This document shows positions 1-64,000 of a DNA stretch of 64,000 nucleotides, one piece after another. The position numbers were made by a program, and so were the translations under genes. Under the pieces are notes generated by a model. That model was not told the origin of the DNA and did not search any database. It was given only the letters and a program-made list of their open reading frames with translations. Origin of the DNA: a virus; IMG/VR virus record IMGVR_UViG_3300017917_002466, positions 62,001 to 126,000 of that record; one strand, given 5' to 3'. Within the stretch, counting starts at the first letter, position 1, and each line of letters opens with the position of its first letter.

Positions 1-81
1 ATTCAAAGATTTTTTAATGTACTTGGATGGGGAAATATTGAAATTGAAGAAAATACTTTGTCAGACTTTATTCAGTTTTAG
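1..81 (+). CDS. 3' end of a truncated upstream gene
   Basis: The window opens inside a reading frame that ends at a TAG at 79-81; only 26 codons are visible. The last residues, LSDFIQF, resemble the end of the DNA methyltransferase at 34559-35476 (LTDFIQF), but 26 residues are too few to assign a family. The next promoter starts 11 bases after the stop. Confidence 0.5.
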   Translation: MQRFFNVLGWGNIEIEENTLSDFIQF

Positions 82-92
82 CTGAAAACCCC

Positions 93-121
93 TTGACAAA
101 ATCTAATGAAAATGTTATCTT
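93..121 (+). promoter_or_regulatory. sigma70-type promoter for uvsX
   Basis: TTGACA at 93-98, a 17-bp spacer, then TATCTT at 116-121 preceded by TG at 113-114 (extended -10). The same arrangement recurs about 20 times in the window. It lies 32 bases before the uvsX start codon. Confidence 0.8.
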
Positions 122-152
122 TAAAGAAATACATTACCATCAAGGAGGTATT

Positions 153-1301
153 ATGCGATCATTATATGATATAATAATTAAAGATAAGGAAACCAAAGAC
201 AGTCCACCACTTTCTTCTTATTTGTTTACAGAAGATGAAAAGATTGAGTTTCTTTCAACTAACGTAATTTCGCTTAATCTTCTTTTTAGTGGAAGAGTTG
301 ACGGTGGAATCCCTAAGGGAAGGATTTCAATGATTTCAGCCCCGTCAATGCTTGGTAAGTCTTTCATTGCATATGGACTTGTTAAGAACGCACAAAAGAA
401 GGGGATGCAGGTTTGTATCATTGATACTGAGAGAGCCTTTAGCTTCCAGTTCGCACAAGCTATCGGAATTGATATTAGTCCAGATAAACTTGTTGTTCTT
501 CAAGAAAATGGAATCGAAGAAGTGTCTGGTATGATTATGACAATCTGTAACGAAATTCCAAAGAATGAAAGAAAAGATGTTCTTTTCATTATTGATAGCT
601 GGGGTTCTTTGGTCACTTCCAAAACACTTAATAATGCACTTGTCGGAAACGATGCCGCAGACTTTACAATTCCAAAGAAGAAAAACAATCTTGCCAATAT
701 CATTCTTAATACCAAAGCAACCTATTTCATTGCCAACCATGTTTATGATAACGTCGGTGGAATGGGAGATACTTTGAGTGTGCCTGGTGGAAGAAAAATC
801 GTATTTAATAGCGAATGTGTTATCTTAGGAAGAAGCCGAGCAAAGGAAAAGAAGTCTGCATCAGACCCAACAATTGTCGGTCATATTATTACAGCTGAAA
901 CATACAAGTCAAGATGGTCTAAGGAAAAGTCTAAGCTTCAGTTTAGAATTAAGGTAGATGGTGGTTTAGATATTTTCTATGGTATACTTGATGATGCACT
1001 TGAAGCAGGAGTTGTAGATTCCCCAGCCGCTGGTTCGTTCCGTAGACCAATTATTAATAAGAACGAAAAGATTAAAGAAGCAAATATTTACAATTCAGAA
1101 TTTTGGCTTCCAATTTTTAAGGAAACCGATTTCAAGAAGTGGCTTGAAGCAAAGTATACATTTAGCAGTCCTTTGGATATTTCCAAAGAATCGGATATTT
1201 TGAACATGCTAAATGGAGAACCAATAGTAGAAAATCTATTAGAAGAAAAGAAGGAAGAAAATACAGAAGAAAAGAAAACTTCATCCAAAAAGAAAAAATA
1301 A
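153..1301 (+). CDS. uvsX: UvsX-like RecA family recombinase
   Basis: RecA-fold strand-exchange protein, the phage recombinase that coats ssDNA and drives recombination-dependent replication. The Walker A motif SAPSMLGKS lies near residue 60 and a Walker B-type strand, VLFIIDSWGS, near residue 145. Length is 382 aa, close to T4 UvsX (391). The frame is open upstream to 93, but the ATG at 153 has an AAGGAGGT Shine-Dalgarno sequence 5 bases away and the earlier region holds the promoter, so 153 is preferred. The C-terminus is an acidic and lysine-rich tail, as in T4 UvsX. The helicase gene starts at the next base after the stop, implying translational coupling. Confidence 0.93.
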   Translation: MRSLYDIIIKDKETKDSPPLSSYLFTEDEKIEFLSTNVISLNLLFSGRVDGGIPKGRISMISAPSMLGKSFIAYGLVKNAQKKGMQVCIIDTERAFSFQFAQAIGIDISPDKLVVLQENGIEEVSGMIMTICNEIPKNERKDVLFIIDSWGSLVTSKTLNNALVGNDAADFTIPKKKNNLANIILNTKATYFIANHVYDNVGGMGDTLSVPGGRKIVFNSECVILGRSRAKEKKSASDPTIVGHIITAETYKSRWSKEKSKLQFRIKVDGGLDIFYGILDDALEAGVVDSPAAGSFRRPIINKNEKIKEANIYNSEFWLPIFKETDFKKWLEAKYTFSSPLDISKESDILNMLNGEPIVENLLEEKKEENTEEKKTSSKKKK

Positions 1302-2720
1302 ATGGATATTATATTTTTTGAAAAAGTTCTAATTAAGTTCTTGTTTATTGATGAAAAGATTAGGGACAAGGTAATTCCATTCCTTGTCCCTGAAATCTTT
1401 GAAGATCACAAGAACATCCAATTGATTAAGTCAATACTTTCTATTCTTGAAAGGTTTGAGCATTTTCCTTCTATTTCAGAAATGAAGCTTGAACTCAATA
1501 ATGAGGAAGTATTCAATCGTCTTATTGAAATAAAGGAAATGGATATTAATGAGTACAAAAAGGAATTCCTTTTAGAACAGATTGAAGAATTTATCAGAAA
1601 TAAGATGGTTCACAATGTCAATGTTGAGATTGTTATGAGTCTTAATAGTGAAGATAATGAATCTCTTAAACAGGCACCAGATAAACTAAGAGAAGCAATT
1701 GCTTTTAGTTTTGACACAAAAGTTGGACTTGACCTTTTTGATGAAGAAGAAAGATTGTATAATCATCTTCATAATAAAGATAGAGTAATTCCAACAAGTA
1801 TCACACAGTTCAATAGACTTATTGAAGGTGGTTTCCACGAGAAATCTTTGACTTTGTTTATGGCAGAAACCAACCTTGGTAAGTCTCTCATTATGACTTC
1901 TCTTGGAGTAGACTGTATTTTAAGGAACAAAAATGTTCTTTATGTCTCTTGTGAAATGTCAGAAGAAAAGATTTCTGAGCGTGTAATGTCAAATATGTTT
2001 GATATTGCAACAGAAGACTTGAAACTTTTGACAAGAAGTAAGTTCCACGAAAAGTTTGAATCAATTAAAAAGCAGGTCAAAAATAAGTTTGTTATCAAGG
2101 AATATCCAACTAAGTCTATCAGTGTAAATCATATTCGTAACTTGGTCAAGGAACTTAAGGTAAGAAAGAAGTTTGTACCAGACATCATCTTCGTTGACTA
2201 TCTTGGTATTATGAACCCTATCTACCGAAACAAGGGAGATAACACATACCTTGAAGTTAAGAGGATTTCAGAAGAACTTCGTGCCGTTGCTGTAGAACTT
2301 GGTCTTCCAATTGTATCCGCAGTTCAAACTAACCGAGGCGGATTTGGAGACGCTGAAATTGAGCTTACAGACATTTCTGACTCTATTGGAACAGCTGCAA
2401 CAGCTGATATAATTATCGGAGTGACTCAATCAGAAGAGTTCAGAAAAATGGGTAAGTTTAATTGGATTATCTTAAAAAACAGATACGGACTGAATAAACA
2501 TACATTCCCTGTTAATGTGGATTATTACAAAATGCGAATATTTGAAGATGCTAATGCACCAACTACTGAAACAGCGGCATCGATTTCTAAGATTCCACCA
2601 AGCGAAAAAGATAAGCAAAAACAAGTTGATAGTACTGTTCAAGACGTGAAGGATATTTTGAATAAAGACTTAAAAGATAAATTTGATAAAATGATTGGTA
2701 AATTTGACGATATTGAATAA
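1302..2720 (+). CDS. gp41: gp41-like replicative DnaB-family helicase
   Basis: Replicative 5'-3' helicase that unwinds the fork and partners the primase at 5487-6476. The 472-aa length matches T4 gp41 (475). A RecA-like core carries Walker A AETNLGKS near residue 190, Walker B IIFVDYLG near residue 305 and a downstream Q-containing motif (AVQTNRGG). The start codon directly follows the uvsX stop with no clear Shine-Dalgarno sequence, so it is probably translated by reinitiation. The last 60 residues are charged and low in complexity. Confidence 0.92.
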   Translation: MDIIFFEKVLIKFLFIDEKIRDKVIPFLVPEIFEDHKNIQLIKSILSILERFEHFPSISEMKLELNNEEVFNRLIEIKEMDINEYKKEFLLEQIEEFIRNKMVHNVNVEIVMSLNSEDNESLKQAPDKLREAIAFSFDTKVGLDLFDEEERLYNHLHNKDRVIPTSITQFNRLIEGGFHEKSLTLFMAETNLGKSLIMTSLGVDCILRNKNVLYVSCEMSEEKISERVMSNMFDIATEDLKLLTRSKFHEKFESIKKQVKNKFVIKEYPTKSISVNHIRNLVKELKVRKKFVPDIIFVDYLGIMNPIYRNKGDNTYLEVKRISEELRAVAVELGLPIVSAVQTNRGGFGDAEIELTDISDSIGTAATADIIIGVTQSEEFRKMGKFNWIILKNRYGLNKHTFPVNVDYYKMRIFEDANAPTTETAASISKIPPSEKDKQKQVDSTVQDVKDILNKDLKDKFDKMIGKFDDIE

Positions 2721-2732
2721 GGAGTTTAAAAA

Positions 2733-3113
2733 ATGTCAAAACACAAAATAGTTTTTGAAAAAGACGAAGAAAAAACCAATGAACAAGAATTTATTAATGA
2801 TATTCAAAAGACCGAGTTCTTTGATTGGTTAAATAAAAATGGTTATTCATTTGAAGATATTAAAGAAATTCTTGATGGCAAAAGAATAAGCGCAGAAGAG
2901 CAAAGTCATTTTAATATTACTCTAAGAAGAGCCAAGAAAGAAATTAATATTAGCTTAACTGAAATAATTGTATATCTTGAAGAATTTTTTGTTAAGTTTA
3001 AGAAAATTCTTACTATTTTAGACGGAGAAACCAAATTTGAGTTGAAGAAAGAACTTTCATCTAACTACAAAATAAAGTTGGATAAAAACAGTTTAAGTCA
3101 AATATTAGGATAG
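2733..3113 (+). CDS. small protein of unknown function in the replication operon
   Basis: 126 aa, charged, mostly helical by composition, with no motif I recognise. A Shine-Dalgarno sequence (AAGGAG) precedes the ATG. It lies between the helicase and the gp59-like loader with short gaps on both sides, so it is co-transcribed with the replisome genes. A role as an accessory or loading factor is guesswork from position alone. Confidence 0.75.
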   Translation: MSKHKIVFEKDEEKTNEQEFINDIQKTEFFDWLNKNGYSFEDIKEILDGKRISAEEQSHFNITLRRAKKEINISLTEIIVYLEEFFVKFKKILTILDGETKFELKKELSSNYKIKLDKNSLSQILG

Positions 3114-3115
3114 TT

Positions 3116-3715
3116 ATGGAAAAGTCAACGTTGATGGTATATTCTGTTATTCAGAATGTTTATACTTTTGTTCAAAGAGATAAAGATATTGATTTATTCA
3201 AAAAAGTATATTATATAAAATTTCAAAAAGCTCCAAAGTTGTTTTTTGAAAATTCTAAACGAATTTATAGTGAAATAGAAAACGGATATTACACATATCA
3301 CGAGCTTGCTATATTTGTGTTATATCGTTGTATGATGGGAGAAAAGAAAATTAATTGGTATGGAATTAGACAGAAGACAGTTAGAGAGGCAATGAAACTT
3401 TTTACAGTTCAAAGACTAAATGAAGACTTAAAAATTATCAAACAAATACATAAAGAACTTAACTTTAAAAGAGGACTTAAAGAATACTTTGAGATCAAAG
3501 AAGATGGTACAAATATTGCTTATATCTTGACAAAAAAAGAAAGGATTTCCCCGATATTTTTTATCAGAAATTTTGATAAAGCCTTGACAAACCAAAATGA
3601 AAATGTTATAATTAATACAAGTAGAGAGTACAAGCAATTCCAAAGAATTGCCAAAAAAATAAAAGAAACCTTAAAAGGAGATTCGTTAGATGAACAAGCA
3701 GAAATTCAAGATTGA
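3116..3715 (+). CDS. gp59: gp59-like helicase loader (probable)
   Basis: 199 aa, directly upstream of and overlapping gp32, the same gene order as 59-32 in T4. Two stretches follow the pattern remembered from T4 gp59: an N-terminal block with HELAIFVLYR followed by an NWYGI segment, and a C-terminal block YIL...ISPIFFIRNFDKAL...SREYKQFQRIAKKI, which parallels the second gp59 domain. In T4 this protein loads gp41 onto gp32-coated forked DNA. Similarity is low, so synteny carries part of the call. A promoter for gp32 lies inside the 3' part of this gene. Confidence 0.62.
   Translation: MEKSTLMVYSVIQNVYTFVQRDKDIDLFKKVYYIKFQKAPKLFFENSKRIYSEIENGYYTYHELAIFVLYRCMMGEKKINWYGIRQKTVREAMKLFTVQRLNEDLKIIKQIHKELNFKRGLKEYFEIKEDGTNIAYILTKKERISPIFFIRNFDKALTNQNENVIINTSREYKQFQRIAKKIKETLKGDSLDEQAEIQD
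3584..3612 (+). promoter_or_regulatory. internal sigma70-type promoter for gp32
   Basis: TTGACA at 3584-3589, a 17-bp spacer and a perfect TATAAT at 3607-3612 with TG at 3604-3605. It lies inside the loader gene, 78 bases before the gp32 start, and would give gp32 extra expression independent of the uvsX operon. Confidence 0.85.
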
Positions 3716-4595
3716 TTGGTCAAAAGCAATGGACAAAATTCGTGAACAGAGTGACAAGAAGGGAGGAAATGGCTTCAAGGACGAAAGAATTTATTATCCT
3801 CAGTTCAATGAAAACGGAACCGCTCAGGCTATCATTCGTTTTCTTCCTTCTCCTGACACTGATATTCCTTATGTTAGTGTTTACACACACTCTATCAAAG
3901 GACCAGGAGGATGGTATATTGAAAATTGTCCAACAACTTTGAAAAAGGAATGCCCGGTTTGTAAGGCCAACTCTGCAATTTGGGACTCTGACCCAGATAC
4001 AGCAAGGTCAAGAAAGAGAAAGCAGAATTATTTTTCCAATATTCTTGTTATCAAAGACCCGCTTAATCCAGAGAATGAAGGCAAAGTCTTCATTTACAAG
4101 TATGGAAAAAAAGTTCACGACAAGATTATGGAAAGACTTCAGCCAGGTACAGACTCTATTGAAGAGCCCGTAATGATCTTTGACTATTACGATGGAGCAG
4201 ACTTCAAGCTCATTATTAAGAGGGTCAAGGTTGGAAGCGTATCAATGCCAAACTATGACAGTTGTGGATTTGATAAGCCTTCACCAGTCGGAACAGACGA
4301 AGAAATTGAGAAGATCAGTAAGTCTCTTTATGGACTTTCTGAGTTTGCCGCCGAAAGTACTTTCAAGAGCTATGATGAGCTTGAGAGTAAGTTTGACAGA
4401 GTTATGGGAAGTAGTGGTTCTGCTCCAAGAGAATCAGCACCAAGACAGTCAAGCGCACCGGCACAGGCATCAAGTAAGCCGGCCCAAGCAAAGGCTGAGC
4501 CAACTACAAAGACTGCCGATGCGACAGTGTTTGCAGGAAATGACGATGAGTTCTTCAATGATCTTCAAAATGAAGATGAAGGCGAAGATAAGTAA
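3690..4595 (+). CDS. gp32: gp32-like single-stranded DNA-binding protein
   Basis: Coats ssDNA during replication and recombination. The 301-aa length equals T4 gp32. It shows the gp32 zinc site: a histidine in VYTHS followed by a CP...ECPVCK cluster (Cys-x8-Cys-x2-Cys). The C-terminal part is Ala/Pro/Ser-rich and ends in an acidic tail (DDEFFNDLQNEDEGEDK), the protein-interaction tail of this family. The start overlaps the loader gene by 26 bases and has an AAAAGGAG Shine-Dalgarno sequence. It has its own promoter at 3584 and a strong terminator at 4626. Confidence 0.93.
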   Translation: MNKQKFKIDWSKAMDKIREQSDKKGGNGFKDERIYYPQFNENGTAQAIIRFLPSPDTDIPYVSVYTHSIKGPGGWYIENCPTTLKKECPVCKANSAIWDSDPDTARSRKRKQNYFSNILVIKDPLNPENEGKVFIYKYGKKVHDKIMERLQPGTDSIEEPVMIFDYYDGADFKLIIKRVKVGSVSMPNYDSCGFDKPSPVGTDEEIEKISKSLYGLSEFAAESTFKSYDELESKFDRVMGSSGSAPRESAPRQSSAPAQASSKPAQAKAEPTTKTADATVFAGNDDEFFNDLQNEDEGEDK

Positions 4596-4625
4596 TTGTT
4601 AGTAGACGAGTGTTCATGTTTGGAC

Positions 4626-4660
4626 AATAGGGGAGTGGAGAAACCTTACTCCCCTATTTT
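4626..4660 (+). terminator. Rho-independent terminator after gp32
   Basis: An 11-bp stem (AATAGGGGAGT, 4626-4636, with ACTCCCCTATT, 4648-4658) closes an 11-nt loop, followed by a short T run. It ends the replication operon before the inserted endonuclease gene. Confidence 0.88.
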
Positions 4661-4683
4661 ATTCAGGACTTAAGCATAAAAAA

Positions 4684-4786
4684 CATAAATACTCATAGGA
4701 TGTGTTGGGACAGAGGCCGTACACCTTTTTTCGCCCTAACGAAATTACCAACCATCTCTTACCGTCAACCTTTAGGGAGGTATCTT
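4684..4786 (+). promoter_or_regulatory. late-type promoter and pseudoknot leader, copy L1
   Basis: A CATAAATA late-promoter variant at 4684-4691 is followed by a leader that folds as a pseudoknot. P1 pairs GATGTGTTGG with CCAACCATC around a small internal loop. GACAG follows the 5' strand of P1, then a small hairpin. The second helix pairs CCCTAA with TTTAGGG, and its 3' strand runs into the GGAGG of the next gene. Five other copies occur in the window with compensating base changes. Confidence 0.7.
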
Positions 4787-5506
4787 ATGAGTATTATTTA
4801 CAAAATAACTAATTTAATTAACGGAAAGATTTACATTGGTCAACATTATACATCAGCAGATGATGGTTATTTGGGTTCTGGTAAATGGATTAAAAGAGCC
4901 ATTAAAAAGTACGGTAAAGAAAACTTCATACGTGAAACAATTGAGTTTTGTACTTCTGCTAATGTAGACGAAAAAGAAGTTTACTGGGTTAATAAGTTGG
5001 GTGCTACTAATCCTAAAGTTGGATATAATATTGATAAAGGCGGAACTGGTCGTTCACCAGGCTATAAACATTCAAAAGAAACCAAAGAAAAACTCAGACA
5101 AATTAATCTCCAAAGAGAAATAAAACCAGAATGGATAGAAAAATTTAAAAAAGTTAGAAAAGGATATAAACACAAAGAAAAAACTAAAAATAAAATATCT
5201 ATTAAACACAAAGGAATTAAACATTCAGAAGAAACTAAGAAATTATTGAGTTTAGTTTTTAAAGGTTTAACTAAAAAGAAATGGACTAAAAAACGAAAAG
5301 AACAAAGAATTAAAGAAACTATAGAAAACAATAAGTCAAAATCAAAATTTTCATACATTTTATCAAATAATGAAGACTTTTGGCAGTTAAATAAAAAACA
5401 AAGATTTATTATCAAAAGACAATTTCAACGTAAAAATACTGACATAATTGTTTATAAAGGTATAACTATTGAAAGGCATCTTAAAAATGAAAACTTTTCA
5501 AATTGA
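4787..5506 (+). CDS. GIY-YIG homing endonuclease, Seg-like
   Basis: Free-standing homing endonuclease of 239 aa. The N-terminal GIY-YIG nuclease domain carries KIYIGQHYTSADDG near residues 13-26; catalytic Arg and Glu lie in the next 60 residues. The C-terminal half is lysine-rich with NUMOD-type helix-turn-helix repeats (SKETKEKLRQ, SEETKKLLSL). The ATG follows GGAGG and makes the N-terminus collinear with the two other GIY-YIG genes that share this leader. It is inserted between gp32 and the primase, and its last 20 bases overlap the primase start. It probably targets homologous phage genomes lacking the insertion. Confidence 0.9.
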   Translation: MSIIYKITNLINGKIYIGQHYTSADDGYLGSGKWIKRAIKKYGKENFIRETIEFCTSANVDEKEVYWVNKLGATNPKVGYNIDKGGTGRSPGYKHSKETKEKLRQINLQREIKPEWIEKFKKVRKGYKHKEKTKNKISIKHKGIKHSEETKKLLSLVFKGLTKKKWTKKRKEQRIKETIENNKSKSKFSYILSNNEDFWQLNKKQRFIIKRQFQRKNTDIIVYKGITIERHLKNENFSN

Positions 5507-6476
5507 AAATAATATTGCTCTTGAAAGACAAATAAGACTAATATTAAGTAGTTTTAATAACGTTACTTATGAAGATAATTATTATCAATTTAGATGTAAT
5601 GTATGTGGCGATAGTAAAAAATCTAAATCTAAAAAAAGAGCTTATATATTAAAAAATAAGCAACCATATATGATGTATTGCCACAACTGTTTTTATAATA
5701 AGCCCGTTTTTATATGGATGAAAGAATTTTTTCCATCTTATTATAAAAGTTATATTAGCGAAATTTTAACAAATAAACAAAAGGCAAAACCTTTGCCAAA
5801 GATAGAGAATCCAAAGGTAAGAAAGAAGTACGAAGAAAAAGAACAGACTAAGTTTTTTATTCCAATACAGAAGGGAATTACACCACTTTTTGCGAAGGCA
5901 ATTAGAACTTGTATTGACAGAAAAATACCAGAAGAAGTTTGGAGTAAGTGGTTTGTTGCAATAGGTGGTAATTATAATAATCGACTGATAATACCATTCT
6001 TTGACAAATTCGGAAAAATATATTATTATCAAGGAAGAGCACTTTTTGACTATATACAACCAAAGTATCTCTCCCGCAAAGGAGATTTCAATAGCATCTA
6101 CAACTACTTCTTGGTTGACAAAGACAAGCCAGTTGTCATACTTGAAGGGCCAATTGATAGTATCTTCGTAGAGAATTCAATTGCACTAACAGGAGTCAAG
6201 ACCGAGGATAAGAAGCTATCGGAATTTCCACACAAGAGATACCTGATTGACTTTGATGCGACGACCGAGGAAACTAAAAAGAAGACTGTAGAGCTTCTTG
6301 GAAAAGGTGAGTATGTATTCTGTTGGAAGAAGTTTATGAAAGCATTCAATCTTCCAATGAAAGATAAGTGGGATATTAATGACGTTTGTATTCATTTGAA
6401 TAGAGGAAAGTTTGCTTATAGTGAGTTAGAACCTTTCTTTACCAATTCACTTTTTGATAAGGTATTTTTTATATGA
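5487..6476 (+). CDS. gp61: gp61-like DNA primase
   Basis: Lagging-strand primase, partner of the gp41 helicase. 330 aa (T4 gp61 is 342). The N-terminal zinc ribbon shows CNVCGDSK... and YCHNC (two CxxC pairs near residues 30-65). The Toprim core is visible as VVILEGPIDS near residue 210, with the acidic YLIDFDA downstream. The ATG at 5487 is chosen over a TTG 18 bases upstream because it opens with the conserved N-terminal region. The gene start lies within the 3' end of the inserted endonuclease gene. Confidence 0.87.
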   Translation: MKTFQIENNIALERQIRLILSSFNNVTYEDNYYQFRCNVCGDSKKSKSKKRAYILKNKQPYMMYCHNCFYNKPVFIWMKEFFPSYYKSYISEILTNKQKAKPLPKIENPKVRKKYEEKEQTKFFIPIQKGITPLFAKAIRTCIDRKIPEEVWSKWFVAIGGNYNNRLIIPFFDKFGKIYYYQGRALFDYIQPKYLSRKGDFNSIYNYFLVDKDKPVVILEGPIDSIFVENSIALTGVKTEDKKLSEFPHKRYLIDFDATTEETKKKTVELLGKGEYVFCWKKFMKAFNLPMKDKWDINDVCIHLNRGKFAYSELEPFFTNSLFDKVFFI

Positions 6477-6664
6477 CCAAAGAACAAAAAGATTTTATTC
6501 AAGCCCTTTTATCTGAAGTGTATGTAAGAAATAAAGAAGGATTAAATACGTTACGAAAAAATGACGATAATCCTTTAGCAGAAGCCGAATATCTTACGAG
6601 AATGAAATTCATTGAGGAAACGTATAAAGAGGTTGAAAGGTATGGTAAGATGGAAAGTCAATAA
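6473..6664 (+). CDS. small protein of unknown function
   Basis: 63 aa, starting with an ATGA overlap on the primase stop, so translation is coupled. Charged and helical by composition; no recognised motif. Its 3' end overlaps the next small gene by 23 bases, as is common in this tightly packed block. Confidence 0.65.
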   Translation: MTKEQKDFIQALLSEVYVRNKEGLNTLRKNDDNPLAEAEYLTRMKFIEETYKEVERYGKMESQ

Positions 6665-6998
6665 GAACGAAAAGGATAATTATGCAAAGCTCAAAAATAT
6701 GACCGATATTTTGAGCCATAAAGAAAGTATCCTTAGAGAGTTCAAAGAAGATGCTCGTCAACGTCTTGATGAGTGGTTTGAAAAACTTGAAAGTGAAAAA
6801 ATCTTTAACTGGTCAGGTTGGTTTGGTTTTTTTGGTTTAATCGCTCTTCCATTAGTAAGAAGAACTTTTCCAACTTTATTTGCAAACCAGATAGTTGGTG
6901 TTCAGGCTATGTCATCACCAGTTGGCCTTGCATATGCTCTGAGAGTATGTTATAATACCAATGACGAGGATGGTTTAAGTGCCAAAAATAACGTATAA
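6642..6998 (+). CDS. short protein with a gp23-type capsid segment
   Basis: 118 aa. Residues 69-101 (LPLVRRTFPTLFANQIVGVQ, then AMSSPVGLAYALR) match the N-terminal-arm region of T4-type major capsid protein gp23, where VRR, a GVQPM block and PTG-FALR are conserved. The 60 residues before it also resemble the gp23 N-terminal helix region, but the rest of a roughly 500-aa capsid protein is missing. The ATG at 6642 has a GAAAGG Shine-Dalgarno sequence. It sits among replication genes, not head genes. It may be a remnant of an inserted capsid gene or a small protein that uses the capsid arm to bind assembling heads. The family match is fairly secure; the function is unknown. Confidence 0.65.
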   Translation: MVRWKVNKNEKDNYAKLKNMTDILSHKESILREFKEDARQRLDEWFEKLESEKIFNWSGWFGFFGLIALPLVRRTFPTLFANQIVGVQAMSSPVGLAYALRVCYNTNDEDGLSAKNNV

Positions 6999-7572
6999 CG
7001 GAATTGACTTTGATTCAGAGGAAGAAAGACTTTTCTATCTTTACCTTGAAGAACTCAAGGCAAATGGATTTGTAAAAGACTATGATTTTCACGTAAAAAG
7101 TTTTGTTTTATCAGAACCAGTAAAATATAACTGGATAAAGAAAATCAAAACTAAACAAAAACAAATGGAAAGTACTTTGTTACAGGGTCATATCTATACA
7201 CCCGATTATTGGATTGAATGGACTCCAAAGGCTCTTGGAATCTTCTACTTTGGTGCTTTTGATGAAGAAAATAAGATGGATGAAATACCATTTATCAACA
7301 ATATTGGTAGTGATGGGAATTATGCAGGAACATATGTTGAAGTTAAACCTTCTTTTGATATGAATAATATGCAGAGGCTATTCGCAATCAATCAAAAGTG
7401 GATGTATCAAGAGTATGGGATATATGTTCAAAAGATAATACCGATAGGTAAACCAAACTGTCTGTTTGCTAAAACATTCGTACCGCAAGAAGCAATGCTA
7501 ACAGCTAAAACAAAACAACCTAAAAAATATAAATTTGAAACTAAATCTCTTGAGGAATTTTTGAAAACATGA
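6979..7572 (+). CDS. probable PD-(D/E)XK nuclease-like protein
   Basis: 197 aa, with a GTG start overlapping the previous gene by 20 bases. The pattern FDSEEERLFYLYLEEL, then YTPDYWIEW and YVEVKPS fits a restriction-endonuclease-like core: a conserved Glu, then Asp in TPDY and ExK in VEVK. Such small nucleases occur in many T4-like genomes near replication genes. Substrate unknown. Confidence 0.6.
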   Translation: MPKITYNGIDFDSEEERLFYLYLEELKANGFVKDYDFHVKSFVLSEPVKYNWIKKIKTKQKQMESTLLQGHIYTPDYWIEWTPKALGIFYFGAFDEENKMDEIPFINNIGSDGNYAGTYVEVKPSFDMNNMQRLFAINQKWMYQEYGIYVQKIIPIGKPNCLFAKTFVPQEAMLTAKTKQPKKYKFETKSLEEFLKT

Positions 7573-7582
7573 TGATAATTTA

Positions 7583-7687
7583 TATAAATAATCATAAGAT
7601 AGATTGGGACAGCTTCGACGGAAGTTTTCTATCCACATTAGAATTACCAATCAATCTCTTACTAATAACCTTATGTGGAGGTATCTT
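7583..7687 (+). promoter_or_regulatory. late promoter and pseudoknot leader, copy L2
   Basis: TATAAATA at 7583-7590. Leader P1 pairs AGAT-A-GATTGG with CCAATC-A-ATCT; GACAG follows; a hairpin CTTC-GACG-GAAG comes next. The second helix pairs CCACAT with ATGTGG, which runs into GGAGG. Compared with L1, both helices have changed sequence but kept pairing. Confidence 0.75.
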
Positions 7688-8542
7688 ATGAGTATTATTT
7701 ACAAAACTACTAATCTAATCAACGGTAAAATTTATGTTGGACAACATAATACATCAGCAGATGATGGTTATTTGGGTTCTGGATTAAAGATTATAAAAGC
7801 TATAAAGAAATATGGCAAAGAAAATTTTAAAAGAGAAATTCTTGAATATTGTACTTCTGCTAATATTGATGAAAAAGAAATTTTTTGGGTTAATAAATTA
7901 GATTCTACAAATCCAGAAGTTGGTTATAATTTAGATTCTGGTGGTACAGGTTCTTTTAGAACAAGAACACAAGATTTTAAAAATAAAATAAGACAAATTA
8001 ATAAAAATATAGGAAAATGGAAAGGTGAAAATAATCCCATGTTTGGAATTAAAAGATGTGGAAAAGAAAATCCAAATTTTGGTAACAAATGGAACGCAGA
8101 TCAAAAACAAAAAATGAGTGTAATTCATAAAGGTAAAAAAATTTCAGAAGAACAAAAAGAAAAACAAAGACAAAGTATGTTAGGTAAAGTTAAAAGCGAA
8201 GAATCCAAAAGAAAACAAAGTCGGTCAATGATTGGAAAAAACATTGGAAAAAACATTGGAAAAATACGAAGTAAAGAATTCAAAGAAAATTTAAGTAAAA
8301 AATTAAAAGGAAAAAAATACTCAGAAGAACATAAACAAAAAATAAGTTTAGCTAAACAAGGTTATAATAATCCTTCGGCTAAATGGATATATGTATTATC
8401 TAATGGAATGAATTTTTATGAATATTTTTCTAAAAAAGAAAGACATAATATTAAAGAAACATTTAGAAGAAAAAAAGTTTTGGAGATTGAATATAAAAAT
8501 GTTATAATACATAAAACAATCAAGGAGGTTGTAAATGATTAA
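7688..8542 (+). CDS. GIY-YIG homing endonuclease with NUMOD3 repeats
   Basis: 284 aa. The N-terminal GIY-YIG domain (KIYVGQHNTSADDG) is nearly identical to the one at 4787. It is followed by several NUMOD3-type DNA-binding repeats of the form GENNPMFG / GKENPNFG and lysine-rich helices. The ATG follows GGAGG at the end of the pseudoknot leader. It is inserted directly before the RNase H gene and overlaps its start by 8 bases; the last codons contain the RNase H promoter and Shine-Dalgarno sequence. Confidence 0.9.
   Translation: MSIIYKTTNLINGKIYVGQHNTSADDGYLGSGLKIIKAIKKYGKENFKREILEYCTSANIDEKEIFWVNKLDSTNPEVGYNLDSGGTGSFRTRTQDFKNKIRQINKNIGKWKGENNPMFGIKRCGKENPNFGNKWNADQKQKMSVIHKGKKISEEQKEKQRQSMLGKVKSEESKRKQSRSMIGKNIGKNIGKIRSKEFKENLSKKLKGKKYSEEHKQKISLAKQGYNNPSAKWIYVLSNGMNFYEYFSKKERHNIKETFRRKKVLEIEYKNVIIHKTIKEVVND
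8480..8508 (+). promoter_or_regulatory. sigma70-type promoter for the RNase H gene
   Basis: TTGGAG at 8480-8485, a 17-bp spacer, and a perfect TATAAT at 8503-8508 with TG at 8500-8501, 26 bases before the rnh start and inside the endonuclease 3' end. Confidence 0.65.
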
Positions 8543-9460
8543 AAGTTCATTATCAGAATTATTTTCGGTTGAAGACCAACAAAAAATTGAAACGAGTCAA
8601 AATAAAATATTAATTTTCGATGGACATAATTTAGCATATAGAACGCTCTTTTCGGCTATCTTTATGAATCCTCAAGATAACGAAAAGTTTTTTTTTTTTG
8701 GAGGCACTTATTTCTAAATAGCTTCTTCAACACCATTGTTAAGTTCAATCCTTCTAAAGTTATCTTGGCGTTTGATACAAAAGGAAGTTGGCGATATAGG
8801 ATTTTCCCAGAGTATAAATCAAATAGAAAAGATGCAAGAGATAAGGCTGTAGTTAACTTTGAGAAGTTCTTTCCAATCTTTGAGGAATTCCGTAGAGACA
8901 TCAAAGAAACTTTTTCATCAATTTATGTTATGGATTATCCACACGCCGAAGCTGATGATATTATTGCTGTACTCTGTCGTGGACAGTTCAAAGAAAATCA
9001 GAATGTCATTGTTTCTACCGATAAAGATTTGCACCAACTTCTGACCGAGAAGAACAACCAACAGTTTGACCCAATCAATAATAAAATCGTTTCTTGTATA
9101 AATCCTCGGAGGGAGCTTGATCTTAAAATCATCACCGGAGATAAGAGTGATGCTATTCCTTCAATCAAGCCAAGAATAGGTCTTGCAACTGCCGAAGGAA
9201 TACTTAAGCAAGGAATTGAAGATTTCTTGGAAGAAGAAGGCAACGAACAATATAAAGATAACTACACGCGAAACTGTGTGCTTATTGATTTCAATTTTAT
9301 TCCAAAGGATTTGGCGGATGGTATAATAAATACCTATTGTACATATCAGATCGGAGCAATAGAAAGTTCCAAGATAATGAACTTTTTCTCTAAAAACCGT
9401 TTAAGTAAGATGATGGATGAGTGGCAAAACTTTGGACCACTTATTAAGTCATTAAAATAG
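8535..9460 (+). pseudogene. rnh: T4-type RNase H / 5' exonuclease, frame broken at a T12 run
   Basis: FEN-family 5'-3' nuclease that removes RNA primers. Two frames together cover the protein: 8535-8699 (LIFDGHNLAYRTLFSA) and then the frame of 8699-9460, which continues WRHLFLNSFFNT...VILAFD, EADDIIAVL, STDKDLHQLL, ITGDKSDAIPS and LIDFNFIP, matching T4 RNase H block by block. The join lies in twelve consecutive T residues (8688-8699). Ten or thirteen Ts would restore one frame of about 308 aa (T4: 305). Either the run is miscounted, or slippage on it makes the full protein, or the gene is inactive. The start has a strong AAGGAGG. Confidence 0.85.
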
Positions 9461-9472
9461 GATGTTAAAATA

Positions 9473-9575
9473 TATAAATACTCATAGATACTTTGAGACA
9501 GCGGATCATTACCGTTTCCTATCCAAGTTAGGATTATCAAAGCATCTCTTACAATAACCTTACTTGGAGGTATCT
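9473..9575 (+). promoter_or_regulatory. late promoter and pseudoknot leader, copy L3
   Basis: TATAAATA at 9473-9480. P1 pairs AGAT-A-CTTTGA with TCAAAG-C-ATCT; GACAG follows, then a CGG...CCG hairpin. The second helix pairs CCAAGT with ACTTGG next to the Shine-Dalgarno GGAGG. Confidence 0.75.
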
Positions 9576-10274
9576 ATGAGTATTATAATTTACAAATCAA
9601 CAAATATTGGTGAAAATCCAGAAAACGGTAAAAGTTATATTGGGTTTACTAAACAAAATTTGAATAAACGTAAAAGACAGCATTTAAATGCCGTTAAAAA
9701 TCATAGCAAATATATTTTTCATCAAGCTATTGACCGTTGGGGATTTGAAAGTTTTTCTTGGAAAATTATAGCAATTGTTGAAAATTCTTTAAAAGAAACA
9801 ACAGAAGTTAAAGCAATAAAAGTTTATAATACTCTAACACCAAATGGTTATAATAGTACAACTGGCGGTGAAGGTGGATTTGAAATGATCGATAAAATAA
9901 AAACAAAAATAAGTAATTCTATACGTGGTGAAAAACATCCCATGTTTGGTAAACATTTTTCACAAAAATCTAAAGAGAAAATGTTTAATGCACAAATTGG
10001 TAAAAAAAATCATTTTTATGGTAAAAAACATTCAATTGAAACAAAAAAGAAAATGAGTGAATCTCAAAGGAAACTTAATAAAGACATATATGGTGAAAAA
10101 AATCCTTTTAATAAATATCATTATTATTGTTCTAATAATAAAAATTATTGGAAAGATTTTACTATAAATGAAAGAACAAGTATTTGTGCAAAATTTAGAA
10201 AAGAAAATAAAGATATAATTATTTACAAAAGTATAATAATTATAAGAAAATTAAAAAATGAAAGAATTTTATAA
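9576..10274 (+). CDS. GIY-YIG homing endonuclease, SegA-like type
   Basis: 232 aa. The GIY-YIG domain here reads GKSYIGFTKQNLNKRKRQH, a different subfamily from the genes at 4787 and 7688, although the leader is the same type. The middle holds NUMOD3-like repeats (GEKHPMFG, GKKNHFYG). The C-terminal 17 bases overlap the head-completion gene. Inserted between rnh and gp4. Confidence 0.9.
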   Translation: MSIIIYKSTNIGENPENGKSYIGFTKQNLNKRKRQHLNAVKNHSKYIFHQAIDRWGFESFSWKIIAIVENSLKETTEVKAIKVYNTLTPNGYNSTTGGEGGFEMIDKIKTKISNSIRGEKHPMFGKHFSQKSKEKMFNAQIGKKNHFYGKKHSIETKKKMSESQRKLNKDIYGEKNPFNKYHYYCSNNKNYWKDFTINERTSICAKFRKENKDIIIYKSIIIIRKLKNERIL

Positions 10275-10710
10275 TGGAGAATATCAGGTTGTCAATAAAC
10301 AAAAATATATTGGTGAAAAAAATCCAAGATATAGAAGTTCATGGGAATGTAGATTTTGTTACTTTTTGGATTTTCAACCAAAAGTTATTCTTTGGGGATA
10401 TGAATGTTTAGTTATCGAATATTTTAATGTTATAGATAAAAAAATACATCGGTATTATCCAGATTTTTATTTTGAAAAACTAGAACAAGATAACTCAATA
10501 AGTAAGTTTGTGGTAGAAGTTAAACCAGCGAATCAGACTGTTCCACCAAAACCACCAAAAAACGGAAATAAAAAAGCACAAAAAAGATATATTTATGAAG
10601 CTCACGAATATGTAAAAAATAAATGTAAATGGGAATCTTCTGAAGAATTTTGTAAAAAACGAGGATTAAAATTTAAAGTCATAACCGAAAATGAACTTTT
10701 TAATAGATAA
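10258..10710 (+). CDS. gp4: gp4-like head completion protein
   Basis: 150 aa, the same length as T4 gp4, a late protein needed to finish DNA-filled heads. Matching blocks: YRSSWECRFCYFLD, then WGYECLVIEYF, HRYYPDFYFE and VEVKPANQTVPPKPP. The PDFY ... VEVKP pair also has the shape of a PD-(D/E)XK nuclease core, in line with suggestions that gp4 trims DNA ends. The start lies within the 3' end of the endonuclease gene. Confidence 0.82.
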   Translation: MKEFYNGEYQVVNKQKYIGEKNPRYRSSWECRFCYFLDFQPKVILWGYECLVIEYFNVIDKKIHRYYPDFYFEKLEQDNSISKFVVEVKPANQTVPPKPPKNGNKKAQKRYIYEAHEYVKNKCKWESSEEFCKKRGLKFKVITENELFNR

Positions 10711-10725
10711 TTAGGAGAATGACAA

Positions 10726-13700
10726 ATGAATCAATACACTTATAAAGAAGCCTACGATCAAACCTTGAGTTATTTTAACGGAGACGAACTTGCAACCGGA
10801 GTGTTTATTGAAAAATATGCACTTAGAGACAAAGAAGGAAATTTACTTGAAAGCAATCCTTCAATGATGTTTAGAAGAATAGCCAAAGAATTTGCGAGAA
10901 TAGAAAAAGGCAAATTTAAGAACCCACTCACCGAAGACCAAATCTTTGAACTTTTTGACCATTTTAAGTACATAGTTCCAGCAGGAAGCCCTCTTTTTGG
11001 TATTGGAAATGAATTCCAAATTATCAGTCTCTCCAATTGCTTCTTCTGTGAAATCCCAGAAGATAGCTACTCGGCTATTCTAAAGGTTGACGAACAGTTC
11101 GTCAATATCTGCAAACGTAGAGGTGGAGTAGGTGTTTGTTTGGACAAATTAAGACCAGAAGGGGTTCAGACCAACAACGCTGCTAGAACCTCCACTGGCA
11201 TAATACCTTTCTTAGAAAGATACTCCAATACAATCAGAGAAGTAGGTCAAGAAGGAAGAAGGGGAGCAGGAATCGCCATTCTTTCAGTTCATCACCCACA
11301 GATTTTAGATTTCGCTACTGTAAAGAACGATGATAAAAAAGTTACTGGACTTAACATTTCTGTTAAGCTTTCAAATGAATTTATGGAAGCTGTTGATAAA
11401 GATACTGAGTATGAAATTCGTTTCCCAGTTGATTACAAAGAAAGGAATGTAAAGCCAATAATCTCCAAAATGGTTAAAGCCAGAGAAGTTTGGAATACCA
11501 TCATTAAGTCGGCTCACAATAGAGGAGAACCGGGTTTGCTTATGTGGGATAATATCACAAGAGAAACTCCAGCCGATGCATACGAAGAATTTGCGAGCAA
11601 GGGGTGTAACCCTTCATTAAGAAAGGGAACCTTAGTTTTAACTAAAGAAGGCCCACGAGAAATTCAAGACTTAGAAAATAAATTTTTTGAAGTATATAAT
11701 TTAGAAGGTAAATATTCTAAAGCAAAATGCAAACTTTCTGGTAAAAATCAAATACTATATGAAGTTTGTTTGAATACTGGAATGATTTATCATTGTACGG
11801 CCGAACATAGATGGGCTACTCGCCGAGGAGAATTAACAACTTTACAAATTCGACCGGGTGATAAATTACCAACTCTTCGAAAAAAAGATATTTTCAATGG
11901 AAATTTGGGCGATTTTGATGATGGATTTTTAATTGGTTGGTTTATTGGGGATGGCTGGAAAGTTATTAGAAAAGATACTAATAGAAATCAATATGGTTTA
12001 ATTTGTTCAGAAAAAGATTTTAATTCCGGTATTGGAAAAGAATTAATAAGAATTCTTCAAGAAAAAACTGGATATAAAGGAGAATTTCATAAAAGGGAAA
12101 GAAAAAATTCAACGTGGTATGAATTAAATACTTGTAATTTAAAAATAGATAATTATTTCAACAAATTTTATAATCCTGATAAAATTAATGGAATTAATAA
12201 AAAGTTAATTTGTGAATCTTCTGAAATTTTTATTAAAGGCTTAATTAATGGTTATTTGTCTTCTGATGGAAACATTTATAAAAATAAAAGAATTTCTTTT
12301 TCATCTTCAATTAAATATAAAAAACTTTTATTAGATATTTCTGAAATTTTGGGATTTTTTGGAATTAAAACAACATTAAAATATATTCCACCAAGAAAAA
12401 TAATTTTTCCAAACGGTAAAGATTATAACAAAAAATATGAAAGATATGATTTGGTTATTAATGACTTATATTCTAAAAAACATTTTGCTACTTTATTTCA
12501 AAGCAAAATTGATTATAAAAATCAAAAATTAGAGGACATTAAAAAATTAAACTATAAACAAAACGTAAAACCAATAGACTATATTTTGGTTAAAAAAGTA
12601 ACTAAAACATCTGTACAAGAAAATGTTTGGGATATAGAAGTATTTGATAAAGATAATTGTTTTTCATTAAGCCATTGTATAACTCATAATTGTAGCGAGT
12701 TGAATCTTAGCGTACTTGATAGTTGTAGGTTAATATCTTTGAACCTTTTCTCATTCGTGGATAATCCTTTTACAACCAAAGCAAAGTTCAATTATGAAAA
12801 GCTTTCAGAAGTTACAATGATAGCACAGAGACTTATGGACGATTTGGTTGATCTTGAGTCTGAAAAGGTTCAGAAAATAATTGATAAAGTTAAGAAAGAC
12901 CCAGAGCCAATGAAAATCAAGAAAGATGAGATTGAACTTTGGGAAACTATAAAAAAGAATAACGATGAAGGTCGCAGAACAGGATTAGGATTTATGGGGT
13001 TGGCAGACGTGTTTGCCGCTTTAGGAATGAAGTATGGAGAAGAAGATTCTATTAGAAAAGTTGAAAAAATCTCCAAAACTATCAAACTTGCAGCATATCG
13101 TTCTTCAGTTGAAATGGCTAAGGAACTTGGTCATTTTAAGTGTTATGATGCAAAGAAAGAAGAAAATCATCCCTTTATCAAGAGAATTGCAAAAGAAGAC
13201 GAACATCTTTACAAAGATATGAGAAAGTATGGAAGAAGAAATGTTGCTCTATTAACAGTTCCTCCTACGGGTAGTATTTCAATAGAAGCCGGAGTTTCTT
13301 CTGGTATTGAGCCTTTGTTTGAAATTTCTTATACTCGCAGAAAGAAAATAAATGACTCTACTAATGAAAGATCAGATTTTACAGATGTAAGTGGAGATAA
13401 GTGGCAAGAGTTTAAAGTATTCCATAATAGAGTAAAGGAATGGATGGAAGTTACTGGAGAAAAGAATGCTGAGAAGTCTCCTTGGTTTGGTTCTTGTGCC
13501 AATGACATAAACTGGGTAAACAGAGTAAAGCTTCAAGGAACTATTCAAAAGCATATCTGTCACTCCATTTCATCAACTATCAATCTTCCGAAAGATGTTT
13601 CAGTTGAATCAGTCGCAAAGATTTATGAAACTGCTTGGAAAGAAGGTTTGAAAGGAATTACTGTCTATCGTGATGGTTGTAGGTCTGGTGTGCTTGTTAA

Positions 13701-14229
13701 GAAAGACGATTGTAATAGGGAAGCTCCTAAGCGTCCAAAAGAACTTCCTTGTGAAATATATCATACCAATATCACAAAGAAGCTTGACAAAGTTAGAACT
13801 TTCAAATATATGGTTATGATTGGCATTATGGAAGACGCGCCATACGAAATCTTTGCTATTGAAAACGGCCAGTACAAACATACCAAAGGAAAGGTTATCA
13901 AGATTAAGAGAGGTCATTATGACTTGGAGTTTGAAAATGGTGAGAAAGTAGAAAATTTTACCAAGGATACAACTGATAATGAAGACTCATTAACAAGAAT
14001 GGTTTCTACATCTTTGAGACATAAAGTTCCAATTCACTTTATTTGTGAGCAGCTAAACAAAGTTGAAGGAGAAATGTTCTGTTTTTCCAAGTCTATCGCA
14101 AGAGCCTTAAAGAAGTACATTAAAGATGGAACTAAGTCAGGAGAAGATTGTCAGAATTGTGGAGCAAGATTAGTTTATGAAAACGGATGCTTCACCTGTA
14201 AATCTTGTGGATTTTCAAAATGTGGTTGA
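10726..14229 (+). CDS. nrdJ: ribonucleotide reductase with an intein, probably class II (B12-dependent)
   Basis: Reduces ribonucleotides to deoxyribonucleotides. The 1167-aa product contains an intein (residues 297-655), leaving about 808 aa of enzyme. Extein motifs: SLSNCFFCEIPEDSYSAI, RRGGVGVCLDKLRP and NAARTSTGIIPF at the N-terminus; the split active site NP / CSELNLSVLDSCRLISLNL; and LLTVPPTGSISIEAGVSSGIEP. The C-terminus carries two CxxC pairs (CQNCG, CKSCG). No small subunit (nrdB) lies nearby, and the C-terminal cysteines and size fit the class II, adenosylcobalamin-dependent enzymes; class I is the alternative. Shine-Dalgarno TAGGAG. Confidence 0.88.
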   Translation: MNQYTYKEAYDQTLSYFNGDELATGVFIEKYALRDKEGNLLESNPSMMFRRIAKEFARIEKGKFKNPLTEDQIFELFDHFKYIVPAGSPLFGIGNEFQIISLSNCFFCEIPEDSYSAILKVDEQFVNICKRRGGVGVCLDKLRPEGVQTNNAARTSTGIIPFLERYSNTIREVGQEGRRGAGIAILSVHHPQILDFATVKNDDKKVTGLNISVKLSNEFMEAVDKDTEYEIRFPVDYKERNVKPIISKMVKAREVWNTIIKSAHNRGEPGLLMWDNITRETPADAYEEFASKGCNPSLRKGTLVLTKEGPREIQDLENKFFEVYNLEGKYSKAKCKLSGKNQILYEVCLNTGMIYHCTAEHRWATRRGELTTLQIRPGDKLPTLRKKDIFNGNLGDFDDGFLIGWFIGDGWKVIRKDTNRNQYGLICSEKDFNSGIGKELIRILQEKTGYKGEFHKRERKNSTWYELNTCNLKIDNYFNKFYNPDKINGINKKLICESSEIFIKGLINGYLSSDGNIYKNKRISFSSSIKYKKLLLDISEILGFFGIKTTLKYIPPRKIIFPNGKDYNKKYERYDLVINDLYSKKHFATLFQSKIDYKNQKLEDIKKLNYKQNVKPIDYILVKKVTKTSVQENVWDIEVFDKDNCFSLSHCITHNCSELNLSVLDSCRLISLNLFSFVDNPFTTKAKFNYEKLSEVTMIAQRLMDDLVDLESEKVQKIIDKVKKDPEPMKIKKDEIELWETIKKNNDEGRRTGLGFMGLADVFAALGMKYGEEDSIRKVEKISKTIKLAAYRSSVEMAKELGHFKCYDAKKEENHPFIKRIAKEDEHLYKDMRKYGRRNVALLTVPPTGSISIEAGVSSGIEPLFEISYTRRKKINDSTNERSDFTDVSGDKWQEFKVFHNRVKEWMEVTGEKNAEKSPWFGSCANDINWVNRVKLQGTIQKHICHSISSTINLPKDVSVESVAKIYETAWKEGLKGITVYRDGCRSGVLVKKDDCNREAPKRPKELPCEIYHTNITKKLDKVRTFKYMVMIGIMEDAPYEIFAIENGQYKHTKGKVIKIKRGHYDLEFENGEKVENFTKDTTDNEDSLTRMVSTSLRHKVPIHFICEQLNKVEGEMFCFSKSIARALKKYIKDGTKSGEDCQNCGARLVYENGCFTCKSCGFSKCG
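11614..12690 (+). other. intein with LAGLIDADG endonuclease inside the reductase
   Basis: Self-splicing protein element, about 359 residues. The N-terminal block is SLRKGTLVLTKEGP (Ser rather than the usual Cys at position 1). A TAEHRW block follows with the conserved His. The LAGLIDADG motifs are LIGWFIGDG and LINGYLSSDG. The C-terminal block CFSLSHCITHN ends in His-Asn, followed by Cys as the first extein residue. The insertion lies between NP and CSE, that is, immediately before the predicted thiyl-radical cysteine, so unspliced enzyme should be inactive. Confidence 0.9.
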
Positions 14230-14254
14230 CAAGTTGAATTGAAAATGTTATCAT
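14226..14254 (+). promoter_or_regulatory. sigma70-type promoter before the 14285 gene
   Basis: TTGACA at 14226-14231 (overlapping the reductase stop), a 17-bp spacer, TATCAT at 14249-14254 with TG at 14246-14247. Confidence 0.8.
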
Positions 14255-14284
14255 ATTTGGGTAACCTATTGAAAGGAGTTTATT

Positions 14285-14596
14285 ATGTTTAAAATCCAAT
14301 TGAAAGATGATTCAGTTCAAATGAGTAAAGAATATTTTATTGATTTTTTAAAGCAATTAAATATTGTTTACTCTGTTAAAAAGAATACTGTAATAATTAA
14401 AACCGCCGAAGAAATTGATGATGAAAGATTTTCCGTTCCTCTTGAACTAGAGGAAAAAGAACTCCTTCATCTTATGTCAATGGCTCATGCAAAAAATCTT
14501 TCTTTCAATGATTTCTGCAACAAAGTTCTTTGTGAAGAAATTGAAAAGCTTGAACAAGCTCAAAAGTCTAAGAAGACAAAGAAAACCAAGAAATGA
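14285..14596 (+). CDS. small protein of unknown function
   Basis: 103 aa with a strong GAAAGGAG Shine-Dalgarno sequence. It ends in a lysine-rich tail (KKTKKTKK). No family recognised. It is the first gene of an operon with ATGA coupling to the dCMP deaminase, which suggests co-expression with nucleotide metabolism. Confidence 0.75.
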   Translation: MFKIQLKDDSVQMSKEYFIDFLKQLNIVYSVKKNTVIIKTAEEIDDERFSVPLELEEKELLHLMSMAHAKNLSFNDFCNKVLCEEIEKLEQAQKSKKTKKTKK

Positions 14597-15081
14597 ATTT
14601 TGACGATTATTATATGAACATGGCTTACCTTGTTGCCATGAAAAGCAAGGATGAGTCAACTCATATCGGAGCGGTTGTTGTAGGTTCCGATAACGAGGTG
14701 CGTTCAGTAGGCTACAATAGTTATCCAAGAGGAATTAATGATAACTTACCAGAGAGGCAAGTTCGTCCCGAAAAGTATTTTTGGTTTGAACATGCCGAAA
14801 GAAACGCTGTGTACAATGCTACTCTTTTAGGAACTTCGCTTAAAGGTTGTAGAATGTATACTAATGGAATTCCTTGTATGGATTGTGCAAGAGCAATAGT
14901 TCAAGCAGGTATTAAAGAAGTTATCATTGATAAAAAGTGGGATGATAATAACGATGATATTTGGATTGAAAACGCCAAAAGAACCAAAATCCTATTTCAA
15001 GAAACCGGAGTTAGTCTTCGTTTTTGGGAAGGAGAACTGGTTTGTATCAAAAGGTTCAAAAGGGGAAAGGTGTTTGAATGA
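14593..15081 (+). CDS. cd: dCMP deaminase
   Basis: Zinc-dependent deaminase converting dCMP to dUMP, a precursor of dTMP. 162 aa. The zinc site is visible as HAERNAV (His and catalytic Glu) near residue 73 and PCMDCARAI near residue 96. The ATGA start overlaps the previous stop. It is followed, also with overlap, by a ThyX-like gene, which would use its product. Confidence 0.9.
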   Translation: MNFDDYYMNMAYLVAMKSKDESTHIGAVVVGSDNEVRSVGYNSYPRGINDNLPERQVRPEKYFWFEHAERNAVYNATLLGTSLKGCRMYTNGIPCMDCARAIVQAGIKEVIIDKKWDDNNDDIWIENAKRTKILFQETGVSLRFWEGELVCIKRFKRGKVFE

Positions 15082-15617
15082 TAATTGAAACTAATGAAAT
15101 CTTTGGTTTTGTTTCGGCTTTTAGAGCTTTAAGACTTCCATTCAAGGGGAAAAGCAAAAGCGATTCTGAAACAAATTCCTTTTGTGATGCAGAAGGATTT
15201 AGTATTATTTTACATTCTGAAATTTCAATTGGACCTAAAGATTTAGCGATTCTCAGAAGTCTTATCAAAAACGGTGACGAACACGCTAAAGTAGTCCGTG
15301 GAATAATCGTATCATGTTCAATAGTTGCTCCTCGCTACTGGTGGCAAGAAATGGATACCTATAGAATAGGACATGAGAGATTGGCTTCGGAGTCAACAAT
15401 GCATGTTGAAGCAAAAGGATTGACAGGAGAAGAACTTCAAAGAGCAAAATCAGAAATTAAAGAAGGTTTAGAACAAGAACGTATTGACGAGTTTTCATAT
15501 CAAACACTAAGAAGAATATACTTTCAGCGCAAATCTCATAGACTTCCTGAATGGAAGATTTTCATTGAATGGATAAAGACTCTTCCATTGGCAAAAGAAC
15601 TTATTTTTATAGAGTAA
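15078..15617 (+). CDS. ThyX-like protein (tentative)
   Basis: 179 aa. The segment VVRGIIVSCSIVAPRYWWQEMDTYRIGHERLASESTMH resembles the central helix region of FAD-dependent thymidylate synthases, with the conserved S...RH..S.S pattern much altered. The C-terminal RRIYFQRKSHRLPEWKIFIEWI also fits an arginine-rich substrate-binding part. The canonical RHRxxS motif is absent, so activity is uncertain; it may be a binding homologue. ATGA coupling to dCMP deaminase supports a role in dTMP supply. Confidence 0.5.
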   Translation: MIIETNEIFGFVSAFRALRLPFKGKSKSDSETNSFCDAEGFSIILHSEISIGPKDLAILRSLIKNGDEHAKVVRGIIVSCSIVAPRYWWQEMDTYRIGHERLASESTMHVEAKGLTGEELQRAKSEIKEGLEQERIDEFSYQTLRRIYFQRKSHRLPEWKIFIEWIKTLPLAKELIFIE

Positions 15618-15632
15618 TAAGGAGATATTAAA

Positions 15633-16001
15633 ATGGAATTCAAAGATTATCAGAAGCTAGCCTCACAGACAGCTATTTACCTTGATAAGTTCAAAATGAT
15701 TTATGAGAGACTTCCAGAACCAGTTATGAAGTATCTTGGACTTTCATATACTGCAAACGGACTTGGAGAAGTTGGAGAGATTCAAGGTAAAGTCAAAAAG
15801 ATTCTTCGTGACCAAGCCGGTAATATCACTGATGCAAACCGAGAAGACTTGAAGAAGGAACTTGGTGATGTAATGTGGTATGTCGCGGCTATGTGTACTG
15901 AACTTGGTCTTTCAATGGATGATGTAGCTCAGGCCAATATTGATAAACTGTTTGACAGAAAGCTAAGAAATAAGATCACAGGATCAGGAGACAACCGATA
16001 A
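15633..16001 (+). CDS. mazG: MazG-like nucleotide pyrophosphohydrolase
   Basis: 122 aa all-alpha NTP pyrophosphatase fold. The metal-binding pattern is visible as NGLGEVGEIQGK (ExxE) near residue 40 and KKELGDVMWYV (ExxD) near residue 75. Such phage enzymes hydrolyse non-canonical dNTPs or alarmones. Start ATG with AAGGAG. It closes the nucleotide-metabolism operon before the clamp promoter. Confidence 0.85.
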   Translation: MEFKDYQKLASQTAIYLDKFKMIYERLPEPVMKYLGLSYTANGLGEVGEIQGKVKKILRDQAGNITDANREDLKKELGDVMWYVAAMCTELGLSMDDVAQANIDKLFDRKLRNKITGSGDNR

Positions 16002-16040
16002 AGACTCTTAAATACAAAGTCAAAATTTCAATCTAAAAAT

Positions 16041-16069
16041 TTGACAAAATAGAAAGAAAATGATATAAT
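16041..16069 (+). promoter_or_regulatory. sigma70-type promoter for the sliding clamp
   Basis: TTGACA at 16041-16046, a 17-bp spacer, a perfect TATAAT at 16064-16069 with TG at 16061-16062. Confidence 0.88.
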
Positions 16070-16100
16070 AATAGAAACAACTTTAACAAGGAGTATTTGT

Positions 16101-16802
16101 ATGGCAAAAGTACAGTATAATGCCGAACTGTTTGACCTTCTAAAAGACCTCACTTCAATCAACATTAATGTTGTTTTTGAAAAGGACGACAAAAGCAATA
16201 TCATTATCAGAAGGGCTGATAGTGAATCAACAATTGCGTATCAGTTGAAGGCTCCAAAGAGCTTCTTTGATTTTGAAGAAGAACAGATTGCCTTTTATAA
16301 CTATCCTGAATTCTATCAGTACTTTAAGGCATTTTCACAACCTGAAATGTCAATTGATGAAAAGAAGATTTTGCTCGTTGAGGGAAGTTCTAAAACTGAA
16401 TATCTTCTTTCAAATCCAGAAAGTATCCCAGCCGGTCCGAAGTCAATTAACTTTAAAGACCCAGATGTGAAAATAAATCTTTCATCTTCAGAGTTAGATG
16501 ATCTATTAAAAATGATCGGACTCATCAACTCCAAGAAAGCACAAGTCTATGGAAATGGCCAGAGCATTACTTTCAAGGTATTCAACAGTCTTCACGATAA
16601 TACTTTTGAAAAGACTTTCAAAGTTGAGAATCTTTCAAAGACAAAGGAAGAAATTGACTTTGTAATGTTCTCTGATACTTTCAAGAATCTCCCCCCAAAG
16701 AGAGATTACGTCATTGAAATTAAAGCTCAAGGATTTATCAAGATTTCCCTTGTTGACGAAAAAGTAAGTCTTGATATTTTCACCGGCCGGGTTAAAAACT
16801 AA
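16101..16802 (+). CDS. gp45: gp45-like sliding clamp
   Basis: DNA polymerase processivity clamp; in T4 the trimer also activates late transcription together with gp33/gp55. 233 aa (T4 gp45: 228). Overall pattern and length fit: the N-terminal beta/alpha repeat, the LSSSELDDLLKMIGLI helix in the second half and the C-terminal beta-rich ISLVDEKVSLDIFTGRV. Own promoter at 16041, Shine-Dalgarno AAGGAG. The late promoters in this window make a clamp-dependent late system likely. Confidence 0.85.
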   Translation: MAKVQYNAELFDLLKDLTSININVVFEKDDKSNIIIRRADSESTIAYQLKAPKSFFDFEEEQIAFYNYPEFYQYFKAFSQPEMSIDEKKILLVEGSSKTEYLLSNPESIPAGPKSINFKDPDVKINLSSSELDDLLKMIGLINSKKAQVYGNGQSITFKVFNSLHDNTFEKTFKVENLSKTKEEIDFVMFSDTFKNLPPKRDYVIEIKAQGFIKISLVDEKVSLDIFTGRVKN

Positions 16803-16820
16803 TAAGGAGAGGATTAACAA

Positions 16821-17555
16821 ATGGAAGAAGTAAAGAAGGAAATTGAACAGACTGCTGAAGTCAAGGAAGTTATTACAGTTGATGAAAATGTTAATGCCAC
16901 CCCAGAGGAAAATCACGTCATAGAGACCGAATCCTCAGATGATGAGTTTGAGTCACAAGAAGGTTTGTGGACTGGGAATACTAAGTATGACGTTCCTGAC
17001 AATGCAGATAAGTTTGTTGATACCAAGGATGGTACAGTTGTTGATAAGGAAGACCTTACTCCTTTTCAGATGATTAAGGCTGTAGCCAAACAGAATAACC
17101 ATAATATTAAAGACCCTGATAAGGGTTGTAGAAAATGTTATGGTAGGGGATATGAAGGAATGGATTCTGAAACAAAGATGCCAATTCCTTGTAGATGCCT
17201 ATTCAGAGGAAAGACCGAAAAAGAAAAAGAAGCTGATATGATGTATGATATGAAAAACAATCCTGGTAAATTAACTGGCTTACAGAAGCGAAGAGTTGCC
17301 AAAGCATTATTTAAACAATTTAAGATTCAGAGAAAAATCATTAATAGACAAAAAATGAATCCTAAATCAGAAAAAACTGAAATAACCGAAGAACAGAAGA
17401 AGTCATACATTGCCAACATTTTGAAGGTCTACGAAGAAACAATGTCTTTAAAGAAGACTGCTCAGAAGGTTAACATTACTTTAACGGAACTCAAGAAAAT
17501 TGTAAAGGAAAGCCGTTCAAAGGTTGAAAAATTGAAAACAAAGGAAAATGAATAA
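16821..17555 (+). CDS. zinc-binding protein of unknown function
   Basis: 244 aa. An acidic N-terminal 90 residues, then a DnaJ-like zinc knuckle (CRKCYGRGYEG ... PCRC, residues ~108-132), then a basic coiled-coil-like C-terminal part ending in a region that could form a helix-turn-helix (MSLKKTAQKVNITLTELKKIV). It lies between clamp and clamp loader with its own Shine-Dalgarno sequence and a terminator after it. A DNA-binding or RNAP-binding role is possible but not shown. Confidence 0.75.
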   Translation: MEEVKKEIEQTAEVKEVITVDENVNATPEENHVIETESSDDEFESQEGLWTGNTKYDVPDNADKFVDTKDGTVVDKEDLTPFQMIKAVAKQNNHNIKDPDKGCRKCYGRGYEGMDSETKMPIPCRCLFRGKTEKEKEADMMYDMKNNPGKLTGLQKRRVAKALFKQFKIQRKIINRQKMNPKSEKTEITEEQKKSYIANILKVYEETMSLKKTAQKVNITLTELKKIVKESRSKVEKLKTKENE

Positions 17556-17557
17556 CT

Positions 17558-17592
17558 ATAAAGGTTGGACTTTCAAAAATGTCCAACCTTTA
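17558..17592 (+). terminator. Rho-independent terminator
   Basis: An 11-bp stem (AAAGGTTGGAC 17560-17570 with GTCCAACCTTT 17581-17591) and a 10-nt loop. The following tract is T-rich but interrupted, so efficiency may be moderate. Confidence 0.75.
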
Positions 17593-17662
17593 TGACTCTT
17601 TCTTTTACCTTTTATAACTTGGTATATTTTAGATGAGTTTATACCAAGATTGGAGTTTAGAA

Positions 17663-18637
17663 ATGCTTGAAAAAACAAACGAGAATAAAGCAAAAAAACA
17701 GAAAAGATTTTCTCTTTGGGTCGAGCGCTACCGCCCAATTACAGTAAGTCAGATTATTCTTCCCAAAGAAGTCAAAGCTTTTTTCCTGAAGCTTGTTGAA
17801 GAAAAGGAGGTTCCGAATCTCCTTCTTTATTCTTCAAGCCCCGGTGTCGGTAAGACGACAATGGCAAAGGCTTTGGTTAATGATATTAAGTCTGATTATA
17901 TCTATATCAATATGTCGTTGGAGAGCGGTATTGATACTTTGAGGAATCGTATTTCTAAATTCGCAACTTCATACTCAATGTTTGGAGAAAACGAAGGCGG
18001 AAAGAAAATTTGTATATTGGACGAGTTTGACGGTTCAACCCCGGCTCTCCAAGCAGCTATGAGAGGATTTATGGAAGAGTTTCAGGATAGCTGCCGATTC
18101 GTTCTCACCTGTAACTATATCACCAAAATCATAGAACCCTTGAAGTCAAGATGTCAACAGATTGATTTCAATATGATGGACATAAAGTCTCAAGAACAAT
18201 GTAAACCACTTATTATAAGTAGACTTTTGGGAATATTGAAGAATGAAAAGGTTGATTTTAAAAACGAAACCATTCAGAAGATTGTTGATACTTTCTATCC
18301 AGATGTTCGTAGAATGATTAATCTTCTTCAGCAATATTCCAAAAATAATGGTATAATTGATGGTGGTATTTTTGATGTTGAAAAGGTGGATACTGAATTC
18401 TATCAGATGATTTTGAATAAGAAACTCACCGACGCAAGAAGGTATGTCATTGAACGTAATTACAACTTTGATGAAATGTACAGAAACCTTTTTGATAATA
18501 TGGTTCCTATGCTTGATAAGCCAAAACAAGCACAGGCTATTTTAGTTATAGCCGAATATGCTTTTCGTTCAGTTCACGTTTTGGACAAAGAAATAAACTT
18601 CACAGCCTGTTTAATAGAATTAATGTCAATTTTATAG
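17663..18637 (+). CDS. gp44: gp44-like clamp loader ATPase
   Basis: AAA+ clamp-loader large subunit that opens gp45. About 324 aa (T4: 319). Walker A SSPGVGKTT near residue 65, Walker B ICILDEFDG near residue 120, the SRC arginine finger as LKSRCQQ. The frame is open from 17633, but the ATG at 17663 has GGAG at a good distance and starts just before the conserved RYRP block. T4 places gp62 next; here a gp62-like gene is 2.5 kb downstream. Confidence 0.92.
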   Translation: MLEKTNENKAKKQKRFSLWVERYRPITVSQIILPKEVKAFFLKLVEEKEVPNLLLYSSSPGVGKTTMAKALVNDIKSDYIYINMSLESGIDTLRNRISKFATSYSMFGENEGGKKICILDEFDGSTPALQAAMRGFMEEFQDSCRFVLTCNYITKIIEPLKSRCQQIDFNMMDIKSQEQCKPLIISRLLGILKNEKVDFKNETIQKIVDTFYPDVRRMINLLQQYSKNNGIIDGGIFDVEKVDTEFYQMILNKKLTDARRYVIERNYNFDEMYRNLFDNMVPMLDKPKQAQAILVIAEYAFRSVHVLDKEINFTACLIELMSIL

Positions 18638-18662
18638 AAAATTGTTTAACAAAGGAGATTTT

Positions 18663-18851
18663 ATGATGACAGATCAAGAAAAAATTGATTTAAAAAATGA
18701 AATTGAAAAAGCAGAAAAGACTTTAAAATTAATGGAACAAAATGCTGAAAAAATTAAAATAGAAGATCGAGATGGTTCTTATTGGAGAATTTTAAAAGCA
18801 AACGAAAGTTTTGAAAAACATATTGAATATATGAAGAATTTGTTAAAATAG
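18663..18851 (+). CDS. small coiled-coil protein of unknown function
   Basis: 62 aa, strong AAAGGAG Shine-Dalgarno sequence. Heptad-like and highly charged (KNEIEKAEKTLKLMEQ). No family recognised. It lies in the run between gp44 and the glycosyltransferase-like gene. Confidence 0.7.
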   Translation: MMTDQEKIDLKNEIEKAEKTLKLMEQNAEKIKIEDRDGSYWRILKANESFEKHIEYMKNLLK

Positions 18852-18862
18852 GAGAAAAGTAA

Positions 18863-19639
18863 ATGGCTAATATCAAATGCATTGTACCAAGACTTAATAA
18901 TCAAAAGTTTCAAATATTTACAGAACCATCTATGAAAAAGATAAGTTCACAAGTACTTCAAATTTTTGATAAAGACCCTACTAAACCTGAAAATATATTT
19001 AAAAAGTATAATGCTGGTATTGAAGCAGTTATACAAAATGGTCTTGAAGATGGGGATATTGTAATTTTCTTACACGAGGACGTTGGTATTATAGACAACC
19101 TTTTTCGAGAAAAAATTGAACTTCTTTTTCAAGAAAAAAATGATGTTGCTATTGTCGGAATAGCTGGTGCTGTTGAAATTACTGAACGTCTAGGCTGGTG
19201 GATGACAACTCCAGATAAAATGAGAGGCCATTTAATACAGGGGAAAGCTGATGGTGGTCAAGGAGAAGGATTTCATTTACAAAAAGGCCCTATAGGATAT
19301 TTTGATGACTTAGTAGCTATAGATGGTTGTATGATGATAACTCAAGGAAGATTTATTAAAGAAGGCTTAAGATTTGACGATCAGACTTTTACTTCTGGTA
19401 ACGATTTTTATGATATAGATTTTGGACTGAAGGCTTTAGAAATGGGATATAAAATTTCTGTAGCTGATATTCTTATTTTTCATCAATCTTCTGGTATGGG
19501 AGTCTTTAATGAAGCTTGGAAAAATAATGGAAAAATATTAATTGAAAAATGGACGAGTAAAGGTTATAAATTACCATTTACGAGAGATCAGTTTAAAATG
19601 AAAGAAGTTAATAACGAAATCGTGGAGATTAACATATGA
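18863..19639 (+). CDS. GT-A fold glycosyltransferase-like protein (StrF-type)
   Basis: 258 aa. The pattern KYNAGIEAVI ... DGDIVIFLHEDVGI contains a DxD-like metal site (HEDV) typical of GT-A fold glycosyltransferases of the StrF type. A later block, VAIDGCMMI ... DFYDIDFGLKALEMGYKI, fits the acceptor side. It may modify DNA or a virion glycan; no base-modification pathway is seen nearby. The next gene overlaps its end. Confidence 0.7.
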   Translation: MANIKCIVPRLNNQKFQIFTEPSMKKISSQVLQIFDKDPTKPENIFKKYNAGIEAVIQNGLEDGDIVIFLHEDVGIIDNLFREKIELLFQEKNDVAIVGIAGAVEITERLGWWMTTPDKMRGHLIQGKADGGQGEGFHLQKGPIGYFDDLVAIDGCMMITQGRFIKEGLRFDDQTFTSGNDFYDIDFGLKALEMGYKISVADILIFHQSSGMGVFNEAWKNNGKILIEKWTSKGYKLPFTRDQFKMKEVNNEIVEINI

Positions 19640-19854
19640 AAAGTATATCAGGTATCTTCAATAAGAAATATGCTTGGGAAATCAATGGGCTTTACAAAAT
19701 AAGAAAGTTTAAAGAGGGGATTGATTTCTTTGAATTCTATTGTAAGCTAGATTTATACAAAGAAGATCATAAACCATCTTTTCAGTTATGGTTTGAGATT
19801 TTCAATTTTTTGGTATTGGATATTCACATTTATAATATGTTTCACTTAGAATAA
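19636..19854 (+). CDS. small protein of unknown function
   Basis: 72 aa, ATG overlapping the glycosyltransferase stop by 4 bases. Aromatic-rich, no motif recognised. Followed by a late promoter for the lysozyme. Confidence 0.6.
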   Translation: MKSISGIFNKKYAWEINGLYKIRKFKEGIDFFEFYCKLDLYKEDHKPSFQLWFEIFNFLVLDIHIYNMFHLE

Positions 19855-19866
19855 TAAGTTTATTTA

Positions 19867-19912
19867 TATAAATACTCATAAGATGTGTACAGAATATTAA
19901 AGGAAAAAAATA
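19867..19912 (+). promoter_or_regulatory. late promoter with a shortened leader before the lysozyme
   Basis: TATAAATA at 19867-19874, followed by CTCATAAGATGTGTACAG, which matches the first 20 bases of the pseudoknot leaders (compare L1/L2) but lacks everything downstream. It appears to be a deletion derivative of that leader. The start codon follows an AAAGGAAA ribosome site. Confidence 0.65.
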
Positions 19913-20458
19913 ATGGATAAAATATTTGAGATTGCACTTAAAATGACTTTACAATTTGAAGGCGGATATTCAAATAATCCTAAAGACCCTGGTGGAGAAA
20001 CAAATAAAGGAATTATTAAAGCTATTTATGACTCTTATAGAAAATCTAAAAAACTTCCTTTTCAATCTGTTAAAAATATAACTGATGATGAAGTAAAAGA
20101 AATCTATTATAATAACTATTGGTTAAAAGCTTCTTGTGATAAAATCCCCGATAAAGTAGCAGTTATTCATTTTGATACTGCTGTAAATTGTGGAGTCGGT
20201 CAAGCTAATAAATTTCTTCAAAGATGTTTGAGAGTTGTTAGTGATGGGGTAATAGGAAATAAAACTATTGAAGAAATGAAAAAAGTTAAAGATAAAATTG
20301 GGCTTACTGAATTCGTCAAAAATTATTTAACAATGAGAAAAAACTATTATACTTTAATTTCAGAAAAAAATACTAATCTTAAAGTCTTTCTAAAAGGTTG
20401 GAATAATAGAATTGCTTTATTAGAAACATCAGTCAATCAAGACACTTTTTATTGTTAA
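19913..20458 (+). CDS. GH108-type lysozyme (endolysin)
   Basis: Peptidoglycan hydrolase for host lysis. 181 aa. The catalytic block LQFEGGYSNNPKDPGGETNKG is near the N-terminus (Glu in EGGY), followed by a YYNNYW block and the C-terminal peptidoglycan-binding half (RVVSDGVIGNKTI). No signal peptide is visible, so a holin is needed; none is obvious next to it. The late promoter upstream fits lysis timing. Confidence 0.9.
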   Translation: MDKIFEIALKMTLQFEGGYSNNPKDPGGETNKGIIKAIYDSYRKSKKLPFQSVKNITDDEVKEIYYNNYWLKASCDKIPDKVAVIHFDTAVNCGVGQANKFLQRCLRVVSDGVIGNKTIEEMKKVKDKIGLTEFVKNYLTMRKNYYTLISEKNTNLKVFLKGWNNRIALLETSVNQDTFYC

Positions 20459-20468
20459 GGAGGAAATC

Positions 20469-20711
20469 ATGAATTGGATACAGAAAACAGCAGTTAAGGT
20501 TGTATGGCCAATGGTAAAGAAGTTTCTTCTTGAACATATCAAGAGCGAAGAGTCACAGAAGAAGTATGTAGATATTATTAATAGGAAACTTGATATTCCT
20601 AATCTTTCAGAGGAAGCCGAGACAAAGCTTCTTAATCAAGTTTATGACGCAGGTCAAGAAGCCTTAGTTGAAATCATCAATAATTTTGATGTTGAAAAGT
20701 TGGATAAATAA
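20469..20711 (+). CDS. small protein of unknown function
   Basis: 80 aa, AAGGAGG Shine-Dalgarno sequence, 10 bases after the lysozyme stop. Starts with an amphipathic segment (WIQKTAVKVVWPMVKKFLLEHI) that could lie on a membrane. A lysis role is conceivable from position, but there is no clear membrane-spanning segment. Confidence 0.65.
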   Translation: MNWIQKTAVKVVWPMVKKFLLEHIKSEESQKKYVDIINRKLDIPNLSEEAETKLLNQVYDAGQEALVEIINNFDVEKLDK

Positions 20712-21209
20712 ATGTTAAAGTTAATTGGATATTGGTCTGAAACCAATAATCATATTGATAAATTGAGAAAAGAATTATCAAAACGTCTCCCCGAAGGATA
20801 CGGGGAGATGTATTTGAATAGCTTTAAAAATGACCCACCAAGACCTCCTTCACCATATATTCATCCTTCTATAATAGTTGACAAGCAATTCTGGAAATGT
20901 TATAATAAAGATAAGGTTATAAAGTATTTACAAGAAGGTAAAATAGTAAATCAATATAGAGGATATTCTGGTTGTCGTTTATGTAAACAGACTCTTGGTA
21001 CTTGTGAAAAAACTGATGGCATTTGGTGTTGGCCTGATAAAATGGAACATTATATTGAAAAACACGATGTAAAGCTTCCATCGGTATTTTTAGAATATTT
21101 GGAAGAAAAAGAATTTGAAATAGGCGAAATAGAAGTTGAAAGAATTGAAGAAATTGACGAAACCTTTTGGAAGGAATGGTGTAAATGCCAGAACTATTTG
21201 ACTATTTGA
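20712..21209 (+). CDS. protein of unknown function with a Cys/His cluster
   Basis: 165 aa, ATG immediately after the previous stop. A central CRLCKQTLGTCEKTDGIWCWPDKMEHYIEKH block has four Cys and two His and could bind zinc. It overlaps the gp62-like gene by 25 bases. No family recognised beyond being a phage protein. Confidence 0.7.
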   Translation: MLKLIGYWSETNNHIDKLRKELSKRLPEGYGEMYLNSFKNDPPRPPSPYIHPSIIVDKQFWKCYNKDKVIKYLQEGKIVNQYRGYSGCRLCKQTLGTCEKTDGIWCWPDKMEHYIEKHDVKLPSVFLEYLEEKEFEIGEIEVERIEEIDETFWKEWCKCQNYLTI

Positions 21210-21589
21210 AAGCATTAACCGAAAGAAACGAATTTCTTGATTTTGATAATGAAGAAGTCAGTAAAGACTATCAGCCATTTATGATTAATAGGTTTGTATC
21301 AATGGCTGAAGTCTTTACGCAAGTCGTTAATGAAATCAACCGATATTCTGATATTCCAAAAGAAACTCATTTTCGTTATTTATTTTCAGTTCTGCCAAAG
21401 AGAAGGCAGTTCTTTAAGTACATCAAAAAGAAGAAAGATTTGACTCAAGATGAAAAGTTAATCATCGCCCATTATTTTGAAGTTGGTCTTACAGATGCAG
21501 AAAGATACATTCAAATGCTTGACGAAAACCAAATAAAAGAGATTTTAGACATTCATCGTTACGGAAAAAATAGTTTAGCAGGTATATAA
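21185..21589 (+). CDS. gp62: gp62-like clamp loader small subunit (probable)
   Basis: 134 aa. The pattern DYQPFMINRFVSMAEVFTQVVNEINRY ... HFRYLFSVLPKRRQFFKYIKKKK follows the gp62 family of divergent T4-like phages (PF-INR-S, then an LP-RR-Y-K block). In T4 gp62 is 187 aa, so this is short. It partners gp44 in clamp loading. Not adjacent to gp44; a block of six genes separates them. Confidence 0.6.
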   Translation: MPELFDYLKALTERNEFLDFDNEEVSKDYQPFMINRFVSMAEVFTQVVNEINRYSDIPKETHFRYLFSVLPKRRQFFKYIKKKKDLTQDEKLIIAHYFEVGLTDAERYIQMLDENQIKEILDIHRYGKNSLAGI

Positions 21590-21592
21590 ATA
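21585..21592 (+). promoter_or_regulatory. late promoter TATAAATA
   Basis: TATAAATA octamer overlapping the gp62-like stop region, 22 bases before the ATG at 21614 with AAAGGAGG between them. Confidence 0.65.
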
Positions 21593-21613
21593 CTTCCAAC
21601 AAAGGAGGTATTC

Positions 21614-22174
21614 ATGTACTATAAACCACCAAAAACGGATAATAAAGATCAATGGGTTCCAATCGTAGTGAAAAGTAAAGATTGGTTGGTTGGATATATA
21701 AGCGGAATACAAATGATTGAATCAATCATTTCAAACTCCCTTGAAGAAAATGGAATGGAAATTGACTTTCGTGGATTAGAATTATGCTTAGACAGTTCCC
21801 GATTTAATGATATAATGGAAGATGGAAAAAGAGAGTCTGAATGTACCACTAAAGAAATTAAAAAGTATTATGAAAGGATAATTGACCAAAAAATAGATAT
21901 GATTAAAGAACAACACCCCGACAATGAGCAAGTTTTTGAAAATTATTTTTTAGAAGTAGAGTGTTCTTGTGGGTTAGGAATTTTCTTGTTTAAAACATCA
22001 AAAGAAGTTCCAGAAAAACAATTTAGATGTTCAATATGTGGAAGAGTGGTTATAGATTATACTGAAAAAAATGATGAAGAATTTCAATACGAAGGTAATG
22101 CTTCAAATAGAGTCCAACTAATCGCAGAAGAATTATCTAAAAAAATGGAAAAAGAAGATGACGACGAAGATTAA
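21614..22174 (+). CDS. zinc-ribbon protein of unknown function
   Basis: 186 aa. The C-terminal part has a CSCG ... CSICG pair (residues ~117-143), a zinc ribbon. The C-terminus is acidic. Late promoter and strong Shine-Dalgarno sequence upstream. No function can be assigned. Confidence 0.75.
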   Translation: MYYKPPKTDNKDQWVPIVVKSKDWLVGYISGIQMIESIISNSLEENGMEIDFRGLELCLDSSRFNDIMEDGKRESECTTKEIKKYYERIIDQKIDMIKEQHPDNEQVFENYFLEVECSCGLGIFLFKTSKEVPEKQFRCSICGRVVIDYTEKNDEEFQYEGNASNRVQLIAEELSKKMEKEDDDED

Positions 22175-22197
22175 ATTTAAAACATAAGGAGAGTTTT

Positions 22198-22368
22198 ATG
22201 GTTATTCCAAAGAAAGTGAAATGTGTACATTGTAGTTCAGTAGTTGAACAAAACGGTTCTTGTTCGTGTGGAAAAGTTAAGGTCACTAATGGAACCATCA
22301 CCGAAGGAAGTTTAGGAAAAGACTACGTTGATGTTTCTGCCCAGATTCTTAATGAATCAGTTGCCTAA
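22198..22368 (+). CDS. 56-aa zinc-ribbon-like protein
   Basis: ATG at 22198 preceded by AAGGAGAG. Contains CVHCSS and a CSCG pair, then a short Gly/Thr-rich end. It lies between the zinc-ribbon gene and the dNMP kinase in the same run. Confidence 0.65.
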   Translation: MVIPKKVKCVHCSSVVEQNGSCSCGKVKVTNGTITEGSLGKDYVDVSAQILNESVA

Positions 22369-22393
22369 TTAACAAGTTCATTCGGAGGTTGAT

Positions 22394-23098
22394 ATGAAAA
22401 AAGTCGTGTTGATGAGCGGAAAAATCCACTGTGGAAAAAATCAATTCGCCCAGTTTCTCAAAGAAGAATTCAGGAATAAAGGTCTAAAGGTTTCCGAAGA
22501 CCTTTTTGCACGTTCTCTTAAAGACGGATGCAAAGAAGACTTTCGTAAGTTGACTAATGTCTTAGAAAGCATCTGTGAAGAAGTTAAATCCAAGATTGGA
22601 CTTTTTGTTGACCAAAGAGCCCATATGTTGAGCCCAAATATTGTCAAGGATATTGACAATTCTCTAGATAAGCTCAAGATTAAAGACGAGAACTGGTACG
22701 AAGACAAGACCGATATTACTCGTAATATTCTTCAGCTTTATGGTACTGAAATTTTCCGTAAAAGAGTAGACGAGAATTGGTGGGTCAAGCAGGTAAGGAA
22801 CCGATGTATCGCCTCAAACGACGATGTTATCATTGTCACAGACTGTAGGTTCCCAAATGAAATTACCGAAATGTTGTGTGATGATTATGAAACTGTAGTC
22901 ATTAGAATTAATAGAGATATAAATACTAATGAACAGATATCATCTCACGATTCTGAAACAGCCCTTAATAATTGGGAAATGTGGAACTATATTATTAACA
23001 ATAATGGTAATTTACAAACTTTAAAAGAATCAGCAAAAACAGTATGTGAAGATATACTACAAGAAAAATATGATTCTAACTACTTATTTAATAATTAA
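22394..23098 (+). CDS. gp1: deoxynucleoside monophosphate kinase (gp1-like)
   Basis: Phosphorylates dNMPs to dNDPs, the step after dCMP deaminase. 234 aa (T4 gp1: 241). P-loop variant MSGKIHCGKNQFA at the N-terminus; the family block SSHDSETALNNW near residue 185; DCRFPNEI near residue 155. Shine-Dalgarno CGGAGG. The 3' end is overlapped by an inserted HNH gene. Confidence 0.9.
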   Translation: MKKVVLMSGKIHCGKNQFAQFLKEEFRNKGLKVSEDLFARSLKDGCKEDFRKLTNVLESICEEVKSKIGLFVDQRAHMLSPNIVKDIDNSLDKLKIKDENWYEDKTDITRNILQLYGTEIFRKRVDENWWVKQVRNRCIASNDDVIIVTDCRFPNEITEMLCDDYETVVIRINRDINTNEQISSHDSETALNNWEMWNYIINNNGNLQTLKESAKTVCEDILQEKYDSNYLFNN

Positions 23099-23771
23099 TA
23101 TTAATGGAAGAACTTTTTCTTATTGGAAAAATAAAGGTTATATTATTCCAACATATAAAGATAAATTTGGACGAATAAGAGTTCAAAGAAATACTAAAAT
23201 AGAAGTCAAAGTTTCTGATTTGCCAAAAGGAAGTCATATTAAAGTTCTTTGTAAGTGTGATAATTGTGGAAAAGAAAGAATATTAAAATTTGCACAATAT
23301 AATCCAATATGTAAAAGTTGTAATTTACATTCTTATCAAAAAGACTTAAATCCAAATTGGAAAAATGGTTTTCCGAAATGTAAAATTTGTGGTTCAATAT
23401 TAAAAGACCGAAGGTCAAGTTTTTGTGTTGATTGTCTTTGGAAACAACAAGTTGGTTCAAAGCATCCAAAATATAACCACAAATTAACTGAAAAAGAAAG
23501 AAAATTATCTCATAATCGTGGTCTTAATTCAAAAAATTATTTTTGGAAAAAAGAAGTTCTACAAAGAGATAACCATACTTGTCAAAAATGTAGTTCAAAA
23601 GAATATCTTCAAGTTCATCATATTGACAATTTTAACGAAAATATTCAAAGACGTTATGATATAAATAATGGTATAACGCTTTGTAAGAAATGTCATAAAT
23701 TAATTCATAAAATTTTTGGAAATAAAACCAATACAAACCACTTAGAAAAATTTCTTTCAAAAATAATATAA
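23070..23771 (+). CDS. HNH homing endonuclease
   Basis: About 233 aa; the start is chosen by alignment with the related gene at 50622. N-terminal zinc-finger modules (CDNCGKERI, CKSC, CKICG, CVDC), then the HNH core LQRDNHTCQKC ... LQVHHIDNF ... ITLCKKCHKLIH. The first 29 bases overlap the kinase gene, so no separate promoter is seen. Inserted directly after the dNMP kinase. Confidence 0.85.
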   Translation: MILTTYLIININGRTFSYWKNKGYIIPTYKDKFGRIRVQRNTKIEVKVSDLPKGSHIKVLCKCDNCGKERILKFAQYNPICKSCNLHSYQKDLNPNWKNGFPKCKICGSILKDRRSSFCVDCLWKQQVGSKHPKYNHKLTEKERKLSHNRGLNSKNYFWKKEVLQRDNHTCQKCSSKEYLQVHHIDNFNENIQRRYDINNGITLCKKCHKLIHKIFGNKTNTNHLEKFLSKII

Positions 23772-23783
23772 GGAGAGGGAAAT

Positions 23784-24182
23784 ATGGGAGCTTTTAAAGA
23801 TTTCGTAAACCAGAAGCTAAATGAAGAAGCCAAAAAGGTTTCAAGCAATCTTCTAAAGAACATCATAGACGTTCTCAAAGAGTACATCGCAACAGAGTAC
23901 GATTTGACAGAAGACGAGAAGATGCAGATTATCAATAATATGCAGATTGGAGTAGAAGAGCATGACAAGGGTATCTTGAAGAAAGGCCCTCGCTTTATTG
24001 CTACTTCAAACTATGATGAAGGTGAAGGAAAGTCAGTTCCAGTCGAAATCGTTATTGAGATTGTAACCGACAAGATTGGCCAGAAGCAAGAAGTTGCTCC
24101 AGCCGAAGAACCATCAGTACCAGATGAAGTTGCTGATGAAGGTGGAGAAGAAAGCACTGAGGGCAGTGGAGAGGAAGAGTAA
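23784..24182 (+). CDS. acidic protein of unknown function, possibly virion-internal
   Basis: 132 aa. The N-terminus GAFKDFVNQKLNEEAKKVS is amphipathic; the last 40 residues are Glu/Pro-rich. The start block resembles those of the genes at 37849 and 38851, which may be head-targeted. Shine-Dalgarno AAGGAGAGG. Confidence 0.6.
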   Translation: MGAFKDFVNQKLNEEAKKVSSNLLKNIIDVLKEYIATEYDLTEDEKMQIINNMQIGVEEHDKGILKKGPRFIATSNYDEGEGKSVPVEIVIEIVTDKIGQKQEVAPAEEPSVPDEVADEGGEESTEGSGEEE

Positions 24183-24185
24183 TTC

Positions 24186-24548
24186 GTGATCAAACTTAAT
24201 TTTTTAAACGAATACTATGGTTCAAAAAAACCTATTGAATCTCTTGAAGTTAATGAACTCTTAGAAATTTTAAAAAATTTTAAAAAAAGAGAAATTCAAA
24301 AACATAAAAATAATGAAAAATTTCAAACAACTAAGATAGATAAAGCTATTGAAACTACAAGTAAGCTTAATTTAAAAGGAATTTCTCTTTTAACTAAATG
24401 GATAGATATATTAAAAGAAAATGGATATTGGGAAGATAGTGACCCAATGATAGAACTTTCTAATAGATATGGCTCACAAGTTTTTGATATATATATTAAA
24501 CATAGCTCGGAAGTCCCTGTATTTATAAGAAAGGGAGTGGATTTCTAA
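24186..24548 (+). CDS. protein of unknown function
   Basis: 120 aa with a GTG start 4 bases after the previous stop; GGAAGAG-type ribosome site within the previous gene. Charged, helical composition, no family recognised. Confidence 0.6.
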   Translation: MIKLNFLNEYYGSKKPIESLEVNELLEILKNFKKREIQKHKNNEKFQTTKIDKAIETTSKLNLKGISLLTKWIDILKENGYWEDSDPMIELSNRYGSQVFDIYIKHSSEVPVFIRKGVDF

Positions 24549-24761
24549 ATGTCAATCTTCAATGATATTGAAAAGGATATAATGTACGAAGTACTTCAAA
24601 AATGTGCTATAGATTATGCAAAGATTCACGGAGAAGATGAAAAAAATGAAGATGTAATCCTTATTAATAAGTTTCTTGAAAATATTACAAGATTTGACCT
24701 TGTAGAAGCCATTGTAGACAAACTAAAAGAAAAAGGTTACCAAATTTCTCAAAAGACTTGA
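24549..24761 (+). CDS. small acidic protein of unknown function
   Basis: 70 aa, ATG directly after the preceding stop, with GGGAGTGG upstream. Last gene before the tRNA region; the tRNA promoter overlaps its stop codon. Confidence 0.6.
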   Translation: MSIFNDIEKDIMYEVLQKCAIDYAKIHGEDEKNEDVILINKFLENITRFDLVEAIVDKLKEKGYQISQKT

Positions 24762-24786
24762 CAGACTTAGGAAAATGATATATATT
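24758..24786 (+). promoter_or_regulatory. sigma70-type promoter
   Basis: TTGACA at 24758-24763 and TATATT at 24781-24786, 17-bp spacer. First of two tandem promoters feeding the tRNA array. Confidence 0.75.
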
Positions 24787-24907
24787 AGATGAATATAGAT
24801 TTAAAAAAAATACCTATTAAGCTTCCAATCTTGAAGATAGATGGAGAAGAAATCAAAATTTTGGGCTTATTTAAAATCAAATATAAGAAAAAATTTTTAA
24901 AAAAACC

Positions 24908-24936
24908 TTGACAAACTCGTGAAAATATGTTATATT
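24908..24936 (+). promoter_or_regulatory. sigma70-type promoter for the tRNA array
   Basis: TTGACA 24908-24913, 17-bp spacer, TATATT 24931-24936 with TG at 24928-24929. No gene is needed between 24787 and 24992; the stretch holds only these promoters. Confidence 0.85.
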
Positions 24937-24992
24937 AAGAAGGTCGATGAAAAAAGGTCAGAAACTATAAATAGTAATAGAAAGAAATAATA

Positions 24993-25068
24993 GCGGGAGG
25001 CTAGGCCCAGTGGTCTGGAAAGTCTCATAAGCTTTCAACCTACGTGCAACTCGTAGTCCACGCAACCA
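24993..25068 (+). tRNA. tRNA-Met(CAT), imperfect
   Basis: Anticodon stem AAAGT/GCTTT with loop CTCATAA (anticodon CAT) and T stem CTACG/CGTAG. The acceptor pairs only with a bulged A. ACCA at the end. It may be degenerate, or a tRNA-Ile2. Confidence 0.6.
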
Positions 25069-25084
25069 AATAAAGGAAAACATT

Positions 25085-25210
25085 ATGAAAAACATTATCT
25101 GTAAACAGCAACTCTCAAAGCATGAAGCAAGTTATATTGCCATGCCTGAATTATGCTCTTGGTTTAATGCCAATAATACAGATAGACCAGGAGCAAAAAG
25201 GGAAACCTGA
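25085..25210 (+). CDS. 41-aa peptide of unknown function
   Basis: ATG at 25085 with AAAGGAAA upstream, stop at 25208, followed within 25 bases by a strong terminator. The product starts MKNIICKQQLSKHEASYIAM; no family recognised. Placed between the first tRNA and the main array. Confidence 0.5.
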   Translation: MKNIICKQQLSKHEASYIAMPELCSWFNANNTDRPGAKRET

Positions 25211-25233
25211 CTAATAATTTATCTTTAGGATAA

Positions 25234-25276
25234 AAAGGGAGTTGGGTAAAAACAACCGACTCCCTTTCTTTTTGTA
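25234..25276 (+). terminator. Rho-independent terminator
   Basis: AAAGGGAGTTGG pairs with CCGACTCCCTTT around a 10-nt loop, followed by CTTTTTG. The main tRNA array resumes after it, so a further promoter is needed. Confidence 0.85.
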
Positions 25277-25394
25277 CTGATGATCTTTGACAATTCGGGA
25301 ATTGATAAGCACTTTGTTGTGAAAAACACAACTAAAATGTAATTCTAAGCGACACCTGCTTTAAGTGGTGTGACAATATGAGAGAATATATTTT
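25277..25394 (+). other. non-coding stretch with hairpins before the main tRNA array
   Basis: No gene. A TTGACA at 25288 has no good -10. Two hairpins are visible: GTTGTG-AAAA-CACAAC and ACACC-...-GGTGT, enclosed by GAATT ... AATTC. It starts with the same CTTTGACAA string seen before R-elements at 41661 and 41978, but lacks the R-element loop. Confidence 0.4.
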
Positions 25395-25468
25395 GCCCCC
25401 AAAGCATTAAGGTGATGCACTTGGCTCTTAACCAAGAGAAGAAGGTTCAATACCTTTTGGGGGTACCA
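25395..25468 (+). tRNA. tRNA-Lys(CTT)
   Basis: Acceptor GCCCCCA/TGGGGGT, anticodon stem CTTGG/CCAAG with loop CTCTTAA. CCA encoded. Confidence 0.9.
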
Positions 25469-25476
25469 AATTTTTT

Positions 25477-25562
25477 GGCGCGGATGGTAAGTGGTTGAAA
25501 TCAAACGGCTGTAACCCGTTCGCCTCACGGCTATGTAGGTTAAAATCCTACCCGCGTCACCA
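25477..25562 (+). tRNA. tRNA-Tyr(GTA)
   Basis: Acceptor GGCGCGG/CCGCGTC, anticodon stem AACGG/CCGTT with loop CTGTAAC, long variable arm as expected for bacterial Tyr. CCA encoded. Confidence 0.92.
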
Positions 25563-25570
25563 AATTATAT

Positions 25571-25644
25571 AGGCTATTGGTGTAATAGAAACACATTTCT
25601 CTCCAAAAGAAAAGACAAGGGAGCATAACCTTTATAGCCTGCCA
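25571..25644 (+). tRNA. tRNA-Trp(CCA)
   Basis: Acceptor AGGCTAT/ATAGCCT, G73, anticodon stem TTTCT/AGAAA with loop CTCCAAA, CCA encoded. Confidence 0.85.
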
Positions 25645-25651
25645 ATTTTTT

Positions 25652-25726
25652 GCTTCCAAGGTGTTAAGGTTGCATTTCCGTCTTTTAAGCGGTAGGGTCT
25701 TGGTTCAAGTCCAAGTGGAAGCACCA
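25652..25726 (+). tRNA. tRNA-Lys(TTT)
   Basis: Acceptor GCTTCCA/TGGAAGC, loop CTTTTAA, T arm TTGGTTCAAGTCCAA. CCA encoded. The anticodon stem has one mismatch. Confidence 0.85.
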
Positions 25727-25733
25727 AGTTTGT

Positions 25734-25810
25734 GGAACTGTAGCATAATTGGCTAGTGCACCACATTGTCAATGTGGGTTATGCGGGTTCAAATCCCGTC
25801 GGTTCCGCCA
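25734..25810 (+). tRNA. tRNA-Asp(GTC)
   Basis: Acceptor GGAACTG/CGGTTCC, G73, anticodon stem CCACA/TGTGG with loop TTGTCAA. CCA encoded. Confidence 0.92.
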
Positions 25811-25818
25811 TAAGTTAC

Positions 25819-25902
25819 ACCCTCGTCGCCTAGTGGTAATGGCACCAGACTTTTAATCTGACGAGCGCAAGCTCTTCACAGGTTCAAATCCTGTCGGGGG
25901 TA
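25819..25902 (+). tRNA. tRNA with TTT anticodon and a long variable arm
   Basis: Acceptor ACCCTCG/CGGGGGT, loop CTTTTAA (anticodon TTT, Lys), but the variable arm is long with its own stem (GAGC-GCAA-GCTC), as in Leu/Ser/Tyr tRNAs. The 3' end reads ACTA, not ACCA. Amino-acid identity is uncertain. Confidence 0.75.
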
Positions 25903-25914
25903 CTAAAAAGTTAT

Positions 25915-26001
25915 TCCAGAGTATGCAAACTGACAGGGCGGCTTGACTGTTAATCAAGTGTGGGAAACCATCTGTAGGTTTAAATCCTACCTCTGGAGCC
26001 A
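25915..26001 (+). tRNA. tRNA-Asn(GTT) with a long variable arm
   Basis: Acceptor TCCAGAG/CTCTGGA, G73, anticodon stem CTTGA/TCAAG with loop CTGTTAA; variable arm with TGG-GAAA-CCA. Class II shape is unusual for Asn. CCA encoded. Confidence 0.82.
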
Positions 26002-26036
26002 AATATTAACATTTACGGAATAATAAAAAGATATAA

Positions 26037-26112
26037 GGGTCTGTAGCTACAATGATAGAGCGCGAGCCCGTTAAGCTCGGAGATGTCAGTTTAACTCTGA
26101 CCGGACCCTCCA
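26037..26112 (+). tRNA. tRNA-Asn(GTT), second copy
   Basis: Acceptor GGGTCTG/CGGACCC, anticodon stem CGAGC/GCTCG with loop CCGTTAA. Position 33 is C rather than T, which may impair decoding. CCA encoded. Confidence 0.75.
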
Positions 26113-26118
26113 AATCAA

Positions 26119-26193
26119 GCAGTGTAGGCAGATCGGCTATGCGTCACTCTTCCAAAGTGAATCTGGTGAGTTCAACTCTCGCACACTGCACCA
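26119..26193 (+). tRNA. tRNA-Gly(TCC)
   Basis: Acceptor GCAGTGT/ACACTGC, anticodon stem TCACT/AGTGA with loop CTTCCAA. CCA encoded. Confidence 0.92.
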
Positions 26194-26200
26194 AAATTTC

Positions 26201-26274
26201 GGGGGTTTCTTCTAGTGGAAAGAAAACTGTCTCTGAAGCAGATAACGGTGGTTCAATTCCATCAACCCTCGCCA
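26201..26274 (+). tRNA. tRNA-Gln(CTG)
   Basis: Acceptor GGGGGTT/AACCCTC, G73, loop CTCTGAA, T arm TGGTTCAATTCCA. CCA encoded. Confidence 0.83.
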
Positions 26275-26280
26275 AAAAGT

Positions 26281-26460
26281 TTTTAGAAGAAAGCTGGGAA
26301 ACAGAGGTTCAAATCCTCTACTGAAGTTGATTTATAGAAGTATGCTGAATTTACTGGCAGGTAAATATAAGCAGAAAATATAAATCCTTTACAAATCAAA
26401 GCCTGCCAGCCGAGATAAGTAAAGTTCAGTTCATCTAGTGGGAGAATACCTGGCGTATTA
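26281..26460 (+). other. tRNA fragments and a hairpin between tRNA-Gln and tRNA-His
   Basis: No complete gene. An isolated T arm (AGAGGTTCAAATCCTCT) lies near 26305-26321 and an isolated D-arm-like piece (CATCTAGTGGGAGAATACC) near 26433-26451. Between them CTGGCAGG pairs with CCTGCCAG across a 45-nt A-rich loop. These look like remains of deleted tRNA genes. Confidence 0.5.
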
Positions 26461-26461
26461 T

Positions 26462-26536
26462 GGTGGTATTGGTGTAGTAGAAGCATCTGATCCTGTGAAG
26501 ATCAAGGGTTCGGAGCATATCCGAAATATCACCCCA
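26462..26536 (+). tRNA. tRNA-His(GTG)
   Basis: Acceptor GTGGTAT/ATATCAC with an encoded extra G-1 facing C73, the His hallmark. Anticodon stem TGATC/GATCA with loop CTGTGAA. CCA encoded. Confidence 0.92.
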
Positions 26537-26544
26537 AAATTTAT

Positions 26545-26633
26545 TAGGAAGTAGGCCCGTAATTGGTAGCGGTCTTGTTCTGGAAACAAGTGGCAATATG
26601 CTCCTGGGAGTTCGAGTCTCCCCTTCCTAACCA
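26545..26633 (+). tRNA. tRNA-Ser(GGA), probable
   Basis: Acceptor TAGGAAG/CTTCCTA, long variable arm, T arm GGGAGTTCGAGTCTCCC. Strict pairing of CTTGT/ACAAG puts TGG at the anticodon with C33; shifting one base gives T33 and GGA, which fits the class II arm. CCA encoded. Confidence 0.7.
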
Positions 26634-26641
26634 AGAATTAT

Positions 26642-26716
26642 GCCGCCGTAGCCAAGTAGAAGGTGATGCCTCTGCAAAAGGTAATCTTTGGGGCGCAACT
26701 CCCCACGGTGGCTCCA
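26642..26716 (+). tRNA. tRNA-Cys(GCA)
   Basis: Acceptor GCCGCCG/CGGTGGC, anticodon stem TGCCT/AGGTA with loop CTGCAAA. CCA encoded. Confidence 0.9.
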
Positions 26717-26756
26717 AATTATTTTCACCAATCTGTGATTTTTTATCATCAAAAGA

Positions 26757-26793
26757 TATAAATACCTCTGATGGGTAAACCAAAAGAGGATTT
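26757..26793 (+). promoter_or_regulatory. late promoter and ribosome-site hairpin for the HNH gene
   Basis: TATAAATA at 26757-26764, directly followed by CCTCT (26765-26769), which pairs with AGAGG (26785-26789), the Shine-Dalgarno sequence. The hairpin would mask translation. Confidence 0.7.
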
Positions 26794-27423
26794 ATGGACT
26801 TAGAAAATAAAAGATACCAATATCTAAAAGACTGGAGAAAAAGAACTAAGCAAAGAATGGTTGATGCTTTTGATGGAAAATGTGGAATTTGTGGATATAA
26901 TAAATGTAAAGAAGCATTAGAATTTCATCATATTGATCCAACAAAAAAAGATTTTACTATTTCAAAAAACAAATTTAACAATTGGGAAAAATTAGTTAAA
27001 GAATTAAAAAAATGTATCTGTATTTGTTCAAATTGTCATAAAGAAATTCATAATGAAATAATTAAAATTCCAATTGATGTTAAAAAATTTAATGAAAATT
27101 ATAATGAATATAGAGTAGAAAAAGAAATTAATTATATTGAATGTCCAGTTTGTAAAAAATTAATGGAAGATACACGTAATTATTGTTCGATGGATTGTTT
27201 TAATAAGATTAGAGAAAAAGTAGATTGGAAAATATTTGATTTAAATAAAATGATTTTAACATCATCTATTTTAGAAATTTCTAAAATAGTTGGAGTTTCA
27301 AATACATCTATTCAAAAAAGACTAAAAAAATTAAATCTTCCTTTTAAAAGAAAAGATATTTTAAAATATAAAATGGATGCTGGCGTGGCTGGTAGTGACG
27401 GTTTGTCTGATAAACAAATGTAG
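26794..27423 (+). CDS. HNH homing endonuclease inside the tRNA array
   Basis: 209 aa. HNH core CGICGYNKCKEALEFHHIDP ... CICICSNCHKEIHNEI at the N-terminal half; a further CPVCKK ... YCSMDCF zinc site; a C-terminal helix-turn-helix (SILEISKIVGVSNTSIQKRLKKLNLP). The reading frame runs 49 bases into the tRNA-Ile gene, so the last 16 residues are encoded by tRNA sequence. This overlap suggests the element inserted next to, and may recognise, tRNA-Ile. Confidence 0.87.
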   Translation: MDLENKRYQYLKDWRKRTKQRMVDAFDGKCGICGYNKCKEALEFHHIDPTKKDFTISKNKFNNWEKLVKELKKCICICSNCHKEIHNEIIKIPIDVKKFNENYNEYRVEKEINYIECPVCKKLMEDTRNYCSMDCFNKIREKVDWKIFDLNKMILTSSILEISKIVGVSNTSIQKRLKKLNLPFKRKDILKYKMDAGVAGSDGLSDKQM

Positions 27424-27451
27424 CGAAGTTCGATTCTTCGGGCATCCACCA
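27375..27451 (+). tRNA. tRNA-Ile(GAT)
   Basis: Acceptor GGATGCT/GGCATCC, anticodon stem TTTGT/ACAAA with loop CTGATAA. CCA encoded. Its 5' two thirds overlap the end of the HNH reading frame. Confidence 0.9.
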
Positions 27452-27457
27452 AATTGT

Positions 27458-27540
27458 ACCTTGAGCGTAAAGTCGTACATGGCAGAACTCCGGACTCTGC
27501 TGTTATGTAAAACGTGGTGAAAATCCCATCCAAGGTGCCA
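27458..27540 (+). tRNA. tRNA-Arg(CCG), probable
   Basis: Acceptor ACCTTGA with CCAAGGT (one mismatch), G73, loop CTCCGGA (anticodon CCG) on a stem with one mismatch; the variable region is long. CCA encoded. Confidence 0.6.
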
Positions 27541-27546
27541 AATTAT

Positions 27547-27622
27547 GCCGCTTGAGCAAGTGTGGTCATTGCATCAGTTTGAAGAACTGACTAACACGGT
27601 TCGATTCCGTGGGGCGGCACCA
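27547..27622 (+). tRNA. tRNA-Phe(GAA)
   Basis: Acceptor GCCGCTT/GGGCGGC, anticodon stem TCAGT/ACTGA with loop TTGAAGA. CCA encoded. Confidence 0.92.
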
Positions 27623-27628
27623 AGTTTT

Positions 27629-27636
27629 TATAAATA
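27629..27636 (+). promoter_or_regulatory. late promoter TATAAATA
   Basis: Octamer 94 bases before the ATG of the 27730 gene; an AAGGAG ribosome site with a TTG-started 8-codon frame (MKILKPGT) whose stop overlaps that ATG lies between. Confidence 0.6.
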
Positions 27637-27729
27637 CAAGTAGAAGTTTGGTCCTCAAAAGAAAGATTCAATTTAACCAAAAAGTTACTGAACAAGGAGA
27701 AATCTATTGAAAATACTTAAACCAGGAAC

Positions 27730-27948
27730 ATGAATACAAAAAACCGTTTTGATTTTTTGTTATGTTATTTGGGTAGACACAACTGGAAGAACGAAAGACC
27801 TAAACCTTTATTAACAATGTTCGGTTTAATTATTACATTTGAGAAATATAGATATTGTCAAAGGTGCTTAAAAAGACAAATCTGGGAAGACATTTACGGT
27901 GATTTAAATAAGATTGGAGAATGGATAGACTGTAAAAAGAATTCATAG
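27730..27948 (+). CDS. small Cys-containing protein, DUF1660-like
   Basis: 72 aa. The pattern LCYLGRHNW ... YRYCQRCLKRQIW resembles small phage/prophage proteins with one CxxC pair and conserved LGRH-W. The start may be translationally coupled to the 8-codon frame just upstream. The stop overlaps the next tRNA by two bases. Confidence 0.65.
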   Translation: MNTKNRFDFLLCYLGRHNWKNERPKPLLTMFGLIITFEKYRYCQRCLKRQIWEDIYGDLNKIGEWIDCKKNS

Positions 27949-28020
27949 TGGTGTAGAATAATGTAGTTCCCCTCGTTTTCAGCGAGAAATGTGCGGGTTC
28001 AAGTCTCGTCGCCACTACCA
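27947..28020 (+). tRNA. tRNA-Glu(TTC)
   Basis: Acceptor AGTGGTG/CGCCACT, anticodon stem CTCG/CGAG with loop TTTTCAG. CCA encoded. Confidence 0.82.
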
Positions 28021-28027
28021 AATTTAT

Positions 28028-28103
28028 GCTCCCATCGTCTAACGGTTTAGGATGCCAGATTTTCAATCTGAGAACGTGAGTTCAACTCTCACTGGGAGTA
28101 CCA
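28028..28103 (+). tRNA. tRNA-Glu(TTC), second copy
   Basis: Acceptor GCTCCCA/TGGGAGT, stem CAGA/TCTG with loop TTTTCAA. CCA encoded. Confidence 0.87.
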
Positions 28104-28109
28104 AGTTAT

Positions 28110-28185
28110 GCCGTTCAAGCAATTGAAGTCAATGCGCTTGCCTGAAGAGCAAGATAATCCGGGGCAGTACCGGGGGGCGGCACCA
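28110..28185 (+). tRNA. tRNA-Phe(GAA), second copy
   Basis: Acceptor GCCGTTC/GGGCGGC with two G-T pairs, anticodon stem CTTGC/GCAAG with loop CTGAAGA. CCA encoded. Confidence 0.85.
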
Positions 28186-28186
28186 C

Positions 28187-28221
28187 GGAAAATGCGGGGT
28201 CGAATCCCGTCACCACTACCA
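28187..28221 (+). pseudogene. 3' half of a tRNA
   Basis: T arm GCGGGGTCGAATCCCGT followed by CACCACTACCA, matching the 3' end of the tRNA-Glu at 27947-28020. No 5' half precedes it; a duplication remnant. Confidence 0.65.
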
Positions 28222-28242
28222 AATTACCGAAGGACATAATTT

Positions 28243-28250
28243 TATAAATA
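28243..28250 (+). promoter_or_regulatory. late promoter TATAAATA
   Basis: Octamer only 5 bases before the ATG at 28256. If transcription starts 5-6 bases downstream of the octamer, as in T4, the mRNA would be leaderless. Confidence 0.6.
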
Positions 28251-28255
28251 TAAGT

Positions 28256-28582
28256 ATGAAATGCTTATTTTTACATAAAGGATGTCCATATAATTATAAT
28301 CAACATAACTTACAACATTCTTATGGTTGGATAAGTCCAGATGGTATTTTTTATGGTTGTGAAAAATATGAGCATATAAAAAGATCAGAGTTCTTACTAC
28401 CTAATTATCCAAATTCGGAAGCTAAATTAGAATATGACAGATGGATAAAAGTTTCAGAAGAATTAAATGATAAAATAATATGTTTTGGAAAAGTTACACA
28501 AGCACAAATAGATATATTATCAGATTGGTGTATTGTGCATTGCTTTAAATTTCCACACGAATATATCGATAATTTTCTATAA
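28256..28582 (+). CDS. protein of unknown function
   Basis: 108 aa, Cys- and Trp-containing (CLFLHKGCPYNYN ... HSYGWISPDGIFYGCEKYEH). The G-WI-PDG-FY-C--Y-H pattern is seen in small phage proteins of unknown role. No Shine-Dalgarno sequence; see the adjacent late promoter. Confidence 0.7.
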   Translation: MKCLFLHKGCPYNYNQHNLQHSYGWISPDGIFYGCEKYEHIKRSEFLLPNYPNSEAKLEYDRWIKVSEELNDKIICFGKVTQAQIDILSDWCIVHCFKFPHEYIDNFL

Positions 28583-28635
28583 CATAGTTCATAAATACCA
28601 TTGATGCTATTTACGACATCAACGGGGGAAATAGA

Positions 28636-28815
28636 TTGGAAATTATTTTAGTTTTATCCATAGCAGTATTTTTAGCAAGTGGACTAAGTTTTTATTTTGG
28701 AATGTTGTTTGAAGGATTGAGATGGTCTGAAAAAACAAATATTAACGGAAAAATAATATCTTTTATGGGTAATCAATATAAAGTAACAAAAATACTTTTA
28801 AAACCAAAAGAATAG
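28636..28815 (+). CDS. 59-aa single-pass membrane protein
   Basis: TTG start with GGGGGAAA upstream. Residues 3-25 (ILVLSIAVFLASGLSFYFGMLF) form one membrane helix; the rest is short and basic. A CATAAATA late-promoter variant lies at 28590. Function unknown. Confidence 0.5.
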   Translation: MEIILVLSIAVFLASGLSFYFGMLFEGLRWSEKTNINGKIISFMGNQYKVTKILLKPKE

Positions 28816-28836
28816 GACGATTAAAAATTTTAAAAT

Positions 28837-28912
28837 CGGGATGTGGCGCAGCGAGTAGCGCGCTCGCTTTGGGAGCGAGTGGTCGCCGGGGCGGAGCCGG
28901 CCATCCCGACCA
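28837..28912 (+). tRNA. tRNA-Pro(TGG)
   Basis: Acceptor CGGGATG/CATCCCG, anticodon stem CTCGC/GCGAG with loop TTTGGGA. CCA encoded. Far more GC-rich than its neighbours, suggesting recent capture from a bacterial genome. Confidence 0.95.
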
Positions 28913-28929
28913 AGTTTCAAAAATTCTAA

Positions 28930-28985
28930 AGGATGAGTTCAGCAATCAAAAATTCTTATTAAAAAAGAAAACAAGTTCATCCTGT
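28930..28985 (+). ncRNA. R-element copy R1 (in the tRNA array)
   Basis: Closing stem AGGATGA (28930-28936) with TCATCCT (28977-28983), followed by GTG. Conserved loop block GTTCAGCAATCAAAA just inside the stem, then a short A-rich interior. No coding potential. Confidence 0.7.
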
Positions 28986-28993
28986 GAATCAAT

Positions 28994-29080
28994 GGAAGGT
29001 TAGAGCGTAATTAGTAGCGTGTCGGTCTTGAAAACCGAACCCGAAAGGGCCTGGGGATGCGATTTCCTCACCTTCCGCCA
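28994..29080 (+). tRNA. tRNA-Ser(TGA)
   Basis: Acceptor GGAAGGT/ACCTTCC, G73, anticodon stem TCGGT/ACCGA with loop CTTGAAA, long variable arm. CCA encoded. Confidence 0.93.
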
Positions 29081-29086
29081 ATTTTT

Positions 29087-29161
29087 GGGGGATTAGTTTA
29101 TTCAGGAAAACATAAGCCTTGCAAGCTTAAAAGCCCGGAGCGTAGCCGGGATTCTCCACCA
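29087..29161 (+). tRNA. tRNA-Ala(TGC)
   Basis: Acceptor GGGGGAT/ATTCTCC, anticodon stem TAAGC/GCTTA with loop CTTGCAA, T arm CCCGG/CCGGG. CCA encoded. Confidence 0.88.
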
Positions 29162-29167
29162 AATTAT

Positions 29168-29242
29168 ACCAAGTGGCAGGTCAGCATCTGAGGACGTCTC
29201 ATAAGCGTTCTGAATAGGGGTCAGCACCCTAACTTGGTACCA
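29168..29242 (+). tRNA. tRNA-Met(CAT)
   Basis: Acceptor ACCAAGT/ACTTGGT, anticodon stem GACGT/GCGTT with loop CTCATAA, T arm AGGG/CCCT. CCA encoded and followed at once by an AAAGGAG ribosome site. Confidence 0.87.
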
Positions 29243-29256
29243 AAGGAGTAACTTAT

Positions 29257-29564
29257 ATGCCAAAAGCCACAAAGGAAAATCAACCTTAACAGTTGTAGGT
29301 GAAACTGAAGATGGTAAGAAAGTTGTCAGAGGATTGTTTTTAATAAGCACTTCAATAACTGGATTACCTTTAGAAGATTGCTTAGAAATTTTGAAAAAGA
29401 ATAATCTTGTGGTAGATTGGATAGACTTTATAGAAGATGCTATCAAGTATAAATGGAAGATGGAAAGAACATTGATAAAGATAGAAACATCAGTTGAAGA
29501 AGTTTACGGAAAAGAATATTGTCAAGAAGTAATGAAAAGAATTAAAGGATGGGTTCAGCAATAA
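29257..29564 (+). pseudogene. small gene with an early frameshift
   Basis: AAAGGAG at 29242-29248 points to the ATG at 29257, whose frame stops after 10 codons (MPKATKENQP). The coding-like sequence GKSTLTVVGETEDGKKVVRG... continues in another frame to a stop at 29562, with no in-frame start except a poorly placed TTG at 29334. So the gene is broken early, or the sequence has an indel there. Its last codons contain the 5' part of R-element R2. Function unknown. Confidence 0.55.
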
Positions 29565-29665
29565 AAATCCATTACAAGGCGCGTGTCGGTGGTTCGATTC
29601 CATCCGCTCCCACATTACTGGAGTGTAGCTCAGTTGGTAGAGCAGCAAAAAAAAGTCCATCCTGA
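29546..29665 (+). ncRNA. R-element copy R2 enclosing a permuted tRNA-Val
   Basis: Closing stem AGGATGG (29546-29552) with CCATCCT (29657-29663); loop block GGTTCAGCAATAAAAA. The interior holds a tRNA in reversed half order: a 3' half (29571-29614: anticodon loop ATTACAA, T arm GGTGGTTCGATTCCATC, acceptor CGCTCC) and then a 5' half (29620-29646: GGAGTG acceptor, D arm GCTCAGTTGGTAGAGC). GGAGTG pairs with CGCTCC. Read circularly the body is tRNA-Val(TAC)-like. Confidence 0.7.
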
Positions 29666-29678
29666 ATTTATGTAAAAT

Positions 29679-29757
29679 GCCAAGTTCGCATAGCGGTCGA
29701 TTGCGCCTCTCTTGTAAGGAGGAATTACCGGGGGTTCGACTCCCTCACTTGGCTCCA
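29679..29757 (+). tRNA. tRNA-Thr(TGT)
   Basis: Acceptor GCCAAGT/ACTTGGC, anticodon stem CCTCT/GGAGG with loop CTTGTAA. CCA encoded. Confidence 0.92.
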
Positions 29758-29771
29758 GACTATAAAACAGA

Positions 29772-29832
29772 AGACTGGTTCCAGCAAACCAAAACTATTT
29801 GCTTGTTAAGCAAACAAAGTAATCCAGTCTGA
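29772..29832 (+). ncRNA. R-element copy R8
   Basis: Closing stem AGACTGG (29772-29778) with CCAGTCT (29824-29830); loop block TTCCAGCAAACCAAAA (one extra C). The interior is a hairpin TTTGC-TTGTTAA-GCAAA, which has the 5-bp stem and 7-nt loop of an anticodon arm with GTT at the anticodon position. Confidence 0.65.
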
Positions 29833-29860
29833 GTTTAAATTTTTTAAAAAATAATAAATC

Positions 29861-29950
29861 GGTAAAATGGGCGAGTGGTTTATGCCAGCACACTGCTAAC
29901 GTGCCGGGCCCTAAAAAGCTCCACAGGTTCGAATCCTGTTTTTACCGCCA
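29861..29950 (+). tRNA. tRNA-Ser(GCT)
   Basis: Acceptor GGTAAAA/TTTTACC, G73, loop CTGCTAA, long variable arm. CCA encoded. Confidence 0.9.
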
Positions 29951-29957
29951 AATAAAC

Positions 29958-30034
29958 GCACCCATAGTTCAGATAGCAAGAATACGTTCTTGGTAAGAAT
30001 GAGGCGGTTGGTGCAAGTCCAACTGGGTGCTCCA
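29958..30034 (+). tRNA. tRNA-Thr(GGT)
   Basis: Acceptor GCACCCA/TGGGTGC, anticodon stem CGTTC/GAATG with loop TTGGTAA. CCA encoded. Confidence 0.92.
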
Positions 30035-30037
30035 TAT

Positions 30038-30111
30038 GCCACTATAGCTTAATGTAAAGCCTTCGCCTCGTAAGCGAAAAGATTTCATTTCAAATATGAA
30101 TAGTGGCTCCA
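30038..30111 (+). tRNA. tRNA-Thr(CGT)
   Basis: Acceptor GCCACTA/TAGTGGC, anticodon stem TTCGC/GCGAA with loop CTCGTAA, T arm TTCAT/ATGAA. CCA encoded. Confidence 0.92.
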
Positions 30112-30120
30112 AAGATAAAT

Positions 30121-30199
30121 ACCTGTGTATCTCACCAGTCTTCTAAACTGTGTAAGAGTAATTGGATTAATGTGGGTTCAAGTCCCATCACAGGTTCCA
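30121..30199 (+). tRNA. tRNA-Arg(TCT) lacking a normal D arm
   Basis: Acceptor ACCTGTG/CACAGGT and T arm TGTGGGTTCAAGTCCCATC are sound. The anticodon arm CCAGT-CTTCTAA-ACTGT begins only 7 bases after the acceptor, leaving no D arm, while about 22 bases separate it from the T arm. Total length is normal. Either a rearranged or defective tRNA. Confidence 0.6.
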
Positions 30200-30227
30200 C
30201 CTGACAATCAAGGAGAAATATCATATA

Positions 30228-30431
30228 ATGAAACGTAGAGATTTTCTAGGATTTACAATAGCATCCTTACTCTTAGTAGGATGTGCAGCTAGCCCAAATA
30301 TTATATATTATGTTGAGTCAGAGAAAGAAGTTGAATCGATGAGAAAACGATTAGAAGAAAGGGGTGAAAAAGTAGTTGATGTGAAGTTTGATAAAATAAG
30401 TAATTTGTATATCATTAAAATTAAAAAATAA
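30228..30431 (+). CDS. small lipoprotein
   Basis: 67 aa. Signal peptide MKRRDFLGFTIASLLLVGC with lipobox LVGC (Cys19 lipidated), leaving a 48-residue periplasmic or surface part with a short beta-like end. In phages, small lipoproteins of this kind often change the host surface (for example superinfection exclusion); here that is inference. AAGGAG upstream. Sits within the tRNA array. Confidence 0.7.
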   Translation: MKRRDFLGFTIASLLLVGCAASPNIIYYVESEKEVESMRKRLEERGEKVVDVKFDKISNLYIIKIKK

Positions 30432-30445
30432 TTTAAGAAAGAAAA

Positions 30446-30922
30446 ATGAATAAGCAAAATACTAATAAACTTATAAAAAAACATAGATATATGTTTGATG
30501 AATTATTCAGAAGCCGATTAATCAAAAAAGAACAAGATAGATTGGCAGATGAATTTTCAGAAGCTAAAATTGAAGACGATGAAATAAAAATTGCTCAAAT
30601 AATGGAAGAACAAAGACAAGTTGGTTCTTATTATCCAATAGCCTTTGGTTTTGAATGTGGTGATGGATGGTATAAACTTCTTGATGATTTAATGACAGAA
30701 ATTGAAAAAATAGATACAGAAAAGAAGGTTGAAGTTCATCAAGTAAAAGAAAAATCTGGTGGATTAAGATTTTATGCCGAGAATACTTCAAATGAAATAG
30801 AAGATATTATCAGCCGATATATGGATAGATCATATCAAACTTGTGAAATTTGTGGGCAACCAGGAAAAACAAACAAAAAAGGATGGTTGAGAACGGCTTG
30901 TAAGGAACACGAAAGAAATTAA
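30446..30922 (+). CDS. conserved phage protein of unknown function
   Basis: 158 aa. Pattern FGFECGDGWYKLLDDL ... VHQVKEKSGGLRFY ... CEICGQPGKT ... WLRTACKEH is shared by a family of phage proteins with a C-terminal zinc site. Role unknown. 14 bases after the lipoprotein. Confidence 0.75.
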   Translation: MNKQNTNKLIKKHRYMFDELFRSRLIKKEQDRLADEFSEAKIEDDEIKIAQIMEEQRQVGSYYPIAFGFECGDGWYKLLDDLMTEIEKIDTEKKVEVHQVKEKSGGLRFYAENTSNEIEDIISRYMDRSYQTCEICGQPGKTNKKGWLRTACKEHERN

Positions 30923-30930
30923 GAGATTAA

Positions 30931-31016
30931 GCGGTCGTGGAGGAATGGCAGACTCACAAGGCTAAGAACCTTGTGGAAGAAATTCCGTGAGGGTTCAACT
31001 CCCTCCGACCGCACCA
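30931..31016 (+). tRNA. tRNA-Leu(AAG)
   Basis: Acceptor GCGGTCG/CGACCGC, anticodon stem CAAGG/CCTTG with loop CTAAGAA, long variable arm. CCA encoded. A34 in a Leu tRNA is uncommon and would need conversion to inosine for wide decoding. Confidence 0.9.
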
Positions 31017-31105
31017 AATAAAAATATCAAAGAAGCTTTGGAAAAATTAAAACTTACATATAATGGTGGAAATTTCGTAAGAGCAAAGAAAATATTAAAT
31101 GATAT

Positions 31106-31182
31106 GCTGGGGTAGCCCAATTGGTAGAGGCGATTTGTTTAGAGCGAATATGTTGTGGGTTCGAATCCCATCTCCAGTACCA
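31106..31182 (+). tRNA. tRNA with TAG anticodon (Leu CTA) but a short variable arm
   Basis: Acceptor GCTGGGG/CTCCAGT, anticodon stem ATTTG/CGAAT with loop TTTAGAG (anticodon TAG), variable region only 5 nt (ATGTT). Leu tRNAs normally have a long arm. CCA encoded. Confidence 0.78.
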
Positions 31183-31190
31183 AGATTTAA

Positions 31191-31265
31191 GCAGTGTTGG
31201 CCTAATAGTTGGGCGCTAGCCTTCCAAGCTGGTTCAAGTGGGAGCGTTACCCACACACTGCTCCA
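31191..31265 (+). tRNA. tRNA-Gly(TCC), second copy
   Basis: Acceptor GCAGTGT/ACACTGC, anticodon stem CTAGC/GCTGG with loop CTTCCAA, T arm GTGGG/CCCAC. CCA encoded. Confidence 0.9.
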
Positions 31266-31272
31266 AGTTTAT

Positions 31273-31366
31273 GCTAAGATGGTGGAATGGAAAGACACGG
31301 TAGCTTCAGAAGCTACTGAGAACCTTGCTAGTTCTCGTGTAGGTTCGAATCCTGCTCTTAGCACCA
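31273..31366 (+). tRNA. tRNA-Leu(CAG)
   Basis: Acceptor GCTAAGA/TCTTAGC, anticodon stem GTAGC/GCTAC with loop TTCAGAA, long variable arm. CCA encoded. Confidence 0.93.
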
Positions 31367-31374
31367 GAAATTAA

Positions 31375-31449
31375 GCTCTTGTAGTGTAACGTATAGCACG
31401 AGTCGCGTCGAACGATTTAGTGAGGGTTAGATTCCTTCCAAGAGCGCCA
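31375..31449 (+). tRNA. tRNA-Arg(TCG)
   Basis: Acceptor GCTCTTG/CAAGAGC, stem AGTCG/CGATT with loop CGTCGAA. Position 33 is G rather than T. CCA encoded. Confidence 0.75.
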
Positions 31450-31453
31450 ATAC

Positions 31454-31525
31454 ACTTCCTTAGTGAAAAGGAAATAATATTACCCTACGAAGGTAAAGTT
31501 GATGGTTCAAATCCATCAGGAAGTA
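31454..31525 (+). tRNA. tRNA-Arg(ACG)
   Basis: Acceptor ACTTCCT/AGGAAGT, anticodon stem TTACC/GGTAA with loop CTACGAA. No CCA encoded (ends AGTATA). A34 is normal for this bacterial isoacceptor. Confidence 0.83.
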
Positions 31526-31529
31526 TATT

Positions 31530-31667
31530 TTTATAATGTAACTCTCTATGACAATTAGCACAAACAAGAATACATTTATCTAGTTCTTTTTGAAAAATAT
31601 CCCAAATTCTATATTTGGCCTTTGAAAGAGAGAATTCTTTTTTATTCTGGTCTAAAAGGTGTACCAA
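31530..31667 (-). pseudogene. remnant of an HNH endonuclease
   Basis: Minus-strand frame reading EFSLSKAKYRIWDIFQKELDKCILVCANCHRELHYKN, the C-terminal end of an HNH domain (CILVCANCHRELH). The rest of the gene is missing and the frame runs on into tRNA antisense sequence. An old endonuclease insertion that was deleted. Confidence 0.6.
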
Positions 31668-31684
31668 AAAATTATGGAGAAATT

Positions 31685-32074
31685 ATGAATAAATTTAAAA
31701 GTGTAGTTATTAGATCAGCAGAAAATAATATTCACAATAAACAACTAAGAAAAAGAGTTGAATATAGTCTTTCCGCTGACTTTGAATATATACCCAGAGA
31801 AATTGTTGTTTTGATAATTGTCAATGGTAAATATTATTTGAAAAGTAAAAAGGGTGATTATGTAGATGATAAAACTAAAGTTAATGTAGATGCTTTGATT
31901 TATAATAATATTTACTATGCTTATATTTTGGAAAAGCAAAAAAATAAATCAATTACTTTTAAAAAAAAAGAAGACGTTAAAGACAAGAATAAGTATAAAA
32001 ATAAAAATGCCATCGCATTGATTCCTAAAAAATGGATTGAAGATGGAACTATTGTTCTTGATAAAAAAGTATGA
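31685..32074 (+). CDS. protein of unknown function
   Basis: 129 aa from the ATG at 31685, which has TGGAGAA upstream; a longer frame to 31622 lacks a ribosome site and overlaps the HNH remnant. Lysine-rich C-terminal half. No family recognised. Confidence 0.65.
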   Translation: MNKFKSVVIRSAENNIHNKQLRKRVEYSLSADFEYIPREIVVLIIVNGKYYLKSKKGDYVDDKTKVNVDALIYNNIYYAYILEKQKNKSITFKKKEDVKDKNKYKNKNAIALIPKKWIEDGTIVLDKKV

Positions 32075-32075
32075 T

Positions 32076-32149
32076 GCTCCTATCAGCTAACGGTAGGCTT
32101 CCAAACCTTCAATCTGAGAATTAAGTTTCAACTTCCCATAGGAGTACCA
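32076..32149 (+). pseudogene. degenerate tRNA-Glu
   Basis: The acceptor GCTCCTA/TAGGAGT is intact and the sequence parallels the tRNA-Glu at 28028, but the anticodon stem (CCAAA against TCTGA) and T stem no longer pair well. CCA encoded. Probably inactive. Confidence 0.55.
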
Positions 32150-32156
32150 AGTTTAT

Positions 32157-32233
32157 GCGCCTGTAATTCAGTAGAATAGAATAATGGTTTTCTAAACCAT
32201 AAGTCACAGGTTTGAATCCTGTCAGGCGTACCA
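32157..32233 (+). tRNA. tRNA-Arg(TCT), second copy
   Basis: Acceptor GCGCCTG/CAGGCGT, anticodon stem ATGGT/ACCAT with loop TTTCTAA. CCA encoded. Well formed, unlike the copy at 30121. Confidence 0.9.
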
Positions 32234-32241
32234 AATAACAT

Positions 32242-32316
32242 ACAGCTATAGTACAATGGATAGTGCACTAGTTTCCTAAACCTGAAATTCTGGTTCGATT
32301 CCAGATAGCTGTACCA
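32242..32316 (+). tRNA. tRNA-Arg(CCT)
   Basis: Acceptor ACAGCTA/TAGCTGT, loop TTCCTAA (anticodon CCT); two mismatches in the anticodon stem. CCA encoded. Confidence 0.75.
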
Positions 32317-32337
32317 AATTTTATCTCTTTTTATCAT

Positions 32338-32422
32338 AGGAGCCAAGGCAACTGGTTGTGGCCGCCAGTCTTATAAGCTGGGAAACTAAACGAGGTGGGT
32401 TCAATTCCCACGGCTCCTACCA
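32338..32422 (+). tRNA. tRNA-Ile(TAT) with an extended variable region
   Basis: Acceptor AGGAGCC/GGCTCCT, anticodon stem CCAGT/GCTGG with loop CTTATAA; 13-nt variable region. CCA encoded. Confidence 0.85.
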
Positions 32423-32426
32423 AAAA

Positions 32427-32434
32427 TATAAATA
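32427..32434 (+). promoter_or_regulatory. late promoter TATAAATA
   Basis: Octamer 26 bases before the ATG at 32460, with GGAGGGTGA between them. Confidence 0.65.
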
Positions 32435-32459
32435 TTTTCAAATATACAATGGAGGGTGA

Positions 32460-32669
32460 ATGGCACACATCTGCGAATTTTTTCCTTGTCATAAACTAAT
32501 TGATGGGTTTAATTGTAAAAATTGTTATTGCCCACTTTATGACCATACCGATTGTCAACATTTTGGTGGGGAACCTAAATTTCTTTACTCAAAAGGGGAG
32601 AAAATAAAAGACTGTTCAGATTGTATTCTCCCTCATAAGCCAGACTTTAAAATACAAACAAGATATTGA
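32460..32669 (+). CDS. cysteine-rich small domain protein
   Basis: 69 aa with ten Cys. The pattern CEFFPCHK ... [12 protein letters not shown] ... [11 protein letters not shown] matches the Cys-rich small domain family (FFPCH, NC-CYCPLY, K-CS-C--PH). Function of the family is unknown; it probably binds metal. Late promoter and strong Shine-Dalgarno sequence upstream. Confidence 0.82.
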
Positions 32670-32694
32670 CATTTTACAAGGATGATATTATATT
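32666..32694 (+). promoter_or_regulatory. sigma70-type promoter inside the tRNA array
   Basis: TTGACA 32666-32671, 17-bp spacer, TATATT 32689-32694; the next tRNA starts 9 bases later. Confidence 0.8.
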
Positions 32695-32702
32695 AATAAT
32701 AT

Positions 32703-32778
32703 GCCTGTTTCTTCTAGTGGTATAGGAAGTTTGCCTTACAAGCAGAAAACGATGGTTCGATTCCATCAATAGGCACCA
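32703..32778 (+). tRNA. tRNA-Val(TAC)
   Basis: Acceptor GCCTGTT/AATAGGC, anticodon stem TTTGC/GCAGA with loop CTTACAA. CCA encoded. An intact Val(TAC), so the permuted one at 29546 is not the only source. Confidence 0.9.
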
Positions 32779-32785
32779 AATATTT

Positions 32786-32856
32786 ACTCGTTTAGTTCAA
32801 CGGAAGAATATCTGTTTGACGTACAGAAGACAATAGTTCAACTCTATTAACGAGTA
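32786..32856 (+). tRNA. tRNA-Val(GAC)
   Basis: Acceptor ACTCGTT/AACGAGT, anticodon stem TCTGT/ACAGA with loop TTGACGT. No CCA encoded. Confidence 0.85.
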
Positions 32857-32917
32857 TAAAAACAAATTATGATTCGTTAAATTATGGTAATGGACAAAAA
32901 ACTAAACATAAAAATAA

Positions 32918-32991
32918 GCGGAAGTAGTTCAACGGTAGAATGCGACTTTGCCAAGGTTGAGACAGGAGTTCAACTCTCCTTTTCCGCACCA
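32918..32991 (+). tRNA. tRNA-Gly(GCC)
   Basis: Acceptor GCGGAAG/TTTCCGC, anticodon stem CGACT/GGTTG with loop TTGCCAA. CCA encoded. Confidence 0.88.
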
Positions 32992-32997
32992 AATTAC

Positions 32998-33074
32998 TGG
33001 GGTGTTGCCTAATGGATCAAGGCGCGGGTCTTTGAAGCCTGTCCGTGAAGGTTCAATTCCTTCCACCCCAACCA
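32998..33074 (+). tRNA. tRNA-Gln(TTG)
   Basis: Acceptor TGGGGTG/CACCCCA, anticodon stem CGGGT/GCCTG with loop CTTTGAA. CCA encoded. Confidence 0.92.
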
Positions 33075-33130
33075 GATAAACATAAATATTAATATAGGAT
33101 TTGATTTTGAACATTTTAAAGGAGGTTTGT

Positions 33131-33433
33131 ATGAAGATGGTTCCGTTGTACAATAAGTTGATTGTTGAACTTCTTCCCGAAGAGTCCGAAAAGAGATCAG
33201 CAACAGGTTTAATTCTTCCGGGAAAAATTTCTCCGTATTACAGGGGAAAGGTGACTGGTGTTGGTAAAGGTCATTATCAAAATGCTCAAAGAATTCCAAT
33301 GGATGTTAAGGAAGGAGATATTGTAGTCTTCTTAAAGAACTGTGGAATGGGAATTGAGTTTGATAACGGAAATAACCCAACAAAGCTTATTTTGGATGAT
33401 ACAAATATTTACGCAGTAGAGGAAAACGACTAA
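33131..33433 (+). CDS. groES: GroES-like co-chaperonin
   Basis: 100 aa. Cpn10 family: N-terminal VPLYNKLIVELLPEE, mobile-loop region around ATGLILPGK, then GKVTGVGKG and VKEGDIVVFLKNCGMGIE, ending in the final beta strand. T4 encodes a functional analogue (gp31) for folding the capsid protein. The ATG at 33131 has AAAGGAGG upstream. Its position inside the tRNA array is notable. Confidence 0.87.
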   Translation: MKMVPLYNKLIVELLPEESEKRSATGLILPGKISPYYRGKVTGVGKGHYQNAQRIPMDVKEGDIVVFLKNCGMGIEFDNGNNPTKLILDDTNIYAVEEND

Positions 33434-33488
33434 ATTGTCACAGCCAAACTGGGAATTTTAGATCAAAAATAAAAAAATTGTATATAAA

Positions 33489-33573
33489 TGCTCTGGTGGT
33501 GGAATTGGTATACACATCACGCTTAAGACGTGATGCCCGTAAGGGATTGGGGGTTCAACTCCCCCCCAGAGTA
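33489..33573 (+). tRNA. tRNA-Leu(TAA)
   Basis: Acceptor GCTCTGG/CCAGAGT, anticodon stem TCACG/CGTGA with loop CTTAAGA, long variable arm. 3' end reads ACTA. Confidence 0.9.
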
Positions 33574-33583
33574 CTAAATTAAT

Positions 33584-33663
33584 GCTCCGGTAGCCCAACT
33601 TTGGTAGAGGCCGTAAGCTCAAACCTTACGTTAGTGTGGGTCCGAATCCCATCCGGAGTACCA
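33584..33663 (+). tRNA. tRNA-Leu(CAA) with a short variable arm
   Basis: Acceptor GCTCCGG/CCGGAGT, anticodon stem GTAAG/CTTAC with loop CTCAAAC. The body resembles the TAG-anticodon tRNA at 31106, including the short variable region. CCA encoded. Last tRNA of the array. Confidence 0.83.
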
Positions 33664-33683
33664 CAAATTTAAGGGGAGACTTT

Positions 33684-33950
33684 ATGCATCCTCACAACCG
33701 CAGAGAAAGAGAACTTATCGGAAGACTAAAAGGAATCAAAAGAGCAAAAGGATACTGGAACGATTTCAAATGGGAGCAAGATAAAAAGAAAGTTGAAGAT
33801 TTGCTTAAAAGTAATGCACAGATAAGACAAGATACAACTAAGCTTTGTTCTTGTGCGATGTGCGGAAATCCAAGAAATAAACTTAACGAAAAAACAAGAC
33901 AAGAAGTAAAAGACGAAGAATTTGTAGAATCGGAAATGGAAAACCTGTAG
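33684..33950 (+). CDS. small Cys-containing protein of unknown function
   Basis: 88 aa from an ATG with GGGGAG upstream. The C-terminal half TKLCSCAMCGNPRNKLNEKTRQE is a motif (C-C--CGNPR--...T-QE) found in small bacterial and phage proteins of unknown role. Confidence 0.7.
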   Translation: MHPHNRRERELIGRLKGIKRAKGYWNDFKWEQDKKKVEDLLKSNAQIRQDTTKLCSCAMCGNPRNKLNEKTRQEVKDEEFVESEMENL

Positions 33951-34008
33951 AGGATATTTTAATTGAAAAATCGTCAGGTAAAATGTACCCTTCCGCCAAA
34001 GGAAACAG

Positions 34009-34341
34009 ATGCAAACGTCGTACTTTGCAATCTCATATAGTTTACCAAACGCAATATCCATTGCGGCCAAGTCACCAGACTTTTATACCGGCCGAGTTTA
34101 TCTTCCCCTCGCACCTACTTGGGATATTTTTTCAGAATACCAAAAGAACCACGATATTCACATTTATACTGAAAGATATATCTGTGAAATTCTCGCACCA
34201 TTAGATGCCCAACAACTCTTTGACGATCTTGGTAGATATTCAATCTTACTTTGTTGGGAAGCACCAGACAAATTTTGTCATAGAAGAATCGTAGCTAAAT
34301 GGCTAGAAGATTCACTAGGAGTTAAAATACCAGAACTCTAA
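34009..34341 (+). CDS. DUF488-like protein
   Basis: 110 aa. The C-terminal block LLCWEAPDKFCHRRIVAKWLED follows the DUF488 pattern (LLC-E----CHR--VA-WL). Start ATG with AAAGGAAA. Function of DUF488 proteins is not established. Confidence 0.7.
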   Translation: MQTSYFAISYSLPNAISIAAKSPDFYTGRVYLPLAPTWDIFSEYQKNHDIHIYTERYICEILAPLDAQQLFDDLGRYSILLCWEAPDKFCHRRIVAKWLEDSLGVKIPEL

Positions 34342-34353
34342 CAGGAGGTTTCT

Positions 34354-34515
34354 ATGAACACTTTCGGTAATATCTCAGTCGGTACAAAATTCATTTTCAA
34401 GGGAAGATTTTATACCAAGATAGATTCAACGACTGGAGTTTCAATACAAGCCAACTTAGAGAAAGTACATTTTTTTGCCGGGAGTGAAACAATAGAGGTT
34501 GACAATCAGAGTTGA
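34354..34515 (+). CDS. 53-aa protein of unknown function
   Basis: ATG at 34354 with ACAGGAGG upstream, stop TGA at 34513. Starts MNTFGNISVGTKFIFKGRFYTKID, the pattern of a small beta protein seen in phages (VGTKF---G--Y-KI). The methyltransferase promoter overlaps its end. Confidence 0.7.
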   Translation: MNTFGNISVGTKFIFKGRFYTKIDSTTGVSIQANLEKVHFFAGSETIEVDNQS

Positions 34516-34527
34516 AAATATTATATT
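34499..34527 (+). promoter_or_regulatory. sigma70-type promoter for the methyltransferase
   Basis: TTGACA 34499-34504, 17-bp spacer, TATATT 34522-34527; the ATG with GGAGG is 32 bases downstream. Confidence 0.83.
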
Positions 34528-34558
34528 AATAGTGATGTTCAATTGATGGAGGTTTATA

Positions 34559-35476
34559 ATGGACGATAAGTTTTTCAAAGCTTGTGTGAATGATATTGTT
34601 CTTGGAAGTAATGTAGAAGTTTTAGCCAAGTTTCCAAATGAATGTTTGGACTTGACGGTGACTTCTCCACCATATGACGGAATCAGAAACTATAACAACA
34701 AGCTTGACACAAATCAACCGCTTATCGGAAGTTATTCATTTCCATTTGAGGAATTAGCCAAACAACTATTCCGAACTACCAAAATAGGTGGAGTAGTTGT
34801 TTGGAATGTGGCTGACCAGACTGTAGAAGGTTTTGATGGTGGAACGACAGAAACTGGTAACTCTTTCAGAATGGCTCTTTACTTTCAGCAGATCGGTTTC
34901 AATATTCACGATACGATGATTTACAAGAAGCCGGGCGTAAGATTCCCTGACAAGACCAGATACCATCAGACATTTGAGTATATGTTTATCTTGTCAAAGG
35001 GAAAACCAAAAGCAATACATTTTATCTGTGACAAAGAAAACAAGAGCTATGACCCTCATAAGTTCTGGGCAAAGGAAAGGAACAAGAGGGAAAAGGAAGA
35101 TGGATATACAGTTTGTGATACCTTCACAAAGACCGTTGAAAAGATGGGAAGAAGGCATAATGTTTGGGAAATTAATCCTGAGCAATCTTGCGGAAGCGAT
35201 GTAACAGAATGGAACTGGCATCCAGCCATTTTTCCATCAAAGCTTGCAAGAGATCATATCACGTCTTGGTCAAACGAAGGAGACATTGTTCTTGATCCTT
35301 TTTCTGGCTCAGGAACAACAGCAATACAAGCAAAGATTCTCAAAAGAAACTATATTGGTATAGAAATCAATCAAGAATATGTTGAGAAGTCTAAGAAAAG
35401 AGTTGAGAGTTATTCAACGGCTGACAATCAGATTGCCGATAAAGATGGAGTCCTCACTGACTTCATTCAATTCTAA
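34559..35476 (+). CDS. DNA methyltransferase (beta class, N4-C or N6-A)
   Basis: 305 aa. Catalytic motif IV TSPPYDG near residue 36 precedes the SAM-binding motif I DPFSGSGTT near residue 247, the beta-class order shared by N4-cytosine and some N6-adenine enzymes. It probably protects phage DNA from host restriction or marks it. A second, unrelated-looking beta-class enzyme is at 51207. Shine-Dalgarno TGGAGG. Confidence 0.9.
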   Translation: MDDKFFKACVNDIVLGSNVEVLAKFPNECLDLTVTSPPYDGIRNYNNKLDTNQPLIGSYSFPFEELAKQLFRTTKIGGVVVWNVADQTVEGFDGGTTETGNSFRMALYFQQIGFNIHDTMIYKKPGVRFPDKTRYHQTFEYMFILSKGKPKAIHFICDKENKSYDPHKFWAKERNKREKEDGYTVCDTFTKTVEKMGRRHNVWEINPEQSCGSDVTEWNWHPAIFPSKLARDHITSWSNEGDIVLDPFSGSGTTAIQAKILKRNYIGIEINQEYVEKSKKRVESYSTADNQIADKDGVLTDFIQF

Positions 35477-35503
35477 TTGCCGAATTGTGAGTGGGTTAGA
35501 AAG

Positions 35504-35511
35504 TATAAATA
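35504..35511 (+). promoter_or_regulatory. late promoter TATAAATA
   Basis: Octamer 43 bases before the GTG start of the ATP-grasp gene. Confidence 0.65.
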
Positions 35512-35554
35512 ATTACGAGCCATCATCTAATCAACTCATCAAAAGAGGCAAACA

Positions 35555-36952
35555 GTGCTAACAGATTTTGTAAAGAAGAAAGAAGACAACAAGATAAATG
35601 TTGTTACTTTGACGGAAAAGAATCCAGCCGATTCTGATGGTTTATATCCATCAGCCAAGAAACTTAAGTATGCTTGTGAAAGACGAGGTTTTCCTTTCAT
35701 ACCAATTTTGATTCCGGGTGCTTCTTATGTTTCTGAAATTGACTGGCATAATCCAAATATAGTAATCAGAAATGTCAAGACTAAAAAGATAATTGAGCTT
35801 CCACCAGAGAATACAGTAGTAATCATTAGAGGCTCTGTTATCAACGATCATAACATTTCCTCAATGCTTACTTATATGGAAGCGAAAGGTTTATTTGTAA
35901 TAAACAACAAAGAATCAATTCAACTTTGTGCAAACAAGTTTAATACCACAGTTAAACTTATGACAGGTGGAGTTCCGGTTCCAAGAACTTGTTTGATTAA
36001 CAATATTAAGGAACTAGACGAAGCATTAGAAAAGATTGGTGGTCAATTCCCGATTGTCTTAAAGACACTAAGAGGTAGTGCAGGTATCGGCGTAAGCCGA
36101 GTTGACTCCAGAGAAAGCTTGAATGGAGTGTTGCAGGCTCTTTGGAAGCATCGTGCGCAGCTTTTGATACAAGAGTTTCTTGAATGTGATTTTGACGTAA
36201 GAACGATTGTAATGGATGGTAAAGTTGTTTCGTGTATGAGAAGGAATAAGATTGGTGGAGACTTTAGAAGTAACTTCTCACTCGGTGGAACAGTTGAGCC
36301 GTACAAACTTACAAAGGAAGAAGAAAGGGTTGTATTAGATTCTGCTAGACTTTGTGGAACATTCTTCTGTGGTGTAGACCATATGGTTGTTAAAGGAAAG
36401 CCATTGGTCATTGAGGTCAATGCATCACCCGGAAGTAAAGGAATGGAAAAGGCAACAGGAAACAATATAATTGAAATTCTATTAGATTACATAGCAAATA
36501 AGAATAATTGGAAAAAACCAAATACTGAAATTGGATATTTAGAAAAGGTTGAGTTTCCTGAAATTGGAATTAAACTTGATGCAACATCAGATACCGGAAA
36601 CGGAATGTACAATGTTCTTGATGCAACAGAAATTAAGCTTATCGGTGACGTTGTATCATTTAAAACTGGTGGTAAGAAAGTAGTTAAGAAGTTGCAGGGA
36701 GTTGTTGATGTTCAAGTTGGTGGAATGAGAGACTACACAGAAAAAAGGCCAATAGTTAAGTTTGATATTAAGATGAAGAATTTTGAAAAGAAAGAAGTAG
36801 TATTCACACTTGACGAAAGACCAAAGAATTTGTCACCGATTTTATTGTCAAGAGAATTTTTAGCAGATTTAGGAGTAACAGTTAACCCACGTTTGAAGTT
36901 CACCCTTGGAGAAGGCGTTAACTTCAAAGATTTTAGAGAAATGTTTTTATAA
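35555..36952 (+). CDS. RimK-like ATP-grasp ligase fused to a RimB-like protease domain
   Basis: 465 aa. Residues ~90-310 form an ATP-grasp ligase of the RimK type (FPIVLKTLRGSAGIGVSRVD; LLIQEFLECDFDVRTIV; PLVIEVNASPGSKGMEKATG). Residues ~325-465 form a RimB/PF05618-like aspartic-peptidase-fold domain (KLDATSDTGNGMYNVLDA, then SFKTGG and RPIVKFDI). Bacterial RimK adds glutamates to the ribosomal protein S6 C-terminus; RimB trims them. A phage fusion could remodel host ribosomes; the substrate is not shown by sequence. GTG start with AGAGG; late promoter upstream. Confidence 0.8.
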   Translation: MLTDFVKKKEDNKINVVTLTEKNPADSDGLYPSAKKLKYACERRGFPFIPILIPGASYVSEIDWHNPNIVIRNVKTKKIIELPPENTVVIIRGSVINDHNISSMLTYMEAKGLFVINNKESIQLCANKFNTTVKLMTGGVPVPRTCLINNIKELDEALEKIGGQFPIVLKTLRGSAGIGVSRVDSRESLNGVLQALWKHRAQLLIQEFLECDFDVRTIVMDGKVVSCMRRNKIGGDFRSNFSLGGTVEPYKLTKEEERVVLDSARLCGTFFCGVDHMVVKGKPLVIEVNASPGSKGMEKATGNNIIEILLDYIANKNNWKKPNTEIGYLEKVEFPEIGIKLDATSDTGNGMYNVLDATEIKLIGDVVSFKTGGKKVVKKLQGVVDVQVGGMRDYTEKRPIVKFDIKMKNFEKKEVVFTLDERPKNLSPILLSREFLADLGVTVNPRLKFTLGEGVNFKDFREMFL

Positions 36953-36986
36953 AAGAAAGAAAATGGAAAGAAATGGAGAAAATGTT

Positions 36987-37625
36987 ATGAGTCAAGAATG
37001 TCTTAAATTAAATTCTGCATATATGCCAGTTGACATTATCGACTGGGAAGAAGCCGTAACCCTTTGGACGGCGAAGAAGGCCGAAATTGTTTCCACTTAT
37101 GAAGACAGATTGCTTCACACTGGAAACAGATTCACCAAGCCAGAATTTGGTGCTGCTGAGCGTTTTATGCGAGCAACCTATGACCACAACCTAGAGTCTT
37201 GGAAGACCGTAATTGAAATGCCGGCTGTTATCAGACTCTTTGAGTTCATTGCTCCAAAGAGGCATATTAAGTTCTTTGAATCTTTTACTCGCCAGAATGT
37301 TTATGAAAGAGACGGTGGAAAGTGTATGTACTGCGGTCAAGAAGTTTCTCGCAATAAATTTACATTTGACCACGTAATTCCTAAATCACGCGGAGGACAT
37401 ACTAATTGGAATAATATAGTATGCTGTTGTTTAAAGTGTAACTCAAAAAAGGATAACAGAACTCCAGAAGAAGCTGGTATGAGGCTTATCAAGAAGCCGT
37501 TTGCCCCTGTTATTGCCGATAACTTCAACTCTGGTATGATTAAGAGACTGAAAGGAATATCTAGAATCTTTAATAACCAGAAATGGCTATCGTACGTGTA
37601 TTGGAACGTTGAACTGAAGGATTAG
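36987..37625 (+). CDS. HNH endonuclease
   Basis: 212 aa from an ATG with GGAGAA upstream. N-terminal block LKLNSAYMPVDIIDWEEAVTLW is typical of a widespread HNH family; the nuclease core is YERDGGKCMYCGQ ... FDHVIPKSRGGHTNWNNIVCCCLKCNSKK. This family occurs in phages near packaging or accessory genes and is not necessarily homing. A terminator follows. Confidence 0.87.
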   Translation: MSQECLKLNSAYMPVDIIDWEEAVTLWTAKKAEIVSTYEDRLLHTGNRFTKPEFGAAERFMRATYDHNLESWKTVIEMPAVIRLFEFIAPKRHIKFFESFTRQNVYERDGGKCMYCGQEVSRNKFTFDHVIPKSRGGHTNWNNIVCCCLKCNSKKDNRTPEEAGMRLIKKPFAPVIADNFNSGMIKRLKGISRIFNNQKWLSYVYWNVELKD

Positions 37626-37630
37626 GTTAC

Positions 37631-37663
37631 AGGGAGCTATAAAAAGCTCCCTTAATCTTATTT
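37631..37663 (+). terminator. Rho-independent terminator
   Basis: AGGGAGCT (37631-37638) pairs with AGCTCCCT (37645-37652); a T-rich tract follows. Confidence 0.75.
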
Positions 37664-37715
37664 TCCTCTTTTTCTTGTTTACATATTCGGCAAGTTTTTA
37701 ACATAATATAACTCC

Positions 37716-37790
37716 TATAAATAATGTGAAGAGACAGCCACTCTATAACTCCAGTGGTTGGTTAGGTATCTCACTACCTAACCTTATCTC
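37716..37790 (+). promoter_or_regulatory. late promoter and leader-like hairpins, copy L6
   Basis: TATAAATA 37716-37723, then GTGAAGA-GACAG as in the endonuclease leaders, a CCACT...AGTGG hairpin and an 8-bp helix GGTTAGGT/ACCTAACC enclosing the TCTCAC that can pair with GTGA. The same order of parts as L1-L5, but the second helix does not reach a ribosome site; the next gene has a second late promoter. Confidence 0.55.
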
Positions 37791-37803
37791 TTATTAGTAT
37801 TTA

Positions 37804-37811
37804 TATAAATA
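37804..37811 (+). promoter_or_regulatory. late promoter TATAAATA
   Basis: Octamer 38 bases before the ATG at 37849. Confidence 0.7.
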
Positions 37812-37848
37812 CATATAAAGATTTATATTTATTAAATAAGGATTAAGA

Positions 37849-38835
37849 ATGTACACTTTCGCACAACACTATTATCTTCAAGAAAAGCTTTCATCAGACA
37901 TTAGAAGGGCTCTTACAGCTAATCTTTTCAAAAAAAGAAAAGTTGGAGTTGATCTTGGTCGTGGAAAATATAAAATCGTTATAGAAGCTGAAGCAAGAAT
38001 TTTTGCTGAAGTTTTAGATAGTCTTCAAAGCGGTGCTAAAGCTTTTTTTACAGGTCAAAAAGAGAAAAGAGCCTTATTTGGATTTAAAAAGAAAGGAGGA
38101 TATGGATTATCCGCAACTCTTAAAAAGCTTTCTGGAACTGATATTAAAGGAGTTTACGAAGGTGAAATTGATAGTGGAGAAAATAAAATCCAAGGTAATC
38201 CAATTTCTTCCCTTGTCTTTGAAGTTCAGAATGGTGCAAAGATTGCCTTTATAACCACAGAAGAAGACGAAAATATTAGATATTATATTTCTACAAATAC
38301 AAAAGGAAATGATTTTTTCCGTGAAAATCTTGGAACTACTCTCGAACAAATTCGTGCTGAATCTATTGCAAAAGGAATAAACATAGATTTAAAGAAAAAA
38401 TCTAAAAGTGAAGAAAAACCTTTTAAAAAAGAACCAACAGAAGAATATCCAGAAGATGAAGAAGAACCAGAAGAAAATGAATATGGAATAATGGATATTT
38501 CATTAAAAGATATGAATAATATTGAAAGTGACTGGGGCGACGGTAAAAAAGGTTTAATTAAAGGTGGTTCATATGAATTTAAAAATAAATTCAAAAAAGA
38601 AAGACGAGAAAACTTTGGATTTAATAATAATTATGATGGATATAAATACTTTGACAGTGTAGGAAATGCTGTTTATCTTATTGATATGGGTGATGGTAAA
38701 AATGCGTCCATTGGTTTTAAAGATAAATCTTCTTATAATTGGGCAAAAAGAATCGGATTGTTAAATATTTGGAAACTTGGATCAATTGATTCGAGAATAC
38801 ATTGGGAAAACGGAAATATAGAAAATTTACCATAA
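37849..38835 (+). CDS. late protein of unknown function, possible internal virion protein
   Basis: 328 aa. The N-terminus MYTFAQHYYLQEKLSSDI resembles that of the next gene (NFSNHYFREEQVNEKLSDI), suggesting a shared sorting signal, as T4 internal head proteins have. The middle has a highly acidic stretch (EEYPEDEEEPEENEY); the C-terminal repeat-like region has Tyr/Gly-rich beta pattern (YKYFDSVGNAVYLIDMGDG). Two late promoters upstream. Function inferred only from these hints. Confidence 0.75.
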   Translation: MYTFAQHYYLQEKLSSDIRRALTANLFKKRKVGVDLGRGKYKIVIEAEARIFAEVLDSLQSGAKAFFTGQKEKRALFGFKKKGGYGLSATLKKLSGTDIKGVYEGEIDSGENKIQGNPISSLVFEVQNGAKIAFITTEEDENIRYYISTNTKGNDFFRENLGTTLEQIRAESIAKGINIDLKKKSKSEEKPFKKEPTEEYPEDEEEPEENEYGIMDISLKDMNNIESDWGDGKKGLIKGGSYEFKNKFKKERRENFGFNNNYDGYKYFDSVGNAVYLIDMGDGKNASIGFKDKSSYNWAKRIGLLNIWKLGSIDSRIHWENGNIENLP

Positions 38836-38850
38836 TTGGAGTAAGTATCT

Positions 38851-40134
38851 ATGAATTTCAGTAATCATTATTTTAGAGAAGAACAAGTTAATGAAAAATT
38901 AAGTGATATTATTAGTAAAGGGCCAACTGGTGCAATTAAAGCAGTTACTCAAAGAGCCGGTCAGGGTGCTCTTAATGTTTTAAGAGGCGCGACTGGTAGA
39001 ATGAAGACTGCTGTTTTTGAACCAGGTTGGTTAAAAGTTCTTAGACCAACTAATCAAGCAAATTATAAGAAATCTATTGATATTTACTCTAATTGGAAAA
39101 ATAAAAAAACTAAGCTAGGTCCTAAGCAAAACTTTTCAGTTGTTGATGTTAAAAATGGTAAACTTGGAACATATAGTAAAGATGATTTTATTGATTTACT
39201 TGGAAGATATGATGCAAAAGTTAAATCAACTGAAATTAATATGGATGCAAATATCCCCCCAAGAATTACTGTCTATATGTTAAGTAATAAAGGAAAAGTT
39301 ATTTTCTTTGATTTACCAGTTGGTGAAGATGGTAAGAAAAGATATTATGCAATGGGATTAGATAATAAAGCAGAACGTGCATTTACATTAATTCACGGAA
39401 TGCGTTTTGAAGATTTTATTATGGACCCAAGCGAAGAAGCCGACACAGGAGACAAAGAAGAACCAAAGACTGCCGCAAAAAGAGGAACTTTAAAATTCAA
39501 ATATGAAGTTCCACCAGATCAATATAAAAAGCTTATTCCAAAAGCCCCGATTAAGTTAGCAGCTTCTTATGAATATCCAAGCCTTCTTGATATTTTTGAA
39601 GAAGACGTTTTACATGAGAAAGCATTAGAAGTTGATGGAAAGAAAGCCGTTATGACAAAGAACGGAGAATGGTATAGACTTACTGCAAAAGGTAAAAAAC
39701 CATATAATACGCCTATTAGTACTTTCAAAGATAATCTTATAGCAGTTAATTCAAAAGGTGAACCAGATGAAGCACTTCAAGGTGAACTTGATAAAGAAAT
39801 AGCAAAGTATAAAGAAGCCGAGGGAGATCGGGGAACAGAAGATAAGAAAGATACTACTGTTGGAAATGAAGAAGGCTCTCTTTATGCAGATTTAAAAGAT
39901 GAAATTGATATAAATAATCCACCTTCCAAAGTTAAACCAAGTCAAATAACTAAAAATGGTTGGAGATTTATGCTTAAAAATGGTGGAATAGTTTTCATTT
40001 ATCAAACCACCGACGATAAGAATATGATAGGTTTTGACGATAAGGCAAAAAAAGTTGTTGATGCAAAAGACCTTATTAATAAATATAAGCTAAAAATTTC
40101 AAAAGAAACCCCAGAAACAGAATCACCGGAGTAA
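38851..40134 (+). CDS. late protein of unknown function, related at its ends to the preceding one
   Basis: 427 aa. Shares the N-terminal HY--E---EKLSD block with the 37849 product; contains repeated units of the form WY/RFML-KNG-----DDKN-IGFDDKA (near residues 270 and 375), similar to the YLIDMGDGKNASIGFKDK unit of the preceding protein. Acidic linkers. TGGAGTAAG ribosome site. Probably a paralogue made by duplication. Confidence 0.75.
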   Translation: MNFSNHYFREEQVNEKLSDIISKGPTGAIKAVTQRAGQGALNVLRGATGRMKTAVFEPGWLKVLRPTNQANYKKSIDIYSNWKNKKTKLGPKQNFSVVDVKNGKLGTYSKDDFIDLLGRYDAKVKSTEINMDANIPPRITVYMLSNKGKVIFFDLPVGEDGKKRYYAMGLDNKAERAFTLIHGMRFEDFIMDPSEEADTGDKEEPKTAAKRGTLKFKYEVPPDQYKKLIPKAPIKLAASYEYPSLLDIFEEDVLHEKALEVDGKKAVMTKNGEWYRLTAKGKKPYNTPISTFKDNLIAVNSKGEPDEALQGELDKEIAKYKEAEGDRGTEDKKDTTVGNEEGSLYADLKDEIDINNPPSKVKPSQITKNGWRFMLKNGGIVFIYQTTDDKNMIGFDDKAKKVVDAKDLINKYKLKISKETPETESPE

Positions 40135-40137
40135 AAT

Positions 40138-40497
40138 ATGGAAAACAATTGGAGAAATAACTATTACAATAAGGCCAACGATCTTTTTGAAAGATTGATG
40201 GATGAACAACCAGAAGATGCTCCGGCCGAAGTTCCAGAAGCTGGTACTGAAGAAGTTCCTGCCGAGGAAACTACTCCAAAGGAAGAAGAAAAAGGCAAAG
40301 ATAGTAAAATTGAAATATATTACAACAATCTTAATAAAGAGACTCAAGATGTTCTTATGAATGCATTGAGAGAATCTCTTAATGCAACTGAAGATGATAA
40401 AATTACTACTGAAAAAATTGAAGAAACATTATCAAAAACTCCATTAGTAACTTTAATAGCAGATGAACTTGTAAGAAAACTTAAAATAGAGGTTTAA
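40138..40497 (+). CDS. acidic protein of unknown function
   Basis: 119 aa. Short N-terminal helix (NNWRNNYYNKANDLFERLM), a Glu/Pro-rich linker, then a helical C-terminal domain. ATG 3 bases after the previous stop; GGAGT upstream. Similar composition to the 23784 product. Confidence 0.7.
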   Translation: MENNWRNNYYNKANDLFERLMDEQPEDAPAEVPEAGTEEVPAEETTPKEEEKGKDSKIEIYYNNLNKETQDVLMNALRESLNATEDDKITTEKIEETLSKTPLVTLIADELVRKLKIEV

Positions 40498-40502
40498 GAA
40501 AT

Positions 40503-41006
40503 ATGTCATTAACTAAAGTTCACTCAGATGATAAATACGATTATTATTTAAGTCCAGCTTTTGGAAATAATCAAGCTTTATATAATATTGTTCCAAAAGG
40601 ATCGAAACCCCCAACAGGTGGTTATAGAAATATGCAATACATAGAAAACATTAAACATGCTAAATTTCCAGAAAGATATCAACCAACATCTCATGGAATG
40701 TCTAATTTATATACAAAAAAGGAGAATAAAATGTCAGAAAATAAAATAAAAAATACATATATGGATAAAGCTAATTATATTCTTGCTAAAGAAGATTATG
40801 AAATGGATGATGAAAACGATATTGGCGTCGAAACCGCTAAGTCAATTCTTTCAACATACATTGATAGATGTGTAGAAGAAGGCACTAAAGAACTAGGTGA
40901 CGAGTATGGTTTGGACGATGTAGAAGGAAGTTATGAGATTGTCCAAGGAGAGATTGAGAGAATCGCTGGACAGCTTCAGAATTATTTGAAGAAGGGAGTT
41001 CAATAA
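40503..41006 (+). CDS. protein of unknown function
   Basis: 167 aa. N-terminal half beta-like (DDKYDYYLSPAFGNNQALYNIVPKG), then an internal ATG with a GGAG site (near 40731) that could start a 91-aa shorter form: NTYMDKANYILAKEDYEMDDEND... Helical acidic C-terminus. Last gene of the late block. Confidence 0.65.
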   Translation: MSLTKVHSDDKYDYYLSPAFGNNQALYNIVPKGSKPPTGGYRNMQYIENIKHAKFPERYQPTSHGMSNLYTKKENKMSENKIKNTYMDKANYILAKEDYEMDDENDIGVETAKSILSTYIDRCVEEGTKELGDEYGLDDVEGSYEIVQGEIERIAGQLQNYLKKGVQ

Positions 41007-41009
41007 GAC

Positions 41010-41038
41010 TTGACATCTTTCCGGTAAAATGATATAAT
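41010..41038 (+). promoter_or_regulatory. sigma70-type promoter for hsp20
   Basis: TTGACA 41010-41015, 17-bp spacer, perfect TATAAT 41033-41038 with TG at 41030-41031. A late octamer TATAAATA lies just downstream at 41042-41049, so the gene can be read by both systems. Confidence 0.87.
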
Positions 41039-41041
41039 TTG

Positions 41042-41135
41042 TATAAATAGATTTTAGAGAAGGTTCACAGGCGGAACCTTAACCGAGGCATCTTAGGAGC
41101 CTCACAAACATAATAACCATTTAAGGAGGTTAAGT
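41042..41135 (+). promoter_or_regulatory. late promoter and structured leader of hsp20
   Basis: TATAAATA 41042-41049. The leader holds AAGGTT...AACCTT and GAGGC...GCCTC hairpins. Its segment TTCACAGGCGGAAC (41064-41077) is perfectly complementary to 41579-41592 just after the gene. Confidence 0.7.
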
Positions 41136-41570
41136 ATGAACTACCTAACAACTCGCTCGCATGATTTACCATCACTTTTTAACGACCTATTTTTCAGAGA
41201 CTTTTTTGGCGATGATTTTTTTAGCCCGCTTCCTGCATTGAAGAAAATTGATTATCCTGTTGACATTTATGAAACGGAAGAAGGCTTGAATCTTGATATT
41301 GCCGCTGTTGGACTTGATAAGCCAGATGTGAAAATAGACATTAAGGATGATGTTCTTACTATTTCACACGCAAAAGAAGCCTCTACTGAAAAAGAAGGGA
41401 AGTATGCCTATCGTGGCATCACCCAGAAATCTTTCAAGTTGGCTTGGCGTATCAATGAGAAGTTTGATTTAACAAAGACCAAAGCTTCTCTTGAAAAGGG
41501 ACTTTTGAAAATCACTATTCCTGTGGCACCTGAAAAGAAAGCCAAAGAAATAGAAGTTCAGATTCAATAA
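41136..41570 (+). CDS. hsp20: Hsp20 small heat-shock protein
   Basis: 144 aa alpha-crystallin-domain chaperone that keeps unfolding proteins soluble. N-terminal DLPSLFNDLFFRDFF; domain core PVDIYETEEGLNLDIAAVGLDKPDVKIDIKDDVLTIS; C-terminal LEKGLLKITIPV plus the K-IEVQIQ tail. AAGGAGG upstream. Similar genes are known in cyanophages. The 5' and 3' flanks can pair with each other over 14 bases. Confidence 0.9.
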   Translation: MNYLTTRSHDLPSLFNDLFFRDFFGDDFFSPLPALKKIDYPVDIYETEEGLNLDIAAVGLDKPDVKIDIKDDVLTISHAKEASTEKEGKYAYRGITQKSFKLAWRINEKFDLTKTKASLEKGLLKITIPVAPEKKAKEIEVQIQ

Positions 41571-41578
41571 ATTGTACT

Positions 41579-41599
41579 GTTCCGCCTGTGAATTTTTTT
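41579..41599 (+). terminator. 3' arm plus T7 run after hsp20, complementary to the hsp20 leader
   Basis: GTTCCGCCTGTGAA (41579-41592) followed by TTTTTTT. It lacks a local 5' arm; the only matching arm is in the leader 500 bases upstream. It looks like a terminator hairpin split by the hsp20 gene. Confidence 0.6.
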
Positions 41600-41611
41600 G
41601 AAAAAAAGACC

Positions 41612-41640
41612 TTGACAGACTCGTTGAAAGAATATATTAG
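41612..41640 (+). promoter_or_regulatory. sigma70-type promoter for the R-element array
   Basis: TTGACA 41612-41617; TATATT at 41633-41638 (15-bp spacer) or TATTAG at 41635 (17 bp). The first R-element begins about 40 bases downstream. Confidence 0.7.
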
Positions 41641-41679
41641 ATGCATAGATGAAAAAGTTCTTTGACAAATGATTCCAGA

Positions 41680-41815
41680 AGAGTAGGTTCTGCAATCAAA
41701 ATAATACTTAAAGGAAGTCCCAATGTCATAGCCGGGGACACAAAATAATCGGTTGTGGTGGACTTTTATTAATTGAGAAAGTTAGTTCTAAAAGAAATAA
41801 TCTGACTACTCTGGG
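41680..41815 (+). ncRNA. R-element copy R0
   Basis: Closing stem AGAGTAG (41680-41686) with CTACTCT (41806-41812); loop block GTTCTGCAATCAAAA. The interior carries GTCCC...GGGAC and further A/U-rich hairpins. A CTTTGACAAA string precedes it. Non-coding. Confidence 0.7.
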
Positions 41816-41836
41816 AATTACTAAATTATGGCTTAA

Positions 41837-41969
41837 AGGATGGGTTCGGCAAACCAAAATAGCCCGAAAGGGCATCAAGGTAGCCGTCAATAAAAGGCGG
41901 CGGAGAGGAAGTTAAACTTGCAAAGGCTTCCCTCTCTAAAATAAAAAAGAAACCTTTCTAACATCCTGT
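41837..41969 (+). ncRNA. R-element copy R3
   Basis: Closing stem AGGATG (41837-41842) with CATCCT (41962-41967), followed by GT. Loop block GGTTCGGCAAACCAAAA. Interior hairpins GCCC-GAAA-GGGC, GCCG...CGGC and GAGAGG...CCTCTC. Confidence 0.75.
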
Positions 41970-41996
41970 AGCTTATTCTTTGACAAACGCATCTAA

Positions 41997-42134
41997 AGGA
42001 TGAATTCGGCAACCAAATTTGATGCGAAAGCATCACTATAACAGGTTATAAGCTGCGACACCGAAAGGTGACCAGATACTAACCAAGGTTTTTTGGAGAC
42101 TTTTCCCTAAATAAAAATCTTTCAAGCATCCTGT
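41997..42134 (+). ncRNA. R-element copy R4
   Basis: Closing stem AGGATG (41997-42002) with CATCCT (42127-42132), then GTG. Loop block ATTCGGCAACCAAAT. Interior hairpins GATGC-GAAA-GCATC and CACC-GAAA-GGTG. CTTTGACAAA precedes it. Confidence 0.75.
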
Positions 42135-42152
42135 GATGTTTTCAAAAAGACC

Positions 42153-42181
42153 TTGACAAACTTGTGAGAAGATATTATATT
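42153..42181 (+). promoter_or_regulatory. sigma70-type promoter inside the R-element array
   Basis: TTGACA 42153-42158, 17-bp spacer, TATATT 42176-42181. Would transcribe R5-R7 and the Ro-like gene. Confidence 0.83.
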
Positions 42182-42230
42182 AAGAAAGAGGGCAGAAAAT
42201 TTCGGTAAAATGATATATACATATTCGGGA

Positions 42231-42321
42231 AGGATAGATTCAGCAAACTAAAAGGAAAATAGCTCGCAAGAGCTTATTTGGTTCAAATCCAAAAACGTCG
42301 CAAGACGAAAAACTATCCTGT
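42231..42321 (+). ncRNA. R-element copy R5
   Basis: Closing stem AGGATAG (42231-42237) with CTATCCT (42313-42319), then GTG. Loop block ATTCAGCAAACTAAAA. The interior has AGCTC-GCAA-GAGCT, a T-arm-like TTTGGTTCAAATCCAAA and CGTC-GCAA-GACG. Confidence 0.75.
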
Positions 42322-42342
42322 GACCTACAAGATAATAAATGA

Positions 42343-42401
42343 AGGGTGAGTTCAGCAACTCAAAAACAAACAACTCATAATTGTTAAAAAGTTCACCCTG
42401 T
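42343..42401 (+). ncRNA. R-element copy R6
   Basis: Closing stem AGGGTGA (42343-42349) with TCACCCT (42393-42399), then GT. Loop block GTTCAGCAACTCAAAA. Short interior. Confidence 0.75.
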
Positions 42402-42435
42402 TTTTTCTACAGTTCGGATTGAAAGAAAGTTTTGA

Positions 42436-42486
42436 AGGTTGGATTCCGCAATTAAAATCCATAATTAGGAAAAAAGACCAACCTGT
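42436..42486 (+). ncRNA. R-element copy R7
   Basis: Closing stem AGGTTGG (42436-42442) with CCAACCT (42478-42484), then GT. Loop block ATTCCGCAATTAAAA. Shortest copy, 28 bases before the Ro-like start codon. Confidence 0.75.
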
Positions 42487-42513
42487 AACCTTTAATGTTT
42501 AGGAGGCCCGCAA

Positions 42514-43986
42514 ATGGCTAAGACTCGCACGAACGAAGGCGCAATTCAGTACGACCACTCTCTCGACCACGCAGTTGAGTTCTTCTCAAAGGCCGGTTCA
42601 ATTTATTCCAAGAAGGCAAAGGGCAAGCGCCCATTCTACGGCAACGAGCAGTCCGCTCTTGAGCTTTTCAAGGCCGTCTGGTGCTCAGGTAACCACGAAA
42701 TGGCTATGAAGCTTATGTTCTGGCTTCGTGACTGCCGTGGTGGAGCAGGAAACCGTTCCGCTTTCCGTGATTGTTTGAAGTGGGTTACTGAGACTGACCC
42801 GCGCTGGGTTAAGGCCAACATTGGTCTTGTTCCTGAGCTTGGTCGTTGGGACGACCTTCGTGTTCTTAACGGAACTGATGCTGAGGCCGTTGCGACTAAG
42901 ATTTGGGCTGAGGCAGTTGCCAAGAAGGACGGTCTTGCCTGTAAGTGGGCTGACCGTTCAGACACCAACATTCTTCGTGAGCTTCGTAAGGCGAAGATTG
43001 TCAAGGACATTGGCGAATTCCGTCGTCTTCTTGCGGCTGGCCGTAAGAACATTGTTGAGCGTGCAATGTGTTCAGACCGTTGGAACGAGATTGAGTATCC
43101 TCACGTTCCTTCTGTTGCAATGAGCCGTTACACCAAGGCTTTCAACAAGCACGACGAAGCCCGCTTCTCCAAGTTCAAGGAGAAGGTTCAGAAGGGTGAG
43201 GCTAAGATCAATGCAAGCGTATTGTTCCCTCACGACCTTGTTCGTACCTTGAAGGCTGATGGAGACTGTGAGATTGCAGATGCACAGTTCAATGCAATGC
43301 CAAACTGGGTCGGTGATAGCAAGCTTCGTATCATCACTCTTTGTGACTCTTCGGGTTCAATGGGTTGTGATATTGGTGGAAGCGTACAGGCAATTGATGT
43401 TTCAACTTCATTGTCATTGTACTGCTCAGACCGTATTCCAAAGGATTCTCCGTTCCACCGTAAGTTCATCCAGTTTGAGTCTGAGTCCAAGTTGACTGAC
43501 TGGGCTGGTATGACTTTCTCCGAGGCTTATGGCTACGGTAAGAAGGTAACTTCTCGTCGTCGTGGATTCGGATATGGTCAGGGAATCTTTGATGGTGCTT
43601 GTGGTGGTACTCGTATTGACACTGCACTTGATATGTTGCTCAACCACGCCAAGATGTTCAAGGCTACGAATGAGCAGGTTCCGAATATGATTCTTATTAT
43701 CTCTGATATGCAGTTCCACGGCGTACCAGATGGAACCAACGGCAAGACTGTTGTTGAGCATTGCCTTGAGAAGTGGGAAAAGGCCGGATACACTCGTCCA
43801 AAGATTGTTTACTGGAACCTTTCTGGTTATGCCGGTTCACCAGCAACAGTCACTCACAAGGACGTTGGTATGGTTTCTGGATTCTCTCCGAGCATCCTTG
43901 AAGCCATTATGAAGGCCGAAGACTTCACTCCAATGGGTATTATGCTCAAGAAACTTGAGAAGTACAAGGTTGCTATCCCCCAGTAA
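42514..43986 (+). CDS. Ro60/TROVE-like (DUF2828) protein with a vWA domain
   Basis: 490 aa. The N-terminal two thirds are alpha-helical with the DUF2828/TROVE-type block LMFWLRDCRGGAGNRSAFRDCLKW ... LVPELGRWDDL, the region that forms the RNA-binding ring in Ro proteins. The C-terminal third is a von Willebrand A domain with MIDAS motif DSSGSMG near residue 278 and ISDMQF near residue 395. Ro proteins bind misfolded RNAs and Y RNAs, often with a nuclease. Directly preceded by six R-elements. Its GC content and codon use are clearly higher than in neighbouring genes. AGGAGG upstream; strong terminator downstream. Confidence 0.82.
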   Translation: MAKTRTNEGAIQYDHSLDHAVEFFSKAGSIYSKKAKGKRPFYGNEQSALELFKAVWCSGNHEMAMKLMFWLRDCRGGAGNRSAFRDCLKWVTETDPRWVKANIGLVPELGRWDDLRVLNGTDAEAVATKIWAEAVAKKDGLACKWADRSDTNILRELRKAKIVKDIGEFRRLLAAGRKNIVERAMCSDRWNEIEYPHVPSVAMSRYTKAFNKHDEARFSKFKEKVQKGEAKINASVLFPHDLVRTLKADGDCEIADAQFNAMPNWVGDSKLRIITLCDSSGSMGCDIGGSVQAIDVSTSLSLYCSDRIPKDSPFHRKFIQFESESKLTDWAGMTFSEAYGYGKKVTSRRRGFGYGQGIFDGACGGTRIDTALDMLLNHAKMFKATNEQVPNMILIISDMQFHGVPDGTNGKTVVEHCLEKWEKAGYTRPKIVYWNLSGYAGSPATVTHKDVGMVSGFSPSILEAIMKAEDFTPMGIMLKKLEKYKVAIPQ

Positions 43987-44002
43987 GCTGCAAGGCTTAG
44001 GG

Positions 44003-44040
44003 AAACGGTTTAACTCCCAAAAGGGGTTAAACCGTTTTTT
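44003..44040 (+). terminator. Rho-independent terminator after the Ro-like gene
   Basis: A stem of at least 12 bp (AAACGGTTTAAC pairing with GTTAAACCGTTT), short loop, then a T6 run. Confidence 0.93.
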
Positions 44041-44046
44041 AGTTTT

Positions 44047-44054
44047 TATAAATA
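44047..44054 (+). promoter_or_regulatory. late promoter TATAAATA
   Basis: Octamer 15 bases before the ATG at 44070; GGGTGA serves as the ribosome site. Confidence 0.7.
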
Positions 44055-44069
44055 CATCGGGTGAAAAAT

Positions 44070-44408
44070 ATGCAAACTGCTATCTTCATACTTTTATGTT
44101 TAGCAGTTCTTTTGATGTTTGCCATCTACGATAAAGTTTGTAAGAAAGAAGAACCAACTAAACCAGAAAACTTACAAGCTGGTCAAGGCAATCCAAAAGA
44201 ATTGGAAATTTTTCGCCAGGGTCTTCAGCAAGGCTGGATACATGTAAGTATTTCGTTATACAAAATGTGGAATGAACTTGAGATTTTGGATTTTGATACA
44301 CTTCAATCTAAGCTACAACAGACATTAGAATTACTTGCTAAAGACCCAAACGAACTAAATAAATGGGCCGAAAAGTTTAAGGAATATTTAAAGGAGCAAG
44401 GAAAGTGA
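44070..44408 (+). CDS. membrane-anchored protein of unknown function
   Basis: 112 aa. One N-terminal membrane helix (AIFILLCLAVLLMFAIY) and a helical acidic rest. A GTG 9 bases upstream is a possible alternative start but would sit too close to the late transcription start. Confidence 0.7.
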   Translation: MQTAIFILLCLAVLLMFAIYDKVCKKEEPTKPENLQAGQGNPKELEIFRQGLQQGWIHVSISLYKMWNELEILDFDTLQSKLQQTLELLAKDPNELNKWAEKFKEYLKEQGK

Positions 44409-44779
44409 CAATAAGAATCAAAAAGAGCTATAGAAAAGAAGAAGAAAGTTCTTTCAAAAAAGTACTTGTCAAACTATTCTCCGAAAAGATTCAAGATACA
44501 AACTTCGCCCAAAAGCTTTACGATTGCCTTTGCAATACTATCTGGTACAATAAAATAAACAAAGATATATACTCTTGTAGTTTTAGAACAGCCGGTGGAA
44601 TAGTTGCAGATTTAAGAAACAAAGGAGAAGATTACTCAGATTTCTTTTGCAATTCTTTCAGTGGTGAAGGAGCTTACCACAAAGAAATATATGAACCATT
44701 AAACCAATCAGGATACCAAGCGATTCAATATAAAAAATTTGATAATTTACAAAAATATAATTTTATAGGAAAACTATAA
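44405..44779 (+). CDS. protein of unknown function
   Basis: 124 aa, GTG start overlapping the previous stop (GTGA), with AAGGA upstream. Contains FRTAGGIVADLRNKGEDYSDFFCNSFSGEG, which suggests a compact alpha/beta domain. No family recognised. Confidence 0.7.
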   Translation: MTIRIKKSYRKEEESSFKKVLVKLFSEKIQDTNFAQKLYDCLCNTIWYNKINKDIYSCSFRTAGGIVADLRNKGEDYSDFFCNSFSGEGAYHKEIYEPLNQSGYQAIQYKKFDNLQKYNFIGKL

Positions 44780-45219
44780 TGAACTTAGCACTAACAATTA
44801 TTCTTACTCTTCTCATAGTTGGCTTATTCTTCCTTCTAAGATTTCTTTCAAAACTCATAACAGGTCTTGGACATCTACTTGAAAAGTTTGTAGAAATCAA
44901 CCAAGAGTTCTACGAAGGCCAAAAGAATATTGCTAAGAAAGACAGAGAAATTTTAGATGGAGTAGTTAAACAAACAGCCGAACTTAGCATTCTTAGAAGA
45001 TACTCTACCCAAATAAACCTCGCATCCAAAACTCTTACTGAAATAATCAAGAATCTTAGAGAAAGCCAGAAATCAATTAAAGAAGCCACAGAAGAACTTA
45101 CCGTAAGTAAGTCTATCGCATCTTCTCTTGCATTAGTTTCTAATAATATAAAGATATTAGATAAGATGAGTGGAGAGTTAAAAGGTTCTATTGAACACTT
45201 AAAGAAGGAGAAGAAATAA
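44779..45219 (+). CDS. membrane-anchored coiled-coil protein
   Basis: 146 aa. An N-terminal membrane helix (LTIILTLLIVGLFFLLRFL), then about 110 residues of heptad-rich coiled coil. ATG overlaps the previous stop by one base. A spanin- or tether-like role is possible but unsupported. Confidence 0.72.
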   Translation: MNLALTIILTLLIVGLFFLLRFLSKLITGLGHLLEKFVEINQEFYEGQKNIAKKDREILDGVVKQTAELSILRRYSTQINLASKTLTEIIKNLRESQKSIKEATEELTVSKSIASSLALVSNNIKILDKMSGELKGSIEHLKKEKK

Positions 45220-45488
45220 TGCCCACTAATACCTATTCGTGTCCAGAATGTAACTTTAAAGAAGAATATTTTGAAAGCTTCTCAATCGCAAAAGACCAAT
45301 GGCATCCCGAAGTCTGTCCCTGTTGCGGTAAAGGAAAATTAGAGAAAGTCTTTGATATGGTAGGTGGCCACGGTGGGTTCGATGTAGTTGGCGGTTTTGA
45401 TTATCAGTATGGCAAAAAAGCTTGGAAAAAGAATCTTAATGAATCTGATAAGGCAAAGGTTCTAACAGGTCAAAAAAATCCTTACTAG
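45219..45488 (+). CDS. FmdB-like zinc-ribbon protein
   Basis: 89 aa. YSCPECNFKEE ... CPCCGKGKLEKVF is the FmdB-type zinc ribbon; a Gly-rich tail follows. ATG overlaps the previous stop (TAATG). Confidence 0.72.
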   Translation: MPTNTYSCPECNFKEEYFESFSIAKDQWHPEVCPCCGKGKLEKVFDMVGGHGGFDVVGGFDYQYGKKAWKKNLNESDKAKVLTGQKNPY

Positions 45489-45489
45489 A

Positions 45490-45497
45490 TATAAATA
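45490..45497 (+). promoter_or_regulatory. TATAAATA octamer abutting the 45498 start
   Basis: The octamer ends one base before the ATG of the next gene. A T4-style start site would fall inside the coding region, so it may not serve that gene. Confidence 0.35.
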
Positions 45498-46043
45498 ATG
45501 TATAATTCATCATTACTTGGAAGACAAATCATCAATTCAGTTATTAGCGATGGATGTGATTTATCAACAGCTTTCAATCGTGTATTAGGTTATTTTGACC
45601 CCAACAAGGGAAGGAACTTCAGGTCAAGAATACTTGATTGTTCATACTCCCTTATGCTTTCCGAAAAAGATTCAATACTTTTCCATATTGACAAAACCAA
45701 AAATCTAACTGGTACAGTATCAAATAATAGGTTTGATATAATAGTCTATGAACCACCGCGCAATCAAAACTTCTACAAAGATGCACTCAACTCCTCAAAA
45801 GCCTTCTCCAATCTAGTCAAACAAGAAGGTATAGTAATCGTAAAGATGAATGATTTCAAGGAAAAGGGCTCTAATAGATTACAAGGTAGTTTTGAAGTGT
45901 GGGACGTTTTTTCAGATGCAGGATTTTATTTATTTGACAATATAGTTTATAACTTCTTTAAGCCTTCAAACACTTGTGAAGTTTATGATAGAGCCCAAAT
46001 AGTTCATATTTATTTTATGATATTCAAAAAGAAGGAGGATTAA
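45498..46043 (+). CDS. methyltransferase-fold-like protein
   Basis: 181 aa. Pattern RSRILDCSYSLML ... FDIIVYEPPRN ... FSNLVKQEGIVIVKMNDF ... IVHIYFMIFKKK matches the order of a SAM-dependent methyltransferase with EPP in place of the catalytic (D/N)PP(Y/F). It may be an inactive relative of DNA methylases. No Shine-Dalgarno sequence. Confidence 0.6.
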   Translation: MYNSSLLGRQIINSVISDGCDLSTAFNRVLGYFDPNKGRNFRSRILDCSYSLMLSEKDSILFHIDKTKNLTGTVSNNRFDIIVYEPPRNQNFYKDALNSSKAFSNLVKQEGIVIVKMNDFKEKGSNRLQGSFEVWDVFSDAGFYLFDNIVYNFFKPSNTCEVYDRAQIVHIYFMIFKKKED

Positions 46044-46045
46044 AA

Positions 46046-46204
46046 ATGAAGTGTAACTTTTGTCGAAAGGAATATACTTATGAAAGTGTTAGAAAGAAGT
46101 ATGGAACAGTTCATTTTGCAGAATACGGAGTTTGTTCAGAAGATTGTTATACAAAGCTTCTAACTGGTGAGCAACCAATTGAGGAACCAAAAGAAAATAA
46201 ATAA
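46046..46204 (+). CDS. 52-aa zinc-binding protein
   Basis: ATG with AAGGAGG upstream. CNFC and CSEDC pairs suggest one zinc. Last gene of the rightward block; it converges on the minus-strand tRNA. Confidence 0.7.
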   Translation: MKCNFCRKEYTYESVRKKYGTVHFAEYGVCSEDCYTKLLTGEQPIEEPKENK

Positions 46205-46205
46205 A

Positions 46206-46280
46206 ACGCCTGTAGCAGGGATCGAACCCGCGCAGACAGAAATTTAGAGTTTCCCGCTCTAGCCGCTGAGCTATACAGGC
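46206..46280 (-). tRNA. amber suppressor-type tRNA (anticodon CTA)
   Basis: Minus strand. Acceptor GCCTGTA/TACAGGC, D arm GCTC/GAGC, anticodon stem GGAAA/TTTCT with loop CTCTAAA, so anticodon CTA at positions 34-36, reading UAG. T arm GCGGGTTCGATCCCTGC, G73; no CCA encoded. All arms are intact. The amino acid cannot be read from sequence; G73 would allow Gln. It lies apart from the main array, at the 3' end of the leftward operon. Confidence 0.87.
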
Positions 46281-46284
46281 TTTT

Positions 46285-46614
46285 TTATTTCGTTGCTAAA
46301 GAAAGACCTCTCAAATAATTTCTATATCCATTCTTTCCATCGTCAAAAAGACAGATAGCCGTTGGCAAAGTACTTTGAAGATCAGGCTCATAAAACACTG
46401 AGCATGTCACCTTACCATTGATGGAAATAAGAAGGTCATTTAATGCTAACCCATTAAAGACAGAAAGACAGATAAGGTATCCGTTATTCCATTGCCTAAA
46501 CAGGTCAGGATGCTCTAAGGCAAAGGAGGCCAATGAATGACCTCCCTGAATATACTTGAAACTAAGGTCTTCTCGAAGAATAATATACATTCTGGGATCA
46601 AGAGGCAAGCTCAT
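46285..46614 (-). CDS. PTH2-like peptidyl-tRNA hydrolase (tentative)
   Basis: 109 aa from the ATG at 46614, which has AGGAGG 7 bases upstream; a longer frame lacks such a site. The pattern RMYIILREDLSFKYIQGGHSLASFALEHPD ... GYLICLSVF ... TCSVFYEPDLQSTLPTAICLF resembles the PTH2 fold (beta-strand, G--A--A-HA helix, E-----TA). PTH2 enzymes release peptides from stalled peptidyl-tRNA. It lies next to the suppressor tRNA, which fits a tRNA-related role. Confidence 0.5.
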   Translation of the reverse strand: MSLPLDPRMYIILREDLSFKYIQGGHSLASFALEHPDLFRQWNNGYLICLSVFNGLALNDLLISINGKVTCSVFYEPDLQSTLPTAICLFDDGKNGYRNYLRGLSLATK

Positions 46615-46945
46615 CTTGGAGCCTCCTGATATAAGCCCAATCAAGCGAATTATTCTCTCTAACCTTTCTTTCAATTTGTTCATAACTTCTACCTTTCATT
46701 AAAGCATATATAATGAGTTTATGTCTGGCTTGAAACTTTAGTTCTTTTCTTTTAGACTCTAAGTTCCAAAGATTTTGCCATTCTCCATTAGGTTTACCCC
46801 AACAGTAGCAAATATTCTTTTTACTGATTTCAGACTGTTGTTCTTTGTATTGATGCTTTGAAGACTTTATCTCTTTTGCGAGAGACTTAAGCTCATTTTT
46901 GAGAGCTATATACTTTTCTTTGCTGATTACTATTGTAGTTTCCAT
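46598..46945 (-). CDS. protein of unknown function
   Basis: 115 aa. N-terminal coiled coil (YIALKNELKSLAKEIK), a YCWGKPNGEWQNLW block, basic C-terminus. AAGGAG upstream. Overlaps the PTH2-like gene by 17 bases. Confidence 0.68.
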   Translation of the reverse strand: METTIVISKEKYIALKNELKSLAKEIKSSKHQYKEQQSEISKKNICYCWGKPNGEWQNLWNLESKRKELKFQARHKLIIYALMKGRSYEQIERKVRENNSLDWAYIRRLQDELAS

Positions 46946-47026
46946 AATTCATACTCCTTATTGGTTTAAGTTCACAATTCACGAATAGCAAATGAATTGG
47001 AGTATGATTACGGAGGCTTGAAGACT

Positions 47027-47182
47027 TTAAGCTATATAAACCCGATTACCTACCTCATATTGTCTTTCCTTAGGCTTATTGTTATTAGCCTTTTTCTCAT
47101 TCTTGACTTTTTCAATACGATAAGTTGTCACTGGGTATTTAGTTCCCCAACGACGTACTTCTCTCATTACATCAGTGACCAT
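47027..47182 (-). CDS. 51-aa basic protein of unknown function
   Basis: ATG overlaps the stop of the preceding small gene (TAATG); AGGAATC upstream. Product MVTDVMREVRRWGTKYPVTTY ..., lysine-rich. No family recognised. Confidence 0.6.
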   Translation of the reverse strand: MVTDVMREVRRWGTKYPVTTYRIEKVKNEKKANNNKPKERQYEVGNRVYIA

Positions 47183-47334
47183 TAGATTCCTAAAGCATTA
47201 TCTTCGGAATAGTCATTCCAGAACTTTGGAACATTTACGTTCTTCTTGCCAACAGTTTTGACAATCTTCAAAACAGCAAGAATAGCGGCGGCAACACCAA
47301 CTCCGATTACAACAGCCTTAACGACTTTCTTCAT
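47182..47334 (-). CDS. 50-aa single-pass membrane protein
   Basis: MKKVVKAVVIGVGVAAAILAV: one membrane helix, then a short soluble tail. GAGGGT ribosome site and a promoter (47375-47403) immediately upstream. Confidence 0.65.
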   Translation of the reverse strand: MKKVVKAVVIGVGVAAAILAVLKIVKTVGKKNVNVPKFWNDYSEDNALGI

Positions 47335-47374
47335 AGAACTACCCTCACAGATTAAAGTTTAACCAATACTATTA

Positions 47375-47403
47375 ATATATATCATTCTACCAATTTTGTC
47401 AAG
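47375..47403 (-). promoter_or_regulatory. sigma70-type promoter (minus strand)
   Basis: TTGACA (complement of 47398-47403) and a TATATA/TATATT-type -10 at about 47375-47381. Reads the small membrane protein and genes to its left. Confidence 0.75.
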
Positions 47404-47407
47404 TCTA

Positions 47408-48115
47408 TTAATTATAAAGATTATAAGATTTTAATAAGTCTCTAAAATATTTTCTACATTTATTATATTTTTTAGAAAGATAAGAAATTAATCCTCTTTT
47501 ATTACCAAAGATTTTGATTTCGGATTTTAACCATTCTTTTTCTTTATATTCAATTTCTTTTTGACTTAAAAGTTTATCAGAGATTTCTTTTGACAAGTTA
47601 TAAGCTTTTTTACGCCCAATTTTTAATTTTGTACAAATATAATAAATAGAAAATCCCTGATTATAAAAGTTAATAAATTTTTTAATAACATCTTCATCTA
47701 TATTTTTATATTTTCCATTTTTATTTCCTAAATGATTTTTTCTATTTATTTCTGATTTTCCAGCAATTCTTAACTTTTCTAAAGTTTCTTTTTTATAAAT
47801 TCCTACTTTACCTTTATTCCACGGATTTGTACCTTGTCTAAAATTACCGTTTCCAAAAGTACAAATATTATAACCAATATTTGGATTTGTAGCACTTAAT
47901 TGATTTATCCAATAAGTTTCTCTTTCGTTTACGTCAGCAGAAGTACAAAATTCAATTGTCGTCCTTTGAAATTTTTCTTTACCATATTTCTTTAATGCTT
48001 TTTGAAAAACTTTACCAGAACCTAAATAACCATCATCTGCTGATGTATAATGTTGTCCAATATAAATTTTTAAGTTCTCTAAACATAAAGTTTCGTAGAT
48101 AATATAAGTACTCAT
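47408..48115 (-). CDS. GIY-YIG homing endonuclease
   Basis: 235 aa. N-terminal GIY-YIG domain KIYIGQHYTSADDGYLGSG nearly identical to the genes at 4787 and 7688; C-terminal helix-turn-helix (GFSIYYICTKLKIGRKKAYNL). ATG follows GGAGG at the end of leader L4. Inserted downstream of RtcB in the leftward block. Confidence 0.9.
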   Translation of the reverse strand: MSTYIIYETLCLENLKIYIGQHYTSADDGYLGSGKVFQKALKKYGKEKFQRTTIEFCTSADVNERETYWINQLSATNPNIGYNICTFGNGNFRQGTNPWNKGKVGIYKKETLEKLRIAGKSEINRKNHLGNKNGKYKNIDEDVIKKFINFYNQGFSIYYICTKLKIGRKKAYNLSKEISDKLLSQKEIEYKEKEWLKSEIKIFGNKRGLISYLSKKYNKCRKYFRDLLKSYNLYN

Positions 48116-48220
48116 AGGAACCTCCCATAAAGGATTATTGTATGAGATGGGCTGGTAATCCAGTTATGGGCAGGAAAAGGGAGCTACCCTCTGTCCCAAC
48201 TCATCCTATAAGTATTTATA
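48116..48220 (-). promoter_or_regulatory. late promoter and pseudoknot leader, copy L4
   Basis: TATAAATA on the minus strand (48213-48220). P1 pairs GATGAGTTGG with CCAGCCCATC; GACAG follows, then AGGG...CCCT hairpin. The second helix CCCATAA/TTATGGG runs into the Shine-Dalgarno sequence. Confidence 0.75.
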
Positions 48221-48221
48221 T

Positions 48222-49535
48222 TTAATCCCTATCATAACCATCACCAGCCTTCATATTCAGAATTGGTATAATTCTGTTTATGATTTTAGCTGTTGGCTCA
48301 ATAGCTTTTTCAATTATTTCTGGATTTTTATAAGCTAAAGGAGACTCGTCTTTTGGTTTTTGTGATGCGTAAACTCCTTTCATAGCTTCGTTAGCCATTT
48401 CATCAGTAATAGTTTTTTTAGCTTGCGATCTTGACATTAGTCTTCCAAATCCGTGCGGAGCCGAGCAATTCCATTCAGTATTTGATTTCCCCTCACAAAT
48501 TAAAGAACCAAAAGAAGGACTTCCGGGAATAATCATTCTCTCACCCTTATAAGAACGGATAGAACCCTTACGGATAATGAAGTCACGGAAGTCAATAAAG
48601 TTATGGACAGTCTCAATCCTGTCAATCTCGTTGACTCCAAGAATCTTCAAAATGGCTGAGGCGATATAAGCCCTATTGACTTCCGCATACTTCTGTGCGA
48701 AAATCATATCATACAAGTATCCGTTTGCATTCTCACCCTCTAGGTACTGAAGCTCGTCGGAAACAATAGCATCCAAACCAAGCTCAGCACGAGCCTTCTT
48801 GATTTGAGCCTTGATTTCCATACCAGTATAGGTCTTACGGATTTCATCAATACGAGACTTCAACAAATCCTGCTTATCCTTACGGACAACAGAAGAAGCC
48901 ATATTCTGCCAATAGTCACATACACACTTTCCAAAGTTACGAGAACCAGTGTGAATTACAATCCAATAGTTACCATTGTCGTCCTTTCCAATTTCAATGA
49001 AGTGGTTACCCCCACCAAGCGAACCAAGTGACTTAACAGCACGACCAAGGTTAGCACCAATGTCATTGCACTTCTGAACGAACCAACGATAGTCATATCC
49101 ATCAAAGTACGAGTTGGTTCCAAACTTCTGATTGTAGGCCAATGAGAAGTTATGAGCCAATCCACGAACTTCGCGGTATGGGAAATCCCTTTCCATATTG
49201 AGAACGGACTTATCGTGAGTCTCAATACCAAAAGGAACTGACTGACGAATCTTGTGGTCAAGCTGTTCCAAAGCGATAGGAAGGTTCTGGCCGATGTTGA
49301 TTGCCAACATTCCACAGCCAATATCCACAGAAACAACGGCGGGAATTATCTTCTCTGACATTTCCATTGTAAATCCAATACAGCTAGACTTACCAGAATG
49401 ACAGTCAGGCATAATAGCAATAGGATTAGTAAAAGCAGGATGATTAGACATTTGAGTAATTTGAGCAACACAAGACTCCTCAACATTGTCAATCATTACT
49501 TTAGCCTTCGTATACTTACCAACAATCTCAAACAT
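48222..49535 (-). CDS. rtcB: RtcB-like RNA ligase
   Basis: 437 aa from an ATG 6 bases after GGAGG. RtcB joins 2',3'-cyclic phosphate or 3'-phosphate ends to 5'-OH ends, in tRNA splicing and RNA repair, using GTP and Mn. Signature motifs: IMPDCHSGK near residue 42, VDIGCGM near 70, SLGGGNHFIEI near 165 and a C-terminal CSAPHGFGRLMSR containing the guanylylated-His region. In Enterobacteria rtcB shares an operon with rsr (Ro) and Y RNAs; this phage also encodes a Ro-like protein, 5 kb away. Confidence 0.93.
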   Translation of the reverse strand: MFEIVGKYTKAKVMIDNVEESCVAQITQMSNHPAFTNPIAIMPDCHSGKSSCIGFTMEMSEKIIPAVVSVDIGCGMLAINIGQNLPIALEQLDHKIRQSVPFGIETHDKSVLNMERDFPYREVRGLAHNFSLAYNQKFGTNSYFDGYDYRWFVQKCNDIGANLGRAVKSLGSLGGGNHFIEIGKDDNGNYWIVIHTGSRNFGKCVCDYWQNMASSVVRKDKQDLLKSRIDEIRKTYTGMEIKAQIKKARAELGLDAIVSDELQYLEGENANGYLYDMIFAQKYAEVNRAYIASAILKILGVNEIDRIETVHNFIDFRDFIIRKGSIRSYKGERMIIPGSPSFGSLICEGKSNTEWNCSAPHGFGRLMSRSQAKKTITDEMANEAMKGVYASQKPKDESPLAYKNPEIIEKAIEPTAKIINRIIPILNMKAGDGYDRD

Positions 49536-49548
49536 TACCATCCTCCAA

Positions 49549-49812
49549 TTATATTCTATTTATTGAATAAGAGACTTTACCGTTAATAGCCTTCATTTCT
49601 GTTACCCATTCTTCTCTTTTTCTTTTCCGACTTATATTTTTTCTTTCCCAATAAACTTCAATCTTATTACCACACTTTTTACATAAATGAAAAGTAAATG
49701 AAGGATCGGAAGGATGACAACCAGGAATATGATCCAAATTGATAGTATTTGTTTCATAAATAGTATTACATTTACCACATTGAATGTCTATTTCTTCACC
49801 TATAAATCCCAT
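49549..49812 (-). CDS. zinc-ribbon protein of unknown function
   Basis: 87 aa. IQCGKCNTIYE ... FHLCKKCGNKIEVYW: two CxxC pairs. Located just upstream of rtcB. Role unknown. Confidence 0.68.
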   Translation of the reverse strand: MGFIGEEIDIQCGKCNTIYETNTINLDHIPGCHPSDPSFTFHLCKKCGNKIEVYWERKNISRKRKREEWVTEMKAINGKVSYSINRI

Positions 49813-49873
49813 ATTTCCTCAATTCTATAAGTTTAATATACAACACGGCCGGGGGAAAGTCAAGGGGAATCTT

Positions 49874-50470
49874 CTAAACCCAATATTGTTCCCACTCCAA
49901 TAGATTCTTGAAAGGAGAATAGTGCTTCTGACCCTCAATGACTAAGTGCCAATTTTCCCAAGGAGCTTCTATCGTAGGAAACCAACCTTTCTTCTTTGCA
50001 TTTTTTATTGCTTCTTCTGGGCTTTGCCCGTTGATAAGATTCAAGGTCATAAATGCACCAAAGTATGGTTGTACATTGTTCCTTTCACAAATTCCAAATC
50101 CGTGTTCAAGAATCTGGCGAACTCCATCCTTACCGATATGACCTTCTTGATAGATGCTATAAAGCCTTCCACTATGAATGAAGTTGTGGCAAGAGTGACA
50201 AAGGGCTACGATTTCTCTTAGTTCAATTCTTCCAGTTTCCCATTCAATATTGTAGTCTTCGTGGGCTTCTAACCACTTATGAAAGTCCGCATTGATTTTA
50301 GGAACACCGCAAGCCCAACATCTATAGTCATGTTTAGCGTAGGCTTTCTGTCTTTGTTCATCCCACCACCATCTACCGAGAATCGTTCTTGGATTCAAAG
50401 TGTGTAAAGGTTTTGGTATATTCGGTGAGGCTAATAGCGATGGCCTCCAAAAGTTAGAAGAAATTTCCAT
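49874..50470 (-). CDS. HNH-like protein
   Basis: 198 aa from the ATG at 50470 (AGAGGGT upstream). YRCWACGVPK ... LEAHEDYNI ... LREIVALCHSCHNFIHSGR is an HNH-type zinc/nuclease domain; the C-terminal 70 residues are a conserved phage extension. Its wide presence as an ordinary phage gene suggests a resident role rather than homing. Confidence 0.72.
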   Translation of the reverse strand: MEISSNFWRPSLLASPNIPKPLHTLNPRTILGRWWWDEQRQKAYAKHDYRCWACGVPKINADFHKWLEAHEDYNIEWETGRIELREIVALCHSCHNFIHSGRLYSIYQEGHIGKDGVRQILEHGFGICERNNVQPYFGAFMTLNLINGQSPEEAIKNAKKKGWFPTIEAPWENWHLVIEGQKHYSPFKNLLEWEQYWV

Positions 50471-50486
50471 AATTAAACCCTCTAAT

Positions 50487-50515
50487 AAGATAACATTTTC
50501 ATATTGTTTTGTCAA
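50487..50515 (-). promoter_or_regulatory. sigma70-type promoter (minus strand)
   Basis: TTGACA (complement of 50510-50515), 17-bp spacer, TATCTT (complement of 50487-50492) with an extended -10 TG. 17 bases before the HNH-like gene. Confidence 0.83.
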
Positions 50516-50518
50516 AAG

Positions 50519-50621
50519 TATAAATATATTTGTGTAGAGAGACAGCGACTGATCCTCGTTTCTTTGCCTTAACCAAGGATTATCTCTATACATTACCTCA
50601 ATTCCTGTTAAGGAGGATTTT
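50519..50621 (+). promoter_or_regulatory. late promoter and pseudoknot leader, copy L5
   Basis: TATAAATA 50519-50526, divergent from the minus-strand promoter. P1 TGT-AGAGA with TCTCT-AT-ACA; GACAG; a CGA...TCG hairpin. The second helix CCTTAAC/GTTAAGG includes the Shine-Dalgarno AAGGAGG. Confidence 0.75.
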
Positions 50622-51227
50622 GTGATAATTTCAAAAACCGTTTTAATTACTTTGAATCCAAGAAATATTAGACACTATGAAAGTCTAGGTTATAAAATAC
50701 CAAAATATACTGATAACAAAAACCGATCATGTATTCAAAAAGAAACTAAAATAAAAGTCAAAGTTTCCGATTTACATAAAAATAGCCACATCAAAGTTTT
50801 TTGTAAATGTGACAAATGTGGGAAAGAAAGAACTATAGAATTTAATGCATATAGAAACTTTTGCGTTCCATGTTCAAGACCTGTTTTTCACGGAGAAAAT
50901 CATCCGTGTTGGAATCCTAATTTAACTCAAAAAGAAAGATTAACTGGTAAAAATAGAATTCTATTATCAGGATATAATAAAGCCGAAAAACTCGCAAAAC
51001 AAAGAGATGGTAAATGTTTAATTTGTGGATCAACTAAAAAATTACAGGGACATCATATTCAAGATTTTAAGCATTATTTAGAGCTAAGATGTGATTCTGA
51101 TAATATAGTTACATTATGTTTTGAACATCATAATGCAAAAAATGGTAAAAGCATTCATAGCATATACGGTAGATTTCCAACTAAAGAAAACTGGGAAGAA
51201 TTTTATTTAAAATATCATGTCTCTTAA
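50622..51227 (+). CDS. HNH homing endonuclease
   Basis: 201 aa, GTG start after AAGGAGG. Same architecture as the gene at 23070: N-terminal KIKVKVSDLHKNSHIKVFCKCDKCGKER zinc finger, then HNH core (AKQRDGKCLICG ... LQGHHIQDF ... IVTLCFEHHN). It is the only rightward gene in a leftward block, showing it is an insertion. Its 3' end overlaps the methyltransferase by 21 bases. Confidence 0.87.
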   Translation: MIISKTVLITLNPRNIRHYESLGYKIPKYTDNKNRSCIQKETKIKVKVSDLHKNSHIKVFCKCDKCGKERTIEFNAYRNFCVPCSRPVFHGENHPCWNPNLTQKERLTGKNRILLSGYNKAEKLAKQRDGKCLICGSTKKLQGHHIQDFKHYLELRCDSDNIVTLCFEHHNAKNGKSIHSIYGRFPTKENWEEFYLKYHVS

Positions 51228-51983
51228 AGAACAATTCTGTCTATCAACATAATCTTGTATACGATTAGTTGCGATTTTATGATAATTTTTTGAAATCTCA
51301 AAACCGATAAAATTTCTTTTAAGTTTAGCACAAACAAGTCCAGTTGTTCCAGAACCACTAAAAGGGTCTAAAACAGTGTCACCAATCCAGGTCAAAAGCT
51401 TTATAGCTTTATAAGGAATATCTTCACTAAAGCAAACTTTAGTTAATGGCTGTGTTTCTGCTCGGTAACTCCAAACCCCTGAAGTATACTCAACAAATTC
51501 TTCTTTAGTTAAATCGGTTTTTCCTTTTTCTAATTTTTTAGGAATTTCTTTATAAGATAAAATAACACATTCTTCAGCATTATGGCAGTATGGCATTGAA
51601 GGAGACATCCAGCTTCCCCATGCTGTAAACTTAGCTCTTTGAGTTGCTATTTCATTCAATCTAATTATTCCACTCCAATTAAAACCTATTAAATCCATTA
51701 TTTGCCAATAATGAGAAGCAATAAAAACTCTTTGATGATTTTTTGCTTTCATGTTCACTTCAAAAGGAACATTGATAGCAATACGACCATCGGGCTTCAA
51801 AACACGATAGCATTCGGATAGCCACTTCCGGACCCAAGTAAAGTATTCATTCTTCGGAATATTATCATTCCAAGAGTCATATTCTATTGAAACATTGTAA
51901 GGTGGAGAAGTACAAATCAAGTCAATAGAATTATCTTCAAGAGTTTTGAAGCCATCAAGGATGTCACAGTTTAGTATTTTCAT
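51207..51983 (-). CDS. DNA methyltransferase (beta class)
   Basis: 258 aa. Motif IV CTSPPYNVSIEYD near residue 28, motif I DPFSGSGTT near residue 212. Likely N4-cytosine or N6-adenine methylation. Followed upstream in the same operon by small genes and a PD-(D/E)XK nuclease. Confidence 0.9.
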   Translation of the reverse strand: MKILNCDILDGFKTLEDNSIDLICTSPPYNVSIEYDSWNDNIPKNEYFTWVRKWLSECYRVLKPDGRIAINVPFEVNMKAKNHQRVFIASHYWQIMDLIGFNWSGIIRLNEIATQRAKFTAWGSWMSPSMPYCHNAEECVILSYKEIPKKLEKGKTDLTKEEFVEYTSGVWSYRAETQPLTKVCFSEDIPYKAIKLLTWIGDTVLDPFSGSGTTGLVCAKLKRNFIGFEISKNYHKIATNRIQDYVDRQNCSLRDMIF

Positions 51984-52272
51984 TCAAATTTCCTTTTGTC
52001 AAATCTTCAATTTCTTTTTGAATTTTGAAATCATCAATTATGGCATCAACACATTCTTCTTTTGTTTTATGAAACCATATCCAATTTCCAACTTTAAAAT
52101 TTTGTGATTTCATCATTTCAGTATCATTTGCATTACTTATTTTAATTTGATTTTCGTGTCTATAAACGTAATACTTTGTTCCATCAATATCATCGGTTAC
52201 TATTCCTTCATTTTCTTGAAGAATATAACCAAAAGTTCTAGCAAAAATTCTTAAAGATTGTTGTATATCCAT
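51964..52272 (-). CDS. protein of unknown function
   Basis: 102 aa; ATG overlaps the preceding stop (TGATG) and has AAGGAG 5 bases upstream. Overlaps the methyltransferase start by 20 bases. No family recognised. Confidence 0.65.
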   Translation of the reverse strand: MDIQQSLRIFARTFGYILQENEGIVTDDIDGTKYYVYRHENQIKISNANDTEMMKSQNFKVGNWIWFHKTKEECVDAIIDDFKIQKEIEDLTKGNLNENTKL

Positions 52273-52472
52273 CACCACTCCTTATAATCCGAAAGATCAA
52301 TTTCTTCTCCACAGGCACACTTAACTTTTATTATTGTACCAAGTCCTGTTGGAGTAAAACTGAAAGTCAATCTTCCACCAATAGCACCACAGTCCTCTTT
52401 CAGTTTACATTTGTGGTTTTTATCCCAAATAGCAAACTGTTCATCCATATCTTCATCTAAAGCAAATATCAT
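52272..52472 (-). CDS. small protein of unknown function with a Cys pair
   Basis: 66 aa. Ends VKCACGEEIDLSDYKEW, suggesting a half zinc ribbon. ATG overlaps the GMP reductase-like stop by 4 bases. Confidence 0.62.
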   Translation of the reverse strand: MIFALDEDMDEQFAIWDKNHKCKLKEDCGAIGGRLTFSFTPTGLGTIIKVKCACGEEIDLSDYKEW

Positions 52473-53506
52473 AGATTTACCCTCGTCTTACTTTCTTCCC
52501 ATCCTTGCTGGGTTATTTCAAGGAACTTTACACTTCTCTTGAATTCTTTCCAGTTACGACAACCCGCATAGTAAGCAACAGCAGATTGAAGATTGCCAAG
52601 GATATTATTTACCACTTCTTCAGTTTCTCCGGTATATGGAATCAGACCAGATACTCCTTCAATTGAAACAACAGACTTCTTACTCTTGAGTTTCTCATTG
52701 GCTTCCTTTGAAGCCATTCCACTATATCTGACAAACTTCTGACCATCAACTTCAACCTTTGCTCCATTGGAAAGACTAGTTGCAGCCAACATCTTTCCAA
52801 GCATGACCAAATCTGCTCCTGCGGCCATGGCTTTACAAATATCTCCTGAACTTTCTATTCCACCATCCGCAACGATACAGGCTTCATCCTTAACACTCGC
52901 ACAATCCATTACCGAAGTTAGTGTCGGAATACCAAACCCCGTATTCAAACGAGTCGAACAGATACTTCCTCCACCAATACCAACCCTTATGAAGTTTGCA
53001 CCAGCTTCTTGAAGCCTACGGAATCCACTCCTAGTAGCAACATTACCGGCCATAATATTCGACCAATTTGCAGCTTTTATATACTTGACAGTATCAACTG
53101 TCGATTTAGTATCACCATTGGCAACATCAACAAGAAAACTAAAGACATTACCAGTCCTGGCACGGTAGTCGATTAGTTTATCAATCCAATCCTTCCACTT
53201 AGCCACATTACCAACCGATACAAAACACCTCAATTCATTTTGAATATCACAGTCCTCAAAGAACTTAATCTGTTCTTCTGGTGAGTTGAACCAACGATGA
53301 ATCGTGGTTGGGCATCTAAGTCTATCCATGAACTTAATCAAATCCACAGAACATACCTTATCCATAGGAGCATTGATTATCGGATAAACACCTGCGAGGC
53401 AACCACAATCTACTTTAATATCCGCATCGCTCAAATGTTCAAGCTCAGAACAACGAGGACAAAGAAGAACATCATTGTAACTAAGGACTCTACGAATATC
53501 GTTCAT
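52469..53506 (-). CDS. guaC: IMPDH/GMP reductase family enzyme, GuaC-like
   Basis: 345 aa from an ATG with AAGGAG upstream. TIM barrel with the phosphate and thiolate loop GIGGGSICSTR near residue 190, GNVATRSGFRRLQEAGA before it and VADGGIESSGDI after. No CBS domains; length and C-terminal layout (NILGNLQSAVAYYAGC) fit GMP reductase (about 347 aa) better than IMP dehydrogenase. Would shift purines between GMP and IMP. ATGA-coupled with a phosphoribosyltransferase. Confidence 0.82.
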   Translation of the reverse strand: MNDIRRVLSYNDVLLCPRCSELEHLSDADIKVDCGCLAGVYPIINAPMDKVCSVDLIKFMDRLRCPTTIHRWFNSPEEQIKFFEDCDIQNELRCFVSVGNVAKWKDWIDKLIDYRARTGNVFSFLVDVANGDTKSTVDTVKYIKAANWSNIMAGNVATRSGFRRLQEAGANFIRVGIGGGSICSTRLNTGFGIPTLTSVMDCASVKDEACIVADGGIESSGDICKAMAAGADLVMLGKMLAATSLSNGAKVEVDGQKFVRYSGMASKEANEKLKSKKSVVSIEGVSGLIPYTGETEEVVNNILGNLQSAVAYYAGCRNWKEFKRSVKFLEITQQGWEESKTRVNL

Positions 53507-53916
53507 GCTAGCTCCTTCTCGTATGGAAAATGAATCCACCCTGTATTTTCTTCAACAAAAATATCCGGAAACACTCTACATTTTTTATGCTTAAACAAAG
53601 TTGCAACTACTATGTCCATATTCTTTCTAATAGAAATTAAGTCAATAATAGTCTTACCTGTATCAACAAGGTCGTCTACGATAAGAACAGTTCCATCTTT
53701 ACCATCCATAAAGTTGCTTAGAATGGGAACTTCTAAAGAATGAGATATGATAACTGCCGGAATCAAACCTCCCCTTGGAACACCATACACATAATCAATC
53801 TTTTTGCCAGATTCTTTAATTAGAACAATAAGCTTCAAAATCATCAGAATATAATCATTCCAAGTAAGCTTCATTTGTACGTTTGAACTAAAGGTTCTTT
53901 CAGTTGATTCATTCAT
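53503..53916 (-). CDS. purine phosphoribosyltransferase-like protein
   Basis: 137 aa. PRPP-binding loop VLIVDDLVDTGKT near residue 82 and the substrate-side YGVPRGGLIPAVI. Resembles xanthine/guanine phosphoribosyltransferases (Gpt). Together with GuaC it forms a purine-salvage pair. The ATG at 53916 is preferred over a TTG two codons earlier. Confidence 0.83.
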   Translation of the reverse strand: MNESTERTFSSNVQMKLTWNDYILMILKLIVLIKESGKKIDYVYGVPRGGLIPAVIISHSLEVPILSNFMDGKDGTVLIVDDLVDTGKTIIDLISIRKNMDIVVATLFKHKKCRVFPDIFVEENTGWIHFPYEKELA

Positions 53917-54533
53917 ATGCAAACTTCCTCAGTAGTAAATTTGATATTCTTTATTCGGGTTTGGACTTTACCCATTACGATTGTCTTTTGAATTTTACCA
54001 ATTAAATTATTTGGAGCAAACAACTGAATACCTGTACTAGTTACACAATTATTGCGCCAATTTGCAGACTTCAAAATGCCACAATTGACAGAATAGAAAA
54101 ATCCTTTTATCAACCCACGATTTCTTGAACGATTTGAAATCACTCTATCATTATCAAGCTTATAACCAACTAAAATATAATTGCCACATTTCTTATAAGG
54201 ATTTTTAATCGTTGTTCCAGTTCCACAAAATACAAGACTCTTTTGCTTATTTTCTTTAGTGGTCTTCATTTCAAAACGGGTTCCGTCAATAAGAAAGTCA
54301 GCATCATGCTCTTGAATAATCTGACAAGGAATCTTTCTACTCTTGCAGACTTTAAAGAAAACCATTTCAAAGAAGTTTCCAACTCCAGAATGATTCTTTT
54401 GAAAAGCCTCTCCAACATCATACCCCATACTACTTGACCAGTACAAGGGAATGTGGGATTCTTTTTGAAATGTATTAACCAGTTCTTCTGCAAAACTACG
54501 ACTTGTAATTTGATTGAAATATCTTTTTCTCAC
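53913..54533 (-). CDS. PD-(D/E)XK nuclease-like protein
   Basis: 206 aa. FFEMVFFKVC ... QEHDADFLIDGTRFEMKTT: Glu, then Asp and ExK spaced as in type II restriction enzymes. ATGA overlaps with genes on both sides. It could be a restriction-like nuclease paired with the operon's methyltransferase, or a host-DNA-degrading enzyme; sequence alone cannot tell. Confidence 0.62.
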   Translation of the reverse strand: MRKRYFNQITSRSFAEELVNTFQKESHIPLYWSSSMGYDVGEAFQKNHSGVGNFFEMVFFKVCKSRKIPCQIIQEHDADFLIDGTRFEMKTTKENKQKSLVFCGTGTTIKNPYKKCGNYILVGYKLDNDRVISNRSRNRGLIKGFFYSVNCGILKSANWRNNCVTSTGIQLFAPNNLIGKIQKTIVMGKVQTRIKNIKFTTEEVCI

Positions 54534-55567
54534 TTGAACTCGGTGCCTCCTTTACGAGTAAGATACTGGTCAAAAACATATTTGAGTATAACTCTTCCAA
54601 CTTTAGCATCAAATCTTTCAAGTACTGGTTTGATAACAACACCTTCCATAATGTTGTCTGCACCGGCAATCTGAGATTTACTATTGCTAAATTTCATAAC
54701 TTCAGACATAGAAAAAGGACCACGATAAAGAACTGGTACAACATCAACATTGAAGCGACCACAAGTTCCAATCATTGCAGGATAGTCCATATACTTTGCA
54801 CCAACACGAATATCAAAGCAACGATAACCAAAATCTCCCTGTTTGAATCCATAATGCAAGTCCTGAATCCAACCAAAGATTTCACCAAACATAATGACCG
54901 GCAAGTTCCCATTTTCATTGGAAACAGTTTTGACAAGCTCTTTCATATTATCACTAAAAACACTCCACCAACGGCTCTGAGCATTTTCTTTCTTCCTCAT
55001 AGTATGAGAACCAACCATAAACTCGCCACCAATATAAGCACATCTATGATTCGCTCCGTGGAGCTTCTCAGTCATAACAACATCCTCACCTTCAAGAATG
55101 ATGTTAGGAAAATTCCTCATATTCTGAATGTCGGTGTACTTCTCCAATAGAACGTGAGGTCTTTCGGCATCTTCATTGTTGAAGATAGGCGGTGGTTCCC
55201 ACTTAGTAACTCCAAATCCTTCTGTCAGGTCAGTACCTTCACCAAAGTTCCTCTTGTCAAAAGGAGGCGGGTAGATATAGTCTTCTCCCTTATCCTTATT
55301 CCAAAGTAGCCCATAAGATGGCTCACCACGAAGCTTAGCAGCACAAACCCTTCCATTATGAAGATATTTGGTTACTCCAATAGCTTCAGAAAGCCTTTCG
55401 GGAAGAACCGAATCAAGAGGAAAGTAAACAACAAGTTCGCCGGCTTTGAATTCGCCTTTACGAACTACAGTCTGCCATCCTTTGACAATAGCAAGTTCAA
55501 GAGCATCAGCATTTGGATGCACTTTGATTTCATCAATCTTTACAACTTCAACCTTTAGTTCAGACAT
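54530..55567 (-). CDS. DraRnl/Rnl5-type RNA ligase
   Basis: 345 aa. An N-terminal OB-like domain (residues 1-130: IKVHPNADALELAIVKGWQTVV; LVVYFPLDSVLPE) is followed by a nucleotidyltransferase domain with motif I TEKLHGANHR near residue 168 (nucleotidyl-Lys), motif IV EGVVIKP and motif V LKYVF. This domain order is that of Deinococcus RNA ligase. Such ligases seal 3'-OH/5'-phosphate nicks, complementary to RtcB chemistry. Confidence 0.87.
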   Translation of the reverse strand: MSELKVEVVKIDEIKVHPNADALELAIVKGWQTVVRKGEFKAGELVVYFPLDSVLPERLSEAIGVTKYLHNGRVCAAKLRGEPSYGLLWNKDKGEDYIYPPPFDKRNFGEGTDLTEGFGVTKWEPPPIFNNEDAERPHVLLEKYTDIQNMRNFPNIILEGEDVVMTEKLHGANHRCAYIGGEFMVGSHTMRKKENAQSRWWSVFSDNMKELVKTVSNENGNLPVIMFGEIFGWIQDLHYGFKQGDFGYRCFDIRVGAKYMDYPAMIGTCGRFNVDVVPVLYRGPFSMSEVMKFSNSKSQIAGADNIMEGVVIKPVLERFDAKVGRVILKYVFDQYLTRKGGTEFK

Positions 55568-56747
55568 TTACCTTCTCCATTTTACAGTTTTTGATTACAG
55601 TATTTTTTACACCACGAAATTCCCCGTGGTCTTTAACAGTTCCAGTTATCTTAACAGTGTCTCCCTTTTCTTCTTCAAAATCTTTAGAAGTCCACCAGTT
55701 AAGAACATTGCCATTCTTATCAATCATTTCAACAAGCCGAGTAAATCCCCAGCTTGTTTCCATTGCACGAATATTGTTTATCTTAACTTCAGTGACTATC
55801 CTTTCTCCAATTTCTCCAACGTGATTACTGTTGATAGGAACTTCAGCAGCCTTTCCAAATCCCTCAACATTCTTCATATAGTCAAAGACAGCCCAAGCAA
55901 GATAACCATGTTGTGGCCGATACATTTCAAAAGCCACACAAACATTATTCGTGAATGTATCTTGATTCTTCTTGCCTTTCCAGTAATCAACCATCTTCTG
56001 GTAATCAAACTTCTCAGCAAGCTTAATAACATTACCAAATTCACTTCTAATATTGTCAACATAACTAACTGAATTCAGATTCAAAGAAAGGTCCATGTAA
56101 TGGTCAGCTTCAGAAGTTGTTCCACCACCACGTATATAATGGCCATCCCGTGTGATGATGCCATAACAGAGCTTACAGAAAGTTTCCTTATTGAAAGGAT
56201 GAGACTTCTTCCAATACAAGTCAGTCAAACCTCTAAGGAAACCATCAACATCACCATTTGAGAAAAACGAAAAAAGATTGCAAATCTTATTAGTTACATC
56301 AATCCCAAAATATTCTTTGGAACAAGTGCTGGCGATCATCAACTCTTCACCAGTTGACTTCCTGAATAGATGTACTGTCTTCCTAAAACGGTGAGTTTCA
56401 CAGTGGTCGCATCTGAAAGCAGCTTTGAAATAAGGAGAGAAGTCTTCTTCAATCATTGAGAAGACTTGGTTTTCTTTTTCGTCACCAATCTCTTTCTTCA
56501 ATGTTGCAACGTACTCGTAACCCTTCCACTTGATAACCGGCACCTTAACAGTAATATCATAAACGCAAACAGTCACCGGATACGTCAGACCGATTGTAGA
56601 AGTTTTCATAACTTCTTTTTCGGTCTTAGTCCAAGTGACTAGAGTGGAATATTTCTTATTGAATTTCTGAGCTAACTTTTCAAGTTCCTTAATGATGGAT
56701 GCATCCATATCATAAGGACTCTCAATCGTAAACTTTGAAGAATTCAT
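55560..56747 (-). CDS. phage protein of unknown function with zinc site and OB-like end
   Basis: 395 aa. CDHCETHRFRKTVHLFR ... IASTCSKEYFG is a Cys/His site; a second pair CKLCYGI follows. The C-terminal DTVKITGTVKDHGEFRGVKNTVIKNCK reads as an OB-fold strand set seen in a family of phage proteins. Overlaps the RNA ligase by 8 bases, so likely co-expressed and perhaps nucleic-acid binding. Confidence 0.72.
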   Translation of the reverse strand: MNSSKFTIESPYDMDASIIKELEKLAQKFNKKYSTLVTWTKTEKEVMKTSTIGLTYPVTVCVYDITVKVPVIKWKGYEYVATLKKEIGDEKENQVFSMIEEDFSPYFKAAFRCDHCETHRFRKTVHLFRKSTGEELMIASTCSKEYFGIDVTNKICNLFSFFSNGDVDGFLRGLTDLYWKKSHPFNKETFCKLCYGIITRDGHYIRGGGTTSEADHYMDLSLNLNSVSYVDNIRSEFGNVIKLAEKFDYQKMVDYWKGKKNQDTFTNNVCVAFEMYRPQHGYLAWAVFDYMKNVEGFGKAAEVPINSNHVGEIGERIVTEVKINNIRAMETSWGFTRLVEMIDKNGNVLNWWTSKDFEEEKGDTVKITGTVKDHGEFRGVKNTVIKNCKMEKVNV

Positions 56748-56764
56748 TCTTACCTCCTGTTTAT

Positions 56765-56793
56765 AATATAATACAAAGGAGACAAAAAGTCAA
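56765..56793 (-). promoter_or_regulatory. sigma70-type promoter (minus strand)
   Basis: TTGACT (complement of 56788-56793), 17-bp spacer, TATATT (complement of 56765-56770). Starts the operon running to 51207. Confidence 0.8.
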
Positions 56794-56795
56794 GA

Positions 56796-56996
56796 TCATT
56801 CTTTTTCAGAACAGGGGACTTGTTTACCAAGAGAGTCTAAAATTGGAGTTATAGTATCTTCACCAACAACGGGCTGAACAAAATCACTTTTTTCCCCAGA
56901 AAAAGCATTATATTTAATAAGAGGGATTGTAAATAAACCGAATACTAAAATCAAAATTAATCCCACAAGTAAAGAAGTAATTGTTTCGCCTTTCAT
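56796..56996 (-). CDS. small membrane protein of unknown function
   Basis: 66 aa; one membrane helix near the N-terminus (ITSLLVGLILILVFGLFTIPLI), then an acidic tail. ATGA-coupled to the preceding gene. Confidence 0.68.
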   Translation of the reverse strand: MKGETITSLLVGLILILVFGLFTIPLIKYNAFSGEKSDFVQPVVGEDTITPILDSLGKQVPCSEKE

Positions 56997-57265
56997 TCAT
57001 CAACTCTTTCAATGATATTTTTAACACTTTCAAAAAATTCATGAGCTAACTCTTCAAATGGTCTTTCTGAAAGATTGATTTCATCCACGGCTTTAGTAAT
57101 TGCATTTTTAAGTTCATCATATTTTTCTTTCCAATGAATCATTCTAGACTTAGCCGCGTTTAAATCGTCCTTCAAATCCTTACACTCATCACAAGGCATT
57201 TCTTCAGCTATCTTTCTAATTGATGATATAATATTACCCATTTCTGGATGTTTAGATATTTCCAT
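56993..57265 (-). CDS. small coiled-coil protein of unknown function
   Basis: 90 aa. Contains CDECKDLKDDLNAAKSRMIHWKEKYDELK: a Cys pair and a heptad region. TGAGGC precedes the start. Confidence 0.65.
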   Translation of the reverse strand: MEISKHPEMGNIISSIRKIAEEMPCDECKDLKDDLNAAKSRMIHWKEKYDELKNAITKAVDEINLSERPFEELAHEFFESVKNIIERVDE

Positions 57266-57277
57266 TTATTGCCTCAT

Positions 57278-57385
57278 TTAATTTTTAAAATATTCTTTTA
57301 AATTATCAATAGTTAATTCAATAAGTAATTGATTTAGTAAAAATAATAAAAACAAAATTTTTAAAATCTTTTTAATTAATATCAT
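57278..57385 (-). CDS. 35-aa hydrophobic peptide
   Basis: MILIKKILKILFLLFLLNQLL followed by a short polar end; start overlaps the end of the HD hydrolase gene. No ribosome site; would rely on coupling. Fills what is otherwise a 106-base gap. Confidence 0.35.
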   Translation of the reverse strand: MILIKKILKILFLLFLLNQLLIELTIDNLKEYFKN

Positions 57386-57920
57386 ACTGTTCAATATTTT
57401 TTCTTATTTTTGCAATAAGTTTAAACTGCTGAGGAGTTAAAGGTCTTTCATATTCCTCTAACCCGTCCATAATAAATTTAGTTTCAGAAGCATATTTCTG
57501 AACGAATGAAGGGTTGGCCATTACAAAATCTGAGACATTGGTAAGTCTGTCGGCAAGCTTTATTGTTAATGCATCGGAAGACATAGTATTCATCTTATTA
57601 AGAAGAAATTGCCCTTTCTTAGATTTATCCAAATCAGTTGGGTTAGTAAGTTCCTTGACAAGAGAAGCTACGGATTGTCCAAATATTTCTTGAAGTTCTT
57701 CTAATGAAACACCACTATCCTCAACAACATCGTGAAGCCAAGCAGCAGCAACCATTTCCGAACTACCACCAACTTGGTCAACGATTCCAGCAACCATTGC
57801 TGGATGTGTAATATAAGGAATTTTACCAAACTTCCTAAACTGACCTTCGTGTTTGAAAGTGGCGAATTCCTTAGCCTTATTTACTAGTTCTTTCCCTGAC
57901 AAAAAATTCTTTAGACTCAT
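57372..57920 (-). CDS. HD-domain hydrolase, small alarmone hydrolase-like
   Basis: 182 aa. HEGQFRKFGKIPYITHPAMVAGIV ... AAAWLHDVVEDSG ... KLADRLTNVSDF is the RelA/SpoT-type HD hydrolase pattern (His, HD and the distal Asp). Single-domain members (MESH1-like) remove the 3' pyrophosphate from (p)ppGpp. A phage copy could blunt the stringent response or alarmone-based defence. Confidence 0.83.
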   Translation of the reverse strand: MSLKNFLSGKELVNKAKEFATFKHEGQFRKFGKIPYITHPAMVAGIVDQVGGSSEMVAAAWLHDVVEDSGVSLEELQEIFGQSVASLVKELTNPTDLDKSKKGQFLLNKMNTMSSDALTIKLADRLTNVSDFVMANPSFVQKYASETKFIMDGLEEYERPLTPQQFKLIAKIRKNIEQYDIN

Positions 57921-58101
57921 TTATTATTTCTACCTCTGCGTTGTTTCCAAAAAATGTAAAAACACCAAATTGACTCAAACCAATACAATAACTTTTATTT
58001 TGTATACTTTGACTAGACCATTTGTCATTAACCTTCTTATACCAAACACCTTTCTTAATAAAAGAAGTTCCTTTTTCCAATTCGCCAATTTTGGTCTTCA
58101 T
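57877..58101 (-). CDS. small protein of unknown function
   Basis: 74 aa, beta-rich (GTSFIKKGVWYKKVNDKWSSQ), GGGTTAA upstream. Overlaps the HD hydrolase start by 44 bases, which is long but within what is seen here. Confidence 0.58.
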   Translation of the reverse strand: MKTKIGELEKGTSFIKKGVWYKKVNDKWSSQSIQNKSYCIGLSQFGVFTFFGNNAEVEIINESKEFFVRERTSK

Positions 58102-58115
58102 AAATTAACCCACTT

Positions 58116-58778
58116 TTATTTATAAGTTAAACTGTACTCTTTAAAAAACTTCTTTATCTCTTGTGGAATTTGAATTCGTGGATACTTTCTCCATCCAAGC
58201 ACATCGAGAATCTTTTTACGACTGGTCGTTGCAAGATAAGCCTGTATTTCATCTTCAACAACAATTTGGTCATATCCTAATGAAGTCAAAGAATAAAAAG
58301 CATCATCATACAAGTTTTTTGACAGTTTATGAATTAGCTGACGCATCCTTACTTGATAACCCGCATCAAAGTACCAGAAGGCATGTGCAGTTTCGTGTTC
58401 AATAGTTTCCTTATTAGTCTTTCCTTTACAGGCCCCAATAATATAGAACCTTCCTTCAAAATTCGGAATCAGATTGCGAATAGAAGAAACAAGAAGATTT
58501 TCCTTGGCACTCATACTATACTTAAAATGTTCTATGAATGATTTGAATACTGAAGAAGGAATATTGAATCCACTCCAATCCGTAAAATAAGTAAAATTGC
58601 CTTTATCTTCTGCATAAGTGTCCATATATTCTTCAAGAGAAAAGTATTTACCACAAATATTCTCATAAGAAGACTCATAGAACTCTTGTGGGCGTAAGAA
58701 CATTGAGCAAAGAGAATACTGAGAATCAGCTTCTACAAGAATGATACCTTTACGAATTTGTGTAAATGAGTAGTTCAT
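58116..58778 (-). CDS. putative zinc metallopeptidase
   Basis: 220 aa. IEHETAHAFWYF has the HExxH zinc site with Glu catalytic (HETAH); a downstream Glu (VVEDEIQAYLA) could be the third ligand, as in gluzincin-like enzymes. No signal peptide. Substrate unknown. Confidence 0.7.
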   Translation of the reverse strand: MNYSFTQIRKGIILVEADSQYSLCSMFLRPQEFYESSYENICGKYFSLEEYMDTYAEDKGNFTYFTDWSGFNIPSSVFKSFIEHFKYSMSAKENLLVSSIRNLIPNFEGRFYIIGACKGKTNKETIEHETAHAFWYFDAGYQVRMRQLIHKLSKNLYDDAFYSLTSLGYDQIVVEDEIQAYLATTSRKKILDVLGWRKYPRIQIPQEIKKFFKEYSLTYK

Positions 58779-58816
58779 TTTGGATTATGCTTTTTTAGAG
58801 AATATAGTTCTCTCAT

Positions 58817-59287
58817 CTACCAAGACCTTTCAACGGTTTCATCGGGCAGAGGAACCCAGTCAGGATCATAATTCGGGTCAATAACATACAGTGGTGGATT
58901 TGTAACAGGCATTCCCCACTGATTCGGGGAGAACCGTATCGCAATTTTATTCGAGTCTTTCATCAATTCAATCTGAACTTCTTCGGACTTATCACGAATG
59001 AAGATTGGTCCTTCTGAGCTTCGGACTCTGGATATCTTTTGATTCAGACGATGGGTTGCTTGTATGACAGCAGGCGTAACCTTCTTTTCTTTGGTTACCT
59101 TTGGAGTAGGATTATTGGTATTACCAAGATACTTTACAAGGGTAGCATGTACCGTTTGTACAGACATACCCAATTCATCAGCTACCCTTTTCTTATCCTG
59201 AGCGGTAAGAGTGACCTTTCCTTGGTCATAAAGAGTACGAACAACTTCAGCCTTAGAACCGTATTCTTTGTTCCAATATGTAAACAT
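58817..59287 (-). CDS. protein with an N-terminal helix-turn-helix
   Basis: 156 aa. Residues ~28-52 (TAQDKKRVADELGMSVQTVHATLVKYL) fit a helix-turn-helix, so DNA binding is likely; a basic linker and a Pro-rich C-terminus follow. Could be a transcription regulator for this early-type block. Confidence 0.65.
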   Translation of the reverse strand: MFTYWNKEYGSKAEVVRTLYDQGKVTLTAQDKKRVADELGMSVQTVHATLVKYLGNTNNPTPKVTKEKKVTPAVIQATHRLNQKISRVRSSEGPIFIRDKSEEVQIELMKDSNKIAIRFSPNQWGMPVTNPPLYVIDPNYDPDWVPLPDETVERSW

Positions 59288-59307
59288 ATTAACTCCTTTC
59301 TTCTTAT

Positions 59308-59336
59308 AATATAATACAAGAAAAAAGGTTTGTCAA
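59308..59336 (-). promoter_or_regulatory. sigma70-type promoter (minus strand)
   Basis: TTGACA (complement of 59331-59336), 17-bp spacer, TATATT (complement of 59308-59313); AAAGGAG and the HTH gene start follow within 26 bases. Confidence 0.85.
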
Positions 59337-59355
59337 GGAAAATGATTTGTAGCTG

Positions 59356-59643
59356 TTATACTATTTTTTTGGATACGTCTTCTGCCTTCTGCATCAACTT
59401 TCTTGTGGCAACATGACCAACAATCAATTCAAGGCTAAGCTTGCCAGATTCAATGGCATCAACCAACATCTTATAAAATGGCGTTGTTCCCATTGACCTC
59501 TCTATATTGACATACTTTGATGCTTCATCAGACCTCATACAAGCATAGCCTTGTTTCTCAAGCCATGCTCTGACCTCGTCTTCACCAATTTGTTTAAGTA
59601 AAGACTCGCTGTCAAAAGAAACATTCATTGAAACTAATGACAT
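59356..59643 (-). CDS. protein of unknown function
   Basis: 95 aa, AAGGAG upstream, 11 bases after the phosphoesterase stop. Helical; no family recognised. Confidence 0.65.
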   Translation of the reverse strand: MSLVSMNVSFDSESLLKQIGEDEVRAWLEKQGYACMRSDEASKYVNIERSMGTTPFYKMLVDAIESGKLSLELIVGHVATRKLMQKAEDVSKKIV

Positions 59644-59654
59644 AAGTATTCTCC

Positions 59655-60296
59655 TTACTGTGGAATGTTCACGATTTGTTTGCTAATATCAATAGTCTCC
59701 AGTTCGTCCAAACACACAAAAGTACAACCATCAATGTTCTTTCTCCACGACATATGGTGGTGAGCAAAGAACCAGTACGACGGCTTTCTCGACAGAAACA
59801 TTTCATCCAAAGCCTGCGAAGTCCTTGTAGGAATTATTCGACCCGGATGAAGGTAGTTGAGAATGAAGGTTGGACAGTCGTGCGAACAAACGATTTCTGG
59901 CTCAACTTCCTTATATTTATTAATAGCATCACAAAGTTCTTTCTGTGAAAGTTGTTCATTCCTCCACCACGAAACATTCTCAGTTCTCCAATTTTGGTCA
60001 ATCGACCAAGCTCCACCGACGAAGAAAAGCTTATTAAAGATTCTACCGATAAAGCTTCCTTCTAGAATACCATAGTCACCCGCATAGTTTTTATGTTTAC
60101 AAGAAACATTCGGATTATCGTGATTGCCTCTTAACCAATAATGTTTTCCTGAAATATCGTTTAAAATAAGTTCCTGACTTTCCGGAAATCCTACTCCCAT
60201 ATCACCAAGTTGCAGTGAAAAATTGGGATTTAATTTTTTTAAAATATTTCTATAATTTTCAAATAATCCATGCACATCACCAATTAAAAGAAACAT
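59655..60296 (-). CDS. calcineurin-like metallophosphoesterase
   Basis: 213 aa. Metal-site motifs in order: IGDVHG (GDxHG), LGDMG (GDxxx), RGNHDN (GNHD), CSHDCP and FAHHHMS (xHxH). Phage members include protein and RNA 2',3'-cyclic phosphatases; the substrate cannot be told from sequence. A 2',3'-cyclic-phosphate role would connect with the RNA ligases. Confidence 0.87.
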   Translation of the reverse strand: MFLLIGDVHGLFENYRNILKKLNPNFSLQLGDMGVGFPESQELILNDISGKHYWLRGNHDNPNVSCKHKNYAGDYGILEGSFIGRIFNKLFFVGGAWSIDQNWRTENVSWWRNEQLSQKELCDAINKYKEVEPEIVCSHDCPTFILNYLHPGRIIPTRTSQALDEMFLSRKPSYWFFAHHHMSWRKNIDGCTFVCLDELETIDISKQIVNIPQ

Positions 60297-60303
60297 AATT
60301 ACC

Positions 60304-60561
60304 TCACATATTTTTGATAAAGTCGTCCACAGACTGAATCTGACCCAACATAATTTGCAAGTTCAAAATGTCGTCCTTTTGAATCACTTTTTCCCGATTC
60401 GTCTTAGGAAGATCGAAGTGCTTTATTTGATTACTTTCACCACGTATAATTTTTTCGTTGCGATTGACCGTTCTTTCAAACATTCGCTTCGCTTCGTCAA
60501 TGTTCTGTTGACACCACTCGTTTAAGTCATCCGGCAATCTATTTGCACCAAAATTTTTCAT
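60304..60561 (-). CDS. protein of unknown function
   Basis: 85 aa from the ATG at 60561; an ATG three codons earlier abuts AAAAGG and is less likely. Charged, helical. First gene of its operon. Confidence 0.62.
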   Translation of the reverse strand: MKNFGANRLPDDLNEWCQQNIDEAKRMFERTVNRNEKIIRGESNQIKHFDLPKTNREKVIQKDDILNLQIMLGQIQSVDDFIKNM

Positions 60562-60593
60562 ATCTTCCATCCTTTTCGTTACTGTCTAACAAT

Positions 60594-60622
60594 AATATAA
60601 TACATTGTGGGCAAAATGTCAA
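60594..60622 (-). promoter_or_regulatory. sigma70-type promoter (minus strand)
   Basis: TTGACA (complement of 60617-60622), 17-bp spacer, TATATT (complement of 60594-60599). The 60623-60671 stretch upstream holds only a perfect palindrome CATAAATATTTATG near 60632-60645, possibly an operator or two overlapping late octamer variants. Confidence 0.83.
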
Positions 60623-60671
60623 GGAGTAATATCATAAATATTTATGTAACGAGAGAACAATTAAATGAGTT

Positions 60672-61559
60672 TTAACAAGGTAAATCTTTTTCGTTGGTGC
60701 CACGAAATATTTCTGGAACTCCCCTAACAATCATTTTTCCCTTATTATTTCTTTCAATAGTATAATTTGGATTATACCAGTCTTCAATAATATTTCCAAT
60801 AACAGTCGGGAAATGCCAACAAGCTATTACATCACCACCCTTTGGCCAAACGTCAGCCATATCAAATCCACGGATAAAAATATTCCTATACCCAGACATA
60901 CAGGAACAAATTTTACCGTGCTTATATTCAGGGTCAACTAGTAAATGGTCAAGATTAGTATACTTCGCATATTCTTCTTGACTTAATCCTCTATCTACTC
61001 CTTTGAAGTCCTGAATTTTGAAATGTACTCCTTTGGAAAGCCAATATCTTTTATTATTAAATATCAAGTCCCTATTTTCTTTTATCAATAATTCTTTAAT
61101 ATAAACTGGAATACCCATTTGTTTAACAAGTAAAACATTCTGTTCATATCTCTCTTGAAGAATAGGACTATCCTTCAAACAAGCTCTATGATAAGTAAAT
61201 CCTATTCGGTGGAACTTATGTACATATGGCTCAAGTCTTTTTATAACTAAAGGGTCACAAATACCATTAGAAAGAATATCAATCCTTTCCTTATCCATAA
61301 AATTAAGTATGGAATAAACATCATCAACATTTTGTGGACAAAATGGTTCACCACCGAAAAGATGCATAACAATATCAGTTGCATCTTTCAAATGCTTATT
61401 TCTCCATTTTCTGTAATCTTCAAAAGTGAAGGGACGCTTATCACGCCACTTATTATTGCCGATATTGTTATCAACGTATTGATAAAATTCTTGATTAAAG
61501 CAGTAAAAACAACGCAGATTACAGTGTAAAGAAATTGGAAATCCAATATAGTATTTCAT
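60672..61559 (-). CDS. radical SAM protein
   Basis: 295 aa. Cluster motif LHCNLRCFYCFNQ (Cx3Cx2C) near residue 15 binds the [4Fe-4S] cluster; VMHLFGGEPF (GGEP-type SAM contact) near residue 65. C-terminal Cys residues (CSCMSG, CWHFP) suggest a SPASM-like extra site. Several large phages carry such enzymes; the substrate, perhaps a peptide or nucleoside, is unknown. Confidence 0.87.
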   Translation of the reverse strand: MKYYIGFPISLHCNLRCFYCFNQEFYQYVDNNIGNNKWRDKRPFTFEDYRKWRNKHLKDATDIVMHLFGGEPFCPQNVDDVYSILNFMDKERIDILSNGICDPLVIKRLEPYVHKFHRIGFTYHRACLKDSPILQERYEQNVLLVKQMGIPVYIKELLIKENRDLIFNNKRYWLSKGVHFKIQDFKGVDRGLSQEEYAKYTNLDHLLVDPEYKHGKICSCMSGYRNIFIRGFDMADVWPKGGDVIACWHFPTVIGNIIEDWYNPNYTIERNNKGKMIVRGVPEIFRGTNEKDLPC

Positions 61560-61786
61560 TACTCATCCAACTTGCGGTTAGACCAAGTAATTATTTCATT
61601 AATATGAGGACTTGAAATTTCCTCAAACTCTCCTTCAAAGGTTTGCCAGATAGCATCAATCAAACTATCATCACCAGAAATAGTGACTGATTGATCCCCA
61701 ACTTCTTTTACCCAAATGTTTTCTTCATTACAAGTAAGTTCAAATCCTTTTTTGCGTAGCTTTTGTTGAATGACAGATGAAAACAT
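61559..61786 (-). CDS. protein of unknown function
   Basis: 75 aa, immediately upstream of the radical SAM gene and overlapping it by one base. Acidic C-terminal half. It could be a substrate or carrier for the radical SAM enzyme, but no leader-peptide features are evident. Confidence 0.65.
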   Translation of the reverse strand: MFSSVIQQKLRKKGFELTCNEENIWVKEVGDQSVTISGDDSLIDAIWQTFEGEFEEISSPHINEIITWSNRKLDE

Positions 61787-61787
61787 A

Positions 61788-62177
61788 TTATGTCTCCTTG
61801 TTACCTTCCTCTCTGAGCTTATCTTTAATTAAATTAATAATTTCCTGTAATTCGGGAGGAAGATTGTCATAGTTTTCTTCCAATTCTTCGATAACAGACA
61901 TTGAAACATCGGCGATAGCGCGATCTTCAAGACTTTTAATCAAACTTGTTGCTTCAACCAAACCCAATCTTTTAAACATAACGGCTTTGTTACTTTCATT
62001 CAAAGTCATAACACTTTTGAACAAAGCAATCTCTAGCCCCTGTGCAGTTATATTATTCTGATTGCGAAAAGTTGCGAATGATTCAGCATCAGAAATAACA
62101 GACCTACGGAAAATATTTACCATACTTTCCAAAGCATCTTCACAATGCTTATCCCAGACTTTCGTTACGTCTTTCAT
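61788..62177 (-). CDS. protein of unknown function
   Basis: 129 aa, helical and acidic; GAAAGGAG upstream and own promoter. No family recognised. Confidence 0.7.
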   Translation of the reverse strand: MKDVTKVWDKHCEDALESMVNIFRRSVISDAESFATFRNQNNITAQGLEIALFKSVMTLNESNKAVMFKRLGLVEATSLIKSLEDRAIADVSMSVIEELEENYDNLPPELQEIINLIKDKLREEGNKET

Positions 62178-62197
62178 TTAAATCTCCTTTCAATATG

Positions 62198-62226
62198 AAT
62201 ATAACATATTCTTTCAAACTAATCAA
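62198..62226 (-). promoter_or_regulatory. sigma70-type promoter (minus strand)
   Basis: TTGATT (complement of 62221-62226), 17-bp spacer, TATATT (complement of 62198-62203) with extended -10 TG. Confidence 0.78.
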
Positions 62227-62235
62227 GCTCTACTA

Positions 62236-62598
62236 TTATTTATCTATAGCTTTGTCTGAATTCTTGAATTCCATTCTCTCGTTCTCTTTCATATTACGAA
62301 GTCCTTTTCTTTTCTCAATGTCAAACTTAACATCATTGAGAATAAGCGCACTCAAGAAGCGAATGGATTCTTTTTCGTGCTGATAAATCTCCTTCGCAAT
62401 CTTCTTGCTTCTTTTCTGCAACATTTGCAGAACAGTTTCCCTCATAGGATGCTTGACAAGAATATCCGACCATCCACTAAAAGAATCCTCATCTTCATAG
62501 TCCTGTACAGCCATTTCAGGATAAAGATCATCCCAAATACGAACTTTGAGAGTTAGGTATTCAGGGACTGGAGGCTTCACAAACTTTTTCTTAGCCAT
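62236..62598 (-). CDS. protein of unknown function
   Basis: 120 aa. Starts MAKKKFVKPPVPEYLTLKVRIWDDLYPEM; basic helical middle. Overlaps the next gene's stop by one base. Confidence 0.65.
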   Translation of the reverse strand: MAKKKFVKPPVPEYLTLKVRIWDDLYPEMAVQDYEDEDSFSGWSDILVKHPMRETVLQMLQKRSKKIAKEIYQHEKESIRFLSALILNDVKFDIEKRKGLRNMKENERMEFKNSDKAIDK

Positions 62599-62903
62599 TA
62601 GAACTTCCTCACTTCTGCAAGTTCAACTTTGATACCGGCCTTATGAAGTGCAATACTGTTCAGAATATGTGCGGAGAATCCTTCGGGGAAGTTCACTTCA
62701 CCCAACTGGGCTCCCATAAAATCCGCACACATAACACAAAAGAATCCGCAGTCATTATTGCTAGGATATTCGGTGGGACAAGGAAGATCAGTTCTTCCAA
62801 GTGTCTTCAACACACAGCTATCATCATAAACCTTCGGGAAGATACCGCTGTTGTTAAGGACTTCCAAGATGTCTTTCAGAGCCGGATTGCTAGGACCTTT
62901 CAT
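62598..62903 (-). CDS. protein of unknown function
   Basis: 101 aa with several Cys (DSCVLKTL, LPCPTEYPSNNDCGFFCVMCADFMG) that may bind metal. ATGA-coupled on its 5' side. Confidence 0.65.
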   Translation of the reverse strand: MKGPSNPALKDILEVLNNSGIFPKVYDDSCVLKTLGRTDLPCPTEYPSNNDCGFFCVMCADFMGAQLGEVNFPEGFSAHILNSIALHKAGIKVELAEVRKF

Positions 62904-63136
62904 TGTAGGACTTCTTTCTTCTTCTGTTGGGGAATATCTTTCTTGTTAGCCACATCTATCAATCTTGAAAAGTAAACCATCACATCAACAATCTGTTGAG
63001 CGCCAACTTCTCCCTTATCAGCCCTTTTATCCATATCTTCTATCATAAACTTCAGACGAAGAAATCTTCCACCACCGTCTGCACCGGCCATACAGTCCAT
63101 AATGTTATCAAAATGCTTTTGTGTTTCTTTTCTCAT
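62900..63136 (-). CDS. protein of unknown function
   Basis: 78 aa, helical; promoter directly upstream, weak ribosome site. Ends in a basic QQKKKEV tail. Confidence 0.6.
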   Translation of the reverse strand: MRKETQKHFDNIMDCMAGADGGGRFLRLKFMIEDMDKRADKGEVGAQQIVDVMVYFSRLIDVANKKDIPQQKKKEVLQ

Positions 63137-63142
63137 ATTCTT

Positions 63143-63171
63143 AATATAAACCCAAAAAACGATTTTGTCAA
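63143..63171 (-). promoter_or_regulatory. sigma70-type promoter (minus strand)
   Basis: TTGACA (complement of 63166-63171), 17-bp spacer, TATATT (complement of 63143-63148). It overlaps the stop of the upstream gene and lies 6 bases before the next start. Confidence 0.83.
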
Positions 63172-63485
63172 TACAAATCTTCGCTCAGCAATGTCTTTGT
63201 AATGCCACTATCCTCAATTTGTCCATTATCAACAGCCAACTTATAGGCTTCCTGTCGGTTCAAGAATCTATCATAGCTTGTAACAAATCCCTGCACATTC
63301 TCAATATGTACTGGTGGTTCAGTCTCAGGTCTTCCCTCAATGATCCTTCTTGTCATAAAGCAGTTATGATGCCTTCGACCACAAACAACATAACCACTCG
63401 TTATATTCTTTGGCTGATGAAGGTATTCCTTTCCATCCTTAAAATGAATGGCTGCACAGAGAATATATTCTATCTTATCTTCCAT
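63168..63485 (-). CDS. conserved phage protein (GRRHHNC family)
   Basis: 105 aa. ILCAAIHFKDGKEYLHQPKNITSGYVVCGRRHHNCF ... FVTSYDRFLNRQEAYKLAVDNGQI ... LLSEDLY is a pattern shared by many phage and some bacterial proteins. Function unknown. Confidence 0.8.
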   Translation of the reverse strand: MEDKIEYILCAAIHFKDGKEYLHQPKNITSGYVVCGRRHHNCFMTRRIIEGRPETEPPVHIENVQGFVTSYDRFLNRQEAYKLAVDNGQIEDSGITKTLLSEDLY

Positions 63486-63487
63486 TT

Positions 63488-63694
63488 TTACTCCAGTCTC
63501 GGATGATAATTTTCACACTTATCATTCACAAGAGGCTTACCACATTCATCACAACAAGATACCTTCCTAAAGTAACTACCACAGCTACAAGTCAACACAA
63601 AGTAATAATCCGTATAAACCTGTACACCATTCACCTGATGTTCTTTACTTTCAGTCATTCTTTTATTACCAGCCAAGCACATCAGTACTTGCAT
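63488..63694 (-). CDS. zinc-ribbon protein of unknown function
   Basis: 68 aa. CSCGSYFRKVSCCDECGKPL holds two Cys pairs. AAGGGGGT upstream of the ATG at 63694. Confidence 0.65.
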   Translation of the reverse strand: MQVLMCLAGNKRMTESKEHQVNGVQVYTDYYFVLTCSCGSYFRKVSCCDECGKPLVNDKCENYHPRLE

Positions 63695-63733
63695 ATTCTA
63701 CCCCCTTAAAAACCATATCTCCTTTCTCCCTTC

Positions 63734-63762
63734 AATATAAACCAAAGTCCATAGATTGTCAA
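63734..63762 (-). promoter_or_regulatory. sigma70-type promoter (minus strand)
   Basis: TTGACA (complement of 63757-63762), 17-bp spacer, TATATT (complement of 63734-63739). Confidence 0.83.
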
Positions 63763-63769
63763 GAAGCCA

Positions 63770-64000
63770 ATTTATTTTTACAAGGTTCCCAAAGGGATTC
63801 CTTAACAATTTCCTAGAAAAAGGGGGGAGGGGTCATTGGATGGATTTTAGAACTAATAAAGGTCAAAGAGAAAGGGCTTTTGTGGAATTCAAAGATTTTG
63901 GGGGAAAAACAAGAACAAAAAAGGCTTTCAAAGATTTTGAGGAAAAACGGGCTTGATAGTCAAGGCTCGGAAAATCCGAACCCCCTATTTTCCCGATTTT
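63770..64000. other. homopolymer-rich end of the window without a clear gene
   Basis: Runs of G and A interrupt any reading frame of normal composition. TTCAAAGATTTTG occurs twice 43 bases apart (near 63889 and 63932), and ATTCAAAGATTTT also opens the window. No reliable gene or RNA seen; sequence quality may be low here. Confidence 0.4.

Follow-up and report, generated by a model that had tools for sequence, protein, structure and literature searches.

The leaders of homing-endonuclease genes (HEGs) in this phage carry a structured RNA, and the family to which it belongs probably serves as a brake on translation, mostly that of mobile nuclease genes. From sequence comparison alone we established a covarying fold, a complementarity between one of its loops and the Shine-Dalgarno (SD) region that is specific to each copy, overlap of the paired strand with the SD, linkage to nucleases, and arrangement of the element on either strand relative to its gene. 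The means by which a free-standing homing endonuclease holds its cutting at a tolerable level are understood in only a few systems of the T4 type. If a brake shared by unrelated nucleases is indeed at work, the regulator would be an independent module that is either acquired or brought along. It would constitute a new RNA family beside C4 and would subject TnpB to the same regulation as classical HEGs.

Leaders in the 64-kb window

Five leaders, L1 to L5, lie in the window, by which we mean the whole 64,000-nucleotide stretch of DNA that was analysed. In L1 (plus strand) a variant of the late octamer, read from the sequence as CATAAATA (4684-4691), is followed by the RNA (4697-4759), in which the P1 5' strand (4697-4708), GACAG (4709-4713), P2 (4714-4726), UUU (4727-4729), P3 (4730-4743), AUUA (4744-4747) and P1' (4748-4759) succeed one another. 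The P3 loop CCCTAA (4734-4739) is the predicted 5' strand of a pseudoknot, whose 3' strand TTAGGG (4772-4777) continues into the SD GGAGG (4776-4780) in front of the HEG at 4787-5506. The other four leaders have the octamer TATAAATA. On the plus strand, L2 comprises the octamer (7583-7590), the RNA (7596-7658), the P3 loop TCCACAT (7632-7638) and the 3' strand ATGTGGA (7673-7679), which overlaps GGAGG (7677-7681) ahead of the HEG at 7688-8542, and L3 has the octamer at 9473-9480, the RNA at 9485-9548, the loop TCCAAGT at 9522-9528 and the 3' strand ACTTGGA at 9562-9568, overlapping GGAGG at 9566-9570, with the HEG at 9576-10274. L4 lies on the minus strand (octamer 48213-48220, RNA 48144-48207, loop CCCATAA 48170-48164, 3' strand TTATGGG 48124-48130 overlapping GGAGG 48125-48121, HEG 47408-48115). 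In L5, again on the plus strand, the octamer (50519-50526) and the RNA (50529-50594) with its loop CCTTAAC (50567-50573) precede the 3' strand GTTAAGG (50607-50613), which overlaps GGAGG (50612-50616), and an HEG with a GTG start (50622-51227). The first three genes are of GIY-YIG type by eye and carry NUMOD3; also by eye, the L4 protein resembles those of L1 and L2 at its N-terminus (Pfam: none), and the L5 protein is of HNH type by motif (Pfam: none).

The places of the five leaders had been given by a first-pass annotation, and all were confirmed. The leaders are also matched by R1, a covariance model for which 63 copies, four of the window leaders among them, served as training set. The matches are L1 (41.0 bits, E 4.8e-8), L2 (56.6 bits, E 4.5e-12), L3 (64.3 bits, E 4.7e-14), L4 (51.7 bits, E 8.4e-11) and L5 (56.0 bits, E 6.3e-12), and L4 was recovered although it was not among the training copies; the sole further window match at E<=5 had E 0.71. 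L4 was also picked up by the pattern and by the first rule scan, and was missed by the letter parser because its P3 stem is imperfect. The pattern GACAG N15-45 ATTAYC occurs eight times in the window as against 1.54 times in shuffled sequences (maximum 5 in 100 shuffles), and five of these eight matches are the leaders.

A three-way junction with a pseudoknot at the ribosome site

The leader RNA is predicted to be a three-way junction that runs from P1 through GACAG, the P2 hairpin, UUU, the P3 hairpin and AUUA to P1', with UUU separating P2 from P3 and the P3 loop pairing with the strand that leads into the SD. The P3 stems of L1 to L5 are TTCG/CGAA, TCTA/TAGA, CCTA/TAGG, an imperfect CCTG/CTGG, and CTTTG/CAAGG. 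The R in front of GACAG has its partner in the Y of ATTAYC (GA/TC or GG/CC), so that P1 extends to the junction. In L1 to L4 this helix is broken up, with 5-6 pairs in a row, and in L5 10 pairs follow one another without a break. Junction variants such as GACAAG and GACAT occur. The leaders had previously been described as an interleaved order of two helices. The pseudoknot at the ribosome site stands, but the P3 stem had been overlooked, and a plain two-helix H-type pseudoknot was rejected because the 5' strand of the supposed second helix is the loop of hairpin P3. Energy folding without pseudoknots returned the proposed P1, P2 and P3 for L1 and L2 and different folds for L3 to L5, and the z-scores of the window leaders ranged from -0.2 to -3.5; by itself, energy folding is not convincing support for the fold.

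Covariation and loop-SD matching in the sense form

Viral copies were collected by pattern scans and made non-redundant by loop and flank, giving at least 64 copies of the sense form and at least 35 of a mirror form. The sense set was drawn from 106 parser matches, from which matches scoring below 22, L155 and the mirror-like L084, L136, L262 and L264 (by hand) were excluded; P2 of at most 16 nt, an SD and a start codon were also demanded, and copies found only in the first rule scan or in one R1 scan were kept out of the 64. One copy, L035, was left out of alignment set A1, of the family scan and of the counts for SD overlap, octamer spacing and outer repeats. Reversed-sequence controls of the parser gave 0 matches, on loci that had been selected for the forward motif.

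In set A1, 81.6% of cells pair as against 58.2% after shuffling, covariation is 0.660 versus 0.239, and 300 cells are altered on both sides versus 113, none of 500 shuffles being as high in any of the three measures; with slid partners, covariation is 0.12-0.22. Counting the pairs that change on both sides does not separate the real from the shuffled alignment (17/17 versus a shuffle mean of 15.7, with 95 of 500 shuffles reaching 17). The P3 loop pairs with the SD side of its own gene over at least 6 bp in all 64 unlike sense copies, versus a mean of 13.6 and a maximum of 19 of 64 when loop and SD partners are swapped (200 rounds). Since the later parser required no loop-SD pairing (the first rule scan did), this result is not circular. 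The loop-paired strand overlaps the SD hexamer by at least 2 nt in 61/63 copies and misses it in two; such a miss is seen in L088 and L102, which are TnpB copies. The concerted change of both helices claimed in the first-pass annotation is thus borne out, and covariation in a wider alignment, the lack of which it had named as refuting its reading, is present in the sense and mirror sets alike. The junction letters are constant while the helices vary, a constancy that arises partly by construction: the viral scans were based on patterns that held GACAG, TTT and ATTA, and letters of the patterns can therefore not be counted as conserved.

A start at a late octamer had been described for all five window leaders, and this holds, in L1 with the variant; more widely, TAAATA is missing within 45 nt upstream in 24/64 sense copies, and late promoters are not essential to the sense leader. 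Where an octamer is present, GACAG follows it by 9-17 nt in 35/40 copies. Because the junction comes after the octamer, late transcripts should include the junction RNA, given the position of the late start site relative to the octamer, which we assume here.

The mirror form

In the 35 mirror copies the same core lies on the strand opposite the HEG, and a stretch of at least 6 nt in the P2 loop is the complement of the HEG's SD region in 31/35 copies, L292 being a miss that was excluded from the mirror set A2. Swapped partners give a mean of 4.9/35 and a maximum of 12 (500 rounds), and the other five comparisons of loops and strands give 0-4 of 35. Covariation in the mirror set is 0.608 versus 0.214 shuffled (0/500 shuffles as high); pairs with change on both sides are again not discriminating (14/18 versus a shuffle mean of 11.9, with 30/500 shuffles as high). 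The core of the mirror form is as would be expected of an antisense RNA against the HEG mRNA, the strand concerned being presumably transcribed. Octamer-like sequences are seen at both ends of mirror copies, with TAAATA at the left in 29/34 and TATTTA at the right in 34/34 (reversed controls 0 and 1).

At the scale of whole records, R1 had no match in 5 of the 7 searched records with mirror loci. A second model, R2, misses the mirror copy at 20538 in the phage's own genome; the 11 listed of its 13 matches are mostly sites of the 35, with repeats of 6-9 nt in all 11 and a frame on the HEG strand at 9 of these 11.

Neighbouring genes and distribution

In our reading, the 17 strong copies in this phage all adjoin HEGs or their remnants, and leaders are kept beside decayed HEGs. 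At least three own-genome copies besides L4 (54584, 159849 and 186754) were found by R1 and missed by the parser. The genes behind the RNA encode GIY-YIG, HNH and TnpB nucleases according to Pfam, a DUF723-type group and a few replication initiators, in support of the earlier claim that unrelated nuclease families use the leader. The family scan covered 51 sense and 26 mirror ORFs, copies without a 60-aa frame (13 sense, 8 mirror) being excluded, and 3/51 sense ORFs matched replication initiators. The gene of L035 is likewise a replication initiator, and R1 matches this copy at E 1.9e-10. The HEG family phrog_3339 is found behind a sense leader in L017 and with a divergent mirror copy in L376.

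Among 25 stretches from bacterial genomes, two were true by eye (L344 and L359); R1 matches both at E<1e-9, the best match among the other 32 sources having E 0.006. Seven cultured phages were picked for their Seg-like HEGs among 30 listed of 859 matching records; none of the seven has the leader, and HEGs therefore do not need it. In searches against cultured phages, blastn with the leaders returned short pieces only, none spanning 80% of the query, blastn with a leader joined to its gene matched a piece of the gene at most, and tblastn with a portion of one mirror HEG had no match.

Relation to known RNAs

A search of the window and 15 copy-bearing loci with Rfam 15 at gathering thresholds gave no match at the leaders. 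At E<=10 the L014 leader had only sub-threshold matches, none of them to C4, and the L088 leader not even a sub-threshold match. Elsewhere in these loci Rfam 15 matches a tRNA, a group I intron and RAGATH-18. The last was rejected as the identity of the leader, since the L088 match is located some 1.2 kb downstream of the leader, past the TnpB frame.

In preQ1-II and SAM-II riboswitches, as in the phage leaders, one strand of a pseudoknot continues into the SD; the phage leaders differ in having no Rfam match at gathering thresholds. RNA-OUT of IS10 exerts antisense control over the translation of a transposon enzyme, and antisense control of a mobile enzyme is likewise proposed for the mirror form; the target loop of the latter, however, goes beyond mere mRNA antisense in being a copied anti-SD stretch within a conserved junction.

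The closest known RNA is the C4 antisense RNA of phage P1, which shares the logic and has a different junction. C4 of P1/P7 (Rfam RF01695) resembles the phage leader in being a three-helix junction with a P3 loop antisense to the SD side of the downstream ORF, as found in all 64 sense copies. According to the published account, this loop (b') pairs with the ribosome-site strand of the ORF that follows in its transcript, a second antisense stretch (a') is used as well, RNase P excises C4 by cutting at the foot of P1, and C4 guards icd/ant (PMC5320573). The C4 consensus, however, is without the GACAG, UUU and AUUA junction, and its a' stretch beside P1' differs from the AUUA of the phage leader. 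Membership in C4 was rejected, since the C4 model had no match in the 16 sources (window plus 15 loci) at gathering thresholds, the c4 of P1 itself scoring 68.8 bits with that model, and R1 and R2 both find nothing in P1.

Proposed mechanism and alternatives

In the mechanism that we propose, the junction of P1, P2 and P3 with its GACAG, UUU and AUUA letters would present a loop that is antisense to a single gene's SD region. In the sense form, to which all five window leaders belong, the RNA would make up the 5' portion of the mRNA, and pairing of the P3 loop in cis with the strand entering GGAGG would hinder 30S binding. In the mirror form, a late promoter of its own would yield a small antisense RNA whose P2 loop is directed at the SD region of the nuclease mRNA, and in both forms little nuclease would be produced. 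Repression by pairing, any trigger that relieves it and the benefit of having a DNA-cutting enzyme low or late are what we infer from these features. It is plausible, though we would not go so far as to call it probable, that one fold moves with unrelated genes, from GIY-YIG, HNH and DUF723-type nucleases to the RNA-guided TnpB and replication initiators, and is re-aimed at them by rewriting one loop to the new SD, the cis and mirror arrangements being two wirings of one brake. A brake of this kind predicts that exchange of two short strands would re-aim it, and the two forms would allow control in cis and in trans to be compared on the same scaffold.

The first-pass annotation had named a riboswitch, a protein-binding operator and a timing device as candidate readings; we favour the anti-SD brake. 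Junction letters that stay constant while helices change, as in aptamers, and a pseudoknot located at the SD would also suit a riboswitch or protein operator, in which binding of the junction by a small molecule, or by a protein of the phage or its host, makes or breaks the SD pseudoknot to switch the nuclease. We regard this as unlikely, since the constancy is partly due to the search patterns and since targets as unrelated as nucleases and replication initiators speak against a metabolic ligand. It is quite unlikely that the sense leader is freed from the mRNA and becomes, like C4, a trans-acting repressor of other copies or of incoming phage: the layout of P1, P2 and P3, with a loop pairing at the following ORF's ribosome site, is the same and the mirror form already looks trans-acting, but the junction letters differ, C4 in P1 escapes both models, and the loops differ among copies, so that cross-repression would be poor, as the swapped partners indicate.

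For I-TevI, I-TevII, I-TevIII, segB and Aeh1 mobE, a published design has an RNA structure hide the SD of the HEG near a late promoter, and late transcripts start inside the hairpin and hence escape (PMC2988022). A similar outer inverted repeat, from the late-promoter region to the start codon, is present in L1 to L3 (in L4 by eye) and in eight relatives (L018, L019, L022, L026, L027, L028, L031 and L049), so that only this design might operate here, with early read-through transcripts hidden and the inner structure incidental. This we consider very unlikely: most of the 62 copies are without the repeat and only 6/62 lie above the 99% level of swapped controls, whereas every sense copy has the inner junction together with a loop that pairs at the SD, covariation is strong, and the junction, unlike the T4-type hairpins, sits after the octamer. 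Structure close behind the promoter and strong SDs might point to a translation enhancer or standby site, in which the fold aids ribosome loading or stabilises the 5' end of the mRNA, but we give this hardly any weight because the pairing covers part of the SD in nearly all copies. Least probable is an element acting as DNA, whether a folded single strand or inverted repeat for homing or recombination or a module of convergent promoters; the core on either strand relative to the HEG, the octamer-like flanks of mirror copies and the persistence of leaders beside decayed HEGs would fit it, but it offers no reason for loops to match the SD, and at the SD, in both arrangements. The excess of G-U over A-C on the GACAG strand (56 versus 36 and 26 versus 12) argues weakly in the same direction, its p of 0.02 applying only under an independence of cells that does not hold; in the mirror repeats the wobble direction is 5 versus 5.

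Structure of the leader and loop-SD pairing

The five leaders described in the first-pass annotation (window positions 4684 for L1, 7583 for L2, 9473 for L3, 48220 minus for L4 and 50519 for L5) are present in the sequence, and they share with twelve more leaders of the same genome one order of elements: P1 5' strand, GACAG, small hairpin P2, UUU, hairpin P3, AUUA, P1 3' strand, linker and a final strand on the side of the Shine-Dalgarno (SD) sequence. This final strand is complementary to the P3 loop and continues into the SD. P1, P2 and the loop-SD helix were recognized in that annotation, whereas the P3 stem enclosing the loop had been overlooked. Energy folding free of pseudoknots supports the three-way junction for L1 and L2 only.

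Covariation was evaluated for 63 copies in the sense form, in which the RNA lies in the 5' part of the nuclease gene's own mRNA. Of the copy-by-pair entries of this alignment (cells), 81.6% are paired vs 58.2% after shuffling, and the covariation score is 0.660 vs 0.239, a value attained by 0 of 500 shuffles; when the 3' partner is slid by one to three columns, it falls to 0.12-0.22. The count of pairs with changes on both sides is not discriminating (17/17, with a mean of 15.7 in shuffles, 95/500 of which attain 17). Pairing of 6 bp or more between the P3 loop and the SD side of the same copy is found in 64/64 copies, as compared with a mean of 13.6 and a maximum of 19 of 64 for exchanged partners. 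In 61/63 copies, at least 2 bases of the paired strand fall within the SD hexamer, and in 45/63 this strand ends 7-9 bases ahead of the start codon. Each copy therefore has a predicted pseudoknot of its own.

The P2 loops of the sense form are rich in 4-base palindromes (AGCT, TCGA, TGCA, GATC, CATG, GGCC, GTAC and a few others), which are present in 36 of the 51 different P2 sequences, as compared with 14.3 in shuffles (maximum 24 in 5000); examples in the window are the hairpins at 4714-4726 and 48190-48178. Such self-pairing loops suggest that kissing dimers may be possible. A subclass of P3 (L009, L023, L034, L057, L094, L108 and other loci) reads TTTCCTGAAACC....AGTAAGGATTACC, and its GAAA opposite AGTA resembles a bulged-G (loop E) motif.

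Structure, complementarity, placement and gene linkage are established from the sequence. The leader most likely acts as a brake on translation initiation: the three-way junction would present the P3 loop, the loop would pair with the SD, and the 30S subunit would compete with this pairing. We infer the repression itself, the existence of a mirror-strand transcript, and any trigger or benefit.

Promoters and the outer hairpin

TAAATA lies within 45 bases upstream in 40/64 sense copies, and several of the remaining 24 have TATAAT-like boxes near P1 by eye, so that the predicted RNA seems to start near P1 under differing promoter types. Another feature is an inverted repeat of 13-22 bases (one mismatch, G-U allowed) that links the late-promoter region to the start codon in L1-L3 of the window and in L018, L019, L022, L026, L027, L028, L031 and L049, where the gene start is ATGAGTATT or nearly so. 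L4 has a similar repeat by eye, and the repeat exceeds the 99% level of swapped controls in 6/62 copies. This is the design that PMC2988022 describes for the homing-endonuclease genes (HEGs) I-TevI, segB and mobE, in which read-through transcripts are hidden and late transcripts escape. In view of this match, L1-L4 seem to be composite, an already known type of hairpin being placed around the new junction.

Copies in this genome and in viral loci

A covariance model trained on the 63 sense copies (R1) detected 17 places in this genome at E < 1e-5; a further, weak match lies at 20538 (E 0.08). All 17 strong copies precede a HEG or its remains, as judged from flanks read by eye: the gene is shortened behind the leaders at 23187, 54584, 158808 and 171352, and those at 27107, 159849 and 186754 are followed by the apparent tail end of an HNH gene. 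Leader and gene therefore seem to travel and decay as a unit. In viral loci, patterns and a structural parser gave 106 distinct matches vs 0 in reversed sequences, a control that used loci picked for the forward motif; at least one of the 106 (L201, score 21) is probably due to chance.

The mirror form

The same core also occurs on the strand opposite the HEG (mirror form). The core pattern search returned 47 distinct matches, mixing mirror copies, sense copies and chance; the mirror set sits upstream of HEGs that read away on the opposite strand. Read on the GACAG strand, the mirror P2 loop carries a second copy of the sequence complementary to the SD region of the HEG, with at least 6 bases in 31/35 copies and a mean length of 7.1 vs 4.4 for exchanged partners; comparisons made instead with the P3 loop, with the right flank or with the reverse complement gave 0-4 of 35 copies. 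A mirror loop would thus work in trans, against the mRNA of the HEG. Covariation is 0.608 vs 0.214 (0/500 shuffles; 34 copies, with three search-pattern pairs that never or hardly vary). TAAATA is found at the left in 29/34 copies and TATTTA at the right in 34/34, with 0 and 1 in reversed controls, and these flanks are convergent, late-promoter-like octamers. The GACAG strand is favoured as the folded RNA because G-U pairs exceed A-C mismatches on it, by 26 vs 12 in the mirror set and 56 vs 36 in the sense set (p ~0.02 in each, valid only for independent cells, which these are not).

As to whether the two forms constitute one family, R1 matched 33/34 mirror copies on the loci at E<=1, 30 of these below 0.01, and the mirror-trained model (R2) gave 28 rows at sense copies (lowest E 9e-13, 25 rows below 0.01) and matched no sense copy in 10/36 sources; letters common to the search patterns contribute to these cross-matches. 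Across whole records, cross-matching is weak: R1 at E<=0.1 had no match in 5/7 records holding mirror loci, and R2 on this genome gave one sense copy at E 2.4e-7 and L4 at E 0.24 and did not find the copy at 20538. The latter (L376) is a mirror copy that was not selected by pattern and is divergent, with GACAT, and with CTTACC in place of ATTACC. Its P2 loop contains TTTGACTC, the complement of GAGTCAAA, which is the SD plus spacer of the HEG on the other strand. This HEG belongs to phrog_3339, a family that is also found behind the sense leader in L017.

Relation to C4

Among known RNAs, the closest is the antisense RNA C4 of phage P1 (RF01695), whose Rfam consensus likewise has P1, P2 and P3 and whose P3 loop matches the b2 target ahead of icd. 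PMC5320573 describes loop b' as covering part of the ribosome site and the precursor as being cut by RNase P. The leader RNA would thus work in the manner of C4 without being classed with it, since the logic is common to both, the junction is different, and searches of phage P1 with R1 (E<=0.1) and R2 (E<=0.01) gave no match. No description of the leader RNA was found in searches of the open-access literature on homing or HNH endonucleases with structured or antisense RNA. We rate it, from its sequence features, as a new RNA family, with SD-directed pairing as a mode that is already known.

Predicted target genes

Pfam matches (E<=0.01) among 51 sense ORFs comprise NUMOD3 (15), DUF4379 (8), two GIY-YIG families (7 each), DUF723 (6), DUF7487 (5), GIY-YIG (5), HNH_3 (3) and OrfB_IS605 (2). 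Named PHROGs of sense ORFs, among the matches listed (25), are homing, HNH and other nucleases, with the exception of one 'NAD synthetase' label. The 26 mirror ORFs gave HNH (4), DUF7487, DUF4379 and DUF723 (3 each), and GIY-YIG and NUMOD3 (2 each) in Pfam, and mostly nucleases in PHROGs, where L264 and L258 had no match and L319 matched families of unknown function only; the L258 ORF is GIY-YIG-like by eye. The DUF723 group, which we take to be Vsr-like, is labelled HNH by PHROGs. Single checks of ten unclear sense ORFs yielded six nuclease matches, one without known function (L036) and three in replication initiation families of PHROGs (L035, L046, L126); L117, L292 and L320, from R1 or an earlier rule scan, resemble replication genes by eye. 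The predicted targets are therefore dominated by nucleases, though not exclusively, and the RNA ahead of replication initiation genes hints at a use in temperate phages.

TnpB is located behind the sense copies L088 and L102 and, as read by eye, at the mirror copies L296 and L302. At L088, the leader (4282) lies ahead of TnpB and a RAGATH-18 RNA (5562-5625) lies behind the gene, which gives an RNA-guided nuclease and classical HEGs a leader in common.

Genomic surroundings

The source record comprises 253,664 bases, with the window at 62001-126000. Its gp32 has its nearest relatives in T4-like Synechococcus phages, with 48% identity across 76% of the protein length. The phage has numerous tRNA genes, with 33 tRNA matches within window positions 25395-33660 and one more at 46207 minus. 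In this tRNA-rich phage, a gene for the RNA ligase RtcB (48222-49541 minus) is situated directly upstream of L4. Near L5, an ORF that is HNH-like by eye (49874-50593 minus) overlaps the leader on the opposite strand if its first ATG is used; its true start probably lies further inside the frame.

What the first reader, a model, noticed from the sequence alone, without database searches (positions are those of the whole stretch)
28930..29832. Three further copies of the same RNA element inside the tRNA array
R1, R2 and R8 share the loop block and a paired closing stem (AGGATGA/TCATCCT, AGGATGG/CCATCCT, AGACTGG/CCAGTCT) with the copies upstream of the Ro-like gene 12 kb away. The element is therefore mobile or repeatedly duplicated within the genome, and is physically linked to tRNA genes in one place and to Ro in the other.
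Basis: seen in the sequence. Interest (0 to 1): 0.8.

Follow-up and report, generated by a model that had tools for sequence, protein, structure and literature searches.

The report
Phage Y-like RNAs inside tRNA array
A large phage carries nine small structured RNAs, three among its tRNA genes and six in front of its Ro60-like RNA-binding protein gene, that belong to a widespread and apparently undescribed phage RNA family; its smallest members have the plan of the puzzling Class I RNAs of social amoebae, which gives that amoeba RNA class a testable function.

Summary
R1 (28930-28984), R2 (29546-29664) and R8 (29772-29831) are real copies of one RNA family, with six more (E1-E6, 41680-42485) in front of a Ro60-fold DUF2828 gene (42514-43986). 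The shared core is a 7-bp closing stem whose sequence varies but whose pairing is kept, NUNCAGCAA after the 5' strand, an A-rich 3' side, and a G(U) end. A covariance model built only from other phages finds R1 at 44.8 bits and R8 at 38.3.

The family is widespread. In 97 loci picked only by the DUF2828 protein, 115 elements lie on the gene's strand, none on the other, about 2 expected. Picked by the RNA alone, 23 of 28 viral contigs encode DUF2828, against 0 of 25 controls. In relatives too, elements sit between tRNA genes. Many long copies, R2 included, hold a circularly permuted tRNA without its anticodon arm, as in bacterial YrlA Y RNA.

Best reading: phage Y-like RNAs that bind the phage Ro protein. 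Binding and expression are not shown. Phage Y RNAs were already proposed; new here are the common core, the 50-60-nt minimal forms, their dispersal in tRNA arrays, and a strong match to dictyostelid Class I RNAs, reported as unique to social amoebae. "Mobile" is unsupported.

The parts
28930..28984 (+). R1: minimal element, closing stem AGGATGA/TCATCCT, motif GTTCAGCAA, ends CCTGTG; between tRNA-Pro and tRNA-Ser (18 and 11 nt away)
   Evidence: (44.8 bits with a model that saw no window sequence)
29546..29664 (+). R2: long element, closing stem AGGATGG/CCATCCT, motif GTTCAGCAA; loop is a circularly permuted tRNA without anticodon arm; 15 nt before tRNA-Thr
   Evidence: (Rfam YrlA 33.8 bits over 29581-29646)
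29588..29643 (+). tRNA-like module of R2: T-arm 29588-29604 (loop TTCGATT), acceptor 3' strand CGCTCC 29605-29610 then CACA, acceptor 5' strand GGAGTG 29620-29625, D-arm GCTCAGTTGGTAGAGC 29628-29643
   Evidence: acceptor strands pair 6 of 6 including one G-U
29772..29831 (+). R8: minimal element, closing stem AGACTGG/CCAGTCT, motif TTCCAGCAA; between tRNA-Thr and tRNA-Ser
   Evidence: (38.3 bits)
41680..41813 (+). E1: long element, AGAGTAG/CTACTCT, motif GTTCTGCAA
41837..41968 (+). E2: long element, 6-bp stem AGGATG/CATCCT, motif GTTCGGCAA, several internal hairpins (z -4.3)
41997..42133 (+). E3: long element, 6-bp stem AGGATG/CATCCT, motif ATTCGGCAA (z -3.8)
42231..42320 (+). E4: AGGATAG/CTATCCT, motif ATTCAGCAA; three internal hairpins, the middle one T-arm-like (TTTGG TTCAAAT CCAAA, 42277-42293)
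   Evidence: (24.6 bits)
42343..42400 (+). E5: minimal element, AGGGTGA/TCACCCT, motif GTTCAGCAA, CCCTGT end
   Evidence: 36.3 bits
42436..42485 (+). E6: minimal element, AGGTTGG/CCAACCT, motif ATTCCGCAA, 28 bp before the Ro-like gene
   Evidence: 28.3 bits
42514..43986 (+). Ro60-fold protein (Pfam DUF2828 + DUF7788 vWA; PHROG 850), presumed binding partner
   Evidence: (Z 20.6 to Ro60 over 417 residues)
48222..49541 (-). RtcB RNA ligase, partner of Ro and Y RNAs in bacterial RNA-repair operons
25395..33663 (+). tRNA array (35 ARAGORN tRNAs) that hosts R1, R2 and R8

Best explanation
R1, R2, R8 and E1-E6 are phage-encoded Y-like RNAs, ligands of the phage's own Ro60-fold (DUF2828) protein. Shown by sequence: each has one closing stem whose pairing, not sequence, is kept; a CAGCAA-type motif next to its 5' strand; an A-rich 3' side; and a free loop that is either minimal (50-60 nt in all) or carries a module, most strikingly a circularly permuted tRNA lacking the anticodon arm (R2). 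Inferred: stem plus motif is the part the Ro-like ring protein binds. RNAs in the tRNA array are transcribed with the tRNAs and freed by the cuts that mature their neighbours, and those before the Ro gene are made with it. The bound RNA caps or gates the Ro ring, and the loop module (tRNA mimic) recruits or decoys tRNA-handling enzymes, so that Ro, its RNAs and RtcB (4 kb away) form a phage RNA-surveillance and repair set that protects the phage's tRNA pool from host tRNA-cutting defences.
For: Family reality: stems of 18 non-window elements 100% paired, all 7 pairs covary, 48 compensatory cells against 11.3 in shuffles, and slid registers fail. 17 named-phage DUF2828 loci: 32 elements on the gene's strand, 0 opposite, 1.05 expected. 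80 IMG/VR DUF2828 loci: 83 against 0, 1.0 expected, 50 of 80 loci positive. Window copies found by a model trained elsewhere. Link to the protein from the RNA side: exact pattern AGGATGC-NTNCAGCAA...GCATCCTG gives at least 120 viral stretches and a permuted motif gives 0; 23 of 28 RNA-picked contigs encode DUF2828, 0 of 25 control contigs do, though the controls are shorter. Ro identity: AlphaFold2 pLDDT 84.7, pTM 0.84; the best PDB matches are all Ro60/Rsr, Z 20.6 over 417 residues. Y-RNA identity: R2 matches Rfam YrlA; 67 of 151 distinct long elements carry a T-arm, and most of these also carry complementary acceptor strands and a D-arm. Array linkage: 187 of 346 elements in distal or RNA-picked loci lie within 30 nt of a same-strand tRNA. 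RtcB nearby.
Against: No binding or expression data. 30 of 80 DUF2828 loci lack an element above threshold within the stretch fetched, and 6 of 17 named-phage loci lacked one, although L009's record has elements about 10 kb away in its tRNA array. YrlA-model scores of 30-40 bits also arise from ordinary neighbouring tRNA genes, so the R2 score alone is weak; the complementary acceptor strands inside one closing stem are the better evidence. Minimal copies have no tRNA-like part. A few cellular TROVE-Ro loci showed no convincing element (GC-rich, short flanks), so the core may be specific to the DUF2828 branch.
Confidence: 0.74

Rival explanations
1. They are phage members of the same RNA class as dictyostelid Class I RNAs, and the class as a whole is defined by a Ro-fold (DUF2828-type) partner. 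This is an extension of the best explanation rather than its opposite: the minimal element would be the ancestral form and the tRNA module an add-on.
For: The Dictyostelium-only Rfam model RF01414 picks these elements in phage records chosen only by protein, up to 36.1 bits (E 5.3e-6), against at most 18.5 bits in control contigs. Shared in detail: AAG start, covarying 6-7-bp stem, CUUACAGCAA-type block (the exact 11-mer CCUUACAGCAA in L008 2840-2895), CUGU end, median length near 60 nt, variable loop, many copies (PMC7919456).
Against: All scores are below the family's gathering cut-off of 41.5. The dictyostelid T at motif position 3 is only 39% T in phages, whose strong T is at position 4 (91%). 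The proven Class I partner is an RRM protein, Rnp1A. No dictyostelid genome could be searched here. A short motif plus a stem could converge.
Confidence: 0.4
2. The elements are processing or stability signals of polycistronic tRNA transcripts (stem-loop spacers that guide RNase cuts), with no Ro partner.
For: Over half of the elements in arrays lie within 30 nt of a tRNA gene.
Against: The same elements sit directly up- or downstream of DUF2828 genes far from tRNAs. Presence follows DUF2828. Long copies carry structured modules, which a spacer does not need.
Confidence: 0.08
3. They are cis-regulatory leaders of the Ro gene (autoregulation), later spread into the tRNA array.
For: E6 ends 28 bp before the Ro start; many loci have an element just upstream.
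Against: Many loci have them only downstream of the gene (for example L066-L068, L074) or in arrays kilobases away. Up to 9 copies per genome.
Confidence: 0.07
4. Chance inverted repeats in AT-rich intergenic DNA.
For: Short copies fold only 1.8-2.6 standard deviations better than shuffles.
Against: Strand asymmetry 115 to 0, shuffle expectation about 2, covariation at all pairs, 0 hits for the permuted motif.
Confidence: 0.01

Closest known systems
Bacterial Y RNAs / YrlA (Rfam RF02553), partner of Rsr (Ro60 ortholog)
   Same: Encoded beside a Ro-fold protein gene, with RtcB nearby; closing stem plus loop module; R2 and many relatives carry a permuted tRNA (T-arm, acceptor, D-arm) lacking the anticodon arm
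   Different: Protein is the DUF2828 branch, not Pfam TROVE; many copies are 50-60 nt with no tRNA module; up to 9 per genome, dispersed through tRNA arrays; only the tRNA-like middle (positions 24-84) of R2 matches the YrlA model, not its ends
Dictyostelid Class I RNAs (Rfam RF01414)
   Same: AAG start, covarying short closing stem, UUACAGCAA-type block next to the 5' strand, variable loop, CUGU end, about 60 nt, many paralogues
   Different: In phages rather than amoebae; linked to a Ro-fold gene and tRNA arrays; scores below the gathering cut-off; long forms with tRNA modules are common
Proposed Y RNAs of Listeria phage CKA15 and of mycobacteriophages (PMC12282133 and its citation of Chen et al. 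2014)
   Same: Non-coding RNAs next to an Rsr-like gene and tRNA genes; L006 (Listeria) and L007 (Mycobacterium) each have three of the elements described here
   Different: There the identity was a guess for highly transcribed regions; no common core, minimal form or cross-phage family was given in the passages read; part of that region in L006 is a ROOL RNA instead

Membership tests
Bacterial Y RNA (YrlA type) | Encoded next to a Ro60-family protein gene | tested here: met
   E1-E6 abut the DUF2828 gene; fold Z 20.6 to Ro60 over 417 residues
Bacterial Y RNA (YrlA type) | 5' and 3' ends form a stem that binds Ro | tested here: inconclusive
   Covarying closing stem is met; binding could not be tested
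Bacterial Y RNA (YrlA type) | tRNA-like module in the loop | tested here: met
   R2: Rfam YrlA positions 24-84, 33.8 bits, below gathering 69, with complementary acceptor strands; 67 of 151 long elements carry a T-arm. Absent in the minimal copies R1, R8, E5, E6
Bacterial Y RNA (YrlA type) | Full-length match to RF02553 at gathering score | tested here: not met
   Only positions 24-84, 33.8 bits against 69
Bacterial Y RNA (YrlA type) | Physical association with Ro/Rsr | not testable with these tools
   needs pull-down or structure
Dictyostelid Class I RNA (RF01414) | Match to the curated model at gathering score | tested here: not met
   R1 24.7 bits, best relative 36.5 bits, cut-off 41.5
Dictyostelid Class I RNA (RF01414) | Short covarying terminal stem, starts AAG, ends CUGU | tested here: met
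   R1 and E5 read AAGG...CCUGU
Dictyostelid Class I RNA (RF01414) | 11-nt motif with T3, C6, C9, A10, A11 | tested here: inconclusive
   C6, C9, A10, A11 at 99-100%, largely by construction of the search; T3 only 39%, T4 91%; exact CCUUACAGCAA in L008
Dictyostelid Class I RNA (RF01414) | Bound by Rnp1A or another shared protein | not testable with these tools
   no dictyostelid data held
TROVE/Ro60 protein family (for the partner protein) | Pfam TROVE match | tested here: not met
   P0001 matches DUF2828 and DUF7788, not TROVE, at E 0.001
TROVE/Ro60 protein family (for the partner protein) | HEAT-ring plus vWA fold of Ro60 | tested here: met
   Foldseek E 2.8e-7 and VIA Z 20.6, all top hits Ro60/Rsr

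The most novel reading that the evidence does not exclude
Phage Ro-associated Y-like RNAs and the Class I RNAs of social amoebae are one RNA class: a minimal Ro-fold (DUF2828) ligand spread between phages and eukaryotes, so the 'dictyostelid-specific' Class I RNAs would work by binding a Ro60-like protein.
Probability: 0.38. Interest if true: 0.92.

Novelty: new variant of a known kind. Interest (0 to 1): 0.8.

Why it matters
Ro60-type proteins occur in hundreds of phage records, mostly without an assigned RNA partner. This gives them one: a compact, searchable RNA core that sits beside the protein gene and between tRNA genes in phages of many bacterial hosts. It turns 'phage Y RNA' from a guess in single genomes into a family with covariation support and built-in controls (short and long forms, motif and stem mutants). 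If the Class I link holds, a 20-year-old amoeba RNA class with a developmental phenotype and no clear mechanism gets a direct test. It also suggests how phages with large tRNA arrays may keep their tRNAs working against host anticodon nucleases.

Tried and rejected
Mobile element: nothing in the sequence supports transposition. tRNA-processing signal and Ro-gene leader: see rivals. Rfam search at the curated cut-off: no family claims any copy. YrlA model as a detector: rejected, because it also scores in E. coli, B. subtilis and 82 of 296 genomes of one phylum at E 0.001, as expected where the 3' half of one tRNA precedes the 5' half of the next. Control genomes also ring with RF01414 at E 1, so only the much higher scores (25-36 bits) and their coincidence with descriptor elements were used. 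Reading the Listeria CKA15 expression peaks as these RNAs: not accepted; a ROOL RNA match (89.8 bits) lies in that stretch of L006 and the published regions could not be mapped. Chen et al. 2014 and the 2020 review on bacterial Ro60 were not available, so how much of the phage core they describe is unknown. Cellular TROVE loci: only 8 genomes found, about 1.5 kb flanks, no convincing element, inconclusive. No intrinsic terminator was seen after the elements; one good promoter-like site lies before E4 (42153-42181).

Full report
What was checked. The three elements inside the tRNA array are present at the stated places: R1 28930-28984, R2 29546-29664 and R8 29772-29831. They share a 7-bp closing stem, a CAGCAA block three bases after the 5' strand and a G after the 3' strand with six copies, E1-E6, at 41680-42485. 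The window is part of a 253,664-bp virus record, 62001-126000. A descriptor for stem plus motif finds 7 of the 9 in the window on the + strand, none on the - strand, and 0 to 0.2 per shuffled window.

The family elsewhere. I collected phage loci by the neighbouring Ro-like protein only. In 17 named phages (hosts with elements include Listeria, Mycobacterium, Aeromonas, Klebsiella, Escherichia, Campylobacter, Bacillus, Enterococcus and Synechococcus) the descriptor gives 32 elements on the gene's strand, 0 on the other, 1.05 expected. In 80 viral-metagenome loci it gives 83 against 0, with 1.0 expected, and 50 of 80 loci have at least one. In 18 short elements from outside the window all seven stem pairs covary: 100% of cells pair, 48 cells are compensatory against 11.3 in shuffles, and sliding the partner by one base drops pairing to 35%. 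A covariance model from these 18 finds R1 at 44.8 bits, R8 38.3, E5 36.3, E6 28.3 and E4 24.6, and nothing else in the window above 12.3 or in the rest of the genome above 17.8.

From the RNA side. An exact pattern for one stem variant (AGGATGC...GCATCCTG with NTNCAGCAA) found at least 120 viral stretches; the same pattern with the motif letters permuted found none. Five stretches were found in 257 billion bases of cellular genomes, one of which lies in an assembly that also holds a DUF2828 gene. Of 28 viral contigs picked by the RNA alone, 23 encode DUF2828; of 25 control contigs picked by an unrelated 16-mer, none do, though the controls are shorter on average. Around the RNA-picked copies there are 202 further elements on the same strand and 2 on the opposite one.

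Elements between tRNA genes. Hits far from the Ro gene were fetched and most proved to lie inside tRNA arrays, often filling the gap between two tRNA genes (for example L103 1460-1521 between tRNA-Pro 1378-1453 and tRNA-Ile 1531-1604). In distal and RNA-picked loci 187 of 346 elements lie within 30 nt of a same-strand tRNA. In the window R1, R2 and R8 are 11 to 15 nt from their nearest tRNA gene.

The partner protein. Gene 42514-43986 matches Pfam DUF2828 (1.6e-30) and DUF7788 and PHROG 850 'RNA-binding protein'. Its sequence profile only touches Ro60 (E 0.09), but the predicted model (pLDDT 84.7, pTM 0.84) matches Ro60 over nearly its full length: Foldseek 2.8e-7 and Z 20.6 over 417 residues at 4.0 A, followed by a Thermus phage Ro60 and Deinococcus Rsr. 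The fold assignment is a prediction. An RtcB ligase is encoded 4 kb away, as in the bacterial operons that hold rsr, Y RNA and rtcBA genes (PMC7790460).

R2 and the tRNA module. Rfam's YrlA model matches the middle of R2 (29581-29646, 33.8 bits, E 3.5e-6 in the small search). Because that model also scores in many genomes without a Y RNA context, I tested the module directly: T-arm, then an acceptor strand, then a complementary acceptor strand, then a D-arm, all inside one closing stem. 67 of 151 distinct long elements have the T-arm, and most of them have 6 to 7 pairing acceptor bases and a D-arm. R2 is one of them. So these long members are tRNA mimics opened at the anticodon and closed at the acceptor end, which (from my own knowledge of YrlA) is the layout of YrlA. 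R1, R8, E5 and E6 lack the module.

The amoeba connection. The Dictyostelium Class I model RF01414 gave R1 24.7 bits and then, in records chosen by protein only, up to 36.1 bits, with the high-scoring hits I mapped coinciding with descriptor elements. Control contigs reach at most 18.5 bits. Class I RNAs start AAG, end CUGU, have a short covarying stem and an 11-nt motif next to its 5' strand, are about 60 nt long, and were reported to be unique to dictyostelids (PMC7919456). The phage elements share all of these except that the strongly conserved T is one place further; an Aeromonas phage copy has the exact motif CCUUACAGCAA. No score passes the curated cut-off and no dictyostelid genome could be searched, so common descent, a common kind of binding partner, and convergence all remain open.

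How it most likely works. Shown: the stem, the motif, the modules, the two genomic settings and the co-occurrence with the Ro-fold gene. Inferred: that the Ro-fold protein binds stem plus motif; that tRNA maturation frees the array copies; and that the bound RNAs gate the ring while their modules attract or decoy tRNA-handling enzymes. The tRNA-protection role is the least certain step (about 0.35 on its own).

What is known and what is new. Y RNAs in phages have been suggested before, and phage Ro proteins are annotated in some genomes. A search of open papers found no description of this common core, its minimal forms, its place in tRNA arrays or its likeness to Class I RNAs, but two central papers on bacterial Y RNAs could not be read. 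I therefore call it a new variant of a known kind.

Noticed in passing
window 46207-46280 (-): tRNA-Pyl-type gene with anticodon CTA, an apparent amber-reading tRNA, outside the main array.
   Followed up: no
window 10726-14229 (+): Ribonucleotide reductase large subunit carrying an intein with a LAGLIDADG domain.
   Followed up: no
L006 5427-5978: ROOL RNA match (89.8 bits, just below the cut-off 99.1) between the tRNA array and the Y-like RNAs of a Listeria phage; it may account for the very high transcription reported near the Rsr-like gene of phage CKA15.
   Followed up: partly
G000 138233-138286 (-), outside the window: A 24.3-bit match to RF01414 elsewhere in the same virus record on the opposite strand; the phage-only model does not list it.
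   Followed up: no
L014 5923-6112 and 5808-5991: Weak tmRNA and permuted-tmRNA matches inside the tRNA array of Escherichia phage EC6.
   Followed up: no
L012 2875-3306: A published tRNA-Arg annotation of 432 bases overlaps the start of the DUF2828 gene of Klebsiella phage KP2025; probably an annotation error.
   Followed up: no
L285: DUF2828 gene with one in-frame TAA, flanked by two elements, in an assembly labelled Spirochaetia; possibly a phage contig with another code or a sequencing error.
   Followed up: no
window 33101-33433 and 41136-41570 (+): GroES-like and Hsp20-like genes on either side of the region between the tRNA array and the Ro locus.
   Followed up: no
Rfam RF02553 (YrlA) in 296 cellular genomes: The YrlA model gives many 30-40-bit matches in cellular genomes, probably from neighbouring tRNA genes, so YrlA annotations in tRNA clusters need a check of acceptor complementarity.
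   Followed up: partly
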